Assembly (NCBI GenBank): GCA_030247885.1
Contig: JAPDRO010000006.1
Coordinates: 620,001-684,000 of the forward strand
Direction of reading: 5' to 3'
Source: Taxawa tesnikishii (nom. ined.)
Lineage: Eukaryota; Ascomycota; Dothideomycetes; Dothideales
Length of the DNA: 64,000 nucleotides
In this document: positions 1 to 64,000 of the stretch, piece after piece
Layout of the letters: every line of letters begins with the position of its first letter
Position numbering within the stretch: position 1 is the first letter of the stretch
The notes under the pieces: model-generated
Database searches by the model: none
The model's input: only the letters and a program-made list of their open reading frames with translations
What the model was told of the DNA's origin: nothing
Made by a program: the position numbers and the translations under genes

Positions 1-306
1 CCATGAACATCTTCGTTTCCCAATAAAGCAAGCACAAGCTACAAACACGCTGGACTGAGAGCAAGCAGCGGCCTCGATGTACGGAATGCGTGTAAGCTTA
101 TATGCCCTCTCACTCAGCACGGGCTCTTTGGCTGGCTCAAAGCGGTTGTGCCGATCCAGCTCACCATCCCTTTTTGCCTTGTTCGAGCCTATGTCCTCTC
201 CATTCGTCGTGCCGGATCAAGCCTGACATACCCTGCGTGCTATTGGGCTATCGAGCATTGGTGCTGTGAGGGTTTGCACATTGAGCCGTCTGATATGTAA
301 ACGAAC
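1..306. other. Window edge, no gene seen
   Basis: I see no supported gene here. The stretch precedes a decayed FAD monooxygenase that begins at 307 and may contain its old promoter. A 74-codon open frame on the minus strand (240-464) overlaps the relic and has no recognisable content. Confidence 0.5.
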
Positions 307-1120
307 ATGGAAGGTTTCCCGCAACAGGGCGTTTTCGGAATCGCGATTGTTGGCGGCGGTGTTGCTGGACTAGTAACAGTGTGTGCTTTGGGAGTATCAG
401 CGAAGGGTATTATGAAGCTGAAATCTTTGCAGGTAGTAGCAATGCGTGCTCCTAACAGGGACATTACTGTTTATGAGAAGTCGCGGATGGCAAAGGAGAT
501 CGGGCCTTCGATATTACCGCAATCGAATGCTTCAGAGATCATCAAGCAATGGTCAATCCAATCGTCTCTACACCTACGGGAGTTGTTACTTTGGCAGACG
601 GAACAACGCGTCAGGGAGACTTGACCATCGGCGCCGATGGAACACATAGCGCTATCCGTGGCGCAGTACTCCCAGATGCTCCAGAACCAAGTCCAACAGT
701 GCTGTCAACATACCGGTTGCTGATTGACACGACCGAGCTTGAAGGGCTTCCTATGCCAAAGGACGTGTCTGATCCGCAAAACCGCGCAACAACAATGATG
801 ATGGGTCACGAGCGCCGCGTTATCATGGATCCACGACAACGAGGCAAGCTGCTTGGTGTTGGGGCACTGGTACCGGACGAGCACATGTTGGAAAGTTCAG
901 CCGGAAAGTCCTGGATTTCCCAAGGATCGATGGAAAAACTGCTCGACACAATTTGAAGACTTCCTAGATTGGCTGTGTGGTATCTTCGTCCAGATACCTG
1001 ACCAGGCTCTCTGGCAACTGCGGGACATCAATCCTTTGGCCAGATGAGTATACGGACGCGCTATCATCATAGATGATGCCAGTCACGCCATGCTTCCCAC
1101 TCAGGGAGAACCAGCCTGAA
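307..1120 (+). pseudogene. Decayed FAD-dependent monooxygenase (salicylate hydroxylase-like)
   Basis: Remnant of a flavin monooxygenase that would hydroxylate aromatic or polyketide substrates using NAD(P)H and FAD. The N-terminal Rossmann motif reads IAIVGGGVAGL (about 340-375), followed by ITVYEKSRMAKEIG, typical of the family. The central segment is missing: the frame jumps at about 550 to VTLADGTTRQGDLTIGADGT, normally more than 100 residues further on. The reading frame shifts again near 950 (FEDFLDW, ALWQLRDINPL). After an in-frame TGA at about 1045 come the remains of the second FAD motif (DASHAMLPTQGE, where GDAAHAMLPTQGQ is usual) at about 1073-1110, and then another stop. A functional FAD enzyme of about 400-450 residues cannot be assembled, because introns alone do not supply the missing centre. 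Family assignment is firm; calling it a pseudogene is also well supported. Confidence 0.8.
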
Positions 1121-1707
1121 TCGTGGGGAAAGAGCTTGTAAATCGCGCGCCAAAGCTCTCGTCAATGAGCGCTTTGACCACTTCGTTGCACTCAATCCTC
1201 TCTGTGGCACCTCGGCTTCTTTCTACGTCTCCAACTTCTATTGCTTGATTCTTCCATCGCTACCCCAGCCTATCTGTCTCCTTTGCGATACAGAGAGATC
1301 GAATCCCTGTCCTCGATGCATGAAACACGATAAGGTTTAGTTAGATTGTCTGACGCTCTCCCACTTTCGTCAATGCTTCTGTACTTCTTCTCTCGAAAAG
1401 GGGAGCTCTACACTAGTTTGAATTACAAGGTGCATGGAGCACGGCCATGCAGCTAGGTCTGGCCTGTTAGGAGTCTCCAGAATTAATCAAAATCTGCCTT
1501 GTGGTAGGATACCGATGGTATCTCCAAGAGCACATCCGGTACGCTGAGTATCACAACCACCCTCCTGGTACCTAGGGATAGAGCGTCCGACAACCACGGC
1601 TCATTTCTGAGAGGAACAGGTCCATTGACCTCGGGTGCCGGCACTTGTAGTAGATCAACAGTCAGTTGTTCATATCTAAAGGTTGGCGCAGTTCATCTGA
1701 ATAAGTC
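1121..1707. other. Intergenic, about 590 bp
   Basis: Between the monooxygenase relic and the rhodopsin-like gene. I see no gene, tRNA or repeat. It should hold the promoter of the gene starting at 1708. Confidence 0.4.
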
Positions 1708-3233
1708 ATGCTTCCTATATCCTGCGAACCTTTAATAATGGACACTACAAACCGTATTGAACTCTCGAATAAGGGTTCGTCTTTATACTGGGTTGGCGTC
1801 ATTCTGCCCACTGTCGCATATCTGGCGTTCATACTCCGCTCTGCGTGGAGATGGAAGCGCAAGCAGTTGGGCATAGACGATTGGATGCTTTTCTTTGCAG
1901 TAGTAAGCTGCATCCGAGCAAACGAGGACGTATCAAGAAGCTCAAACTATTCAGGTTATACTAATTCTTCAGACCACTTTCGGCTTTGCAGGTGAGCTGC
2001 TATCTCTTGCTCAGAAATCCCCTCGCTAAGACATCGACTCTGGCAGCTCTCAGTCATGGCTTTGGCAAGCACGCAGCGGAGTTGAGTCTTGAGGATCTGC
2101 ACCTTGCGTTAATGGTAAGGTCTCTCTAGCTTCCGAACAGCATAGAGTAGGCTTACCATTTACAGTACTTCTGGATGATGCAGATTACTTACAAGCTTCT
2201 CGTGTGCTTCGTCAAGTTGCATTTCCTCTTCCTTTACCTGAGGGTTTTTGTGATTCCAAAATTCCAACTCCTGGTCAAGATTCTCATGGCTGTCTCAATC
2301 ATCGGCTCATCTGGGTTTGCAGTCGCGACAGCCATGCAATGTACCCCTTACCAGCGGGCCTGGAACAAGACGATCGCCGGAAGCTGCATGAACAAAAGGC
2401 TCTTGTGGTACGGCCACGCTGCTGGACATGCTTTCCTCGATGTTTTGATATTTGTCATGCCGATTCCGCTGATCAAGTCCTTGAACCTACCGGCGTCGCG
2501 AAGATGGGGACTTGCTTCTGTGTTCGCATTGGGTGGCTTGTAAGTTTTTGCAACATCGCGATTAATGAGGGTCATGCACAGAGACTAACGGGCACCAGTG
2601 TATGTGCTACAAGCATCGTGCGAATGACCCAATTGGCTCCCTCGTCTAAATCCAATGACCCAACCTGTGAGTACGTTTCAAAGCTTTCCACAACAGACAC
2701 TGACAAGCACAAGGGGAAGCTATGACGCCACAGTATGGACTCAAATCGAGTCTTCAGTATCTGTCATCACTGCATGCCTTACCGCTCTGCGCGGTCCTTT
2801 CTTGGAGGCATTCCGCCGTATCCGCCGTCAACCGGTGCCCACTCCTATCGAACACCGGCACGAAATCACGTGGCCTCAACGCTCCTACGTCACAGCAGAC
2901 CCGTATCCTACAGCAGGTCGAAAGTCATGGTACGAAACAGTTCTTGAACGCAGATTCACGGCAGAGACGAAGCACAGCAGGTGCTCCAGTCAAGAGAGAA
3001 TTGTTGGAATCGTCAAGACTACGGAGATCCAGATTACGCACGGTGCGGTAAAAGACGGGGATCTTGAAGAAGAAAACATGGAGAGCAGGTCGACGAAGTC
3101 AGCTGCACAGAGCGTGAAATCAATGCGGCGTACACGGGAACTGTCGGATGCTTGGTCTCACTTCAGTGTCCCTTTGCCTCTTTCGGTGTTACCGAACCAG
3201 CCGCAACAGACGGATATGGAACGCGGACGGTGA
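1708..3233 (+). CDS. Fungal rhodopsin-like (Pth11/SAT4-type) integral membrane protein
   Basis: Predicted plasma-membrane protein of the fungus-specific seven-helix family with the rhodopsin domain; members are orphan receptors or sensors. Exons inferred from splice sites and frame: 1708-1902, 1973-1991, 2047-2114, 2166-2539, 2599-2666, 2734-3233. The joined protein is open throughout (about 407 aa). Family hallmarks are the first helix followed by LGIDDWMLFFAV, the loop motif LSHGFGKHAAEL, KLHFLFLYLRVF, the cysteine loop CTPYQRAWN...GSC, VMPIPLIKSLNLPASRRWG, and the last helix TQIESSVSVITACL. The second exon is only 19 nt. The C-terminal tail from about 2810 is polar and Arg/Ser-rich, as usual for a cytoplasmic tail. 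The start could also be ATG 1738. It has no CFEM domain. The ligand is unknown. Confidence 0.8.
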
Positions 3234-3306
3234 TCACCTGTATTTTAGGGCTCCTTTGTCAGTTCACGACAAGCTACGTTACTAGCCATCATGGACTCAT
3301 GTGCTA

Positions 3307-3921
3307 CTATAGCAACTCGGAAACGTTCACACGCGAGGATACGCTATGGGACGTACCATATTTGGCGAAGACCTTCCCTGCCCCCATATCCTCCGTCTCC
3401 ACTCCCATTGCCACACCTCCGGTCTGCGCGTTCGGCTTGTACTTGCAGAGGTATGCAAAAGTCCACGAGGCTGGAACAGCTCCTCGTTCACGCGGTCCGA
3501 AGACCCTGTTTGCCCAATATCTAGACTGTACCTGTCCAGTGATCACGAAGGGTAGAGTGGCAGCCTTGGTGATGAGTTTGACGCCAGGAAATGGGACAGC
3601 GAACTGTACGTTGCCTATGCAGCCTCCCGTAATGACCACGGCCTTAACGTAGGGGATGCCATTGTGGATGCGGCGTCGAAATTCTCGATGAAGCGGAGGA
3701 ATGTCTAAGCCGCGTTTTCGATGACTGGGATGGCGGTGTGGAATCATGATGGGGCATGGAAGGAGTGCTGGCTTCTCAGGTGGGCAGGGAAGGTAGATGA
3801 CATCGTTGACGAGGAGAGAGATGTTGTCCGTTGCTTGCTTCCAGGAGGTTGGGCAGTCCGAGATGACTTCGTCCGGTGCGCAATCTCGTTCGTCGGCATC
3901 TGTGCCAGAATTGAGGGACAT
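3307..3921 (-). CDS. Uncharacterised open frame (doubtful)
   Basis: A 204-codon open frame with no recognised domain, rich in Pro, Val and Gly and without membrane segments or a signal peptide that I can see. The opposite strand is also open over much of the same stretch (3152-3652), so openness alone is weak evidence. It lies tail-to-tail with the rhodopsin-like gene, which ends at 3233. I do not recognise it, and it may be non-coding. Confidence 0.2.
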   Translation of the reverse strand: MSLNSGTDADERDCAPDEVISDCPTSWKQATDNISLLVNDVIYLPCPPEKPALLPCPIMIPHRHPSHRKRGLDIPPLHREFRRRIHNGIPYVKAVVITGGCIGNVQFAVPFPGVKLITKAATLPFVITGQVQSRYWANRVFGPRERGAVPASWTFAYLCKYKPNAQTGGVAMGVETEDMGAGKVFAKYGTSHSVSSRVNVSELL

Positions 3922-4196
3922 ATTAGGCTATGCCGCGGGATGTATAAGGACAAGAGTGAGGGGTGAACGAGTGAAGTCGCCGGAGACGAACACAGAAGGG
4001 ATGTATGTTGGCCGTTCCCCAACAGCAAGGTAATCGCGACTCGCTGACTATTGTTGCAAGGCAGGAGCAACGCCGTCACATCCGCATATATACGTGCATT
4101 TCAGGTGCAGAATTGTGTGATCTCAAAGGCAATACATCCATGCAAGAGGGTTTCATTATCAAGAATAAGATCGCATTTGCTACTTATGATATTCGT

Positions 4197-5148
4197 CTAG
4201 CCGCGACGTCTTGTCGTTGGAGTGGCTCGCTTGGGCGAAGAAGCGTCAACGCTACTGCTCATTGCAATGGCCTCCTTGCCCGGCTGTTCGATCTTGCTGG
4301 AGGTGGTCTTGCGGCTGCTTGGGCTCTTCCAGTAGTAGACCATCTGTGCAGCCAAGACGGCATTAAGCACAAAGCCAGCGACGAAGCCGTACAGAATCAG
4401 TTTGTCGTCGACTTCCTGCAGGGTGGTGAAGATGCGGGAAAGCGATCCCACGAGGTAGTTGAAGACCTTTGTCGCCCTGCGTCAGCTTTGTGCCATCTTT
4501 GTATGAAACTTGAGTGATGTAGCCAGGAGCTCGACTTACCGCGAAAGCGCTCAGCTGTCCGGTTCCACCCTGCTGCCACACAGCCAAGATCTGCGGCACC
4601 TTGCTCGCGACACCCAGCACACCCGCACCCGCCTGCAAATATCCCATTGTCTTCATACCTAGCACGTTGTCACTGAATAGGGCATATCCCGCCGCCGCCA
4701 GGCCTGCGACAAACACTGCTGCCGCCGGTCCCTTGCCGCTATACTGCAGCACCAAAACCGCAATGGCGACATTCTGGATTGCGATGAGCGCCGTCTCGCC
4801 GTAGGTGCTGAAGGGGAACTGCTGGCGGTAGTTGTATGCTAAGGAGACGAGGTAAGAAGCCGTCTCAAGGGCGTATGCGAGGAAGGAAATTCCCTCAGCT
4901 GATTGCGAGTTCAGGAGCTTCAGGAGTTGAGGGATCTTGACGATGGATGCTGCGCCAATGATACCAATGCCCAGACTCTTTGAGATGGCGAGCTTGAGGC
5001 AGGAGGCATCGGTCAGGGTGACATCGTAGAGGAGAGTTTTGTAGCAGTGGTTGCCCAGAAGTGAGATGGCAGCGTCGCGAATCGGTGCGGGGAGGTTGTG
5101 CGTAACTGGCTGAAGCAGCGGACGGATGGCTGACTCGAGTTTGTCCAT
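4197..5148 (-). CDS. MPU1: Mannose-P-dolichol utilization defect 1 homolog (MPU1, PQ-loop)
   Basis: ER multi-pass membrane protein needed for use of dolichol-phosphate mannose and glucose in N-glycan and GPI assembly. Two exons: 5148-4540 and 4466-4197, with a 73-nt intron; the joined 292-aa protein is open. Two PQ-loop repeats are visible: SIVKIPQLLKLLNSQSAEGIS (about residues 70-90) and SKVPQILAVWQQGGTGQLSAF. The junction gives the conserved LSAFAVFNYLVGSLSRIFTTLQEVDDK. The tail is Ser/Thr/Lys-rich and ends TPTTRRRG. The ATG at 5148 is chosen because the N-terminus MDKLESAIRPLL matches the usual family start; an upstream in-frame Met at 5292 would add 48 unconserved residues. The length fits the family. 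It is transcribed divergently from the hydrolase gene at 5636. Confidence 0.9.
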
Positions 5149-5635
5149 GTTGATTGGTATGTTTGTTGAGGAAAGTGGTGTATTCGAAGGGGTGAAGTCG
5201 AGTAATGGCGTATGCAAGTGTCTTGTTGTTGCTACGTGGAATGAAGGCAGGGGAGCGCTGACTTGCATGTGAGCTTGCCAAGACTGCGTCATTCGTCTGG
5301 CAGAACTCTTTCACACTACTGCTCACTGCTTACCGCCCTTGCTAGCGTAGTTGAAGGGGAAATTCAAGTCTTTCCCGTATCTCTGTCCTTCCCTACCCCA
5401 GCCAGCAGCGCAGCTCCTTGGCCTCCTGAGCTAAGGTGCACAAGAAGCACGAGAAGGTTCAGTGGTTGCGGTCTTGGCGGTTGACTCCGTAACTTTCCAA
5501 CTCCGTTGATGATCGACCATACTCCGATATCCGACATGAGCGGCACAGCACCTGTACTGTATATACACATGCGCGAGCGCTATACTTAGGCTTTTCGTCA
5601 CAAATCTAGTCTGCCCGCAGACACACCACGTTTGT
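5149..5635. other. Divergent promoter region
   Basis: 487 bp between the heads of MPU1 (minus) and the beta-lactamase-like gene (plus); it presumably carries both promoters. A possible TATA element (tgtatatac) lies at 5559-5567, about 70 bp before the downstream ATG. No coding sequence is supported. Confidence 0.4.
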
Positions 5636-7578
5636 ATGCCAGTGATGTTTACGATGAATCTCCCAACTCGAGTACTGAGCGTTCTTCCTTTCGTTTATCT
5701 GGGAAGTTGCTCGGGCCAATTTCAAGTACCCCTCACCGGTAGCACCATCTCCTCCAGCACGCCTTTCACTCCAAGCATCGATCAGTTCGTGGAAGACACC
5801 CTGAAAGACTGGCATACTCCCGGCATTGCTGTTGCTGTTGTGCATGAGAATCAGACCTGGGCAAGGGTAAGACAGTTCTACCGCTTCGATGTTCTCTTCG
5901 ACGTAGAGTCATGCATCGAGGACATGCGCGTTCATTCTCCTGGGTGCCATTAATGACGGTGGAGAACTATGATCTCGTTTCCTGTTTCCTATCAACGTTG
6001 GGTTCCTTTATCCTTTCTCTATTTTACTGTGCAACATGCTTCTTGTTCACAATCCGCCCCGGTTCCACTTTTACCGCAACCTAACCTTTTCTGAAGGGGT
6101 ACGGCTATGCCGTTTTATCAGACGACCCTGACAGCGAGAATGAGCCCTTCACGCCACATACTCTGACCCAATGCGGATCCACGACGAAGTCGTTTACAGC
6201 CTCAGCGGTCGGACTGCTGGTGGACAGCAACACGACCTACAAGGACATCACCTGGGACACCCTCATTCACGAACTAACAGAGGACTTTGTGATGGAAGAT
6301 GACTACCTGACGAATCACATTACCCTCGAGGACGCATTGAGTCACCGCACTGGCCTGCCTCGACATGACATGACCTGGCTCAACGGCAACGGCAGCATCA
6401 AAGAAATGGTTCAGACCCTCCGCTATTTGCCTACCAGTGCTGAGTTCCGTACGGAATGGCAGTATTCCAACCTCATGTACAGCACTGTGGCATACGCTTT
6501 GGAAACGATCACGGGCATGTGGCATGGTGATATCTTCAGGGAGTGGCTTTGGGGGCCTCTTGGAATGAACGAAACGTACTACACAGTGTCCGAAGCACAG
6601 GAGTGTCAGGTCAAGAGCCCTGGTTGTAAGCTGGCACTCAGCTACGTCTGGAACAACGATACGTCCAAGCATGAAGAAGTCCCACTCGAGTCCATCAATC
6701 CTGGAAGTGGAGCCGGCGGCGTCATCTCTAACGTGGTTGACTACAGCAAGTGGATCCGCACGCTCATGTACGAGTCTGATCCCCTCTCCGCCGCTGGTCA
6801 TGCCGCACTCAAGTCACCACGCTCCGTTGTGTCAGTGAAAGAATTCCCCTACACAGGCCCGACGTTCTATGGCCTGGGCCTTATCGGATCAGTCTATCAG
6901 GGTGAGAGAATTTTCGAGCACAACGGTGCAACCCTCGGTTATTTCTCGCGCATGGTGTTCCTTCCCGATCGCAAATGGGGTGTCGTAACACTGCAGAATT
7001 CATGGAGTAACGCTCAAGACGTCATCGTCTGGAGACTGATCGACGAGTTTTTGGGCGTGCCGAAGAAGGACATGGCCAAGGCTAATGAGCAGTAAGGCTG
7101 GCCTAGCTTTTGTTCTTTCTTGTTGCTCACTGTGTATAGTTACCACAACAGGAGTGCCAGACAAGAGAAGGAATTGTCCAGCCTCCCTTCGAGATTGTAT
7201 CCAGATACGCCACGCATTCCCATTGCCCCGGCCCTGTCTATCCTAGCCTACACCGGCACCTACCATCATCCAGCCTACCACAACATCACTCTCAGCATTA
7301 GTCCGCCCTCGTCAGTCTCGTCTTCCGCTCACACCTCAGGCAATGGACCCTTCCCGCTGTATGGAGCCTTGAAATACTGGAAAGTGTCACTAATAATGCA
7401 CCATGTCTCCGGCGAACACTGGCTTGCAGAGTACCGGATGAACACGTATGATTCGAAGCTGCCAATGTCATACACCAAAGCCAAATTTGAGGTCGGTGCG
7501 GATGGCAGGGTGGAGAGCATGAGCGTTGTAGCGGAGGAGAAGCTGGCGGGGAAGGAGAGGGGTGGATCAACTTTGTGA
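5636..7578 (+). CDS. Secreted beta-lactamase-family serine hydrolase
   Basis: Class C beta-lactamase/esterase-fold enzyme, probably secreted; fungal members are usually esterases, transesterases or peptidases, and the substrate cannot be read from sequence. Three exons: 5636-5866, 6097-7091, 7140-7578, giving an open 554-aa protein. A signal peptide is likely within the first 28 residues (LPTRVLSVLPFVYLGSCSG). Catalytic motifs are SxxK as STTKSF (nucleophile Ser, about residue 107), YxN as YSN in WQYSNLMYS, and HNGATLG in place of the KTG box. The third exon encodes a C-terminal DUF3471-like beta domain (LAYTGTYHHPAYHNITL). The first intron is 230 nt, several times longer than most here. Three nearby Met codons (5636, 5645, 5654) are possible starts. 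Confidence 0.85.
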
Positions 7579-9013
7579 AGGTGGCTTGAGAGGGAAAGCT
7601 TCGGAGGTCGATGTTCGTGTCACTCAGCTTGGCCGACCGAGTGATTGTGTAGCTGGGTCAAGGGCCAGATTTGCAACTCAAGAATTGCCGTATATTCTCA
7701 GAGGACAGGGCTGATAATCACGTTTTGTTGAAAGCACTGCTTTTTGCCCAACTTGCTTGTCCGCAATGATACAGCATTTTCCAGACCTCCGATCCGTTCA
7801 ACATACAACGTTCTCAGCAAGCAGTTCGAGTTTTATATTAGCCAGCTCTCACAATCTGCATTGCCGAGGCGTACTCACCCTGCGAAGAGCAACACAATGA
7901 TCGAACAAGCTACACACGCCTTTCGGACGAGCGAGCGGCCGGCGACGCGTCCACTCCTGTAGCAGCAGCTCGAGGGGTGCGGAGTGCAGTCTTACGCGCT
8001 TGCATTACGACAGGCAACTATTGCAACGCTGACTGCGTTCGTGAGAACAAAGCTCTGAAGTCCAAATTGCGGTCCTGCTGTCTTGGGGGCAGTCTGTAGA
8101 GCATTCTATTGGCCGAGTCTCATGTTAGCATCCCGCCAACTGCTGTTGTTAGGCAGCGGTTGCGCCAGCACATCTGCATGTACGCATCAAAAGCAGGCGT
8201 GGGATGCAACATGCTTGCTTGCGGTGCTTAGCGGCCGCTATTTAGGTAGTAGAAGCATGGCGGTTGAGCGTGATGACGCCTGAACGATGGTTAACTTGAC
8301 TTGCAACGGCAGTCGGTCAGGCCGTGAAACCGCTTGTTGAGAGCACCGCTTGTGTGACGGTGCTGCGAACCAGCCAAAGAAACGGCATGTATTAGTAGGA
8401 ATGGGAGTAGATTTACCTCGATGAAAGTGCAGTGGAATTCGCAGTCGCGTCGCGAGTGCACGCATTCCAAAGCCCCTTACCTCACGCGTGAACCATCTAC
8501 TGTCTGCAAGCAGAAGCAGAAACACCAACACCGACACCGATACCAACACCAACTCGACGAAAGACAGTTGCCATTTCGTACTACGCTGTATCAGCTATGT
8601 GCATCGCAACCATCGTCTCGCGCATCATCAGCAAAAGGTTCCACCAACGCCAGCTTCGAGCTAGAGGGTATCAGCAACATGGCCCGTGAAAGCGACGCCA
8701 AAGCAAGTCCCCATCCACTCATCGTCAGCAAAGCGCAGTGCAACGCCAAAGTTTCTGTTTTCGAAGCAAATCCACTAAGAGCATTCATCATGATCGTCGC
8801 AAGTCTGAGAAAGGAAAGTCGTCTGAATAGAAAGGTCCCATCCGCTATGCCCGGAACTAGCAATGACGTCTCTCGAGCGATCATTCATCCTGGAAGACCA
8901 CCGGAGCGTACGCCAACGAGACCTATCGAAGCGTTCACCAGCGCGTACAGTCGCATACTAAGGACCGTGCTGGGAGCCAGGCATAGGAGTGGGACGTGTT
9001 ATCAAGAGAACTC
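7579..9013. other. Intergenic, about 1.4 kb
   Basis: Tail-to-tail gap between the hydrolase (plus) and the EVE gene (minus). No coding region, tRNA or clear repeat is supported. A long plus-strand open frame starting at 8421 runs into the EVE gene and is its antisense shadow. Confidence 0.4.
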
Positions 9014-12000
9014 CTACGCGCCGTCGCCGACAACGCGAGCGATGTTGTCGATGGTGTCCACGACTTCCTCCGCCATGGCAGCAAGAGGGTTCGGGAAAGA
9101 GGAGGGGACCATGGAACCGGAAGAGCCTGGACGGTCGGTACCACGGGAAGAAGGACGGGCAGATCCAGCGCGCGTAGATGCACGAACAGAACCGGCACGG
9201 GAGGAGGCGCGTACAGAGGGAGCACGAGAGCCAGCGCGTGCGCTGCCGCGTGAAGCGGGGCGAGAAGAGGCACGCGCGGAGGGGGCAGCGGAGCCGGCAC
9301 GCGACCTGACCTTGTTGGCGTCTTGCAGCAGGACAGGCGGTTCTGTAGGGACAATGATAGAGTCAGGAGCAGCGTCAACGGCCGGGGCCTTGCTGGCCCC
9401 ACGGGAGACGGCACGCACAGCGCTCCCGAGGATGCTCTCCGCGGCGGACTCGATGGAAGCCAGAATACCGCTTGGACGTCCGACAATGCCAGATGGAGCA
9501 GCGACCTCTGTGCTTGGGATCGGCGCAGCATCTCCCACGATGCTGTCCATGAGGCCGGCCAGACCACTGCTGCTGCCCTCATCTTGGGCAGCGCCCTTGG
9601 CACCTACATCCTCATGTGGAGCCTCTGCATTATGCTGGGGAATCTTGCTAGCCAGACCGGAAAGATGAGAGACATCTCCAGTCTCCAGAGCTACGGTCTG
9701 CGCCTCGTCGATGCTGTCGGGAGGATTGAAGGCCGCAGCGAAGTCGTCAATGGCTGCTCCGCCAGATGCGCCAGCATCACCAGTCTCACCGTCTTCCTCA
9801 ACAAGCTCGTTCAGGACGAACTTCCACTCAGCGGGGAGACTTTACAGACGCTCAGGCGGGACTGCTTGAGAAGCTCCATGTTCGCCAGAGCTTCGCCGGA
9901 CTTGCCGTACTGCTGGAGGTCTTTAAGCGCAACCTTGTTGGGGAACTTGCGAACGAACTTGACGTGGACGAGCTGCCACTTGGGATTCTTGGGGTTGGAC
10001 TTGGCATCGTAGTACGGGCTGGACTTGTCGAACGCAGTGGGGTCCGTGGAGACCTCCTGAACAATCTGCATGATTCCGACAATGCCTGGGACCTTGGTGT
10101 TCGACTCGTAGAAGAAAGCGTAGTCACCGACCTTCATCTCGCGCATGTTCTTCTGGGCCTGGTTGTTGCGGATTCCTAGGTCGGTCGTTAGTCAAGGATA
10201 CTCAACAAGTAACGAAAGAAGTCACTCACCCTCCCATGGTTCTGGCTCGGCCTTGGAGCGCAAGTCGTCGATCGTGAACTTCACATCCACCTGAGTTCCG
10301 TTAGCTGTCTGCTCGAGACGAGACTCCGGCTCGGCCTTCATGAGCCAGTAGTCGCGATGCGCGTCGGTGTCGAGTTCATCGGGGACCTCGGTCGTTGCTT
10401 CAGTCGGGTTAGTTGGGCCAGAGTCGTCAACGCCGTCTTCCTCAGCTACTGCAGTAAGCTTCGTCTTCTTGCCCTTGCTAGCTGCAGCAGTAGCCTTACG
10501 CTTGCGTCCAGCAGTAGGGACAGCGAGAAGGGCGTCGTCAACATCCTCAGTCATCTCAGTGTCACGCTGAGCGTCAGTCTCGGCTTCAGTGTCCTTGGTC
10601 GCCTTCTTTCCACGAGCTTGACGCTTTGGGGCCGGGGCATCTTCGCCGTCAGTCACGACAGTATCGTCTTCGACTTTACGAGCTGGTCGACCGCGCTTCT
10701 TGGGAGTAATCTTGACTTCTACCTTCGGCGTAGCGGCAGCGGCATTCTTAGCACCTCGACCGCGACGGAGGGCAGCAGGTTGGGTGTCGACATCAGTGTC
10801 TGGCTCCACCGTGACCTTGCCCTTTCTCTTGTTCCGCTTGTCCGTAGCTGGCGCTGGCTCGTCCTCGCGCTCCTCGACTGGTTCTTCTGTCTTAGCTTTC
10901 TTCGCAGGACGACCACGCTTCTTAGGTGTAGCGGCTTCGGTAGCGACGGGAGGTTTGGCGTCTTCATCCGGTTGAGGCTCTGGCTCAGCATGGCCTTTGC
11001 CCTTGGGACGGCCACGCTTCTTGGGAGTAGGAGCCAGCTCGACAGGAGGTCCAGCCTCCAGCTCAAGATCTGGCTGAGCAGCAGCTTTGCCTTTAGCACG
11101 ACCACGCTTGCCAGTGGCAACAGGAGCCTCTTCGGCGGTAGGCTCTGGTTCAGGTACAGCCTTCGCGTTCTTGTTTCCCCACGAGTCTTCCTGGCGGTGC
11201 CAGACTGTGGCTCAGGCTCAAACTCGACCTCGTTTTCGGTCTCAGTGGCAGCCTTGCCTCGTCCACGTCCACGAGCCTTAGGAGGTGGAAGATCCTCAGT
11301 AGCAGACTGGTCAATATCCTCGACGGGCTCAGCAGTCGCTGCGGCTTTTCCCTTGCCACGCTTCTTTGTCTTAGACTCCTCTGAGGCTGGCTCTGGCTCG
11401 GGGGCGGCGGCCTTGTTAGAGCGAGTCGTGCGTGTGGTGGCTGGAGTTGGTACAGGCTCCACCTCCTCAGTGTTCCTGACGGTAACGGCAGCCTTAGGCT
11501 GTCTACCACGCTTCTTTGATGCTGGTGTCTCGACCGGCTCCGGTTCGGTGGTAGTGGTCACGTTTCTGGTCGATCTTCCGCGACGAGCACCTGGTTGGGG
11601 TTCTTCAACGGCAGTATCCTCGACTGGCACCTTGCCATGACGGCCACGCTTTGCAACAGGCGCATCTGCGACAGTCTTTTCCTCCTCTTCAGCGGCGTTT
11701 TCGAGGGCTGTTGCGGTGTTCTGAGCAGTGGCTTTGCCTGGACGGCCACGCTTCTTAGGCTCAACCTTCTGCGGCTCGACCGTCTCTGGTTGCATGAGCT
11801 CTTCGGCAGCCTCTTCAATGACTTCGTCCGCTTTGGCACGCGCAGGACGGCCTCTCTTCTTGGGCGCCAGCGCGGTTGGCGCGTCGGCAGCCGTGGCTTG
11901 GGCTTTGGTTGTGGTAGTTGTCTTTGCTTTCTTTGACGATGACTGCTCAGCAGCAGATGAAGCAGCAACGCCGCGCTTGGAGCGAGTGGAAGCGGCAGTG

Positions 12001-12101
12001 TCTTCGATAGTCTTGCCGCGAGGAGTGGTGATCGCAGGCGGCTCAGACGAAGGAGTTACGGCTCTGGCAGGCGCGGGCGCCTTGCGCCTCTTCGGAGGCA
12101 T
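9014..12101 (-). CDS. AT-hook-array protein with EVE (THYN1/DUF55) domain; two frameshifts in this sequence
   Basis: Likely nuclear chromatin protein. Exon 1 is 12101-10230 and exon 2 is 10175-9014; about 1011 aa if the frameshifts are read through. The N-terminal roughly 575 residues are a Lys/Pro/Glu/Ala-rich linker with at least five RGRP AT-hooks (such as PKKRGRPARAK, PKKRGRPGK, PKKRGRPKGK) and several degenerate ones. The EVE domain follows: DYWLMKAEPES, PWEGIRNNQAQKNM across the intron, DYAFFYESNTKVPGIVGIM, NPKWQLVHVKFVRKF and LLKQSRLSVCKVSP. EVE domains belong to the PUA/YTH fold that binds modified bases. A Ser/Arg/Ala repeat tail (RASSRPASRGSARAGS) closes the protein. The frame breaks at 11177-11180 (C4) and 9833-9836 (G4); one extra base in each restores conserved sequence and an exon total divisible by three. 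Whether these are sequencing errors or mutations cannot be decided here. Confidence 0.85.
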
Positions 12102-12730
12102 CGCGCGTCGAGTTTGGTTTTACAGTATGATTGCTGGTAAAGAGAGAACTAGTTCTTGCGATCAAAACGCGCTACGTGTGATGGCCTCTCGAGCGGCTTC
12201 CGGTGGTCAATGGAAGAAGGAAGGTAGGTAATGAGGGAAGACTAATGTCCGTGGACAGGGAAGACGTGTCGACGGTGTCGCGCGATGACGGAAGACCAAA
12301 ACAGGTCCCGATTAGCGTGATGAAACCCCCGGGGACTGTCTGAGTTGACAGAAATGTGTGCCGCAAGATCTGTAGAAGACAAGAGACAACGAAGGATGAC
12401 AAAGAGCGTGCTTCTTTTGTCTAAGACCTTACCAGAAGCCTTATTTTTTCGAAATATCAAAGCAAGTGCTTGATTTTCGGAAGTGTGGTGGTGTTGTTCA
12501 GGAAAGGACGACCTTGACAGTCGCCGGAACCACTTATATGTCAAGCTCTCCGGCTTCACTTTTGACTCAGTGACGGGTAAGGCTCGTGCAAGGGTCCTAT
12601 ACAGCTTGCTGGTATTGCCCGGAGAGGCATTGACAAGGCATTGACTACCTAAGGGTGCTTCTTTCCTTCTTACGACTGTACAGAGCGTTGCTTGGGCAAG
12701 CTCGATGCAGTGCCTTCTTTCTACCCTATG

Positions 12731-13135
12731 CTGCAGAGTCCAGAGACGCGATTACCGCGTGGAACATCCACTTAGAGGTTTCTGAAAGACCGTACAGCTC
12801 TGCCCAGGGGTTGAGCGAACGCTTGTTCGCCTCTATACCGTTCTATGACCATCATTACCCCTGCTGCAAATCACATCACCCCAACTAGCGCACGTTATAA
12901 TGTTCCATGCCCTTCAAATGCAATTGCACCACGAACCGCGCACCTAGAGGTCATTCAGAGTCCTCTTCAGCACCCTGCGAGTTGGTAAACTGACAACCAC
13001 TACCTTTACACCGTCCCTGTACCTCAATTCATCACCCCTTCAGCCCTGAGGATGCTGGCTTTCGTGTTGTAGAGTCTACAGACGCGTCCAGCGGACGGAA
13101 CAGGTACCTAGAGGTCTCACAAGACCATCTAAAAC
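12731..13135 (+). repeat. Diverged direct repeat (two copies)
   Basis: Copies at about 12731-12795 and 13071-13135 share an ordered set of words: agagtc, agacgcg, ggaaca, tagaggt and aagacc, at near-identical spacing. The eight-base word cctagagg also recurs at about 12945 and 13124. Identity by eye is near two thirds, which suggests an old duplication. It is not annotated as coding. Confidence 0.35.
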
Positions 13136-15806
13136 AACCTAGAGGCTGCGCAACCACCGGATAGGACATCTGGGACGCCGCATATCCGTGGTTGAATACG
13201 CGCAGAGGTTTGTACCGACACTCTTCACTTTACACAATGCCTGAGCCGCCTTGACAGTGGCCACAGTTGACTCCAGCCCTGACCACAACAGAATACTGCA
13301 TCAAAGTTGACAAAACAGCATCTCTACCAGAACGTCAAGCCCAACTCCTTCTCCAAGCCAATTCATCGATTATGCCGTCGGCACCACAGCGGATCTCGCG
13401 TGTGATTATAACTTGAGGGACATTGAGGAGAGGAAGAGGAGGCTGGCTATACCAACATTCTCAGGGGACTGAAATGAGCGACGCTTGAGAAATGCTGAAG
13501 GATCTCTAGAACTTGCCAGTCACCCGACAGCACCCTTTTCAACCTCTCAATTGCGTCCATGCCATCTCTCTTGTGCAAGACCAACCGTCGTAGTCATGAA
13601 CGCGGCGCGAGACAACTCAGAGACCCTACCCGTGGTATTCTACGCTTGAAACACCATCTCAACGATAGACGAGTTTTCAGCAGGCCCAGTTTCCTTCAAA
13701 TGATCGCCAGTCCAACCCACCCTTCCATGCACACAACAGCGTCTCCGTACGAACCTCGTATACAGTCGCGTCTCGATCATAGTCACATTAGAGAAGGGAA
13801 ACTTCGGCGCAAGAAGAAGGAGAAGACAATCAAAGAGGGAATGGCGTAGACGAGCTGGCTTTCCGTACGGGAAAAGTCACGACCTCACAACTTTTACAGC
13901 GTTAAAGGTCGTCGTCCATCAAGCAAGAACCATCTTAAACTTGTGCAAAAGCCCCGAAGTGTTCTGTACTCTATGTCCACGAGATTGTGATATGGTTCTC
14001 CAAAAAACAAGCGCAACGCGCTCCCTCCACTGACGAACACCGGTCCAGTAAGCCCATATGCTCCCTTTCCTCGAACTCGGATCTTCTCTTACAAAGGGAT
14101 GTTCCCCTTCTCCACGCCTTTCTCGTGACCCAGGCACACACCTTCATTCCCAACCACATTTACTGTCCTCAATGCTAAGGCCAAGGCTATCTTGGAAGGA
14201 AAAGATGACGGTAATATCACACAGTACAGTTGGGTCGGCGATCCTGGTGACGCAGAACTCGTACAGGGTTCTCCTGAGCATCGAGAAGAGCATACCTGCA
14301 TCTCAGGAGGGTCACAAGAAGGGTATCTCTGGCAAACCAACACCTTTATCAAATCTAAAAGACATCCATATCGCCTCCACAGTCCAGTTGGATCTTCTCA
14401 TTCCGACGTATTATTGGGACCCTGCTAGCACAGACAATAGAGAGAACCGTAGTTGCCAACACGCTCCTAGAACAGAGTCAAGTGACTGTTGTAGATAGCC
14501 CTCTTGCGGCGCCATCAACCACCAAGCCACAACCTTCCTTCCTCCCGCCATGACCCTCTTCGCCGGTCGGCCGTCCCTTCACCCTCCATCATTCCTCTAA
14601 CCGTCGCATTTGTGCATGACGAGCGCTCACGCGCTGAAAACCCTGACGCACTCGACCCAATTCATAACGCGCAGCACGCGAAGACACGTTGGCATATCAT
14701 GGCAGTCGCACAAAAAAGGGTGTGACCTGATATTCAAGCAACTGCGTTCTTGGTGGATGGAGGAAGGGCATTGAGATGACAGAGGTCTCACCTGCTGCAG
14801 GGCTGCTTCACTCAATCTTCTCAATTCTTCCGGAACTTTATTGGTGCGGACATGAAAGGTATAGATGGAATGGGTTGAGGGAAGAGCAGAAGGTCTTAGC
14901 GCTTCTGGCAACTGTTGGCACTCGCTGCGCCCTTTCAAACACATTCGGCATGTATACAAAAGGGACTGAGAGGCGGTTCTTTGTCTTTTGTCTGTAGTAA
15001 AATGAATCTGCTCTTCTGCTGTACGTTCATACCAATGCCCAAGCAGCGGCGTGGCCTGTCTTCACGGCGTTGAACTCGAGTGAGGTGCAATCTTCTCCCG
15101 TCTTCGCAAGCGTTCTGTATCTTAAACAACAACTCCCCAAGCCCAACTCCCGGTCATCCAAGTATGCATCCATACAAGTTGCTTTACCGAGTGAGCATTG
15201 TTCCCGTTTCTCTGTAGTTATGTAGGAAATTTCCGTCATCTCAATGGAGACACCTCCATGACCAGTAGGTTCCTATTGCATGACACGTTCATCGTGTTAA
15301 AGGATGTTTCTCGTGGACTACATTATTCCAAGCACTCTGCCCGGCTCTGACCTCAATCACTCAACTCACCAGACTTGAAGCGTGGTCCACCCGGACCTCC
15401 TACTCGCTTACAGCTACCCTTTCCGAGCTTTGCTCGCGTGCTGCTGCTCTTCCGAGCTATTCTGCCACGCTAAACCTCACCGCCTGGTCTAAGCGTTTCT
15501 GGCTTGCCTATATCATCAGACGTCTCCTCGCGTCAAACTAAACTTCCTTCTTCATACTTACCTAACGATTTGGTAGGGGGCGATCAAGAATGCCTTCTAC
15601 CTGGTAGACCGCCCTGCATTGCACAGCGCGGCGGTGGTCTGCTATGGGTCTCCTTCGGGGGCCCCAGTCGTGCAATTTTTGATGGTCTACCATGCTGGTG
15701 GCTTCTTTTCGTTGATGCTTTCGTCCAACGACGAGAGGTTGAAGAAGAGTGTTTGCTTATATCTGCCCACAGTGTTGTTGCGTTGTGGATGTATGGTGTG
15801 TAGACG

Positions 15807-15853
15807 TGTGGTGGTGGTGTTGTTGTTGTTGTTGTGGTGGTGGTGGTGGTGTT
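15807..15853 (+). repeat. Microsatellite (GTG)n(GTT)n(GTG)n
   Basis: Compound trinucleotide run of about 47 bp: GTG units, then five GTT units, then GTG units. The minus strand would encode poly-His/Asn/Thr, but no gene frame around it is convincing. Confidence 0.9.
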
Positions 15854-17897
15854 TGGATTGCAGGACTGTCTTGAATTGGTTGTCTGTATAGTGCATATAC
15901 AGAGTAGTGCAAAACAATAGGTGGGAGCTCTTCCTGCATGGTATGTAAATGCTCTGACCTGCCTTTTGGCGTTACATTGTTCTGCCTCACGCGTGTCACT
16001 GTTACGGGAGGCTCTGTCAACGCGACCTGCTCACTGCGTTCCGTGTTCGTGCTGACCAGTGCAGTGGTTTTACCAGCATATCGCGCCACAGACACTGATC
16101 CAGTTGGCGGCTAGGTGTCTGAAGGGAATCACCATCAACAACCTTACCCTCTCTTCAACTCGACCAGTCCACTCTCGCCTGTATATTCAAATCGCCTCGA
16201 CAGCCGCCGTCATCCTCTGCAAGGTTCTCTCTGCACAGCCTCACCTTGGATGCCACCGTCCCTACCACCCTCATTCCTGAAGCCGAAGTACGAACCACGA
16301 TAGGGCAACCAAACGACGCGTTCTTACTTCCAAGGTGGTCAGGAAGCACGTTCTTCTACTCGATCGGGGGCTGACAGTATGGAAGAAGGGCGTATAAAGG
16401 AGGTTACGACTTTCTTGTCTTTAAACAAACAATGGAGATTATTGCCGTTTCCCAAGAGATCCAGTGGCCTACCTATCCACGACCATATCAACGTCCCCAG
16501 CGGTCGCGGCTCAGAGAACCTCCCAGTTTCTGAAGCTACATACAGCCTCTCGCACCTGCTTCTCTCGGTCTCCTTGAACTTAGCAACCGAGGGCTTGAGG
16601 CGCCCATGCAGAGGAGCACGTCCATTCAGCTGGCCGGTCCGTACCGTCCAATTACATGCACCAGCCTTGAGCTCGTCCTCAAAGGGAGTGAGTGATATAA
16701 CACAGATTCAAAGAACCTTCAGATAGTAAAGGGTCTGCAAACTCGATTGGTCGGTCTCCCCACCTCTGCTAACCCGAGGTTCGAAACCACTGCTGCAAGG
16801 TGCGCCGTGGGTGCCGACGATGGGGAGACCGAGCGAGCTGACATTCCGAAGTCTCCTCTGGACCTCGAACGATTTTGTACTTTGCCATTCACCGCCCTTG
16901 CTGGCGCGGTTCAGCGGGGAGATATATATGCGGGCTTCCTCCGGCTCTCGGAGTACTTCTGACCAACCACTGCAATCGTTGCTATTATTATGGGAAAAGG
17001 AACTGAGCTATCCCTCATTGGGGATGTTAACGCCCTGCTGGTGGAAGGAGGCACGCCCAAAAGGGAGACTAGCGGTCTAAGGACTGCGAGAAGATGATGG
17101 TAGTCATCGAGATGGGTGAGAGAGGATCACGTGAATATGTGAATGCTCCATCAGTTCACGCCTGAGGAATACATACGTTTGTAGTAATGATAAGATGATG
17201 AGATTGCGCTCCTCTCTACTTTCGACCATGCGAGAGATAACGGCCCATCTAGAAGTTTTGTCCTGAGAGGGATAACACAAGAGTACGGTACTCTTTGACC
17301 AAAGCATGGTCCTGCAACTTGCCTAGAAAGCCGGAGCCACGCAAAGGCCCCGCTAACCAGTACTATGGATAAATGGCATGCCTAACGAGACATGGGATCG
17401 CCGGGGGCCTTACTTGGTCAATTTGAAGGGAACAGATTGTGGACTCGTTGAGAAGAACTGCGCAATGCTGTGCGTTCAAGCTTGCCGAATCCTTTGAGAA
17501 ACAACACAGACCATAGTCTGTAGGGAAGGGGTGCACGAGGCCTTCCTGCAAGACCGGACTATATCAGGTGTATTATATTGTTGATATGCGTTTCCGCGGA
17601 CTCCGCGGACCGTCATCCGAAATTATCACATATGCTACGCAGAACAAGTCCACATGATCACGGACGAGAAGCGCGAGGGGGAACAATGCAAAGCGGTGGT
17701 TTTTACAAAAGTTGTAAATTAGACGAGATAGGTTCAATAGACATCAGACTCGAGAAAAGATGAACACCAGAGAGCTTGGACCTCGAGGAAAAGAAGCATC
17801 AAAATGGTATCGTATGACTCCTTAGTTCTTTCCCAATATATCCATAGCTCCTTTCACCAACAACAAAAACGCAAGGAAAGGGAACGGAAGAGGCAGC

Positions 17898-18926
17898 TTA
17901 AACCTCCTCAGCAGCCCTGGCCTCGGTGTTGTCGACCTTCTCGCGCATCTCGCGGCCCTTGTCGGACCATGGGAAGTGAGCGACAGGAATGACGAAGAAA
18001 GAGTTGGAGCTGTCGGCAATACCGGCCAGGGCGTTGTACCAGGCCAGGAAGGCGGCAAGGATGCCGAAAGCGCCACCAGCACGGATGCAGCCGGTGTTGG
18101 GGGCGGCGGTCGCGCCAGAGCTGTGGGTCAGGTAACCGATACCGAGGAGCAGGAAGGCGAGGTCGAGGGTGAGGAAGAGCAGGAAGAAGGCGACGGTGGA
18201 ACGGAGAGTACAGAGCAGGAGCAGGAAGGTGAAGATGAACCAGCCCTGTTAGTGGCATTGTTAGCGAGTGTGCGGAAAACTGGCAAGTAGAGGGTTTGCT
18301 CACCATCAGGAAGAGACCGAAGGAGTCGAGGAAGGGGGCTGGAGAATCGGCTTCAAGCGCGCTCACGATACCAAAACCACCTGGAGTAAGGATGATGGCG
18401 AAGGAAATCCAGAAACCACCGTAGGACGAGAGCGCAGTAGCACCAAAGGTGTTGCCGACCGCCATTTCCCTGTTCGAGCGGCGTTAGCCCATCCGTTCCT
18501 CTTCCATCGGTAGTTGCAACGACTGTCTCCGACTCACCACATGCCGGCAAGGAGCTGGACAAGACCACCGTAAGCGTAAGCAGCAGCGACGACCAAGTTC
18601 GGCTCGCCAATGTTGCGGGTACCCAAGTTGATGCAGGACAGGACGAAAGTGGTCAGGGCGAAAGCGCTGAGACCGAGAGGGGCAGGGTTGGCGAACTTGC
18701 GCTCGGCAATGGACTTGTAGGCACCGGGCTGGAATTCACCACCGAAGGCAGGAAGACGGACAGAGTCGCCGGTGTTGACGTGGGCGAGTGGGTTTCCGCC
18801 GTAGTCGTACGGCTTGCGCTGCTTGGGGGCCCTGGCATGGTCCATGGAGTTGACGCCGTTGGCGCCGTGCTTCTCAGCCATCGTGGAGGCCGAGTTCAAG
18901 TCGTTCTGTTCCTGAGCGGTGGCCAT
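17898..18926 (-). CDS. GPR1/FUN34/YaaH-family acetate/ammonium transporter (Ato-like)
   Basis: Six-helix plasma-membrane protein of the AceTr family (yeast Ady2/Ato1 type), which moves acetate by proton symport and is linked to ammonia export. Three exons: 18926-18538, 18469-18304, 18245-17898; 300 aa, open throughout. The family signature NPAPLGLSAFALTTFVLSCI opens helix 1. Other hallmarks are the Tyr/Gly-rich AYAYGGLVQLLAGMWEM across intron 1, GNTFGATALSSYGGFWIS, and FLAWYNALAGI before the last helix. The C-terminus (FPWSDKGREMREK) is conserved in fungal members. The polar N-terminal tail of about 80 residues is cytosolic. A TATA-like element lies about 190 bp upstream. Such genes are usually induced by acetate and repressed by glucose; nothing in the sequence proves it here. 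Confidence 0.92.
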
Positions 18927-19111
18927 TGTGATACTCGAGTGTGGTGGATAGGGGTGTGTGGTTGAAGGGTGTTGTGTTGTGTTTGCAGGGGAGGTGGGTA
19001 AGGAATGCGAGAAGCCGCCTCTTTGGCCTGGGGAAACACGGGATGGACAGGACAAGGCACGGGTTACTGCGGAGGAGGGGGGAAACAGGCTGGGGAGATC
19101 GGGAGGGAGGC

Positions 19112-19119
19112 AATATATA
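19112..19119 (-). promoter_or_regulatory. TATA-like element of the Ato-like gene
   Basis: Reads tatatatt on the minus strand, about 186-193 bp upstream of the ATG at 18926. The position is long for a TATA box relative to a start codon but acceptable with a 5' UTR. No other start region competes nearby. Confidence 0.4.
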
Positions 19120-19470
19120 CAGCAATTGTTTCTGAGGGGGCCGTCGAAAGTGCGCTCATCCGACACCCAGCATAACCGCAGGCAAATAAGGTCCGTCTCC
19201 AAGGCTTGAGCTAGCCTAGTCTGCATTCGTTGTGGGGAGATGATGGTCGCGATGTGCAGCCGTGGCCGTGGAGCTTAGCTAGTGGTTAGCACCAGGAAGA
19301 GGGAGGATCACCACCCGCCAGTGTGCTAACAGGAAATGCTCCACCACCACTGGCCGCGACGATTTTTGGCCGTTGGCTCGTCGGCCTGCCAGAGTGACTG
19401 AGTCGTGAACATTGACTGCCCGCTGGTCTGATCTGACCGTCTGATCTGGGCTTGTCACCGTGGCCATTGG

Positions 19471-19524
19471 GTACACGCTGTACACGCTGTACACGCTGTA
19501 CATGCTGTACATACTGTACATGCT
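19471..19524 (+). repeat. Six-copy 9-bp minisatellite (GTACACGCT)
   Basis: Three perfect units of gtacacgct are followed by three decayed units (gtacatgct, gtacatact, gtacatgct). All differences are C-to-T or G-to-A transitions, the first at a CpG. The array is about 545 bp upstream of the acetate transporter start. Confidence 0.9.
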
Positions 19525-20245
19525 GCTTCTAGCCGCCGAAGAGTCTGTCTACCCCTCCCTCCCCTCCCCCGGTGCATGTCCTGCTGTGTGCTGCGAGACT
19601 GCGACGGGCCTTTGCCCGTGCCCTGCCAACAACCCTCAAACGCCTGATCGCGCTTCTGCGTTTCATTGTCGCCGGGGGTGATGGGGCTCTGACCAGCATA
19701 CAGCTTGCCCACCACACAGCCTGCCCTTGCCAATCGCGACCGACTGCCGTGAGAAAGCTAAATCGAGTGATCGGCAAGGGAGCTCTGGCACACTCGCACT
19801 GAAAGGGGACGCTTGGGTCGCAAAATGTCGAGAGAAGACATCATCGAAAACGCGGGCACGCCAGTGACAGACGCCGAGCGCGAACAAGACAGAGGCCGAG
19901 GCTTCTTTCTCGCAGTCATGCGACTTGGCGCGTTCTGGCAGCGCGGCGGCCAGCCGAACACTCGGCGAGGGCTGCCCACAAGACAACATCGGCTCGGTGT
20001 CATGACTGGCAGCCCAGCGACGGCTTGTTCGTATTTGTCCGAGGCACAGGGCGCGGGCAATTTGTGTGGCATTGCAATCGCTAAGCGCTTCCCTGTCTTG
20101 GGCTGAGCGAGACCCAAGCGAGCAATACAGATGCAACGCGCTCCGATCCGCTTCGACGAGGGCGAAACGTGTCTGGTCGTATGCAGGCACAGTACTTTGG
20201 TACAACAGCGCGGTCAGAGGCTCTTCGAAATTCTCTGTGGCTTCC

Positions 20246-20275
20246 CGCCTAACGAGAAGCCGCCTAACGAGAAAC
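20246..20275 (+). repeat. 15-bp tandem pair
   Basis: Two adjacent copies, cgcctaacgagaagc and cgcctaacgagaaac, differing by one base. Short, with no evident function. Confidence 0.8.
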
Positions 20276-21451
20276 ACAGTTTCTCGGATGCGTTCATGTC
20301 CCGTTTCAAGCAATTTTGTCAACGCCGCAGCCCTCCCTCCCTTCCCTTCCCTTCCCCCATGCCAGACGGCGTGTAATCTAACGGCTAATTTGACGTAAGC
20401 CGCCAGCAAACTGGAGCCGCATTTCCAAATTGTCGACTTTTGCCAAACTCTATCGGCTCCCTCTTCTCGGATGCGTTTGCTCTCACGGCTCTTTGATGAC
20501 TGCGAGTTCCCCAGGCCGTTCCACCGTCTGCTCCACCGTGTTACCCCTTGGAGCCATCGGCACGTTGAGGCATGTCTGGGGATACCGGCGGAGCGGAAGT
20601 GGGCGAGTGGAACTTATGGCCCAGACCTAGGTAATCAGATACAGACGACCGCGTGTCCTCTGGAGACACCAGGAGACCTTAACATGCTCGCTCCAAAGAC
20701 TCGGCAACGTCCGCAGGGCCATCCTGGACCTTTCCCTTCTCACTCGATCAACACGTTGAGTATGCGTGGACTGATGGCGGGGGCGGACGACCAGAACCGG
20801 ACAGCCCATGGCATCCATGGCGGTCAGCTGTTATCACGCAAGCATGAGCAACATTGCTTGTCCGGAATCCTGCGGCTCCATTTTCTGGAGGCACCCAAAG
20901 GCTGGGCGCTTGGAGGTGAACCAACAACTTTGTTACCGTGTTGTCTTTCACCACTGCGAATCAGAAATGGATCAATACATCGCGATATTGTCACCAATCT
21001 CTCTCGATATTGAGATGCTGAATCCTTCTTGGTCCAGCCGCACGGAAAGGAATTTCCGCATACAAACCCGCGACTTTAGCCTGTATCATACATGTTCTAT
21101 TATTATCCATGTCCACATCCGCTCCGATCACTGTTTATCCGCCAACAACCAACAATGCTGTCGCATAGAGTCTATCAGGTCAGGTACCGTGCCCGCGTAC
21201 GGTGCATGTGCGTTCGCTTCCATCGGGACTAATTTAGATACGCTCGTAAACATGCAACAAGAAGTGTATGGACTTTGTGGGGAACACGGTTCAACCGTAG
21301 TCCTGCGTTGGTGCAGTTCGCATGGATGTATCTGCGAAGACAATGCCGTCTATCGCGCCTTCATGCTCTTGCTCTGCTTTGTAAGGACTTCGTGGCTAAC
21401 TGCATCAGGCCATCCCTCGAGTGTGCACATCGCAGCGTGTCCAAGTCACGT

Positions 21452-22369
21452 TTAGTTAACAGCGGCCCATCCACCATCGACCGTCATTGTAACTCCAGAC
21501 ACTGCACCGGCGCCATTCGAAGCCAGATACAAAATCGCATTGGCGACCTGCTCCTTGTCCACCATCTTTACGTTCCTCTCACGCATAATCTGGTATCCTT
21601 CCTGGTTGAATCCGTGTTGCAAGGCGCTGGCGATGTTCGTCTCCATCCCTCCTGGAAGCACCGCATTGCATCGAATGCCGTCCTTGCCATAGAACGCTGC
21701 TGTGTTCTGGGTCAGGCCATTCAACCCATGCTTGGAAGCCGTGTATGCAGCGCCTGCGAGAAAGCGTCAGTACCGGATACATAGGTAAAGCAACCAGCAC
21801 ATTCGTTTCCCTAGTAACTGGCTGGGTGGACAATCTGGTCTGGACAACAAGTACGGCTTACCTGCGACAAACCCCTTGATACCGCCCAGGGACGAAACAT
21901 TCACAATGGCGCCCTTGATCTCCTTCTCGAGCATATGCTGCACCGCCAGCTTCGAGACCATATAAGGTGCCGTCAAGTTGATCCTAATCACCCTGTCCCA
22001 AACATCTTTTTCCAGCGTACCAACCGGATCGAACTTATCCATCACGCCAGCGTTGTTCACAACCACATCACTGGACAGAACTATCAGCTAAGGTAGAATC
22101 CCTTTCGTTTGACGGGAATCCTACATGTGGCCAAACTCATCAACTGTCCGCTTGAAGAGTGCCCCGAGCTGCGACTCGTCGGTGATGTCGCATTTGCGGC
22201 GCTCCAACCTAGCCGCTGGGTTACTTTGCCACTTCTCGCTGCCATCCTCAGCGGCGATGTCGATGGCCACGACGGTTGCGCCGGCGTTCAAGAAGGTGTG
22301 CGAGATGACAAGACCCAGTCCTCCGCATCCGCCAGTCACGAGGACGACTTTGTTCTCGAAGTTCGACAT
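21452..22369 (-). CDS. Short-chain dehydrogenase/reductase (classical SDR)
   Basis: NAD(P)-dependent oxidoreductase of unknown substrate, with the single-domain Rossmann fold. Three exons: 22369-22125, 22070-21862, 21753-21452; 251 aa, open throughout. All classical SDR motifs are present: the cofactor site TGGCGGLG (residues about 13-20), the acidic residue in VVAIDIA after the second strand (favouring NAD), DVVVNNAGVM, the catalytic serine region VNVSSLGG, the catalytic YTASK across intron 2, and the C-terminal ILYLASNGAGAVSG. The length matches 3-oxoacyl-reductase and sorbitol-dehydrogenase-like fungal SDRs. There is no targeting signal, so it is probably cytosolic. Confidence 0.9.
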
Positions 22370-23226
22370 GCTGAGTTGTAACTGTCTTGGCTCGACTCCG
22401 GGATCAGGAAAATAAGGCAGTTTTTGAGGGGAACGATTTAGATTATGCTCTCAATGGGTCGATCGTGGTACGCAGAGAGCAATGGAGGATTTGGCCGAGC
22501 GTTTGCAGTCTCGTATATGTATAGGTATATGGGTAGAATCTAATGAGCAAGGTTGCAGCGATTTTCTATCGTACCATGATATATACTCCTGCTCGTACAG
22601 ACCAACGTGGGAAATGGTCTGATTTATCTGGCCGACCTCCATCGAAGCTTGATGGACGGAAGGATCATCTTCCATCCCCTGCAACTGCATCCGGCGCCCG
22701 AACGCTAGGCGGTGTAGCCCCTCTGCTATAAGAACGTCTTCGTCTAGCTCCGACTACAGTATGAAACACAATACATGATGGTCCTCCAATAGCAGTTCGG
22801 ATCCGATCAGCCTGTGTTACCGTGCGGCAGACTAGGTACACAATATACGACTGGAAGGAGTGGTCTTGGCAGAACGGATGTGGAGTTCCCGAATCCTTCG
22901 TGTCTCAGAAGCTCCATCTTCCCCTCTCACCTCGTACCACATACGCCCCATACACGTGCCTCAACACTAGATGACTACCTGCACCAGCTGGACTGCCCCC
23001 AAGCCTCCGGCGTTCTCTGGTGAAATACCGTTACAATAAGTTATACTGCAATAGTTTCCCGAAAGAACTCGTTCCCACCTGCTCTACTACTACATCTATA
23101 TATCACCATAGCCACTACAAGCATTGTAGCAAGACAACCGCCTTCGTTCTGCATATTCGCTTTCTCTGATACTTTCACGCATCTCCCTTCTCCTCTCGTA
23201 GTTTGATCTGCCATACATAAGCAACA
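22370..23226. other. Divergent promoter region
   Basis: 857 bp between the heads of the SDR (minus) and the AAA ATPase gene (plus). Possible TATA elements are at 22515-22530 (tatatgtatagg, usable on either strand) and 23093-23101 (ctatatatc, about 130 bp before the ATPase start). No coding sequence is supported. Confidence 0.4.
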
Positions 23227-24696
23227 ATGACAGGGACATCAATAAACATCCAGTCCTCTCCCGCCTTCCATAGCGAAACCGCCCGCCAGTACTTCGAGCA
23301 CTCGTCCGGCCAACGCATCAACACTGACGCCGTAGTTGTCGAGGCCCTGCGCCGCGAACATCCCGGCCTCCACCTTACCGTCGTACCCCAGTACACTTGC
23401 AACCTGCTGGGCTACGCGGCCACGGGCGCGGCCACGGCCACACCAATCGACCATGAGAAAGACCGGCTCACGCATCGGCAATACGTCGAACCTCCGCGGC
23501 GGCTTGACGGGCTCAAGGACGGAATCGCCGAGGTGGTGCTGTTCGGCAAGTTCCTGTACAAGGTTGGCGGGCGCGAGTTCGTCCTCTACGTTGCCAACGG
23601 ACGTGATGGTTCCATTTACTCACCCCAAATCACGAACCAGTACATTTTGTCCGCATCGGCGCAGGAGACGGACGACTTGGTGATTGAAGCCGGTCGCTGG
23701 ACGACCTCGCTGCATGATGAGGTCTGGGTGTTCGACCAAGGTTGGTGGCAGAAGAGCAGGGAGCTGTGGCATAGCATCCAGAGCAGCACATGGGATAACG
23801 TGATATTGGAGGAGGATATGAAGAAGAAGATCATCAAGGATGTGGAGAGCTTCTTCGACAACAGAGACACGTATGCTAAGCTCAAAGTGCCGTGGAAGAG
23901 AGGCGTGATATACTACGGTCCTCCGGGGAACGGGAAGACGATCAGTATCAAGGCGATGATGCATGCACTGTACCAACGCAAGGACCCTATCCCTACGCTT
24001 TACGTGCGCTCGCTCGTGAGGTGAGTATCCTTCGGCTCCTCCTCCTCATCCTCCTCCTCCAATAAGCATACAAGAACCTTCAGCTACGAGAGCACCCACT
24101 GATCAGGCAAACCCAACAATAGCTTTGGAGGACCCGAATACGCCATATCTCAAATCTTCGGCCTAGCGCGCCGTTTCGCGCCATGCTATCTCATCTTCGA
24201 AGATCTCGACACGATGATCCAACCTGCGCAGCGCTCCTACTTCCTCAACGAAGTCGACGGCCTACGCGCAAACGACGGCATCTTCATGGTCGGGTCGACG
24301 AACCATCTCGATCGGCTCGACCCGGGCATCGCCAAGCGTCCCTCGCGGTTCGACCGCAAGTACTACTTCCCCGATCCGGACGAGAAGCAGAGGGAGCAGT
24401 ATGCGAAGTTTTGGCAGCGCAAGTTGAAGGATAACGAAGAAGTCGAGTTTCCAGACCGGATGTGCGGAGCAGTGGCCAAGATAACAGATGGCTTCAGTTT
24501 CGCGTACATGCAGGAAGCATTTGTGGCGGCGCTGTTGGCTATTGCTGCGGCACGGGATGAGGACAGTGGGGACGAGGAGCACAAGGAGGACGAGAAGGAC
24601 AAGGAGCCAGAACTTGATGATCTTGTGCTGTGGAGGGAGTTGAAGAAGCAGATCAGCATTCTGAGAGAGGAGATGGAGAAGAAGGCCAACATTTAA
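23227..24696 (+). CDS. BCS1-like AAA ATPase
   Basis: AAA-family ATPase of the large fungal BCS1-like group. The founding member translocates the Rieske protein in mitochondria, but many fungal paralogs, probably including this one, have unknown roles. Two exons: 23227-24020 and 24123-24696, 455 aa. The N-terminal roughly 220 residues correspond to the BCS1-specific region (SSTWDNVILEEDMKKKIIKDV just before the core). Walker A is GPPGNGKT starting at about residue 231, Walker B is YLIFEDLDTM, and sensor and arginine-finger elements lie in VGSTNHLDRLDPGIAKRPSRFDRKY. A highly acidic segment (DEDSGDEEHKEDEKDKE) precedes a short coiled-coil-like end. I see no clear N-terminal membrane helix, unlike true Bcs1, so the mitochondrial role is doubtful. 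Confidence 0.88.
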
Positions 24697-27061
24697 CTCA
24701 GGAAGTAGGAAGATGAGAGGACTGATCATAACGGGGGAAAGGGTCGAGCCGGAAGCCCGCCGCAAAACGAGGGAGGTCCTTGACCCTTTGGAGAGGGCTT
24801 TGATTCTCGAACGCAGGTGTTGAACGTTTTCACAGGGCAGCTGCCTTGAATGGTCTCAAGACGAGTTCAACATGACTTGTGATAGCACCGTTTCTCACAC
24901 TAGCATGGATAGTTTTCTTCATTATGTAGTGAGGTTACAACAATGCAACGATATTAACAATTAGAAGCAACCCCAGAACACATAAAAGTCCTTTGAGTAG
25001 GGGTCTCGCTAGGCGAGATCGTGAATTCCAATCTCCATGAATTAACTCTAACTCCTCTCGTTCCCCGCTGCTCCATTAATCAGCTTGAGACTATCTCAAA
25101 ACTCTAGCCCAATCTCCGTTCAGATGTCTTCGCTCATGTCCAGTCGACCTCTTGCGTCCAGTAATACACAACAAACAGATACATCAGAGTATGAAGTTCT
25201 GATATAGCAAAATTCTTGCACTATCCGTGCGTGGCTAATCCTCCTCGATGTGCTGCCTTGCGGCAATGATCTCTTCTTGTAAAAAGCATATGCAACACAA
25301 CGCTCTACGCCCAGATGCAAGCCCGGGGAAAGTGAGGGCGGTAATCGCGGTTAAATCCCATGCCAAGACAGCAAGCTCTCCAGGAGCCTGGCTTTAAGGA
25401 ATGTTTTGTGGAATGTATGGATAGCTCTTCGGAAAGCTCATGCGAGATTGGTGCTTGCCGTCGTTGCCGACGACTAAAAGCAAATTCGGAAACCGCTGTC
25501 GAATATCGTTGTCGATGTGAATGCAGATTGAGAGATGGTGTCGGTTGATATGCACTCATGTCCAGTAGCCTTCATTGTTACTGGTGCTCTTGGGCTCCGG
25601 GGCCGTGGGACCACCGTCATTGTGGACGATGACAACAGGCTTCTTGCTTGTGGTGAAGACGAGAGGCGCATTGTTGTTGGCAGCAGTGGCTGCGGCGAGG
25701 TTGACAAGGCAAGTCATGGTGTTGGTCAGGGTTACGGACGTTGGCTGGCTGGAAACTGGTGAATGACTCGAAAGCGTGTGACGGGTTGGTTGAGTGATGA
25801 TGCGAACAGGCGTTTATGCAGCTGAAAGGCGCCTTGTCTGATGTTGGAAAAGGCAGGTACGAGTCGGTTGTGGCAGTGCTGAGAGGTGGAGACTGTGAGG
25901 CTGTTGCGGGCAGCTAAGGGTGGTTGCCGGATATAGATAGCGACGTGTTTCCTTGATTGTTGTGTAGAGGAATGGAAGGAAAGACTGTAGCAGCAAGAGC
26001 AAAAGAAAGTACTTATATTCTCTGCAACAGAGCTGACGAAAGTGAAAGAAGTCAGTGGCGATTAATGCCTAGCAGTACGTCAAAGGCTGCCTTGCACCAA
26101 ACCTCAGAGCATCAACCAAGGGAGCCAAGCGGGACTCAGCCCCTCGAGTCGAGTCATCCTCCAAGGCAGCAACTCGGAGTTTGTCCTGAACTTCACTACT
26201 CTGGAATGCATCGTAACATCAATTTAGTTCGACTCGATTGCGGAGCGTAGCACGAGAATCTTCGGCAGGTTGTCTGATTCATCGTGCAGGATGGGGAATT
26301 GCTCAGTGTTGCAGCAAGCTGCGGCCATGATGCATGCCCGTCAGGTACGCGCGGACAGTGACTGGCCTAATACCGTAAAGCGTAGGCAGGTACGCGTCCA
26401 GCGACACCAACCAGAAGACCGATAACTCGGGCAGCTTCTGCTAGGCAGTCAACCCAATTGGCCGTCAGGACTCGACCGTGTCCCCAATTGCAGTGGTCGC
26501 ATGACAGATCCTGCAGTGAGAAGGGTTAGGCATCGAGGCCGCAATTGGCTTGGTACGCTCAGGGCGGCCTCTCCGCAGACCTGATTTGTTCTCGCACCGT
26601 TTGCTCTCTCAACGCTCAGCCACGGCTCTTTCGACAGCTTGGCGACGTGGTGGTGTGGTTGCAGACGGTAGAGGTCCGTGAGATACGTGAGTGGTGGTTG
26701 TTGGTTGCGAGAAAAGCGAGGCTGCGAAAGGGCTGTGCACGGGCTCGGCCCCTCTGAGCATTCGTGGGCTTTCACGTGAATAGAGTGACCTGGCATCCCT
26801 GAGATAATCCGAAACACTCGTTTGAAACTCAGAATACGAGGCCGAAGGGGGTTTGCGAGTTTCGTGGTGTGAGACATGAGGCCGCGGGCAGGGACAGCTT
26901 TGGTTAGCCTACATTGTGTGGATAAATGCTCGCTCACGTGACAGTGCAAGTGCAACACTCTATGACCCGAATGCTCCCAATCGAAAGCTATCTCCGGGAA
27001 GCGAGGCTCCAAGATCGGCACTGCGATAACAAGGCAACGTGTAGGAAAGCTTCCGATAGAG
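24697..27061. other. Intergenic, about 2.4 kb
   Basis: Tail-to-tail gap between the AAA ATPase gene and the chromate transporter gene. Apart from one short candidate frame (25556-25717), I see no supported gene, tRNA or transposon. Confidence 0.4.
25556..25717 (-). CDS. Candidate 53-aa small protein
   Basis: A short frame starting MTCLVNLAAATAANNN and ending SNNEGYWT. The N-terminal third is apolar and small-residue rich, and the middle is KKPVVIVHNDGG followed by a Pro-rich stretch. Codon third positions are C/G-biased as in real genes of this window. It could be a tiny secreted or mitochondrial peptide, or the last exon of something longer. I do not recognise it, and the frame could be chance. 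Confidence 0.25.
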   Translation of the reverse strand: MTCLVNLAAATAANNNAPLVFTTSKKPVVIVHNDGGPTAPEPKSTSNNEGYWT

Positions 27062-28749
27062 TCAAGTCTGAGTAACGCCGTACCAGATCACACCCATCGC
27101 GCCGCCAAGCAAAATAGCCAAAGGCGCATTGAGACCAAACCACCTCTGAGTCACGAAACTCGTGGCCGTGACGGCGACGAACCAAGGATCGCTTCCCAGT
27201 GGACTGCCGTTCTCGTGTTCGGCATCAATGAATCCAATCTGCCACAGCCGGAAAACCGCCGTGTACACCAAACCGACCGCCATCGCGTTGACTCCGCGCA
27301 GGAGAGACGTCAGCCATCGCCGTGACCGCAGTTCCTTCCATACACCCATAGTCCCAGAGACAATAGCAAGACCGGGAATGAAGATGGCGAGATAACCGAT
27401 CAGTGCACCGACAGCAGATGGCAAAGGTGTACCCACAGTAGCAAGCGAGCCTAGGTAGACAGCGAAGTTGAAATTTGGTCCTGGGAAGGCTTGTATAACA
27501 GCAAGCCCGAGAAGGAAGTTCCGTGGCGAGACCCAGCCTTCGGCTACGACGTATTCTCGCAGCAAGGGAACCACAACCGGTCCGCCGCCGAAAATGATAG
27601 TGCCCGCGAGATACAGGTTCGCGAGGAGGGAGAAGCCGCGTGGAGGGCTGAAGAGCACACCCCGAAGTACCACGACCGCAATGAAGCTGACTAGGAAGCA
27701 AGTTATGATAGCAATTCCGCCCTTCCAAGTACAGACCTTGATCTCGAGAGACGAAGGTACCACTCTAGCATCAGACTCTTCGCGCAATTCGGCCTCGGCT
27801 GTAGGCAGTGTCACGTTGCTGTTGTTGGCACTTCGACGTCCTTGGATATCGCTTCCACTTTGTACGGCCTCGCCAGCGCTTGGAACCTTGGTTCGCATTT
27901 CGATAGCATCGCTGCCTTCTAGATCGACGTCTGCGTGCTCACGGGGATGGGTGTCTTCTCTTCTCCACAGAAATCTCGCTGCCATGTGCAGCCATCTGAA
28001 ATCCCAGATCACAGTGGCCAAACCTGCGGCAACCACCAGGACTGGAAAGTACCACAATGCTGTGTACAGGATCCCAGCGGCTCCCCAAGAAAGACAAGGA
28101 TTCGCGTCAACCTGTCCGTGATTGCCTTTTCTGCAAGTTGCACAGCAGCAAGCGCTATAATGCCAACGGTTGCAGCGTTGAGACCGGAGAGCAGAGCGTA
28201 GGCCGGTGCAGGAAGCGCACTTTCAGCGCGCTCTATGCCCAAGGATAGGCCGTACATGCCAAGGGCACCGGGCAGACTGCGGACTGAGTTCAGGGCAGGA
28301 AAGAGTAATCCGCGGAAGCGAGGCTCACCTCCACAGCAAGAAAGCAACAAAGCCGGACAGAAAGCCACCATGGATAGAATTGATACAGAATAGCATTTTG
28401 GTGCTAGCCGGTCCGGGAGTGGCCTGGCATATGCCGAAAAGTTCCTGGTACTGAGATACCGTTATCTTTGTAATCGGTCTATGAGACCAATAGCGCTCAC
28501 CATTTGCTCGTCAATCCATCTAAGGTCTTGCACAAATTTCTTGTGAAACTGGAGAGGTCAGCCACGTAAAAGTCTTCGGCTCCAATCAAGTGTTCCTACG
28601 ATCTGGAAATGCACAGGAGGTCCACCAAATGCCGTAACTCCCTGGTGCCAATTTGCAGTGATGACCGCGCTCCATTTGTCCCGTATCTTCGATGGATCGA
28701 AGAGCCTTCCCAACATATGGTGAAGAGACGCCGGCAACACTCCAGTCAT
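27062..28749 (-). CDS. Chromate ion transporter (CHR family); one frameshift in this sequence
   Basis: Plasma-membrane transporter of the two-domain CHR family, which exports chromate, probably by exchange with sulfate-type anions. Four exons: 28749-28600, 28548-28501, 28450-28329, 28276-27062; about 511 aa once the frameshift is allowed for. The first CHR domain shows FGGPPVHFQIFHKKFV, WIDEQM, YQELFGICQATPGPASTKM and LPGALGMYGLSLG. The second shows GTIIFGGGPVVVPLLREYVV, FLLGLAVIQAFPGPNFNFAVYLG and GYLAIFIPGLAI. A polar cytosolic linker of about 90 residues joins them. The frame breaks at C4, 28083-28086; one more base gives LGGAAGILYTALWYFPV, which is conserved. The ATG at 28749 is chosen because upstream codons lack Met; the true start could lie in another exon. 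Confidence 0.88.
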
Positions 28750-29811
28750 TGCAGTAGAAATGTCAATGTCCAAGAACGAGGTGATAGCAGAAAAGGGAAG
28801 GACGAGAAGTATGTAACATGGTTCCCTACCTACCTTTGTTCAGTACGTGGCGCCTGCCAAGTCGCTAGAGAGAAGTCGTCAGACGGGAAGCATACCATTG
28901 GTGCACAGAACTACGCGCTGGTAACACGAGATGCACGCGGAAGCACGACTGGCATTAAAATAGACCTCCTTCGACAGCGAGGCAATACACCTGTCTGGTA
29001 GAACGGAACCCGCGTTCTTTCGAACCTTGAGAATACAGATAGGTCAACAGAGCTACAGCAGACCAGGAAACCAGTAGGTTGCCATGCTGCCCCGACCCCG
29101 GTTAGTTGAAAATCGCCTCTGTGGCATAGTACTGATATATGGTACTATGAAGGGACTTTAGGGGTGCAAAGCGCGCAGTTGCACGTGGCTCTCTGTCAAG
29201 AAGAGAGTGAAGGAGAAATCTCTACTGGTTTGCGGTGAAGACACTGCTCAGTCAAAGTCGCGAGACTCCAGTTCGGCCGTGCTCTGAACAGTCTGCAGCG
29301 GGATTTCAGAACCGCTTGTCGATTCCTGGGATAGTTGAGAACAAGGGGCTTCTGTGCGTGCAGGGAAGGCAGTCGATAGAGACGCAACAAGTGCAGGCTT
29401 GATACGGTACGTGAGTAAGGTATTGCTGCTGTGTTCGGAGGTAGGAGCGGCGGGCTCGCATCGAAGGTCGGCGAATCGTCGGCAAGCTGCTCGTCGGACG
29501 GTCGTCATCGCGTGTCTTCAAGCTCTCACAGCAGCAGCTGCTGCTTCGTGTGTTGATTGCAGCTTTACACATCATCCATCACCACACTATCACCACCAAA
29601 CGACAGCATCTGCTGTCTTCATTCTCACCTGTCCTTATCCCCTACCCTTGTACAGGCCTGTAACAACAAACTTCTTTCCGTCAGCCGGAGAAGCTACCCA
29701 TACCCAGCCTCCACGCCACGCCTTACCTTGAAACCCTCCTTCGCCTTCGCTTTACCATCGACACCTTCCAGACTAGTGTCGGCCTTTGCTCTATCCTAGG
29801 CGCTCTTCAAC
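28750..29811. other. Divergent promoter region
   Basis: About 1.06 kb between the heads of the chromate transporter and RPN2 genes. The last 250 bp before 29812 are C/T-rich with several CACC and CCTT runs, typical of a fungal housekeeping promoter and 5' UTR. No gene is supported. Confidence 0.4.
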
Positions 29812-32800
29812 ATGGTGGGCTTGCCGTCTGCTGCTGGCCTTGTTGGCTTCCTTTCCGAGCCGGATCACGCGCTTCAAGTCTTCGCCCTTGAGCGCCTGAA
29901 CGAGGAGATTGACGACATATGGACTGAGGTCTCAGGATCCATCGGACAAATGTACGTTTAAGAGCTGTCTGCATCTGGGGAGGGGCATCGGCGCGTTCGG
30001 AGAAGAAGGAGCTCGTATGTGAGAAACAGAAAAGCTGACAATCCTGGGTCGGACAGTGAGGCTTTGTATGAAGATGAATCTTTTCCGAACAGAGAACTTG
30101 CTGCGCTTGTAGCTGCAAAGGTCTATTACCAGCTACAGGAGTACGACGAAAGTATGGTCTTTGCGCTTGGCGCAGGCAAGCTCTTCAACCTTGATCAGCC
30201 CGGCGAGTTTGAGGATACTATTGTCGGTAAGTAGACCAAACACCTAGCGCGCTACCTCTGTGTTCAGGAGCTGATACCCTGATGCAGCAAAATGCGTCGA
30301 CACATACATCGCTCTTTCCGCTATGCATAACCCACCAGTCCCTGCGAGTTCGGCAAATCACCCTGCAACGCAGCTAGGGAGGCTTTCCCAAGCAACGCCA
30401 ACGGCAGCACTAACCCTGCAGGCGCGAACACCTCTCCAACCACTCCTTTCTCACAGTCTTCGCTTCCGTCGAAGTCTCTTCTGTCTCGCGAAGACAGCTC
30501 GGTCTGGGACGCGAACCAGCCAGGAGGTGGTAACGCAGGAGTGGCCGGAGCGCACCCTACACCGTTGACCCTTGCTCGCCAGACCCAAAAGAACCTTCAA
30601 GCTATTGTCAAGCGCATCTTCGAGAACTGCTACAGAGCCGGCGCTTATCGGCAAGTGGTTGGAATTGCAGTGGAAGCACGCAACAAAGACGTGCTGAGGG
30701 AAGCTATTTTGCGGTCAAGCCAGGACGAGAAGTCCAAGGGCAAGAATGCCGCTCCCGGCGGCGCAAGCCAGACGGAAGAGCTCATGGAGTACGTCTTGGA
30801 CATCTGCATGAACGTGGTTCAAGAAAGAGGCTTGCGCAACCAGGTAAGTAGCATGCGTTTGCTAAATACGACTTGTGACTGACAGTCATTCGAAGATCCT
30901 ACAACTCATTCTTGAGCTTTTGAACGATATCCCAAGCCCCGACTACTTCGCCATTGCCAAGTGCGTGGTATATCTTGGCCAGCACTCGATGGCATCGGAC
31001 ATGCTACGACAACTCGTGCAAAAGGGAGATGGGAAATCACTCGCCATCGCTTACCAACTATCTTTTGATTTGTACGACAACGGTACTCAGGAGTTTTTGA
31101 ACAAGGTCATGGAAGAGCTTCCTGAGGCCGATGGGGAGCAGAAGGGTGACGCGCCGCACGCAAATGGCGACGCCGTCCGCCCATCCACACCACACCCAGG
31201 CAACGGAGAGGAGTCTTCGGAGTCGGACCAGCTGTTGTCGGAGCTAGAAAGAAGCGCCGGAGCACCCACAACAGCAACTATAAGAACGAAGCATAAACCG
31301 GAGTCGGAAGAAGAGAACAAGGCCTTTACTGCAATCAGGGAGATTCTGCGTGGCACCAAGAGCATTGAGCTGAACCTGGAGTTCCTTTTCCGGAACAGCC
31401 ATACGGACAAGAACGTTCTCAACAAGATACGGGACAGCCTGGAAGCCCGCAACTCTATCTTCCACACAGCTGTCACCTTTGCTAACGCCTTCATGAATTC
31501 GGGCACTACTGTGGACACGTTCTTCAGGGACAACCTCGAGTGGCTTGGCAAGGCAGTTAACTGGTCCAAGTTCAGCGCGACAGCCGCATTGGGTGTCATT
31601 CACAGAGGAAACCTCAGCCAGGGACGCAAACTTCTCGACCCATACCTGCCGAAAGACAACCCAGGTACCGGATCCACTTATAGTCAGGGTGGCTCGCTTT
31701 ACGCTCTGGGTCTGATCTATACCAACCACGGCCACCACGTCCTGGACTATCTCATGGACAGATTTAGAAACACCCAGGAGGAGGTCGTGCTGCACGGTGG
31801 TGCCCTCGGCCTGGGTGTGGCGGGTATGGCGACCGGTTCCGAGGATATCTACGAAAAGCTGAAGGATGTCCTGTACCAGGACTCAGCAATTAACGGTGAG
31901 GCTGTCGGTTTGTCAATGGGTCTCGTCATGCTTGGCACTGGTAACATCAAGGCACTCGAAGACATGGTTACATACGCCCACGACACTCAGCACGAGAAGA
32001 TCGTACGCGGTCTTGCTATGGGGATGGCACTCATCATGTACGCTCGCCAGGAAGCTGCCGACGAAATGATCAACAGTTTGCTGGATGAGGCAGACCCTGC
32101 GCTGAGATACGGTGGTATCATGACCGTGGCACTCGCCTACGCTGGCAGTGGCAGCAACAAGGCAGTTAGGAAGTTGCTCCACGTTGCTGTGAGTGACGTC
32201 AGCGACGATGTCCGCCGTGCTGCCGTGATGAGTTTGGGTTTCGTTCTCTTCCGCAAGCCAGGAAGTGTTCCTCGGATGGTCGAACTGCTTTCCGAATCTT
32301 ACAACCCTCACGTGCGGTACGGCGCTACCATGGCTCTCGGTATCGCTTGCGCGGGTACTGGTCTGGATGAGGCCATCGACCTTCTGGAGCCAATGATGAA
32401 GGACTCTGTCGACTTTGTGCGCCAAGGTGCGCTCATTGCGCTGTCCATGATCATGGTTCAGCAAAACGAGGCTATGAGCCCTAAGGTTGGCAGCATCCGG
32501 AAGACTCTACAGAAGATCATCGGAGACCGGCATGAGGATGCTATGTGCAAGTTCGGTTGTGCTCTTGCTCTTGGCATCATCGACGCCGGTGGTCGGAACT
32601 GCACTATCAGCCTGCAGACACAAACAGGCAACCTCAACATGCCTGGAATCGTCGGAACGGCCGTTTTCATTCAGTATTGGTACTGGTTCCCCCTCACTCA
32701 CTTCCTTTCTCTTGCATTTACCCCAACCGCCATCATCGGTGTTGACCAGGACCTGGAGATTCCATCTTTCAAGTTCCACAGCAACACCCGTCCTAGCATG

Positions 32801-33536
32801 TTCGACTACCCTCCAGAGCAGCAGGTGAAGGCCGAGGAGGCGCCTGAGAAAGTCAAGACTGCTGTGCTTAGCACAACAGCTCATGCAAGGCGAAGAGAGC
32901 AGGCCAAGAAGCGGCAAGCACGGAGGGAAAGCATGGATATCGACGCCACACCTACAACACCCAAGGTCGACACAGCGGGCGAGAGTGACAAGATGGAGAC
33001 CGACGAAAACGTCATCGATACCAGCAAGGTGGTCGATGACAAGGACAAGGAGCCTGCTGAAGGCAGCACTAAGAAGAAGATCGAGAAGGAGAGGGTCGGC
33101 TATGACTTGGAGAACATGAGCCGTGTCCTGCCGGCACAAATCAAGTACATCAGCTTTTCGCAGGACGGCCGCTACCAGCCGGTAAAGAAGGTGAGTCACT
33201 TTCACATATGTTCATTACAATATGTCTAGATTTGTACTAACGTATCCTCAGCCTACCGGTGGCGTTATCCTCCTTCACGACACCCAACCTTCTGAAGAGA
33301 AGTCCCTTCTTGATCTTAAGGTCAAGAAGAAGGCTGCGGCGGCCCCAGCTCCAGTGCCCGGCCAGACGACCGGCGCGCCATTCACGCCCGCCCGTCAAAT
33401 GGACATCGATATGAGCGGCACCGAAGCCGCAGCGGGCGTGCTCAACGCGGTGGACGAAGACATCGAAGGTGGCGAGGAGGCCGAGGTGCCCGACGAGTTC
33501 GAGGTCGAGAGTGAGGACGAGGCACGCGAGGAGTAG
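29812..33536 (+). CDS. RPN2: 26S proteasome regulatory subunit RPN2 (PSMD1); one frameshift in this sequence
   Basis: Largest non-ATPase subunit of the 19S proteasome base; it scaffolds the lid and docks Rpn13. Exons: 29812-29951, 30057-30226, 30288-30843, 30896-33190, 33252-33536; about 1148 aa. Conserved landmarks are the N-terminus GLVGFLSEPDHALQVFALER, then VAAKVYYQLQEYDES and VAKCVDTYIALS. The proteasome/cyclosome repeats form the toroid (GGALGLGVAGMATG, GEAVGLSMGLVMLGTG, VRGLAMGMALIMY, YGGIMTVALAYAGSG, RRAAVMSLGFVLF). The end is PTGGVILLHDTQPSEEK with an acidic tail, where Rpn13 binds in other species. Low-complexity insertions flank 30330-30540 and 32820-33080. The frame breaks at C3, 30331-30333, in a variable linker; one more base restores the frame and an exon total divisible by three. 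Confidence 0.95.
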
Positions 33537-34502
33537 ATTTCCAGATAGGGACAGTGGGTCAACCGCTCGAGATATGGCGAGGTACAACTTTGGGATCTGG
33601 CCTGCGCTGCGTTCTTACTAACTCAGTATATTCTGCTTTCATCTTCGGGGATGTGCCGATCATGACAAGTGTCGACGGGCCTGCGGATGGAGACAGCGAT
33701 ATCACCGTTTTCAATCCACCAGATCAGCAACCGGACTATCAGACGGACGAAGAGGATTCACCAGAGTCCCCTGATCCTTCTGTATAACGTGTATTAGCAT
33801 CATTTGTTCTTTCTTTCCTTGCGTTATGCCGGATTTCGGCGGCCAGTGTTGCACAGGGAATACAGGCGCTCGGAGGGAGTGACGCACATCATTAGATAGC
33901 AAGGTGCCTTGGCTCTGGTTGTATAGTAACTCTCTTTCGATGAATGCTCTGTTTGAATATGCTTACGTGGTGAGCGCGTGCGCCTCGGTCAAAAGTTGTG
34001 CAAGAAATTGCGTTCAGATCGGAAGTTCTCTAATGTCTTAATTGCAGCTAGGGCATGTGTGAATGCTTCTGGTCTCCCATATAAAAGCGTCATCTACTTA
34101 GTAGAGACACGACAGTACATATATATACGCACCGGCTCGGCAATATCTGAACAGACAGATTTTGCCGCGGGGCTATCGCTCAACTACGACTCCATCTGAA
34201 TTCTACGCTTGTCTGCTCCACGCACGTCGAGCTGTCATAGCTTATGCGCATTTTGCAGTGGTCCTGCCGTCTCGGCTCTGGGCTGGTTGATTTGCCGCCA
34301 TGTCGGCACAAGGCTTCGCGGAATGATACTGAGTCACGTACATGTCAATGACCGACTGAACGATTGGTACTCACTTACACTCAACCTTCTTATCTTCATC
34401 TTGGTCTTTCGGTGAGATTGTCAAGGCTGTCCAACTTTGACTCAGCAGTCATACGTCCATCCCCGGAGACTACACCAAGGCTCGACAAGCAACCAATCAG
34501 TC
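33537..34502. other. Intergenic, about 970 bp
   Basis: RPN2 3' region followed by the methyltransferase upstream region. A TATA-like atatatacg is at 34120-34128. No gene is supported; the small frame at 33554-33787 is acidic but unconvincing. Confidence 0.4.
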
Positions 34503-35228
34503 ATGGCAACAGAAGGCTCAATACTAGGACGCGATGTCTTCGACGAGCTGAACATGACATACGAACACGCCTACGGAGACAACTCTTTCAAGATTTCCAT
34601 CGTTTCCAACGCCATCCCACTGCTCCCTAAATCTAGCGACCCCAATCCGCCCAAAGTCCTCGACGTGGGTTGCGGCACCGGTGTTCCTGTCAGCGAGATG
34701 CTCGCAAACGCGGGTCTTGACGTCCATGGATTCGATATCGCGCCCGAGATGGTCAAGTTGGTACAATCTCGGGTGAAAGGGACCTTCACCCTCAGCGACA
34801 TGATCGAGTACCAGGCTTCCGAAGGATCGTTCGCAGGCGTATTCATCGTCTTCTCTCACCTGATGCTCAAATATGCGGACTTCCACGCCGCGTGCTTCAA
34901 ATTCGCGAAAGCGCTGCAGCCTGGTGGATTGTTGGTCATCGGACAGCAGCCGGCGGATAAGTACGTCAAAGATAAGGCCGACTACGATGAAAGTGGCGCA
35001 TGGGTCGAAGACTATCCCGCCCCGTTCATGGGCAAGCTGGAACCGACGCTGATGTTGACGGTCGAGGGTCAGAGAAGGTTTCTAACAAGTATGGGACTGG
35101 AGATTGTGAGGGAAACGGTTGACACGTTTCAGCCAAAGAATCCAAAGTGCGAGCCAGAGGAGCAGCAGTATATCATCGCGAAGAGGCCGGATGCGGCGCC
35201 ATTGAAGGCGCCACTCCCGTTGCCGTAG
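34503..35228 (+). CDS. Class I SAM-dependent methyltransferase
   Basis: Intronless 241-aa enzyme of the Methyltransf_11/25 type, with unknown substrate (probably a small molecule). Motif I is VLDVGCGTGVPVSE (residues about 56-69). The acidic residue at the end of strand 2 is in HGFDIAPEMVKL. Motif II/III regions are FIVFSHLMLKYADF and LQPGGLLVIGQQP. The C-terminal QYIIAKRPD closes the fold. The ATG at 34503 gives the normal family start; the frame is open 66 bp further up to another Met, but that stretch looks like leader. There is no targeting signal. It stands alone with no metabolic gene partner nearby. Confidence 0.88.
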   Translation: MATEGSILGRDVFDELNMTYEHAYGDNSFKISIVSNAIPLLPKSSDPNPPKVLDVGCGTGVPVSEMLANAGLDVHGFDIAPEMVKLVQSRVKGTFTLSDMIEYQASEGSFAGVFIVFSHLMLKYADFHAACFKFAKALQPGGLLVIGQQPADKYVKDKADYDESGAWVEDYPAPFMGKLEPTLMLTVEGQRRFLTSMGLEIVRETVDTFQPKNPKCEPEEQQYIIAKRPDAAPLKAPLPLP

Positions 35229-36007
35229 GAAAGCAAGTAGGGAGGCGTATCCCAAGGACGTCCTGCCCTGTACAGGCTCGTGGGACGTTGCGGTCCCAGT
35301 CCCTTATGCTATCCTATCCTGTCCGATGCATGCAGCGAAATCGAGACCACGTGATTTGCGGTCGAAGGAGTGGAAACTTACCCGTGTGTGCTTTTTGTTT
35401 TTATCCTGTTGGGGTAGTCCGTGTGCCTTGCAAAGATTTGCGCCCCTAGATAAGTCTCTTGTTCCTGTGTTGTTGATTACGCGCAGTGTAAAGCATCGCC
35501 TTCTTACCGGCCACTTCCGCCAAGCGATGTCACCCCACCGTAGGAACGGTCAGCCAACTTGCGAACTATTCCCGACCTGATCTCATCCGCACTCTCTGTC
35601 ACCCCATGGCGAAAACCTGCGATGGGATGACTGGTGACAGATGGCGTGTCTCCTCTCTGTTCTATGCCTCCACAATCACCTTTGCTCTCAGCAGTCATCC
35701 ACTAATCTCGGATCAGCCATGATTCGTCGTTCCTTTGCGTATAGCGATTTGCGACAATGGATCGGATGTGCTCGCCTTTGCTATGATTTCCCCATGACTA
35801 AGACAGGACTGTGGTTGGCATGCTCAGGTAAGAGATGATATATATCATTTCCTTCTTTCCCTCTCTTCGGCACATCGTAATCATCATCATCCAGAAGAAG
35901 CATCTACAGCAAGCAACAAGCCTTGAGAACACTGCCTTCGCATATACTATCAACAGCCCCTTGGTTCCGCCAGCAACCTGTCTACTCTGGTCCACGTCCT
36001 CCACACA
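35229..36007. other. Intergenic, about 780 bp
   Basis: Between the methyltransferase and the small 78-aa gene. A TATA-like gatatatatc is at 35837-35846, about 165 bp before the next ATG. Otherwise I see nothing. Confidence 0.4.
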
Positions 36008-36318
36008 ATGACGTCCCCAACTCCCATCCGTGCCTTTATGCGCACCATGCAGACTACCATCCGCCGCTCAGCTCCTCTCCGCAATGCCTCGACAGTAGCC
36101 CCCAAGCTCGAGTACCATACCCCAGACTACGCGTGCCTGGCCCGCAAAGTGGGAAGAACCGCGATCGTCTACTTCCCGTTCTACGCCACCGTGCTTGGAT
36201 GGCCCGTACGTTGAGCCCCTCCCTCGCAAGCCGAGCTCAGACATTTTGGCGCGGCGATACTGACGGTGTACTTTCGCAGTTTCTGATCTCCAGCTGGGAC
36301 AGGCGCTTTGGCATGTGA
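36008..36318 (+). CDS. Small mitochondrial-looking membrane protein (78 aa)
   Basis: Two exons, 36008-36205 and 36280-36318, with a 74-nt GT-AG intron whose removal gives an open 78-aa frame. The N-terminal 30 residues are Arg/Thr/Ser-rich and lack acidic residues (IRAFMRTMQTTIRRSAPLR), as in a mitochondrial presequence. A conserved-looking core follows (EYHTPDYACLARKVGR), then one short hydrophobic segment (TAIVYFPFYATVLGWPFLI) and a basic end, SSWDRRFGM. This layout resembles small accessory subunits of respiratory complexes, but I do not recognise the family and do not assign one. The tiny second exon (12 codons plus stop) would be easy for gene finders to miss. Confidence 0.65.
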
Positions 36319-37445
36319 CTAGCTGTGAAGCCCGTACTCATCGCCTTCGAGGGTATGGGACGCTCGACTATTCCGGCCATTGACGGCTCCGACGAGGAAA
36401 TCGTTCGTGGAGAGGACGGGGACGTGCGGATAAACGGGGATGGATCTGTTATTTGAGCCCGTACGGAGGCGTAAGACTCTACTGCATTTGCACGGTGTTT
36501 GAGGGGGACATCCAGGAATTCGAGGAAGTTTGGCGCTGCATTGTGATTTCTGTACAATATCAAAGGGCCGCCTAAGGACTGCAATCTGCATGACTCGTTG
36601 GTATACGTGAGATTGAAGTACTAGACAGCTGAGCACTCCACGGATTGGTCAACTGCTCCAGTTCGTCGTGGAAGTGCGGAACAGAAGGCATACCACCTTC
36701 TCTGATTGAAAGCGAACAAGCACTCGATACTTCACTCATACTTCACTCCAACGTCACGTCAGCCTCATTTTGGCTTTGCTGTGGCTCCATCCTGGTTAGG
36801 TAGAACGATGAAGTCGGCCGTGATCCAAGCAACGACACATTGCGAAGGATTCCTCTTGAACCAGTTGACATTCCTTTAGGCGCTTTGTTCTTAACCGCAT
36901 CCGCCTTTGCGCTGTTAGAGCGACGAACGAGGAAGAGGGTGGGAGCAGGAACTCGAAAGCTTCAAGAGCGATGCGTGGAACACCAGAGAAATATACGCAG
37001 AGTAGATGTTTAAAGAGGGCTCAATGCATACGATACGGCCAGTGGAGCTTGGGGATGTGGAATCAAGAGAGTTAGATGGTGTTATGAAACCGCCACCATC
37101 TTGAATATGATAATGCCGCTACTCGTACATACATTCGTTCGGACACGTCTGTGTGCCATTCTATTGATTTTTTCATCAACTGGACTTCAAACTCGCTCCA
37201 ACGGGGTCCGCAAAGCATCGGAACTGGCTTCCTGGAGCACTCACAGTCCTCCCCGCTTCTCCTTCGCCACTGCCGAGACCCGTGCGTTGAAACCCGTACC
37301 TCCAAGCCCACGTCATAGTGAACAGCGCAATGAGCATCTATGTGCAGCTGCAGCACATACGGCGCCGGATCGGGCGTGCGCACGGCGGAGGGATGGTTCC
37401 CAAATCCCAGGCAATCTGATACTGCATAATCAAAGAAGCGGTGGA
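36319..37445. other. Intergenic, about 1.1 kb
   Basis: Tail-to-tail gap before the histidine kinase gene. Only short frames on both strands; no gene or repeat is supported. Confidence 0.4.
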
Positions 37446-40404
37446 TTATCTGTCCAGCCTTTGCTTGATAATTTTGAGCAGATCCGACACAATGAATGGC
37501 TTCGAAAAGACGGCATCAATGCCCACCGCCATAGCATGGTCAACCTGTTCCTTTCTCGCATTTGCCGTAACGGCAATGATCTCGATGTGTTTCGTTAACT
37601 GTCCCGATCGTTGGAGCATTCTAATCTCTTTACTGGCTGTCAAGCCGTCCATTACAGGCATTTCCCAATCCATGAGGATAATGTCAAGATGTTTACCTGT
37701 CGTGGCTTGGTCTTTCCAACAGGATGTGGTTTGTAGGAAATTCAGGGCTTCGGCGCCATTGTCGGCTGTATAGACTATGCAACCGGCTTTGATGAGCTGT
37801 TTTTTCAGAATGCGTTGATTCACCAGATTGTCCTCGACCAGGAGGATGTGGTATGATTGCGATAGGGCATGTACGGGTGTCCGTATCACCGAATCTGTTG
37901 TATGGGCAGTCGGTATATCAGCCTCTGCTACCCGCGCTCTCATTCTCTTGGTTTCACGTTCGACTTCCTCTTCCGCGGGACGGAGTACCACCGATGGCAT
38001 GCCGGGCTGAATGACTTTTCTTCGGACTTTGATGTAGAACGCAAAGGTGGTGCCCTGACCTACTTGCGAAGAGACGCCAATGTTGCCGTTGTGTTTCTCG
38101 GACAAAGAATGCGAGATGTATAATCCGAGCCCGGAGCCTCCGTATTTGATTGACGTCTTCAAGCCCGCTTGTTCAAACCTATTGAAGAGGCGGCGGAGTT
38201 CTTCTGCACTCATCCCTGGTCCGGTATCCCGGATGGAGAAGGTAAGATATACAACCTCACCGTTGCCCCACTCTCCGCCCTGCGCCAAGTCGTCCTGGTG
38301 CTCGCGCTTGGACGATGCCCATACCATATCTTTAGGGAAGGCTTGCCGCGGTTTTGATGTCGACGCACCATATCGTATAGCAATCTCTCGTCGGTACTCG
38401 CGTTTCGTGAACTTGATGGCGTTGGACAGAAGGTTGATTAATATTTGCGTGACACGAAGGGAATCGCACAAAACCCATGTGACATTCAAGTCGCTTAACG
38501 AAGGTTCTGAAAAGACAGAAAGGTCTATCTTACCACTGGAAAGGTCGGCTTCGAGGAGCTTCAATGCTTCGGTGACGAGATCAGACGGTCGAACGGGAGT
38601 AGGTGAGAGTGACATGAGTGCAAAATCCAGCTTGGACAGAACCAAGACGTCGTCGACAATGCGCTTTTGATGCTGAGCACATTTCAAAATTATTTTCGCA
38701 GCTTCGGCATTTTCGGAGAGTAATTGCATGCAGCTTTCTGGGTCAAGTCCATCCGTTGCATCGTGACTTAGCGAGTCGATGATGCCGTCGGCGAGTTGGA
38801 AGATTGCGGAAAGCGGATTTCTGACTTCGTGCGAGATGATGTCAGTGAACTCGCTTTGCTGTCGTTTTGCCTCCTGCGCTTCTCGCGCTGCTCGCGCCTG
38901 CCAGGACTCTGCCCATTTCAAGTGGCTCACGTCTGTCATACAAGCCATGATGGATTTGACTGAGCCGTTCTCGAAGTAAGGGAACGCAGACAAAAGTACC
39001 GTCTTCGGTATTGGGCCGCCTGATGGGGGAAGATAGAGAGCTTTGAACCGGACCTCCACAGAAAATGACGCTATGCCTTCACGGACACGGTCCCAGGCCT
39101 CCAAAACCTTAGGCACGTCTTCTTCCAGAAGTTGTTTGCTGAACGACAACCTGATGCGCTCCTGTTCGTCCTTGGAGTGGCCAACGAGATTGTAGTATGC
39201 TTCGTTGGCCCATATTATTTTACCTTCCATGTCCAGATGCTCCATGCCAACATCAAGATGCTGAGCCATGTACCGAATGTGTCGCTCACTTTCGATCAAC
39301 TGATCCTGAAGCCTTTGCTCCCTCAGGATCGTCTCTTCAGAACTGACGGTGACCGCTATGGTGGACGAGATCTGCTTCGAAAGATCCTGCATGAACTGCG
39401 CATGGTCCTCGTCAATTGGCCTTCGAGGATTGGCTCCAACGACCAGAAAGCCAAAAGCCGACCAGCGTTGCTGAGAGGAATAGCGCTGACGAATTTTGAT
39501 GGTTCGCCCCAGCCAACCCATTCCACTCCGGCAAAGTTGTCTCCGACAGGGACCGTGACAACTTCTGTGTAAGCTTTGGTCAGGAGCGGAATGAGACCGT
39601 GTTCAGAATCAAGATAGGCCTCTCGAACAGCGAGCTGGTGGTTAGAAGGCACGCCAATGGACTCCCAAAGGGTGACACGAGAGTGGCTCGAACTAGGCCC
39701 CTCATGCAGCTGGTAGAGAAGCGCGACAGGAACGTCAAAGGAGTTCGTTCGCAGGGCCTCGATGATGTGTGTGCCAATAGTGGAAAGTGTGTATGACTGC
39801 GTGGGTGCGGAGACAAGATTCAGCATAGTCCTTCTCCTGTCGATCAGCTTTTCCCGAGTAACTTCATGGGGCGCGTTGTAGAAGCCGCCAACCCTGCCAC
39901 CTTCTTTCCGGATCGGAGTGATGTTTCCCACAAAATAACTCTCTTCAAGGATACCGTTCCGCTCAAGGAACAGCAACGTTCCTTCCGATCCAAAATTCAT
40001 AGCCTTTTTGGTCGTTTCGGCTGCATCGAACATGGGTAATACTTGATGGGCAACCTCTGGAAAGCCTTCGGCGAATGTCGAGCCCATCAGCGAAGGATGT
40101 AGCTTGCCAGCCATGGGAATGTAGGCTTCGTTATAGAGGTAAACTCTGTGAGGGCCCCTATACTGTCAGTGCCGGCCTTCAGACTGAGGGATAAGAAGTA
40201 CCAGAAGACAGCGGCAGGCCGCGAGTCGGCCATTAGCTGGTAGACGTAGAGGCGCAGAGGGAAACTCCATGTCTGGAGAGGACCAAGGTGAGTCTTGGAC
40301 CAGTCGACAGATCTAAAGAAGCGGACATGGTCGCTGTCAACGATGTCTTGTGTCCAGTCATCAACGATCTCGCGCGTGTCGTACTCGGCAGGTGCGGGGT
40401 CCAT
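37446..40404 (-). CDS. Hybrid sensor histidine kinase; one frameshift in this sequence
   Basis: Fungal two-component hybrid kinase that would feed the HPt/response-regulator relay for stress or environmental signals. Exon 1 is 40404-40202 and exon 2 is 40157-37446; about 971 aa. An N-terminal PAS-like region (KTHLGPLQTWSFPLRLYVYQ, then WGPHRVYLYNEAYIPMAG across the intron) is followed by a GAF-like part, and a second PAS (GKIIWANEAYYNLVGHS) at about residue 380. HisKA has the phospho-acceptor His (about residue 511) in IISHEVRNPLSAI. The ATPase has the N box LLSNAIKFTKREY, the G1 box DTGPGMS and the G2 box GGSGLGLYIS. The REC domain has ILLVEDNLVNQRIL and the phospho-Asp (about residue 898) in ILMDWEMPVMDG. 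No transmembrane helices are visible, so it is probably cytosolic. The frame breaks at A3, 39447-39449, between the GAF-like and second PAS regions; one more base repairs it. Confidence 0.92.
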
Positions 40405-40624
40405 ATGAAGAGTTCAGTCAAGGGGCTTGAGCGACTGGCAGCAAGCAGAAGCGCGCTCATGAGGAAGCGATTCGTCTGCAGTGAGCCGGGGTCATGCGCT
40501 ATAGGAGCGTGGATACACTACGCTACTGCAATAGAGACCAACGAAGTGAGAAACCTGCATTTCCCCTGAGGAGAAAGACGACGTCATCGTGGGCGATATA
40601 TACCGAACGAGACTTCCTGGATCT

Positions 40625-40647
40625 AACAGCAACAGCAACAGCAACAG
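40625..40647 (+). repeat. (AACAGC)n microsatellite
   Basis: Nearly four units of aacagc in a row, about 220 bp upstream of the histidine kinase start. Confidence 0.8.
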
Positions 40648-41025
40648 TGCGGCATTCTCTGTCCATTCCATGTTTGTTCATGTATGCCATCAAAAATCAC
40701 CAGGACACGCAGCCGTGAGGGTCGCGGGAGAGGCCGATGAGCGGCTCATACTGTGCAGTTCACTGCCGGCCGCTCTGCGTATGCCTGGCCGTCGTCATCG
40801 CCACCGAGACGCGGCATGCGCAAAGAGGCTATACAGAACGGTTCACATCAAGCCCGACGCGGCGTGCTTTGCCCTTCTCGCCAGAAAGCACAGTCTTTTG
40901 TTCTGTAGTGGCACGCTTCTCAAGGCGGCTGCGTCCTGTAAGTCCGTGAGTGCAGTATGTCCAGTCGCGGCCGGGTTCTCCGTCAACCCTCTCGATTGTC
41001 GAGTTTCTATACAACACCTTCGGCG

Positions 41026-41340
41026 CATTAATTTAGCGCATATACCTTACCTTAATCGATATAACCTCAATGATGACCGTAAAACTACCTAATCTATTAG
41101 TTATTGCTATAGCCCGTTAGGTATACACTACTCTGCTAAGTTTTATTTTTAGGGTAATATTATTTCGATTTAAGAGCTTTATAAGTATATTTAAGAGAAC
41201 TTTACTATACTTACTATTATAAGAAACTACGGATCTTTAACGTTATTATTATAGGCTATAGCTAATACTTATATATCTAGATAACAGAGGCTATATAGAT
41301 CTAAATACTAAATAAAGAGAGGGCTAATAAACCGACGTTT
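41026..41340. repeat. AT/TA-rich tract, probable remnant of a RIP-degraded repeat
   Basis: About 315 bp that switch abruptly to high A+T with very frequent TA and few CA/TG or CG steps (runs such as ctatattagt-type and ttataagtatatttaag), flanked on both sides by ordinary balanced-composition DNA. In Pezizomycotina this composition is the mark of repeat-induced point mutation acting on a repeated element. No terminal repeats, coding frame or family signature remain, so it is an old fragment of unknown family. Confidence 0.6.
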
Positions 41341-42180
41341 CTCCGTACATAAGCTAATGGCGTTAAGGTGGATAGAAAACTTGGCCGCGATAGTACTGCC
41401 AAGTCCCTACGGTTGTTCTAGTTCAATCTCGCTTTCGCACTGCAGTACATCCCTGCATGTCGTCTTCTTCTTGGCCTACACTTCAACTCCTCCCGTCTTC
41501 AACTTGTCCAATTGTTTTGTTCCAGCAATCTGGTATCCATACGCCCTCTCCATCCTCTGCCGTCTTATTCCCGGGTTACGCAGCCCGACGAGCGCAGGTC
41601 CGGGACTTCGAGTCTCCAGGAACGGCACGTCTGCCGACACCGGATCTCCGCACTGACATACATGTAATGTAGAGAAGCAACTCAAGCATCCGTAACCGGA
41701 ACCATACCGCATGCCATCTGCCAAGCTGGAAATTCTGCATTCGACGGCCCGCCGCGAGGTACCAGTCCATTGCACTCATCCCAAACAAGCTTCATGGCTC
41801 TAAAAACAAGCTTTGGGGCTCAAACTGAGATATGGCGCTTTCACTTCATAAGAGGGCTGCTCAGATCCCCATATGCCGCCCTTCACGGTGGTCTTGGACC
41901 AAGGCGGACCATGTCCAATGCACCAAGCTGATCGTCATGGGCGCAACGTGGATGGTCGTTTATCCCCTCAATCCTACAAGCATGGATGGATACCCCGCGG
42001 AGTGTCGTCGAAGGAACGAACGTTACTGCAGTATGCGAAGTCTGGGAGACATTTAGCCGTTGGGGACCTGGTATCGTTTTAGCCTGGGTTCCAATGCGGG
42101 AGAGGCCCCGCGTCACTCGACCTGCCGGATTCAAATGTAAACAATCATCAGAGTACGCCGTAAGTCGGACGTGATCTTAC

Positions 42181-42188
42181 ATATAAAG
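42181..42188 (+). promoter_or_regulatory. TATA box of the GH30 gene
   Basis: Sequence atataaag, 117-124 bp upstream of the ATG at 42305, in an otherwise balanced-composition promoter. Good match to the core consensus and a normal distance. Confidence 0.55.
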
Positions 42189-42304
42189 CGAGAAGGGCTA
42201 CGAAGTGAGAGCTATTGGGTCTAACATCACTTCTTCTCTGGCCGAGGGGACGTACTTGTACCACCATCACCGGCTCCGGAACTCCTGGAATCAAATCGAC
42301 AACT

Positions 42305-43929
42305 ATGAACCTCGCTCTCCTCCTCGCAGCTGCGACCGGTGTTTCCTCGCAATGGACTTATGCCGAGAACACTGACATGTCCGCAGCCATCGTGGTCAAT
42401 GGCTTTGACAGGTATCAAGAGATGATCGGCGGCGGTTGCTCCGGAGCATTCGGTATCGCATGCCAACAATTCGGCTCCGTCGGACTCTCACCTGCCAATC
42501 AAGAGGCTGTTGCCCAGATCCTGTTCGACGAGAACATCGGAGGCCTTTCTATTGTGCGCAATGACATTGGATCTTCCCCAGCTAGCCACGACGGAAGCGG
42601 CTTTACTATATTACCAGTATGCCCCGCTACCCCATCCGGACCTTTCAACTACACTTGGAACCACAACGACACATGTCAACTGCAGCTGACACAGACCGCG
42701 CTCAAATACAACCCGGACGTCTTCGTGTACGCTGATGCATGGTCTGCTCCGGGATGCATGAAAACTGTCGGCACAGACAACAACGGCGGTTTCATCTGTG
42801 GCGTAAGGGGCAGCAACTGCAGCGCTGACTGGAGGCAAGCTTATGCGGACTATCTTGTTCAATATGTTCGCTTCTATCAGCAGGAGGGTGTGAATGTCTC
42901 ACTTCTTGGGGCATATAACGAGTACGTTCTCCTTGCTCCACTGCCGCCGGCCCATTCTTAACTTCCGTTCAGGCCAGATTTCAACCCAATTACATATGCC
43001 AGTATGTTGTCCGACGGTTTCCAGGCTAAAGATTTCCTTGAAGTGCTGTACCCGACCGTCAAGGCGGCGTTTCCTGATCTCAAGGTTGCTTGTTGCGATG
43101 CTACGGGTGCGAGACAGGAAAGAGATATTCTGTATGAGCTTCAACGCGCGGGAGGTGGAAATCTGTTCGACGTTGCCGTGAGTCTACGTGCTTGGCTGAG
43201 TAGTAGCAGAAGCAATACTGATACTGGACAGACCTGGCACAACTACCAGAGTGAACCTAAAGAGCCTTTCAATGCTGCTGGAAAACCAAACCTGATGACT
43301 GAGTGGGCCGATGTACGCTCGTGTTGTTATCGTACAATATCTGGACTGAAGCTAATGACTTCCAGGGCACTGGCGCATGGAACGCTTACTGGGATGTTAC
43401 CGGTCAATTAGCGTGTGTGATATTACTCCAGTTCGTCTCGAGCGTTGATTAACTCGTGCGCAGGGAAGGTTTCCAATGGGCGCTGTATATGCACAACGCC
43501 TTCGTGCGTAGCGACACTTCCGGCTACACTCACTGGTGGTGCGCCCAAAATACGACCGGCGACAACGCGTTGATTCGCCTGCAATACAACGACTACTTCG
43601 TCTCCGCCCGGCTCTGGGCCTTTGCTTCGTACTTCCGCTTTGCACGTCCCGGCTCTGTGCGCGTCGACGCTCAAAGTAGTGTGGAGGAGGTCCGTGTGAG
43701 TGCCTTCATCAACAAGAATGGCACGGTTGCAATCCCAGTCATCAATTCGGCACATTTTGCCTACGAGCTCACGGTGGACCTGTTCGGTACGAACGTCACC
43801 AGAGCTACGGAATACCTCACGGACAACAACCATAACGTATCGATGGTGGGACAGTATGCAATCAACGGTTCGACCTTCAAGGCTACGGTTGAGCCGCGCG
43901 CCATGAAGACATTCTTCCTGGAGTATTGA
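42305..43929 (+). CDS. Secreted GH30-family glycoside hydrolase
   Basis: Secreted retaining glycosidase of family GH30 (xylanase, glucuronoxylanase, beta-1,6-glucanase and galactanase activities occur in the family; the specificity here is not resolved). Five exons: 42305-42921, 42973-43177, 43232-43312, 43366-43412, 43464-43929; 471 aa, open with no correction. The signal peptide is LALLLAAATGVSSQ, cleaved near residue 16. Conserved elements are MIGGGCSGAFGIACQQFG, LSIVRNDIGSSP and NPDVFVYADAWSAPGCMK. The acid/base Glu (about 206) sits in LLGAYNEPDF, whose codon is split by intron 1. The nucleophile Glu (about 298) is in PNLMTEWAD. The last exon is the beta-sandwich side domain with several N-glycosylation sites. 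The in-frame ATG at 42215 would put 30 residues before the signal peptide, so I prefer 42305. Confidence 0.9.
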
Positions 43930-44992
43930 GGAAGGAGCTAGAGTCTTACGATATCGTAGGACGCAAAAGATTATTGGCTTTGTCGAGTGAGCCAAACAAT
44001 AGCGGTGGTACTGGGCGTCCTTACATGAAGGCAGTTTTTGTCCGGTTTAGTAACCCCTGGAGAGTCTGCTCAAATCGTGCGAAATCGTAAGACTGGCCCA
44101 ATCGAGTAAACTATTCAACACACCCAGTCCATGATACGCACGCATGATCTGCCTTAACGCAGACGGTGGACGCCCGCTGACGTGCTCTCGGAACCATGTC
44201 CTGCACATGCAGGTGCCTTATTACCAGTGTAGCTCGGGATAGGATTGTGTTGGACACGAAGTTCGCAGCGAGCACAAGTGGCGCTTTCCTTTCCCTCAAT
44301 ATTCCTTTCGATACCCTGTCCTCGACCCTACCTGCCCCTGTTAAATACGCACTTGAAAGCCTTTGACTCTCTGTTCTGTTCCGGAACAAGAGGGTTAGTA
44401 TGGTAAATACGCAGAAGTTTTCTTAGAACGAGCACCTCGACGTTACGTTCCCGCGACTTCCTGTGGCCACTTTCGCGGCAATACTTCTGCAACATTCCTG
44501 TTAACGACAAGATTAGACAGGATCTCGATTACTTCTAGGCAGTCGCAGAGCTCATCCACGCCGGACTCAGCGCTACTGATTGCGTAGGCAGCGATTACAT
44601 CGCGCGCCGCGAGGCTATGAAGCGAAGAGGCGGGTTTGGTTCTACAGTCCCTTCATCCTCGCGTGCACGCTCGGCGCGGTCTTCACCCTGGTTTAGCTGC
44701 TTCGACACCATCTGGTTACGTTTGTCATGCTCTACACCATCGTTTCCTTCGTGGGATCATGGTACGTTTAGGTATTTGGCCACGAGAGTCTTGGCTCTTG
44801 AGACCTAAAGCAATTCCCCGGCGAGTCTATCGAGTAACGTTTCCGTTTAGTTACATTGTACGTCTCGTTATTGTGAGTTTGAGGACCGATCCTTTTCGCT
44901 TTTGTCAACAACACGCAGTCTCAATCCCGAGATGTCAGGTTCCATTTCCACTTGTCTTGTTCTGGTTCGCATTTTTGCATTTGGCGTGTCCT
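43930..44992. other. Intergenic, about 1.06 kb, possible decayed coding fragment
   Basis: Tail-to-tail gap. Around 44610-44790 the plus strand contains hydrophobic strings such as WFYSPFILACTLGAVFTLV and FVMLYTIVSFVGSW in two frames, interrupted by stops; this could be a relic of a membrane-protein gene. No family is assigned. Confidence 0.3.
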
Positions 44993-46240
44993 TCACTGAC
45001 CGCTCTTAACCGCCTGAGGAGGATAGTCTTCAATCCTCAGCACCATACAGTAAGTGCCAGCTTCAGAGAGGAAGAGAGTGATGGTGCTGATGTCTTTGAG
45101 CTCCATCAGCGCTTTGTGCCGGATCAGGAGCCACGCTACACCATTTCCATTATCTGATCCCAGCAGTGCCTTGCCGGCATCTCCACTTGTAGCAAGATTG
45201 ATTCCTGGCCATTCAGGCAATGTCGCTAGGGAAGAGCCTACGGACAGAAGCACCGTCTGCATGATTGGGACTGTGTTTTCCGAGACGACGTTCAACCGGA
45301 AGACGTACTTGAGCCCGCGTACGGGACGGCCGGCAGCCGCGCTGAGGGTTTGCCATTCGATGAACGCGATATCCGCCCATTGCTTGCAGGGAATCTCGTT
45401 AATGATGGGAGTGCTAAGGAAACCTGAGTCGCGAAAGTATGCGAGGCCATAGCTATGGGTGGCGTAGATTGTTCCATGACGAGCATCGTAGGAGGCGTAG
45501 TATTCTGTCCATGTAGCCTGAGTGTTTTAGCGTGAGCAATACATAGACCCTTCGGGCCGGAGTAGGTTACGAAATAAATCCGAGACGGACAAGATCCGGT
45601 GAAGAATTGCTACAAAACACACCTGATAATCTACACCATTGACAGTTGCCGGATTCTGATGTTTCCACTTCACGTAGGGTACTGGTCTCCCGTCCTCGAG
45701 TTCCAGCGCGTCCATAGCCGGCCTGATCTCGTAAACATTCGCGATATCAGGTGCTGCTATACCAGCGGTGGGAGTCCTCACCCAACCGTGTTGAATGAGC
45801 TGCTCTTGGCCGGTCCATCGACTTGCAGATGTCTCACCAGGTTTGATTTTCCCGTTGACCAGCAGAGCAGCCGTGGCCTCGGCTTCGGTCATCTGGAGAA
45901 GGCATTTTAGGCTGTTGCCTCGACGGATTGCTTTGTCGTAGTCTGCCTGGGACGCAGATGGCTGGTCTTGGCGTTTAAGCAGACCAGCATGCTGGAGGAA
46001 GGACGTGTTGCTCCGGCGTTTGACTTTCTTCAACTGACCAAACGTCAAAGAATCCCAGTCGCCCAACAGATTGTGCTGCTTCTGTGCGATAGAGTCGGTT
46101 GCCAAAGCTTCAACCTGATCGCCTTCAGTGCGGGAGTGGAGCAGACTCTGGTACGTGGTCGTAATGCTGAGATGGAGGAACAAGATTGCCAAGACGACGA
46201 GGAGGCAGACCCAGAAGTGTTGATTAGGGTGTAAAGCCAT
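44993..46240 (-). CDS. Orphan type II membrane or secreted protein
   Basis: Two exons, 46240-45623 and 45517-44993, with a 105-nt intron; 380 aa, open throughout. One N-terminal hydrophobic segment (FWVCLLVVLAILFLHLSI, residues about 9-26) follows a short tail, suggesting a signal anchor with the rest in the secretory lumen. A polar region with KKVKRRSNTS comes next. Distinctive strings are DYDKAIRRGNSLKCLLQ, VPYVKWKHQNPATVNGVDYQ, TEYYASYDARHGTIYATHSYG and CKQWADIAFIEWQ. I do not recognise the domain and see no enzyme motif. Clean splicing and codon bias support a real gene, probably lineage-restricted. Confidence 0.7.
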
Positions 46241-47113
46241 GGCAGGCTGACAGGATGGTGGTGGTGCTGCCTCAGCCAGAGACGTCCGAGTGAGTGATGC
46301 GAGATAGCTGATATAGGATAGGTTGGGTGGACAGCTGCGGACGAGCGTATAGCGTGCTCACACCACAGTACGTTAGTACCGATCTTGCTCGGGAAGGTGC
46401 GGAAGGGGACATATCAACGAAGCGGTCTCAGGTTGTGTTGTCACGAAGTGTTTGTGAGCAAGTTGGTGTAGGTTCAAATCACGAGATTCTTTTGATGTGA
46501 ATGTCCGCAGACAAGCGAGAGTGCGAATTCACATGTCATCCACAATGAATGCCATGAGTCTGATGTTGGCATTGTCCTTGACGCAGGGCACGCGTGTGAA
46601 AAGGTAATCTTTCGTACTATTGCACGAAACAGAGTGATTATGTAGGTATTTTGAGGTTTCAACGTGAAGAACGTGAACAGATGGAAAGATGGCGCCGGAA
46701 TTTTAGAATCGAACAAAACAGAAGAGAGCAGCTTTCACTTGTACCTCCTAATTCATGATCCATACTTTTGCTTGCTCCACGAATCATCCATGTCGCAAGA
46801 CAGCTACGTGCAGCATGAAACAAACGCGATACCTAGCTAGGTTCTTTACCTTTCTGCCAGGTCAAAGAGTCGCGGAAGATCTACGGTCGCTGCAATGAGA
46901 AAACCGCCGGCTCCCGCTCGAGATATGTTGCGTGCGTGTCGAAGGTGACTACAGACGGCGCGAAGAGATTGCGGTGGGCTGTAGCTTGATTTTTTGTTGC
47001 GATCAACGATCATATTGTTCCAATACAATTCTTTCAAACGTCACGTGACGTGACCTAGGCGAAGTGGCCGAGGCAAGAATTGCTCCTTGCTTCCACTTCA
47101 ACGATTCACAACT
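46241..47113. other. Intergenic, about 870 bp
   Basis: Upstream region of the orphan membrane protein. No gene, tRNA or repeat is recognised. Confidence 0.4.
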
Positions 47114-47222
47114 GACGATCCTCAGTGGTTATGGCGGTGGATTCAAGTTACTTGAATAACTTAGCTGTTGGAACAGCTTCCCACTCTCGCAAGAGGCAGG
47201 GGTTCGAATCCCCTCTTCGTCA
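47114..47222 (+). tRNA. tRNA-Leu(CAA)-like locus with intron; D-arm degenerate
   Basis: The 3' half is excellent: a type II variable arm (ctc-gcaa-gag, 47185-47194), a perfect T-arm (aggggttcgaatcccct) containing the B box ggttcgaatcc, and the acceptor strand cttcgtc. Five acceptor pairs form with gacga at 47114. The anticodon loop ttcaag (CAA) is followed by a roughly 30-nt intron-like insert that repeats its complement (attcaag / cttgaat), the anticodon-intron pairing typical of eukaryotic pre-tRNA-Leu(CAA). Against function, acceptor positions 6-7 mismatch, the A-box/D-stem (tcctcagtggttatgg) is about 3 nt short, and the anticodon stem gtgga/tcccac pairs well only with one more G. It may be a pseudogene, or a real tRNA with sequence errors. 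Confidence 0.5.
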
Positions 47223-47331
47223 ACATCCCTTTTGCTAGAACGGCGTGCACTAGCACTCTGCATGCCAGATATGCGTTCTATGGATGATGACCTTTTGTTG
47301 TATGTGAAAGACACATGATGTGACATTTGAG

Positions 47332-48936
47332 TTATGCATACTTTTCGTGATCAGTGCTCCTCGTTTCATGCCGTGCTCCTGGAATTAGATTGGCATAGTG
47401 CGCTTCATGGGCCCGACGAAGCAGTTCCAAATCGGTCTTTGATTCCCACTCCCCAGTCAACGATTCCACAAAGCTCAGCTTGATCCACCCGTCCATATCG
47501 GCAAATGCTGTTCGGTTCTCTGGCTTTTGCACCAACTCTTGTGATGCATCCGGTCCTGCATGGAACAGAGTCTGTCTCGGGTATTCGGACAGCAGCCGAC
47601 CTGCTCTGTAGCGTAGTACGGGGTCGTGACATCTTGATGCAACGATCCAGAGCGGAGTTGTAAGCCACAGGCCGTAGGAGAGGAAGGGCCGGCGGAAGTA
47701 TTGCAGGCTCGGGACAGGCGGGACATGCCATGTCTGTAGGACAAGTTCGGAGAGCTCGACGATGGCGCGGAAATGTGGCGTAAGCGAGACGTATCCGGCG
47801 AGACCATCGCGGTACTCAACTTCCGTGCCGATAAAGGCGAACAGATGGTTTGCTTTCAACACCATGGCGCATATTCGATCAAATTCGGACATGAGAGGAT
47901 ATGTATCCCTGAGGAAAGAATCGAATGCCTTTTCCCAGTTCCTCAACCACGGTGCGTAGTAAAACGCCATCTCCTCGGCAGCGAAGTCAGCATCTGCGGC
48001 GGATCGAATCGATAGCTTCTTGACCATAAGAGCTGCATCAATCATAGATGCCAGGGGCTGCGTGGCTTCTCCAAGAGATGTAATTTTTGATACGGGCGGC
48101 ACCCTTCTGGACCGTCTGAGATCGCTGCTTAACCTCGGCATCAGGGCGTATGCTCTGCTGCTGAGTCGCTGTACTTCGTTGCGCAGTATTCGTAGCGGAA
48201 TGGTGTGAGAGCTGGACATTTCGGGTGCATCCGCATCCGTAAGCTGATACAGGAGCTTTGCGCCTTGCAGGGTATGAGCCATTGAGTTTTCTTTCCTTCC
48301 CTGCATGGCCTCGAAGGTCGCAAGTAAAATGCAAATCGTCAAGGTGTGTGCCAGATTCGGGCATTCGTGATTGCTGTCAACCAACAACCGGATGCTTCGG
48401 TTACAATGCTGTAGAGCATGCACAAGGTTCGTGTCAATCCGATCGGCGTCCCTGTTCAGCCCTTGAAGAATACTCTCGTGCAGCAACCCTAGAGCAACCA
48501 CAGCATGCCGTATCGCTTCAGATTGGAAGGAGGCTTGCAGGATGGTTTGCTGCCAGAAGACTGAATAGAACAATCCCGACATCTGCGGCGCAGTATAGTG
48601 GACGAAAACCTGCAGTCCATGGTGTTCTTGCCAGTCGTAGGAGGAATTGATGGTTGAACCGGGAGCTAGGAGGGGCCGCCGGGTGACAATTGTGAGTGTT
48701 TTCACCTTCGCAGCTACAGGACCAGAAGAAGCGGTACACTCGCCACTGTCAGATCTCGCAGTATCGCGTCGAGAATCGGATCCATGGCGTTTTCTATGTC
48801 GGTTAAGGTACTCGTTGCGGGTGTAGACCTTCCCACACACCTCGCAGTTATGGACTCGCAGACCTCTGCATCCTTTCTTAACCCGTCCAGTCGCGGTGAG
48901 GCAGACTTCACCCATTGGGGATTTCGGGAAGCTCAT
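47332..48936 (-). CDS. C2H2 zinc-finger transcription factor with fungal-specific regulatory domain
   Basis: Intronless 534-aa nuclear regulator. A single classical C2H2 finger lies near the N-terminus (CEVCGKVYTRNEYLNRHRKRH, residues about 31-51; Cys-x2-Cys-x12-His-x4-His). A Ser/Thr-rich basic linker (HGSDSRRDTARSDSGE) follows. From about residue 100 comes the helical fungal transcription factor (DUF3468-like) domain: LQVFVHYTAPQMSGLFYSVFWQQTILQASF, RHAVVALGLLHESIL, LAHTLTICILLATFEAMQGR and HTLQGAKLLYQL. The gene at 49580 has the same domain with matching landmarks and points the other way, so the two look like diverged duplicates sharing a promoter region. Target genes are unknown; the oxygenase/oxidase pair nearby is a natural guess. 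Confidence 0.88.
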   Translation of the reverse strand: MSFPKSPMGEVCLTATGRVKKGCRGLRVHNCEVCGKVYTRNEYLNRHRKRHGSDSRRDTARSDSGECTASSGPVAAKVKTLTIVTRRPLLAPGSTINSSYDWQEHHGLQVFVHYTAPQMSGLFYSVFWQQTILQASFQSEAIRHAVVALGLLHESILQGLNRDADRIDTNLVHALQHCNRSIRLLVDSNHECPNLAHTLTICILLATFEAMQGRKENSMAHTLQGAKLLYQLTDADAPEMSSSHTIPLRILRNEVQRLSSRAYALMPRLSSDLRRSRRVPPVSKITSLGEATQPLASMIDAALMVKKLSIRSAADADFAAEEMAFYYAPWLRNWEKAFDSFLRDTYPLMSEFDRICAMVLKANHLFAFIGTEVEYRDGLAGYVSLTPHFRAIVELSELVLQTWHVPPVPSLQYFRRPFLSYGLWLTTPLWIVASRCHDPVLRYRAGRLLSEYPRQTLFHAGPDASQELVQKPENRTAFADMDGWIKLSFVESLTGEWESKTDLELLRRAHEAHYANLIPGARHETRSTDHEKYA

Positions 48937-49579
48937 AGCGTGGTGTTCCAGTCAGGCGGCAACGTCTTGGCAATCCCTGTCCTGGCTTACCCCTAAAACA
49001 CAATTCAAGCAGGTGTTCTTCGGGGATGTTTACACCAAAGCTAGCTCACACGGTTGAAGTATTATGATGTTTTACAGGCGCGGCCCGCGTTCGCGCCTTA
49101 CCTCAGCCTCGTGTGATATCTGAGTCGCCGCCTGTAGCTCGATGCGCTGTGTATTGTGAACTGAGTCAGCCCGTATCTGTCTGAGTTGCTTGCTGTACAC
49201 AGAAGATTTCCGAAGGGCATCTCGAAGGGGCTGTGCCTACGAGTACTGGATTAACATATTGAGCAAGTGGCAAGAGGGAAAGTAAACGTGACCAGGGCCA
49301 GCCGAGATCGGTAGACTTTCATTAAGCACCGCCTCACTTGAAGAGGTCCGGCGGGGCTGGAGAAGTTATATAAGGAGGATCTATGATATGCAGCCGAGGC
49401 CAGATATAGCTCAGTTGATCCCTCTACAAAGACAAGCTGAGTTTGCTTAGTGACTCCTGTCTCTACGTCTCAAAGTCAGCATGATCTAAGTCGCTTTCAT
49501 CGAATACCGCGTTCCTCCCTGCGCTTGCTGTGTCCTGTGTTAAGCCCCACCAAGTACGTACCACTAGCCGAGTTCCAGC
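48937..49579. promoter_or_regulatory. Shared divergent promoter of two related regulators
   Basis: 643 bp between the heads of the two transcription factor genes. A TATA-like ttatataag lies at 49367-49375 on the plus side, about 205 bp before the ATG at 49580. No coding sequence. Confidence 0.5.
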
Positions 49580-51281
49580 ATGCCAAGCCTAGACCAAGAA
49601 AAAGGTTGGACGCCCGACAAGCACGATACAGACGCTGATGTATCACGAACTGCCGCCGGACTCATCCAACACAACGATCAGGGAGAGAACACACAAACCG
49701 TAGTCGGGACAGGCTGCCTTCCCTGTTTGTCCGCCGGTGTGAGATGCAGTCCGTCCAACGAGCGATGTCTACTCTTCCGATCGGATGAATGGCGTTCCAA
49801 CGATCAGGTTGCGAACCATGGAAACATTAGGAGGCAAACCCATACCGCGAGGAACGAGTGGAAAAATTACTTGTCGAGAGAGCTCAGTGTCGCATGGCAA
49901 CGAAGAGATTGGAGAGAGCGACACAGTCTCGGATTCTTCATCTCTTGTACTGTGCCACAGCTTTCTGGACCTTTCCATTCGGAGTTCTGGCAAAGGGCAG
50001 TTGTACAGGCTTCCTATCACGAACCGATTGTTCTTCACGGCATCATCGCGTTGGGGGCACTGCATGAGGAAATGCTCCGTCCACGAGAGTCTTCCCGAGT
50101 GAGTTTGACTGCTTTTGCTCTGCAGCAGTGTAACCTGGCCATCTCACCCCTCGTTGCAAAACTCGAGTCCGAGCTCTGTCGTACGGATGAGCGCGTGATT
50201 ATAACAGCATGCGTGCTCTTAGCCACAATTGAGCTGCTCCAGGCAAGGCTAGAAGACTTCGCTGCTCATCTCAAGCAAGCCCGCAAGTTACTGTGGCGTT
50301 GTCAGCAAACCACCGGCTCTGAAGAGAGCTCATCTGTAATCACGTTATCTGCTTTGAAACCAGTCATTGAGCGTTTGGGAACGCAAGAAAAATGGAGACA
50401 CGACCCGAACATTGATCCGCATATATACCGAGCATGCATATCATTGCCAAACCGCATTCGACGCATACGAAGTCTGAACGAAGCCTATACTACGCTTCAG
50501 AGCATTGGGTTTCCTTATATGTTGGACCAGCAGGACGTCGTCATAAGAATGGTACACAACAAGCCCGCAGAGCCGGAGTCTCGAATGTACAGTTGGCTGC
50601 TCAACGAGTGGGAAGCAGCTTTCACTGCCTATCTATTTGATCACGCAGCTGCCTTTAGACGGGAAGAGCTACGGCTTGCCAGGATACTCAAGGCTAACCA
50701 TGTGTTTCTCTCAGTCATGGCGAGCATGAGTGTTGCTGACAAGCTCTTGCCTGAGTCATGGGTAAAGCACCGTGCGCAAATCGAAACTCTTCTGGATCTG
50801 GCTACCGCGGTTCTCGAAGGCGAAGGGATATCATCTTCCACTTCTGTAGTCTCGCTAAGCTTTACTATGTCCATTTGGGATCCATTGTACATGGTGGTAA
50901 GAGCGAACTGATTTATACCATGCCTCTCACATACTGACAAATACGGTTCAGGTGAATTGGTATCCTGACGACGCAATAGTGCATCGTGCCCTCACGCTAC
51001 TTGCGAGCTCAACAAGCAGGGGCTCAATATCTCACCTCTTAAGACTGGCTCAGGAGCAGAAGCTTGCTAGGTCCAAGATGCTAAACAACTGGACCATGCA
51101 AGCTTCTCCTACAACTCTCACGGCCCGGATTGGTGGTACACCAGCACCGCAGATAGTCAGGATGGAGATTCCGAACGCACACCCACCCTGGACCCATGTC
51201 CTTCAGGAACGAAACCTTCGCCAAGAGCGAATCCAATGCTTGGAAAGTCGTAATTTAGCGACTCGGAATCTGGGAAATTAA
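49580..51281 (+). CDS. Fungal-specific transcription factor-like protein, DNA-binding part incomplete
   Basis: Two exons, 49580-50896 and 50952-51281; 548 aa, open. The body matches the regulator at 47332: SLGFFISCTVPQLSGPFHSEFWQRAVVQASY, LHGIIALGALHEEML, ACVLLATIELLQARL and HLKQARKLLWR. At the N-terminus there is no C2H2 finger but a Cys cluster, GCLPCLSAGVRCSPSNERC, which matches only the first half of a Zn2Cys6 cluster: CxxCx6C fits, but the last two cysteines and the usual Arg/Lys loop are absent. Either the true first exon lies further upstream or the protein has lost sequence-specific DNA binding. The C-terminal exon ends in a Gln/Arg/Glu-rich helix. Confidence 0.82.
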
Positions 51282-51570
51282 AACAGCAACAAAAGGGTAG
51301 CACCAGGGATCATGTATAGTCCACTACATCCTGAAAACATCTGTGATCGAATGACCCTGCCCATCCGGGATGTCTCCAGTTGGCGGCGTTTGCTGACAGA
51401 CGGATCCGAAGCTTGTTCCCCACTTTTGTTATCGCAAATCCTCCAGAAGGGACACGCTACCCCACGACGACCCACCAAATGGGGACAGGCTGATAAAATG
51501 CGAAGGCAACCTTGCAGTCTTCTCCATCGTCTGGAGATTCGTGATCACTACTTCTGTAAACGCACCTCAA

Positions 51571-52789
51571 ATGGCCACTGTCGCAACAGCAAGCCCTCCA
51601 TCTTTGGAGCATGGAGAGGCTCGCGCTGCCGCTCAGGCGTACTTGAAATCCAGGCTGACCGCCAAAAACAGTGCCTCAGAACGGGCCTTCAACATTCCGG
51701 TCATTGATATTTCTCCTTCGTTCTCTTCCTCCTTGAAGACCGCAAGGCCGTAGCCGTACAGATTCGAGATGCTTGCGAGAACAGTGGGTGAGTTTCCAAC
51801 ACGTAAGCGCAATCGATATCTTATTCATTTACAACGGCTTCTTTCAGATCACCGGTCATGGCGTCCCAGCGGAGTCTCGCGCAGCTGTTTTGAAGCAAGC
51901 TGAGCGCTTCTTCAAGCTGACAGTAGACAAAAAGGACGCTTTACACATCAAGCATTCGAAGTACATGCGCGGGTGGGAGCCATCGGACGCTTCATACGTA
52001 AACCCCGCCGACTGGACCGACGCAGAAAGTGTGCCAGAAACCAAGGAAGGATTCAACTGGGCTTATGAAGAAGCTCTGGACCTGACTGGAGGCGACGGTC
52101 AATACGCTGAGCTTGACGGAGCCATGGTCAACGGAAACGTTTGGCCAGCCGAGGAGGATCTGCCCGGATTCTTCGAGGGCATCAAAAACTACTACAGCAA
52201 AGTCATGGAGCTGGCACGTCACATGTTCCGTCTGTTCGCATTGTCGTTGGATCTTCCTGAAGACTACTTCGACCCAATGATGACGCATCCGGGTGCCATC
52301 GCGCGTCTGATGTACTACCCACCTTCCAAGGATCCCAAGCCACTGGATCCGAACGAGAAGGACAAGGAGGTTGGACTCGGCGCTCACAGCGATTATGAAT
52401 GTTTCACGCTGTTGCTGTGCTCCTCTCCTACAGGCCTTGAGGTACTTTCTCCGGACAACGTGTGGACTCCGGCGACGGCCGTCGAGGGAAGCTTCATCGT
52501 AAATGTTGCGGACTTTCTGATGCGTTGGACCAATGATCGCTACAAGAGCACTGTCCACCGTGTCGTTAACAGGACCACGGAGACACGTTACAGTGTACCC
52601 TTTTTCTTCAGTATCAACTATGACCAGGTTGTGGAGGTGAGGCGTTGTTGTCCAAAAAAAACGTTCCTTTTCTGACTTGTACAGACGCTTCCGAGCTGCG
52701 TTTCGCCAGAGAATCCCTCAAAGTACCCAAAGATCAAGGCCGGGGAGTATATCCTGCAGCGCCTCCTCGCCACGCTGAAAGAAGATTGA
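51571..52789 (+). CDS. 2-oxoglutarate/Fe(II)-dependent oxygenase (isopenicillin N synthase-like); one frameshift
   Basis: Cytosolic non-heme iron dioxygenase of the IPNS-like (DIOX_N plus 2OG-FeII_Oxy) family; substrate unknown. Exons: 51571-51787, about 51838-52636, 52685-52789. The N-domain has FNIPVIDISPSF and GFFQITGHGVPAESR. The core has RLMYYPPSKDP and the iron ligands HSD (in GLGAHSDYECFTLLL) and His (in STVHRVVNR), with the 2OG-binding arginine in RYSVPFFF. The C-terminus is PKIKAGEYILQRL. The frame breaks at AA, 51736-51737; one more base gives SLKDRKAVAVQIRDACENSGFF. The first intron has a clear GTGAGT donor at 51788, but the base before the conserved Gly-Phe-Phe follows ACGG rather than AG, so its 3' end is uncertain. 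ATG 51571 is the only ATG in frame. It converges on the FAD oxidase gene, 257 bp away. Confidence 0.85.
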
Positions 52790-53046
52790 TCGGAAGACGT
52801 CAGTTTGGGTCTAGGGCCCTCTTAGCTTAGAAAGTCGCTTCGTAGACGGCAAAAATTACAAGCCTCCTCGTGTTGCGATGGACAGAGTTTTGTGCATTTG
52901 TTGCAGCGTTTGCACCCCATGGTTTCTCCCTGACGAATCTTCACAGGACTCGAATTCTGAGACTATCCTCTGATAAATTATTAGCTTAGGTCTCGACGAT
53001 TTCATAGTACTCTTGTTATTCTGGTCGTGTCTTATCATCCTACTGT

Positions 53047-54455
53047 CTATAGCTTAGATGAGCTGGCACCAATACCGACATCTCTCAAATCCTTGACTTC
53101 GTCTCCTGGCCGCGTCGGATCGCGCTTCCATGGTCGGTTTGTCCACTTCCACACATCTTTGCAGCCTCTCTCCTTGCCCTCGAATGCATCAGTTATGTAA
53201 CTTCCAATGATTGGCAAGAACTTGAAAGAGTGGCCGCTATCTCCAGTTGCGAGCAACAGCTCTCCGCCTGGATATGACGAATGCCTATCAATCAGCAGAT
53301 GCGCATCAGGACTGTCTGTGCACCAGCAGATCCTCGCTCCGTGCAACGGCCGGCCGGAGAATTGTGGAATTACAGCATCAACGAATCGGTTGATAGCAAC
53401 CAGCGCTTCCTCAGGAGCCCCATCCTCTGGATAATCGCTGGCATACCGAGGTATCGAGTATTTTGTCATGTTGCCGTCCTTGTCTGTATACTCGCCCTTC
53501 CTGTACTGATAGCCTGGGAACGCGTTGCAGATCTTCATCCACCGCGTGACGGGGTCGGCTTCGAAGAAGAAACCCAATTCGTGGTTATCCACGACCGGCA
53601 TGTCTTTAAACTGAGCAACTTCTTCGTCGGTTAGCTCCAGATGCGCCAGTGTCCAGCACTTCGACCACAGCTGGGGGCTGAGCTCGGGCAAAACAGCGGG
53701 ACTGGCGGCGCCTGTGCACAGGATATACCGGTCGGCCCTTTGCACCTTTCCAGACGCGACTTTGATGCCAATCACCTTGTCGCCAGACGTCTCCAAACCT
53801 GTCATGGTTCCGTCCGGCCCTGAAACAAACTTCACACCTAACTTCTGAGCTTCAGTGCCCATCTTTTCCAGCGCATTCCTGGCATGCGCCCAGCCAGCCT
53901 GCTTGTTCCACAGGCCCTTCCAGTTTGCCAAACCCTTGGCATTCGCCAATTGAGGCACATAGCGCGCGATTTCGTCTTTTCCTTCTACGAAATCAATGTT
54001 CGCGGCCTGACCTGCTTTCTTGAGGTTCTCGTACGATTTCCGCAAGTGCTCGGCCGCCTCTGGCTCGCCACAGGTCGTTACAATCCACCCGGTTTCGTGG
54101 TAGATGCCGTCCCACATGGGCTCGCGCCACGCTCGTACGGCTTCCAGCGCCATGTCTGCGTAGAGAGGTTCATCATATTCTGTTCGGATGATCTTGTTGA
54201 GATCGTATGCTGCGCTGTCTACACTAGGGCCTTGATGGCGTTCAGTTATGGCTTCGCTGCCCCAAGAGCACCATGGGACTTACATGGGTTCTTGTCAATG
54301 CATGTAATGTTTGTGTAACCTCTCTTAGCGAGGTGGTAAGCTGTGCTGGAGCCAAATGTACCACTGCAAGGAGGTCAGATATTATGCGATCTCTCCCCAC
54401 CAATACATGCGTCTACGCACGCTCCGATGATCAAGATTGAAGAATTCTTGTCCAT
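53047..54455 (-). CDS. Fructosyl amino acid oxidase (amadoriase, FAD-dependent)
   Basis: Oxidises fructosyl amino acids (Amadori products) to glucosone, free amino acid and hydrogen peroxide; usually peroxisomal. Three exons: 54455-54421, 54363-54284, 54230-53047; 432 aa, open with no correction. The FAD-binding motif is IGAGTFGSSTAYHLAKRGY (residues about 10-28), with its codons split by intron 1. Then come PSVDSAAYDLNKIIRTEYDE, the amadoriase hallmark, and ILCTGAASPAVLP. RICWCTDSPDAHLLID contains the cysteine candidates for covalent FAD attachment, and GDSGHSFKFLPIIGSYI is the C-terminal FAD loop. The C-terminus ASSSKL ends in SKL, a clear type 1 peroxisomal targeting signal. Family and location are therefore well supported. 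Confidence 0.92.
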
Positions 54456-55237
54456 CGCGACGCGATTCCCTGCCTGTTCGTTCCCAAGGTAAGATTGCAA
54501 AGATGAACAAATGTTTTTAACAAGGTCAGTCATCCGATACATCAGGTATTGTAGAGTGAGTATCCGAAAATTGTATGCTCAGAACAATGATCAACCTGTA
54601 TGGTTGGAGTTTCCTTAGCTTTACTTGGTTAAGGGTTTTGGATGCAATTGTTATTGGAGTCAACGTTTCGAAAGGCTGTCGAGTTCTTCCGGCGGGTTAA
54701 TATGGTCGCCACATAGTCGTCGCGTGGACCAATCTCTCTTGCACACCGATGGTTGGCCATATGTACCAAACCCTCCCCTCACATCGTCGATTCTCGAATT
54801 CTCACGCCGATGGAATCCGCGACGCGGCGACGCTATCTAGCTCTGCAGCCTTGCCGGCCCGTCATTGGATTAGCATCTCTGATCCGATTCGCCAACGCTG
54901 GACAAATCTTATTGCCTGCTCGTGTGCCGTCCTGCGTCCGTACCTTTTCTCCTACTCTACGCCTGTAGACCATCAGCGCAATTGGTATGAACAACCACTC
55001 GCCTATCTCAACGCGACCCCGAGGTTGGCGGGATTGCGATGAGAGGGGAATTGAATGCCTAATGTCAATCACAGCTGGCTAGATCTTTGCTTATCCGCCG
55101 CGTGACCGGAGTATCGTACTGATATAAGGGAAAAGTCAATATGATCGATACAAGACCCTGGGAACGGTCCTTGTCTTTGGCCACCCTGAAGACGAGTCAC
55201 TTTCCCTTTCAGCAATCAGCGCTTGGCCCTATCCACG
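54456..55237. other. Intergenic, about 780 bp
   Basis: Upstream of the amadoriase gene and upstream of the OPT relic. No gene or repeat is supported. Confidence 0.4.
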
Positions 55238-55848
55238 ATGGCTGACTTGCATGCCGACATCACTACGTCGCAAGAGGTTGAAGCTACCAAACCTGTCTAC
55301 TGTGATCAAGAGTGCCAACCCACATCTTCCTCTACCACTCCAAGGATGTTGTCGGTGCGTTCAAGGGCACCAATAAGAAAGACGTTCAAGCCCGCCTGAT
55401 GACTAGCTACGAGGACGTACCGTAGTGGTGGTACGGTATCATGAGCGTCATTGTGCTGGTTGGTACAATCATTAAAATGGAGGTTCACCACACCGGAATG
55501 CCCGTTTGGGGTATTTTCCTTGCCTTTGGCATGGCAGCCTTCTATCTCATCCCAGTCGGAACCGTCTTTGCCGTGGCTAGTTCAAACTCGAACGTCTTGA
55601 CCGTTCCGAGTGAGGTAATCTCTGGATTCGCACCCCTCGGCAAGCCCATTATCCTGCTCATCTCCAAGTTCTGCACGTATACTATCGGCAAGTTCTACAG
55701 CGGCTTGCTGCACCTGTTGTGGCTTGGCCAGCTCCTGCCAATTGTCGTCTTCCTGCTCAAAAAGCGCTTCCCGAACAACAAGGTCCTCAACGCCGATAAT
55801 ATTGCCGACGTCAACAAGACGAGTCCTGAAACGAACACACTAAGATGA
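55238..55848 (+). pseudogene. Truncated OPT oligopeptide transporter relic
   Basis: Begins like a real gene (ATG 55238, MADLHADITTSQEVEAT), then shifts frame near 55315 into OPT-family sequence: HIFLYHSKDVVGAFKGTNKK, DVQARLMTSYEDVP, an in-frame TAG at the position where Glu-Trp-Trp-Tyr is usual, then WWYGIMSVIVLVGTIIKME, GMPVWGIFLAFGMAAFYLIPVGTVFAVA and VPSEVISGFAPLGKP. The protein then jumps to a C-terminal-like LLHLLWLGQLLPIVVFLLKKRFPN and stops at 55848. About 200 of the usual 700-900 residues remain, with the large helical centre deleted. It once imported small peptides or glutathione across the plasma membrane. Confidence 0.8.
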
Positions 55849-56645
55849 AAGCCTGTTTTAGTGAAGGAGAACAGGCACATGGCGTGGATGATGGCGTCTC
55901 TTCGGATTTCTGCGGTACGAGTGTTGGGAAAGAGTAGGAAAAAGGAGAAGAGAAAGAAGAGCCAAAACAGTCTGACGGGGAGTAGGTTGTCGTGTCAGTC
56001 ATGACGTTTTGCTCCACAGTGATGCATTTTTGCACTGAGCTAGAGAGTAGAAGGGTAGGAGACACAGTGAACCAGGTGCTTGATTGTACAAGGCAAAGAA
56101 GAAGTGCGAGGAGGGTTATCTCAAGACAGAGTTGATGCACAACAAATCTTTGCAGCGAAACCAAAATACAACCCGAATTCAAAACAGACCATAAAAATTT
56201 GAAGGAATGCTGCTTGCCTGATTGCACGACTGTCAAGAGCACTGAAATCAGGTCCCAATTGTTCTTCGAGCGTGCAGCTAAGTCTAACGATTTACTATGA
56301 TTTGACGATAGAGAGTGAGTCGTCTCGATTACGGAAGCTCATTCGTAAGTCAAACAACCATAGAAACTTTGGTTGACAGGTTTGTGTCTCAATGCGATGA
56401 AGAGTTTCATGTATGGAGATGGAGCGGGTAGATGAGTGTTCTAATAATGCACGCGGTACGTGCCAAGACTCGACCCCGTGTCGGGAGCGCGTCGTCATCG
56501 GGAAAGGGAGATTGCCAGCCAGCCAGCCAGCCAGCCAGCCGCATCAGCCTGATTGCCGTCGAGACAGCTGTACTGTATCTTCTTGTACCTCCATTACCTA
56601 CTTTGCGGCATCTATGCCATCTTTATATCACCTATCGAACACACG
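55849..56645. other. Intergenic, about 800 bp
   Basis: Between the OPT relic and VPS10; it contains the VPS10 promoter and 5' UTR with a CCAG microsatellite. No gene is supported. The minus-strand frame at 55811-56242 is low-complexity. Confidence 0.4.
56514..56540 (+). repeat. (GCCA)n microsatellite upstream of VPS10
   Basis: Nearly seven tandem gcca units ending 105 bp before the VPS10 ATG, probably within the 5' leader. Confidence 0.85.
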
Positions 56646-59600
56646 ATGAGGACTCGGTTAGGTCTGTTAACAGGCCTCTTCCTGCTCGGGCTGTCCTCCG
56701 TTACCGCAAAGAAGGACAAGCCCGAGATCGAGGAGACGGCCTTCAAGGCGCTACCTGCGAACCTATTCTATTTCGAGGACAGCGATGTCGTTCTCTTGCA
56801 GGAAGGTGCACCGGGCGCGGTATACAGATCCGAAGACGCGGGCGAGTCGTGGAAGACTGTCAGGGAGATCCCCGCGGAGGAGGCAGTAGAGGTTTTGAGG
56901 CATCCGTTCAACGACAAGGTGGCGATCACCATAGGCTTGGAGAAGAAGCATTGGATCACAAAGGATCAGGGAAGACATGGAGCAGCTTCGAGACAAAGTT
57001 CAACCCGGTCATGGGAAGAAGTCCCATCAGCTGGCATGCCACGGACCCCGACCGCATCATCTACATGGGCGCCGACTGCAGGGGCTGGGAGTGCGAGACG
57101 AAAGTGAGCAAGACGTCTCGCGAATTCAGGGCAGGATAGCTGATGATTTCCTAGGCGTACTACACCACGGACGGTTTTGACACGATCGATCTCCTCCATG
57201 AGAAGGCCATCTCCTGCATATGGGCAAAGGGACAGCCAATGTTCACCACTGGCGACGACAAGAAAGACAAGAACGAGATTCTCTGCATTGTGGAAGGCAA
57301 ATACTCGCCATGGACCAAGGACTACCGCGTTCTGATCACAGACGATTACTTCGAAAAGCACGAGATCGAGCCGGAAATGGCAGAGGGACGGACGGTGCCA
57401 GGTATCGTCAACATGGCTGCCGTCAAGGGATACATCGCAGTCGCAGCAAAATCTGAGGGCACTAGCGAACTGGCTATGTACGTGACGAACGATGCAACGA
57501 GATGGCACCGCGCGGAGTTTGGAGAGCACAAGCTCGAACAAGATGCCTACACCGTCTTGGAATCCACCAACTACAGCATGCAAGTCGATGTCATGACCAC
57601 GGCTGGCGTCACTGAACCGATGGGCGTCCTCTTCACCAGCAACTCCAACGGCACGTACTTCACGGAAAAAATCAGGCATACCAATCGCAACTTCCACGGT
57701 TTCGTGGATTTCGAGAAGATCCAGAACATCCAGGGCATTGTGCTGATCAACACGGTTGAAAACTGGGAAGAGGTGGAGCGTTCGTGGACCGCTTCCAAGA
57801 AGGTCCAGACAAGCATCAGTTTTGACGACGGTCGGACGTGGCAGCCACTGAAGGTGGGCAAGGACGACCTGCATCTCCATTCTGTCACCGATCAGCGTAA
57901 CACTGGCCGGATCTTCTCCAGCCCGGCTCCGGGTATTGTGATGGGTATTGGGAACACTGGAAAGTCGCTCGATGACTTCTCAAAGGGCGATACGTACGTC
58001 TCGGACGATGCTGGTTTGACGTGGAGGCGAGCGCTGAAGAAGCCGCACTTGTACGAGATCGGTGACCAAGGCGCCGTTTTGGTCGCCATCGAGGATGGAG
58101 AAACAGACGAGATCAAGTGGAGCATCAACCATGGCAAAGACTGGGATTCGATTAGCTTGGAGGACAAAGTTTCACCACTTTCTTTGACCACTACTCCGGA
58201 CTCGACCAGCTTGAAGTTCATCCTCACAGCGACCAAGGGTAAGGGTTCCAAGACTGGCTACTTCACCTACTCTATCAATTTTGAGGGTTTGCACGAGCGC
58301 AAGTGCGGAGACAAAGATTTTGAAAGATGGGCTGCTCGTGCGGACGAAGACGGCAAGGCAACATGCTTGATGGGTCACACCCAGTTCTACCGCAGACGCA
58401 GGGCAGACGCAGACTGCTTTGTCGATGAGGAGTTCAAAGACCCTCAACCCGAATTTGAGGACTGCAAGTGCACGGACGCCGATTACGAGTGCGACTACAA
58501 CTTTGTTCGAAGCGAAGATGGCAAGGAATGCGTACCGTCGGGCACGTTGGAGGCTCCAAAGGATCAGTGCAAAGAGGCTGAGGACACCTACGAAGGCAGC
58601 TCTGGCTATCGACTCATCCCCGGAAACACTTGCATCAAGAAGGGTGGTGTGGTCAAGGATGAGCCGGTGAAGCGACCTTGCAAGGACACTCTAAAGAAGC
58701 CAGCGACCGGGAAGGTGTCCAGCGAGATCACCAATTTCAAAGGAAGTACCTTCAAGGAGTACTACTACCTGGAGCGCGCGGAATCTGCCAGAGGAGATGA
58801 CGAGACGATCATCATGCGTACTGACAGGCGCGAGACCTGGATTACACGTGATCATGGCAAAACCTGGCACGAAGCCGTCCCTGATGACGAGATTGTTGCT
58901 ATCTATCCTCACCAGTACTTCAACGACATCGTGTATCTGATTACAGCATCGAAGAGGGTGTACTACTCCAAGAACCGCGGTCAGAGCATCCACCACTTTG
59001 ACGCCCCTGAAGCGCCGAATCAAGATCGACTGCAGATTCTCGGCTTCCACCCTCATGAGCAAGACTGGCTGTTGTGGACTGGTGGGAAAGATTGCGGAGG
59101 CTTTGGCACTGATTGCCACTCCGTTGCACACGTATCCAGGAAGGGTGGAGAGGAGTGGGAGACTCTTCTTCCATTCGTGCGAAAATGTCAGTTCATCTCT
59201 AGGGAAGGTCGCAAAGACAGCGGACAGTTGGTGTACTGCGAGCAATACCAGGACGAAGACCCAGCAAACCCGCTCCAGCTCATCTCCAGTGACGACTGGT
59301 TCCAGCACAAGAAGGTTCACTTTGACGATGTTATCAACTTCGCCACCATGTCCGAGTTCATCATTGTTGCATTGAGAGACAAGGATCAGAAGTCTTTGCG
59401 CGTCGACACCAGCATTGACGGATCCACTTTCGCCAACGCCATGTTCCCACACAACTTCAATGTGCCGCACCAGCAGGCGTACACTGTGCTTGACAGCTCC
59501 ACTCACGCAGTGTTCCTGCATGTCACCGTCAACAACAGGGAAGAGCAGGAGTACGGTACCATCGTCAAGTCGAACAGTAACGGCACCTCTTATGTTCTGA

Positions 59601-61189
59601 GCATCGGCCAGGTCAACCGCAACACCCCTGGCTACGTCGACTTCGAGAAGATGCAGGGTCTTGAGGGTGTAGCTGTTGTCAACATGGTTACGAACGTCAA
59701 GGAGGTTGATGGGGGTGCTGTGAAGAAGCTGCGCACCTTGATCACGCACAACGACGGAGCTGAGTGGGGCTACATAACGCCCCCGGAGAAGGACTCGGAC
59801 GGAAAGTCATACAACTGCAATGGCGGCTCTTTGGAGGAGTGCGCCCTGCACTTGCACGGATACACTGAACGCAAGGACCCACGCGACACCTTCTCCTCGC
59901 CTTCTGCTGTAGGCTTGATGATGGGTGTCGGAAACGTTGGTTCCTACCTTGGCCAGTACAAGGAGGGCGACACCTTTATCACGAGAGACGGCGGTGTCAC
60001 TTGGCACGAGGTCTTCAAGGGTACCTACATGTGGGAATATGGAGACCAGGGCTCCATTATCGTTATCGTCAAGGAAGACACTCCCGTCAACAGCGTCTTC
60101 TATACCACAGACGAGGGCAAGACATGGACAGAATACCAGTTCAGCGAGCAGAAGATGCTCATTGACGACATCTCCACCGTACCCTCAGACACTTCTCGCA
60201 ACTTCCTCCTCTGGGGCCGCGACGGCAGCGGCAAAGGTGGCCTTGTGACCATCAACCTAGACTTCGCTGGTCTTACAGATCGCGCGTGCCATCTTAACGA
60301 AGACGATCCCGAGGCATCAGACAGTGACTACTACCTCTGGGAGCCAAAGCATCCTCTGTCCGACTCCAACTGCCTCTTCGGCCATGTGGCACAATACCAC
60401 CGCAAGAAGCTAGAGAGTGAGTGTTACAACGGGCGTCAAATCGACCACTTGCACAACATCGCACGGAACTGCACTTGCACCCGGCAGGACTTCGAATGGT
60501 ATGTTGTCAACATTACTCTCCTTTCATGCATAAACCAAAAGCTAACAAGTCACAGTGATTACAATTACGAACGCCAGAACGATGGCTCGTGCAAGCTTGT
60601 CCCCGGTCTCACCGCCGCGGACCCCATGGCAATCTGCAAGGCAGACCCCAACGCCATCGAATACTACGACCCCACAGGCTACCGTCGCATCCCACTTACC
60701 ACCTGCCAGGGAGGCAAGGAGATGGACTTCACGTCTCAATCTCACCCTTGTCCCGGCCGCGAAGAGCAGTACGAGGAGAAGCACGGCATCAGCGGCGTCG
60801 GGCTCTTCTTCGCGATTGTCATCCCTGTCGCAGCGGCCGCCGGCGCTGGCTATTGGGTCTGGAAGAATTGGGATGGCAAGTTCGGCCGCATCAGACTGGG
60901 TGACTCGATGAGTGGCGTGGGCGGAGGCTTCGATGCTGATGCGCCGTGGGTCAGGTGGCCGGTTGCCGCCGTCAGTGGTCTCGTTGCTGTGCTGGCTGCG
61001 CTGCCCATGGTGGCGGGCAGCATCTGGCGCACGGTTAGCAGCAAGTTTGGACGCCCTGGTGGAGGGTATGCGAGGCCATATACTAGCCGCAGCTCGTTCC
61101 AGCGTGGAAGAGGCGATTACGTTGGCGTGGACACGGATGAAGGGGAGTTGCTGGGTGAGGACGATGACGACGCTTTTGAGGAAGCGTAG
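56646..61189 (+). CDS. VPS10: Vacuolar protein sorting receptor VPS10 (sortilin family); one frameshift in this sequence
   Basis: Type I membrane receptor cycling between late Golgi and endosome, sorting carboxypeptidase Y and other vacuolar hydrolases. Exons: 56646-57103, 57155-60498, 60556-61189; about 1478 aa. Signal peptide RLGLLTGLFLLGLSSVTA. Two tandem Vps10 domains (about residues 30-670 and 690-1300), each with Asp-box/BNR turns (SEDAGESWKTV, SFDDGRTWQPL, TRDHGKTWHEA, TTDEGKTWTEY) and a Cys-rich 10CC end (CKCTDADYECDYNF; CTCTRQDFECDYNYERQ across intron 2). Transmembrane helix GLFFAIVIPVAAAAGAGYWVW, then a cytosolic tail with a second apolar stretch and an acidic end (EGELLGEDDDDAFEEA). 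The frame breaks at G3, 56969-56971; one more base yields KDQGKTWSSFETKFNP. Intron 2 is 57 nt and stop-free, so it is hidden inside one long open frame. Confidence 0.95.
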
Positions 61190-61520
61190 GGGAATGCTTG
61201 TAGTGTTAGGAACAGGAACAGAGGCTTTGGAGCTTCTGAGTGTACATTATGAATGGGAAGTCCTTTAAAGGGATCGTACTAAGCTCAACGAAAGTAGATT
61301 GGAGTGAAGGTGAATGGAACCTCGGGCGGCATCGGAGTCAATTCTCCGATTCCGGGGAATGATGCCGGAGCGTGTCAGAAAGATTTCTGGGGAGCCGTGA
61401 AGGCCGACTGTGAAGTCAACATTCCGAGCGCGTCGAGTGCACACTACTAATTGCCGGACTGCGGCGATCGGTAATGTTGCTGTCCCCAATGCTTCTTCCC
61501 GACTAAATAAAAGACCCATA
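61190..61520. other. Intergenic, about 330 bp
   Basis: VPS10 3' UTR and the promoter of the acyl-CoA ligase gene. aaataaaag at 61505-61513 lies immediately before the ATG, too close for a TATA box. Nothing else is seen. Confidence 0.4.
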
Positions 61521-63615
61521 ATGTTGGCCAAAGCATTTCTCTCTTGCGCCCGCCGCTCTTCCTCCCGCTCTCCCTCCTGCTCGCCCTTTTCAATTGCTCC
61601 CCTCAGGCCTGTCAGTTATCTGGAGCTATACCAACCCTCACGTGCTGCTCCCTACTCCAACACCTTTGTCAGAACGATGGCGTCTCTACCGCGTACTGCG
61701 CTCTTCGAGGCCATATCCAAGCATGACCCTCAGAGTACGGCCGTGATTCACTCGCTTTCCGGCAGGACTTTCACCTACGGCTCGCTGTTGAAAGACGTAG
61801 CGGCTGCTAAGCAAAGGCTGGCCCAGAACGCTGGGAAAGACGAGAAAGATATGCGGGGCGAGAGGATTGCCTTCTTGGTGGAGAACAGCTACGACTATGT
61901 GGGTGCGCGCATGTCCATATCACTGTACTGCTTGACGGTCACAGGCCGGCACAGGACATATGCTGACGGAACGGCTGCTGCGCAGTGACTCTACTTTCCA
62001 TACTCGGTAGCAATGCGATTGCGGTCCCACTGTCGCCAGGCTTCCCACCTCACGAGTTGAGTTACATCCTCGACCAGTCTGGAGCTCTGATGCTGCTCTC
62101 CTCCGCCAAGTTCTCAGCCAAGGCCGAGGAGGTCTTGAAGGAGGAGCTGGAGCAGAAGCCTATACATGCCAAAGTTGAGAAAATTGCGGAAGGCAAGACG
62201 GAGGGCGAGAATCCAAAGCTTGAGGACGTTGCGCAAGAAGACGACAAGGGCGGCATGATGCTCTACACGAGCGGGACGACCAACAGGCCGGTGAGAAAGC
62301 GATGAGGTATGCGTTGGAGCAGACTGTTTGAATTGACCATCTCCCAGAAAGGCGTACTCCTCCCTCAATCCGTCTTGACCGCACAATCTCAGTCACTGTA
62401 CCAAGCCTGGCACTACACACCTTCCGATCACCTCCTGCACGTCCTGCCTCTGCACCACATCCACGGCACCGTCAATGCGATCCTCACGCCGTTGCTCGCG
62501 GGCAGCACAATCGAATTCATGTTCCCCTTCACGGTAGACGCCGTGTTCAACCGTTTCGCCGCGCCGTTCCTCCGATCGAACGGCTCCTCCAAGAAGGCGC
62601 CCATCACCTTCTTCACCGTCGTCCCCACCATCTACAAGCGGTTGCAGGATGGCCACAAATCGCTTTCGCCAGAGATGCGAGAGGCAACACGCACAGCATT
62701 CAAGCCCGAGAACTTGCGTCTGAACATCTCTGGCTCGGCGGCACTGCCGACGCCGACAAAGATGGCGTGGGCGGAGTTGAGCGGTGGAAATATCCTGCTC
62801 GAGCGCTACGGCATGACGGAGGTGGGCATGGCGTTGAGCTGCGGGCTGGCGAACGAAGACCGCGTCGACGGCAGCGTTGGCTGGCCCTTGCCCAGCGTAA
62901 CGGCACGGCTGGTGGATTCCGACACGCACGAGGTGATCGAGCCGGGCCAGGAACTGGACAAGGACGGCAAGGAGCGGCACGGCGAGATCCAACTCAAAGG
63001 CCCGACCATCTTCCGCGAGTACTGGCGCAACCCGACCGCCACGGCGTCCGAGTTCACGCCCGACGGCTTCTTCAAAACGGGCGATGTGGCCGTGCGTCGC
63101 GCTGTCGAGGGCGCGGGCACCGGCGCGTCCGGCTCCTGGGCCAAGGGACCCATGTACTTCATCCAAGGGCGCAAGAGCGCCGACATCATCAAGACGGGCG
63201 GCGAAAGGTCTCCGCGCTCGAAGTCGAGCGCGAGATGCTATCCCTGCCGCAGATCTCCGAATGCGCCGTCGTGGGCCTTCCCTCGGAGACGTGGGGCCAG
63301 AAGGTCGCCGCCGTCGTCGTCCTCTCCTCCGAAGGCCAAACCGGCGGTCGCGGCGGCAAGCCCTACGGCGCAATGGACCTGCGGCGCGCGCTCAAGGACC
63401 GTCTCGTCGCGTACAAGATCCCACAGGACATGAAGGTCGTCGAGAGCATTCCGAGGAACGCGATGGGTAAGATCAACAAGAAGAATCTGGTCAAGGAGGT
63501 CTTCGGTGAGTTGGAGAGCATCAGGAGGAGGAGTGTGGACTTGGCCGAGGAGAGAAAGAGGCTGAAGGCGGGTGAAGGAGACAGGACGCTCGGAGGGGAA
63601 GTCAAGAGTACTTGA
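61521..63615 (+). CDS. Acyl-CoA synthetase, malonyl-CoA synthetase (ACSF3)-like; one frameshift in this sequence
   Basis: ANL-superfamily ligase making acyl-CoA from acid, ATP and CoA, closest in layout to mitochondrial malonyl/methylmalonyl-CoA synthetase; substrate is inference. Exons: 61521-61902, 61986-62290, 62348-63615; about 651 aa. The N-terminus is Arg/Ser-rich and lacks acidic residues (LAKAFLSCARRSSSRSPSC), a plausible mitochondrial presequence; a second Met (61677, MASLPRTALFEA) gives a form without it. Core motifs are the AMP-binding P-loop MLYTSGTTNRPKGVLLPQ across intron 2, LPLHHIHGTVNAIL, ISGSAALPTP, ERYGMTEVGMALS, FFKTGDVAV, YFIQGRKSADIIKTGGEKVSALEVE, and the C-terminal catalytic Lys in NAMGKINKKNLV. 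The frame breaks at A3, 63204-63206, inside that KTGGEKVSALEVE motif; one more base restores it and the exon total. Confidence 0.9.
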
Positions 63616-64000
63616 TTCGGGGGAAATGGTGGGTTGTACAGTATGGTGTTTTCATAGGGGAAAAAGGCATATCCGTATTTGTACGTACGTGTAAAGATGG
63701 CGTATTCGTATTTGGACGCATGTGTAGAGATGGCGTATTCGTATCTGGACGCATGCGTAAAGATATGGCGCACGAAGATCGACATGGCCTGCTTGAGGCT
63801 TCCCACCCATCTGGTCGTCTGCTTTCAGAGACCGACCTCAGTGCCTCGCCTACGTTTGCAGCTAGTGTACAGTAAGTAGCACTACCATGCCCGAAAGCAG
63901 TGGAGGAACAGCAATCCACCTCGGCAGAAACGCAGCCGACGGGTATTATATAACGTCATTTGCACATGCTCCCGCAATCCTCCACCTATGCGTGCGTATT
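63616..64000. other. Downstream region at window edge
   Basis: Contains a 33-bp minisatellite just after the ligase stop codon, then about 230 bp with no supported feature. Confidence 0.4.
63662..63770 (+). repeat. 33-bp minisatellite, 3.3 copies
   Basis: Copies at 63662-63694, 63695-63727 and 63728-63760, plus a 10-bp partial. The second and third copies (starting agatggcgtattcgtat) differ at only three positions; the first is more diverged. The unit length is a multiple of three and several frames stay open through it, giving an 11-residue repeat (MAYSYLDACVE), but no gene is evident. It lies in the probable 3' UTR of the ligase. Confidence 0.85.

What the first reader, a model, noticed from the sequence alone, without database searches (positions are those of the whole stretch)
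9833..63206. Eight frameshifts in seven conserved genes, all one base short in a homopolymer
Seen directly: EVE gene (C4 11177-11180 and G4 9833-9836), chromate transporter (C4 28083-28086), RPN2 (C3 30331-30333), histidine kinase (A3 39447-39449), 2OG oxygenase (AA 51736-51737), VPS10 (G3 56969-56971) and acyl-CoA ligase (A3 63204-63206). Every one needs +1, none needs -1. With +1, exon totals divide by three in the six genes whose exons can all be fixed; the 2OG oxygenase is not testable because its intron 1 acceptor is unresolved. Family motifs return in each case except RPN2, where the break lies in a variable linker. RPN2 and VPS10 are rarely or never pseudogenes. The one-sided bias suggests homopolymer compression in the reads or consensus rather than mutation. 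Ab initio annotation would wrongly truncate seven genes.
Basis: partly seen in the sequence, partly recalled or inferred. Interest (0 to 1): 0.7.

Follow-up and report, generated by a model that had tools for sequence, protein, structure and literature searches.

The report
Assembly errors, not broken fungal genes
The broken reading frames are almost certainly sequencing-consensus errors that drop single bases across this whole fungal genome assembly, so the genes are probably intact in the living organism and the finding is a quality warning, not biology.

Summary
The frame breaks are in the sequence, and where homology can test them they need one extra base. VPS10 and the acyl-CoA ligase are pinned to a few bases by matches in two frames. 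The second EVE site, histidine kinase and 2OG oxygenase have partial support; chromate transporter and first EVE site are weaker. RPN2 is not established: one in-frame intron removes the need for a break.

To avoid hand-picking, a codon model with symmetric frameshift states was run on the window plus 20 loci of 10 kb. It called 33 missing-base against 4 extra-base breaks in 61 genes, and 16:0 at the strictest setting. Planted deletions and insertions were recovered equally, 278 and 277 of 384. Missing-base calls are enriched at runs of four or more.

Long runs are depleted: A/T-flanked G/C runs fall 19-fold from length 5 to 6, then 4-fold to 7. The G/C deficit holds in non-coding DNA.

Best reading: systematic single-base loss in a long-read consensus, most like nanopore without short-read polishing. 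This is well known.

The parts
9014..12101 (-). EVE-domain gene with two frame breaks; first break in 10722-11211 (run named 11177-11180), second in 9814-9841 (run named 9833-9836)
   Evidence: EVE profile match ending at about 9834; both-open intervals; codon model calls at 11191 and 9824, as two model genes
27062..28698 (-). Chromate transporter gene; frame changes between 28111 and 27754 (run named 28083-28086)
   Evidence: Chromate_transp matches in two frames; tblastn with bacterial ChrA; not called by the codon model
29812..33536 (+). RPN2 proteasome subunit gene; proposed break at 30331-30333 not established, an in-frame intron 30227-30421 would remove it
   Evidence: RPN2_N, PC_rep and RPN2_C matches; PDB chains of PSMD1/RPN2; splice options
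37446..40165 (-). Hybrid histidine kinase gene; frame changes in 39359-39602, probably at or before 39458 (run named 39447-39449)
   Evidence: HisKA, HATPase_c, Response_reg; GAF_3 match from 39458; codon model call at 39413
51571..52675 (+). 2OG-Fe(II) oxygenase gene; frame changes in 51708-51750 (run named 51736-51737); first intron acceptor unresolved
   Evidence: 2OG-FeII_Oxy and DIOX_N; weak DIOX_N match in the middle frame; both-open interval of 43 bases; codon model called the contrary sign at 51778
56646..61189 (+). VPS10/sortilin-type receptor gene; frame changes at 56966-56978 (run named 56969-56971)
   Evidence: Contiguous Sortilin-Vps10 profile match in two frames; codon model call at 56972
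61677..63615 (+). Acyl-CoA (malonyl-CoA-like) ligase gene; frame changes at 63202-63220 (run named 63204-63206)
   Evidence: AMP-binding then AMP-binding_C in two frames; PDB alignments; codon model call at 63205

Best explanation
The window belongs to a fungal genome assembly (29.4 Mb, 34 contigs) whose consensus has lost single bases, preferentially but not only in homopolymer runs. In a long-read consensus the length of a run is under-called, so a true run of n is written as n-1; in an exon this shifts the frame and splits the gene. Shown here: one-sided single-base loss in loci from 20 other contigs as well as the window, enrichment at runs of four or more, and a sharp fall of G/C runs between lengths 5 and 6, in coding and non-coding DNA. 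Inferred: that the reads were nanopore of an older pore or base-caller without short-read polishing, and that the living organism has intact genes.
For: Codon model with equal penalties for both signs: 33 missing-base vs 4 extra-base calls in 61 genes, 28 vs 2 outside the window, 16 vs 0 at the strictest penalty (binomial P about 1e-6 for 33 of 37). Control: 278 of 384 random deletions and 277 of 384 random insertions recovered with the right sign. Position mass of the missing-base calls on runs >=4 is 3.74 against 1.25 +- 0.49 for shifted windows (0 of 2000 reach it) and 0.113 against 0.038 per call for random deletions (P 0.0006). Whole genome: A/T-flanked G/C runs number 7357, 386, 89 at lengths 5, 6, 7. 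Coding G/C runs >=6: 0 observed, 27.6 (16-41) in 200 synonymous shuffles; non-coding: 4 observed, 23.9 (17-36) in 20 order-3 simulations. Breaks in about half of the model genes (29 of 61) cannot all be pseudogenes (inference). Published precedent in nanopore-only fungal assemblies (PMC7500977, passages) and for under-calling of runs above 5, or above 4 in human and GC-rich bacteria (PMC8486125, passages).
Against: No reads, RNA-seq or related strain were available. The named runs are short (2-4), where nanopore reads are usually right. Only about 11% of the position mass of the calls lies on runs >=4, partly because localisation is poor, and there is no excess on runs >=5. E. coli K-12 also has few G/C runs >=6 (39 of length 5, 6 longer, in 100 kb; coding 5 against 14.6 after shuffling), so part of the deficit is normal. 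Non-coding A/T runs >=6 (28) lie within the simulated range (26-47). Long runs are not absent: 62 exact A/T runs of 10 in the genome and one C19 in the 264 kb read. Four calls have the contrary sign, and one appeared in an unmodified clean gene when re-tested alone. In Drechmeria, polishing gave more insertions than deletions, so a one-sided deletion bias is not universal.
Confidence: 0.93

Rival explanations
1. Real mutations: the genes are pseudogenes, or the strain is a mutator that shortens runs.
For: The frames are broken as written; a mutator could favour run contraction.
Against: 29 of 61 model genes, on most of the contigs sampled, would be hit, while codon signal continues on both sides of each call, which is how they were detected. 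Depletion of G/C runs in non-coding DNA is not expected from gene decay.
Confidence: 0.03
2. Genome-wide programmed -1 ribosomal frameshifting that restores the frame at translation.
For: The sign is uniform at the sites tested and equals a -1 ribosomal step.
Against: An in-frame slippery heptamer lies within 18 nt at 0 of 8 sites. Ribosomes do not act on non-coding DNA, where G/C runs are also depleted.
Confidence: 0.01
3. Missed introns rather than missing bases explain the frame changes.
For: At RPN2 an in-frame 195-base intron with a splice score of 6.2 needs no break. At VPS10 a pair scores 2.0.
Against: At the other six sites the best joining GT-AG pair (42-300 nt, near the site) scores 0.5 or less, below all 19 called introns (1.3-6.2); the splice weights were set by hand and those introns were chosen with them, so this comparison is partly circular. 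At VPS10 and the ligase the matches leave no room for an intron, and the VPS10 pair would remove part of the matched stretch. Introns would not give a 33:4 sign bias.
Confidence: 0.02

Closest known systems
Homopolymer-length errors in nanopore-only fungal assemblies (Drechmeria coniospora, PMC7500977)
   Same: Long contigs, conserved genes split by single-base indels, errors mostly in runs, reading frames altered (passages).
   Different: There polishing gave more insertions than deletions; here deletions predominate 33 to 4.
Under-calling of runs in MinION reads (PMC8486125)
   Same: Runs mostly right up to length 5 (4 in human and GC-rich bacteria), under-called above, deletions predominating in longer runs (passages).
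   Different: That is read level; here only the consensus is seen, and the named sites are runs of 2-4 as written.
R9.4.1 against R10.4 consensus quality (PMC9262707)
   Same: Indels in homopolymers cause frameshifts in gene calls; the gain from R9.4.1 to R10.4 is largely homopolymer calling (passages).
   Different: Bacterial genomes; platform of the present assembly is unknown.

Membership tests
Systematic deletion error in a long-read consensus | Frame breaks in many unrelated genes across contigs | tested here: met
   29 of 61 model genes in the window and 20 loci have a break call
Systematic deletion error in a long-read consensus | One-sided sign (missing bases) | tested here: met
   33 vs 4, with a symmetric control of 278 and 277 of 384
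Systematic deletion error in a long-read consensus | Association with homopolymer runs | tested here: met
   Threefold position mass on runs >=4; no excess on runs >=5
Systematic deletion error in a long-read consensus | Long runs depleted outside genes too | tested here: met
   Non-coding G/C runs >=6: 4 vs 23.9; but A/T 28 vs 38.0, within range
Systematic deletion error in a long-read consensus | Independent reads show the longer run | not testable with these tools
   No reads on hand
Systematic deletion error in a long-read consensus | Known platform and polishing history | not testable with these tools
Programmed -1 ribosomal frameshifting | In-frame slippery heptamer X XXY YYZ at the shift | tested here: not met
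   0 of 8 sites within 18 nt; motif definition recalled
Pseudogenes | Loss of coding constraint after the break | tested here: not met
   Domain matches continue in the next frame at VPS10 and the ligase; codon signal continues at the five window calls
Missed introns | A credible GT-AG pair joins the two frames | tested here: inconclusive
   Met at RPN2; VPS10 pair excluded by domain match; not met at the other six with hand-set splice weights

The most novel reading that the evidence does not exclude
A fungus that really carries one-base-short runs in about half of its genes and restores the frame at translation or in the transcript (genome-wide -1 frameshifting or base insertion into mRNA). 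The evidence disfavours this but does not strictly exclude it, as no reads or cDNA were seen.
Probability: 0.01. Interest if true: 0.95.

Novelty: not a real feature. Interest (0 to 1): 0.12.

Why it matters
It warns that gene models from this assembly are unsafe: pseudogene, gene-loss and domain-architecture claims drawn from it would often be false. Extrapolating 33 missing-base calls in 264 kb gives about 3,700 such breaks in the genome, or about 5,100 if corrected for 72% recall; both are rough. The sign-of-frameshift test with a symmetric control is a cheap way to flag such assemblies without reads.

Tried and rejected
Programmed -1 frameshifting: an in-frame slippery heptamer was found at 0 of 8 sites; rejected. 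Introns: rejected at VPS10 and the ligase by domain matches, disfavoured at five other sites, and not rejected at RPN2.

Extra-base calls (4) as counter-evidence: the two in the window gain only 1.4 and 1.5 nats; at 6205 one frame (6085-7092) is open through the call, and 51778 lies where the 2OG intron acceptor is unresolved. The one in L021 lies in a glutamate-repeat tract. The one in L011 may be a second missing-base break, because the third frame carries what I recall as the C-terminus of an NST1-like protein (recalled, not tested). None was dropped from the 33:4 count. Four of the 33 missing-base calls lie in a single model gene of L014, which I could not verify.

Organism identity: a 5.8S search of the own genome found nothing; not pursued. 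Bacterial ChrA did not pin the chromate break. No polished fungal genome was on hand as yardstick, so E. coli was used, which is imperfect. The 42-residue RPN2 piece 30275-30400 matched no solved chain at E up to 10.
Full report
What is there. The window is G000:C31:620001-684000 of a 29.37 Mb assembly in 34 contigs, about 53% GC, with intron-bearing genes and fungal domain families. I did not identify the species.

How firm each break is. Frame pieces were searched apart, without mending. VPS10 is the firmest: the Sortilin-Vps10 profile runs 2-56 in one frame and 53-106 in the next, the matches overlapping at 56966-56978. The acyl-CoA ligase is as firm: alignment to malonyl-CoA ligase ends at 63202 and the C-terminal domain starts by 63220 in the other frame. 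The second EVE break is confined to 28 bases (9814-9841), where the EVE profile match ends at 136 of 145. In the histidine kinase a GAF_3 match (E 0.0055) in the downstream frame begins at 39458, so the break lies at or before that and the run named (39447-39449) is probably not the exact place. The 2OG break has a weak DIOX_N match (E 0.24) in the expected frame, but the codon model called the contrary sign nearby. The chromate break lies between 28111 and 27754. The first EVE break lies in low-complexity sequence and rests on codon signal. RPN2 is not established: the donor at 30227 can be joined equally well to 30287, which then needs a break, or to 30421, an in-frame intron of 195 bases that needs none; the codon model took the latter. 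Human PSMD1 has 23 residues between the two matched stretches (chain 103 to 127), which either reading can fill. A resemblance of the piece after 30287 to PSMD1 is recalled only; the PDB search with it found nothing.

Test of sign without hand-picking. On 264 kb it finds 61 genes with 33 missing-base and 4 extra-base breaks; 29 genes have a break call, 27 of them a missing-base call. The window gives 5 and 2, the other 20 loci 28 and 2. Raising the penalty gives 29:3, 22:1 and 16:0; lowering it gives 38:7. Many single calls gain only a few nats. Random single deletions and insertions in 32 unbroken genes are recovered equally, 278 and 277 of 384, with 2 and 1 near the site of the wrong sign; unmodified, the 32 genes gave 0 missing-base and 1 extra-base call. 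One model gene in L014 carries four of the 33 calls.

Link to runs. The position of each call is spread over 11 to 166 bases (90% span), so runs cannot be read off directly. The position mass on runs of four or more is three times that of shifted windows (3.74 vs 1.25 +- 0.49, 0 of 2000) and of random deletions (0.113 vs 0.038 per call, P 0.0006); on runs of three or more the excess is smaller (0.256 vs 0.167, P 0.003); for runs of five or more there is none (0.43 vs 0.28). The control used 264 recovered calls from deletions planted in the clean genes.

Length of runs in the assembly. In 264 kb, G/C runs number 849, 151, 3, 1 at lengths 4 to 7, plus one C19; order-3 simulation gives 772, 147, 26, 3. 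In the whole genome, A/T-flanked G/C runs number 7357, 386, 89 at lengths 5, 6, 7: a 19-fold fall and then a 4.3-fold one. Exact A/T runs number 3839, 243, 62 at lengths 6, 8, 10. Coding G/C runs >=6 are 0 against 27.6 after synonymous shuffling, A/T 5 against 18.0; non-coding G/C 4 against 23.9, A/T 28 against 38.0, the last within the simulated range (26-47). The yardstick E. coli K-12 shows a milder deficit: coding G/C 5 against 14.6, A/T 51 against 72.7; A/T runs >=6 are 0.16 per kb here and 0.84 per kb there. The G/C contrast between the two genomes is modest (Fisher P 0.017). Eukaryotic intergenic DNA is reported to be enriched in poly(dA:dT) (PMC4194402, start of abstract in the search listing), the opposite of what is seen.

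Mechanism. A read-level study reports that nanopore runs are mostly right up to length 5 (4 in human and GC-rich bacteria), under-called above that, with deletions predominating as runs grow (PMC8486125, passages). In nanopore-only assemblies of another fungus fewer than one-sixth of 305 conserved genes were full-length before polishing, and short-read polishing corrected run lengths (PMC7500977, passages). The gain from R9.4.1 to R10.4 is largely homopolymer calling (PMC9262707, passages). In a study of four filamentous ascomycetes such indels fell with coverage (PMC9453082, passages). The pattern here fits that class; the platform itself is inferred. A point against a simple reading is that in PMC7500977 polishing gave more insertions than deletions.

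Rivals. Ribosomal -1 frameshifting: an in-frame slippery heptamer at 0 of 8 sites, and it would not remove long runs from non-coding DNA. Introns: credible at RPN2 only; elsewhere disfavoured, with the caveat that the splice weights were set by hand. Pseudogenes or a mutator: about half of the model genes would be hit.

Verdict. Observation partly confirmed, interpretation supported, scale larger than stated, biology ordinary.

Noticed in passing
Own genome, contig ends: e.g. C2:934, C3:941, C6:923, C12:920, C34:923 and right ends of C4, C6, C9, C10, C11, C14: Exact T8 or T10 runs recur about 880-965 bases from many contig ends, suggesting a shared subtelomeric element and contigs that reach chromosome ends; copies differ in run length (contig lengths).
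   Followed up: no
L002 (own genome C1:100001-110000): A 77% AT, TA-rich stretch that looks like repeat-induced point mutation (recalled signature); even here no A/T run exceeds 6, where a geometric estimate gives about 10 of length 7.
   Followed up: partly
L011:5058-5076: A single run of 19 C, far outside the run spectrum of the 264 kb read; it may be a consensus artefact of the opposite kind.
   Followed up: no
L011:7400-9791, - strand: A long low-complexity gene that seems to pass through three frames; recalled as NST1-like, which would make two missing-base breaks.
   Followed up: partly
window 51740-51810, + strand: The first intron of the 2OG oxygenase gene has no clear AG acceptor where the coding frame resumes, possibly a second missing base in the same gene.
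   Followed up: no
window 17900-54279: Other genes seen: GPR1/FUN34/YaaH 17911-19226 -, methyltransferase 34437-35225 +, GH30 42209-43926 +, two Fungal_trans_2 regulators 47335-48936 - and 49580-50908 +, FAD oxidoreductase 53050-54279 -.
   Followed up: no
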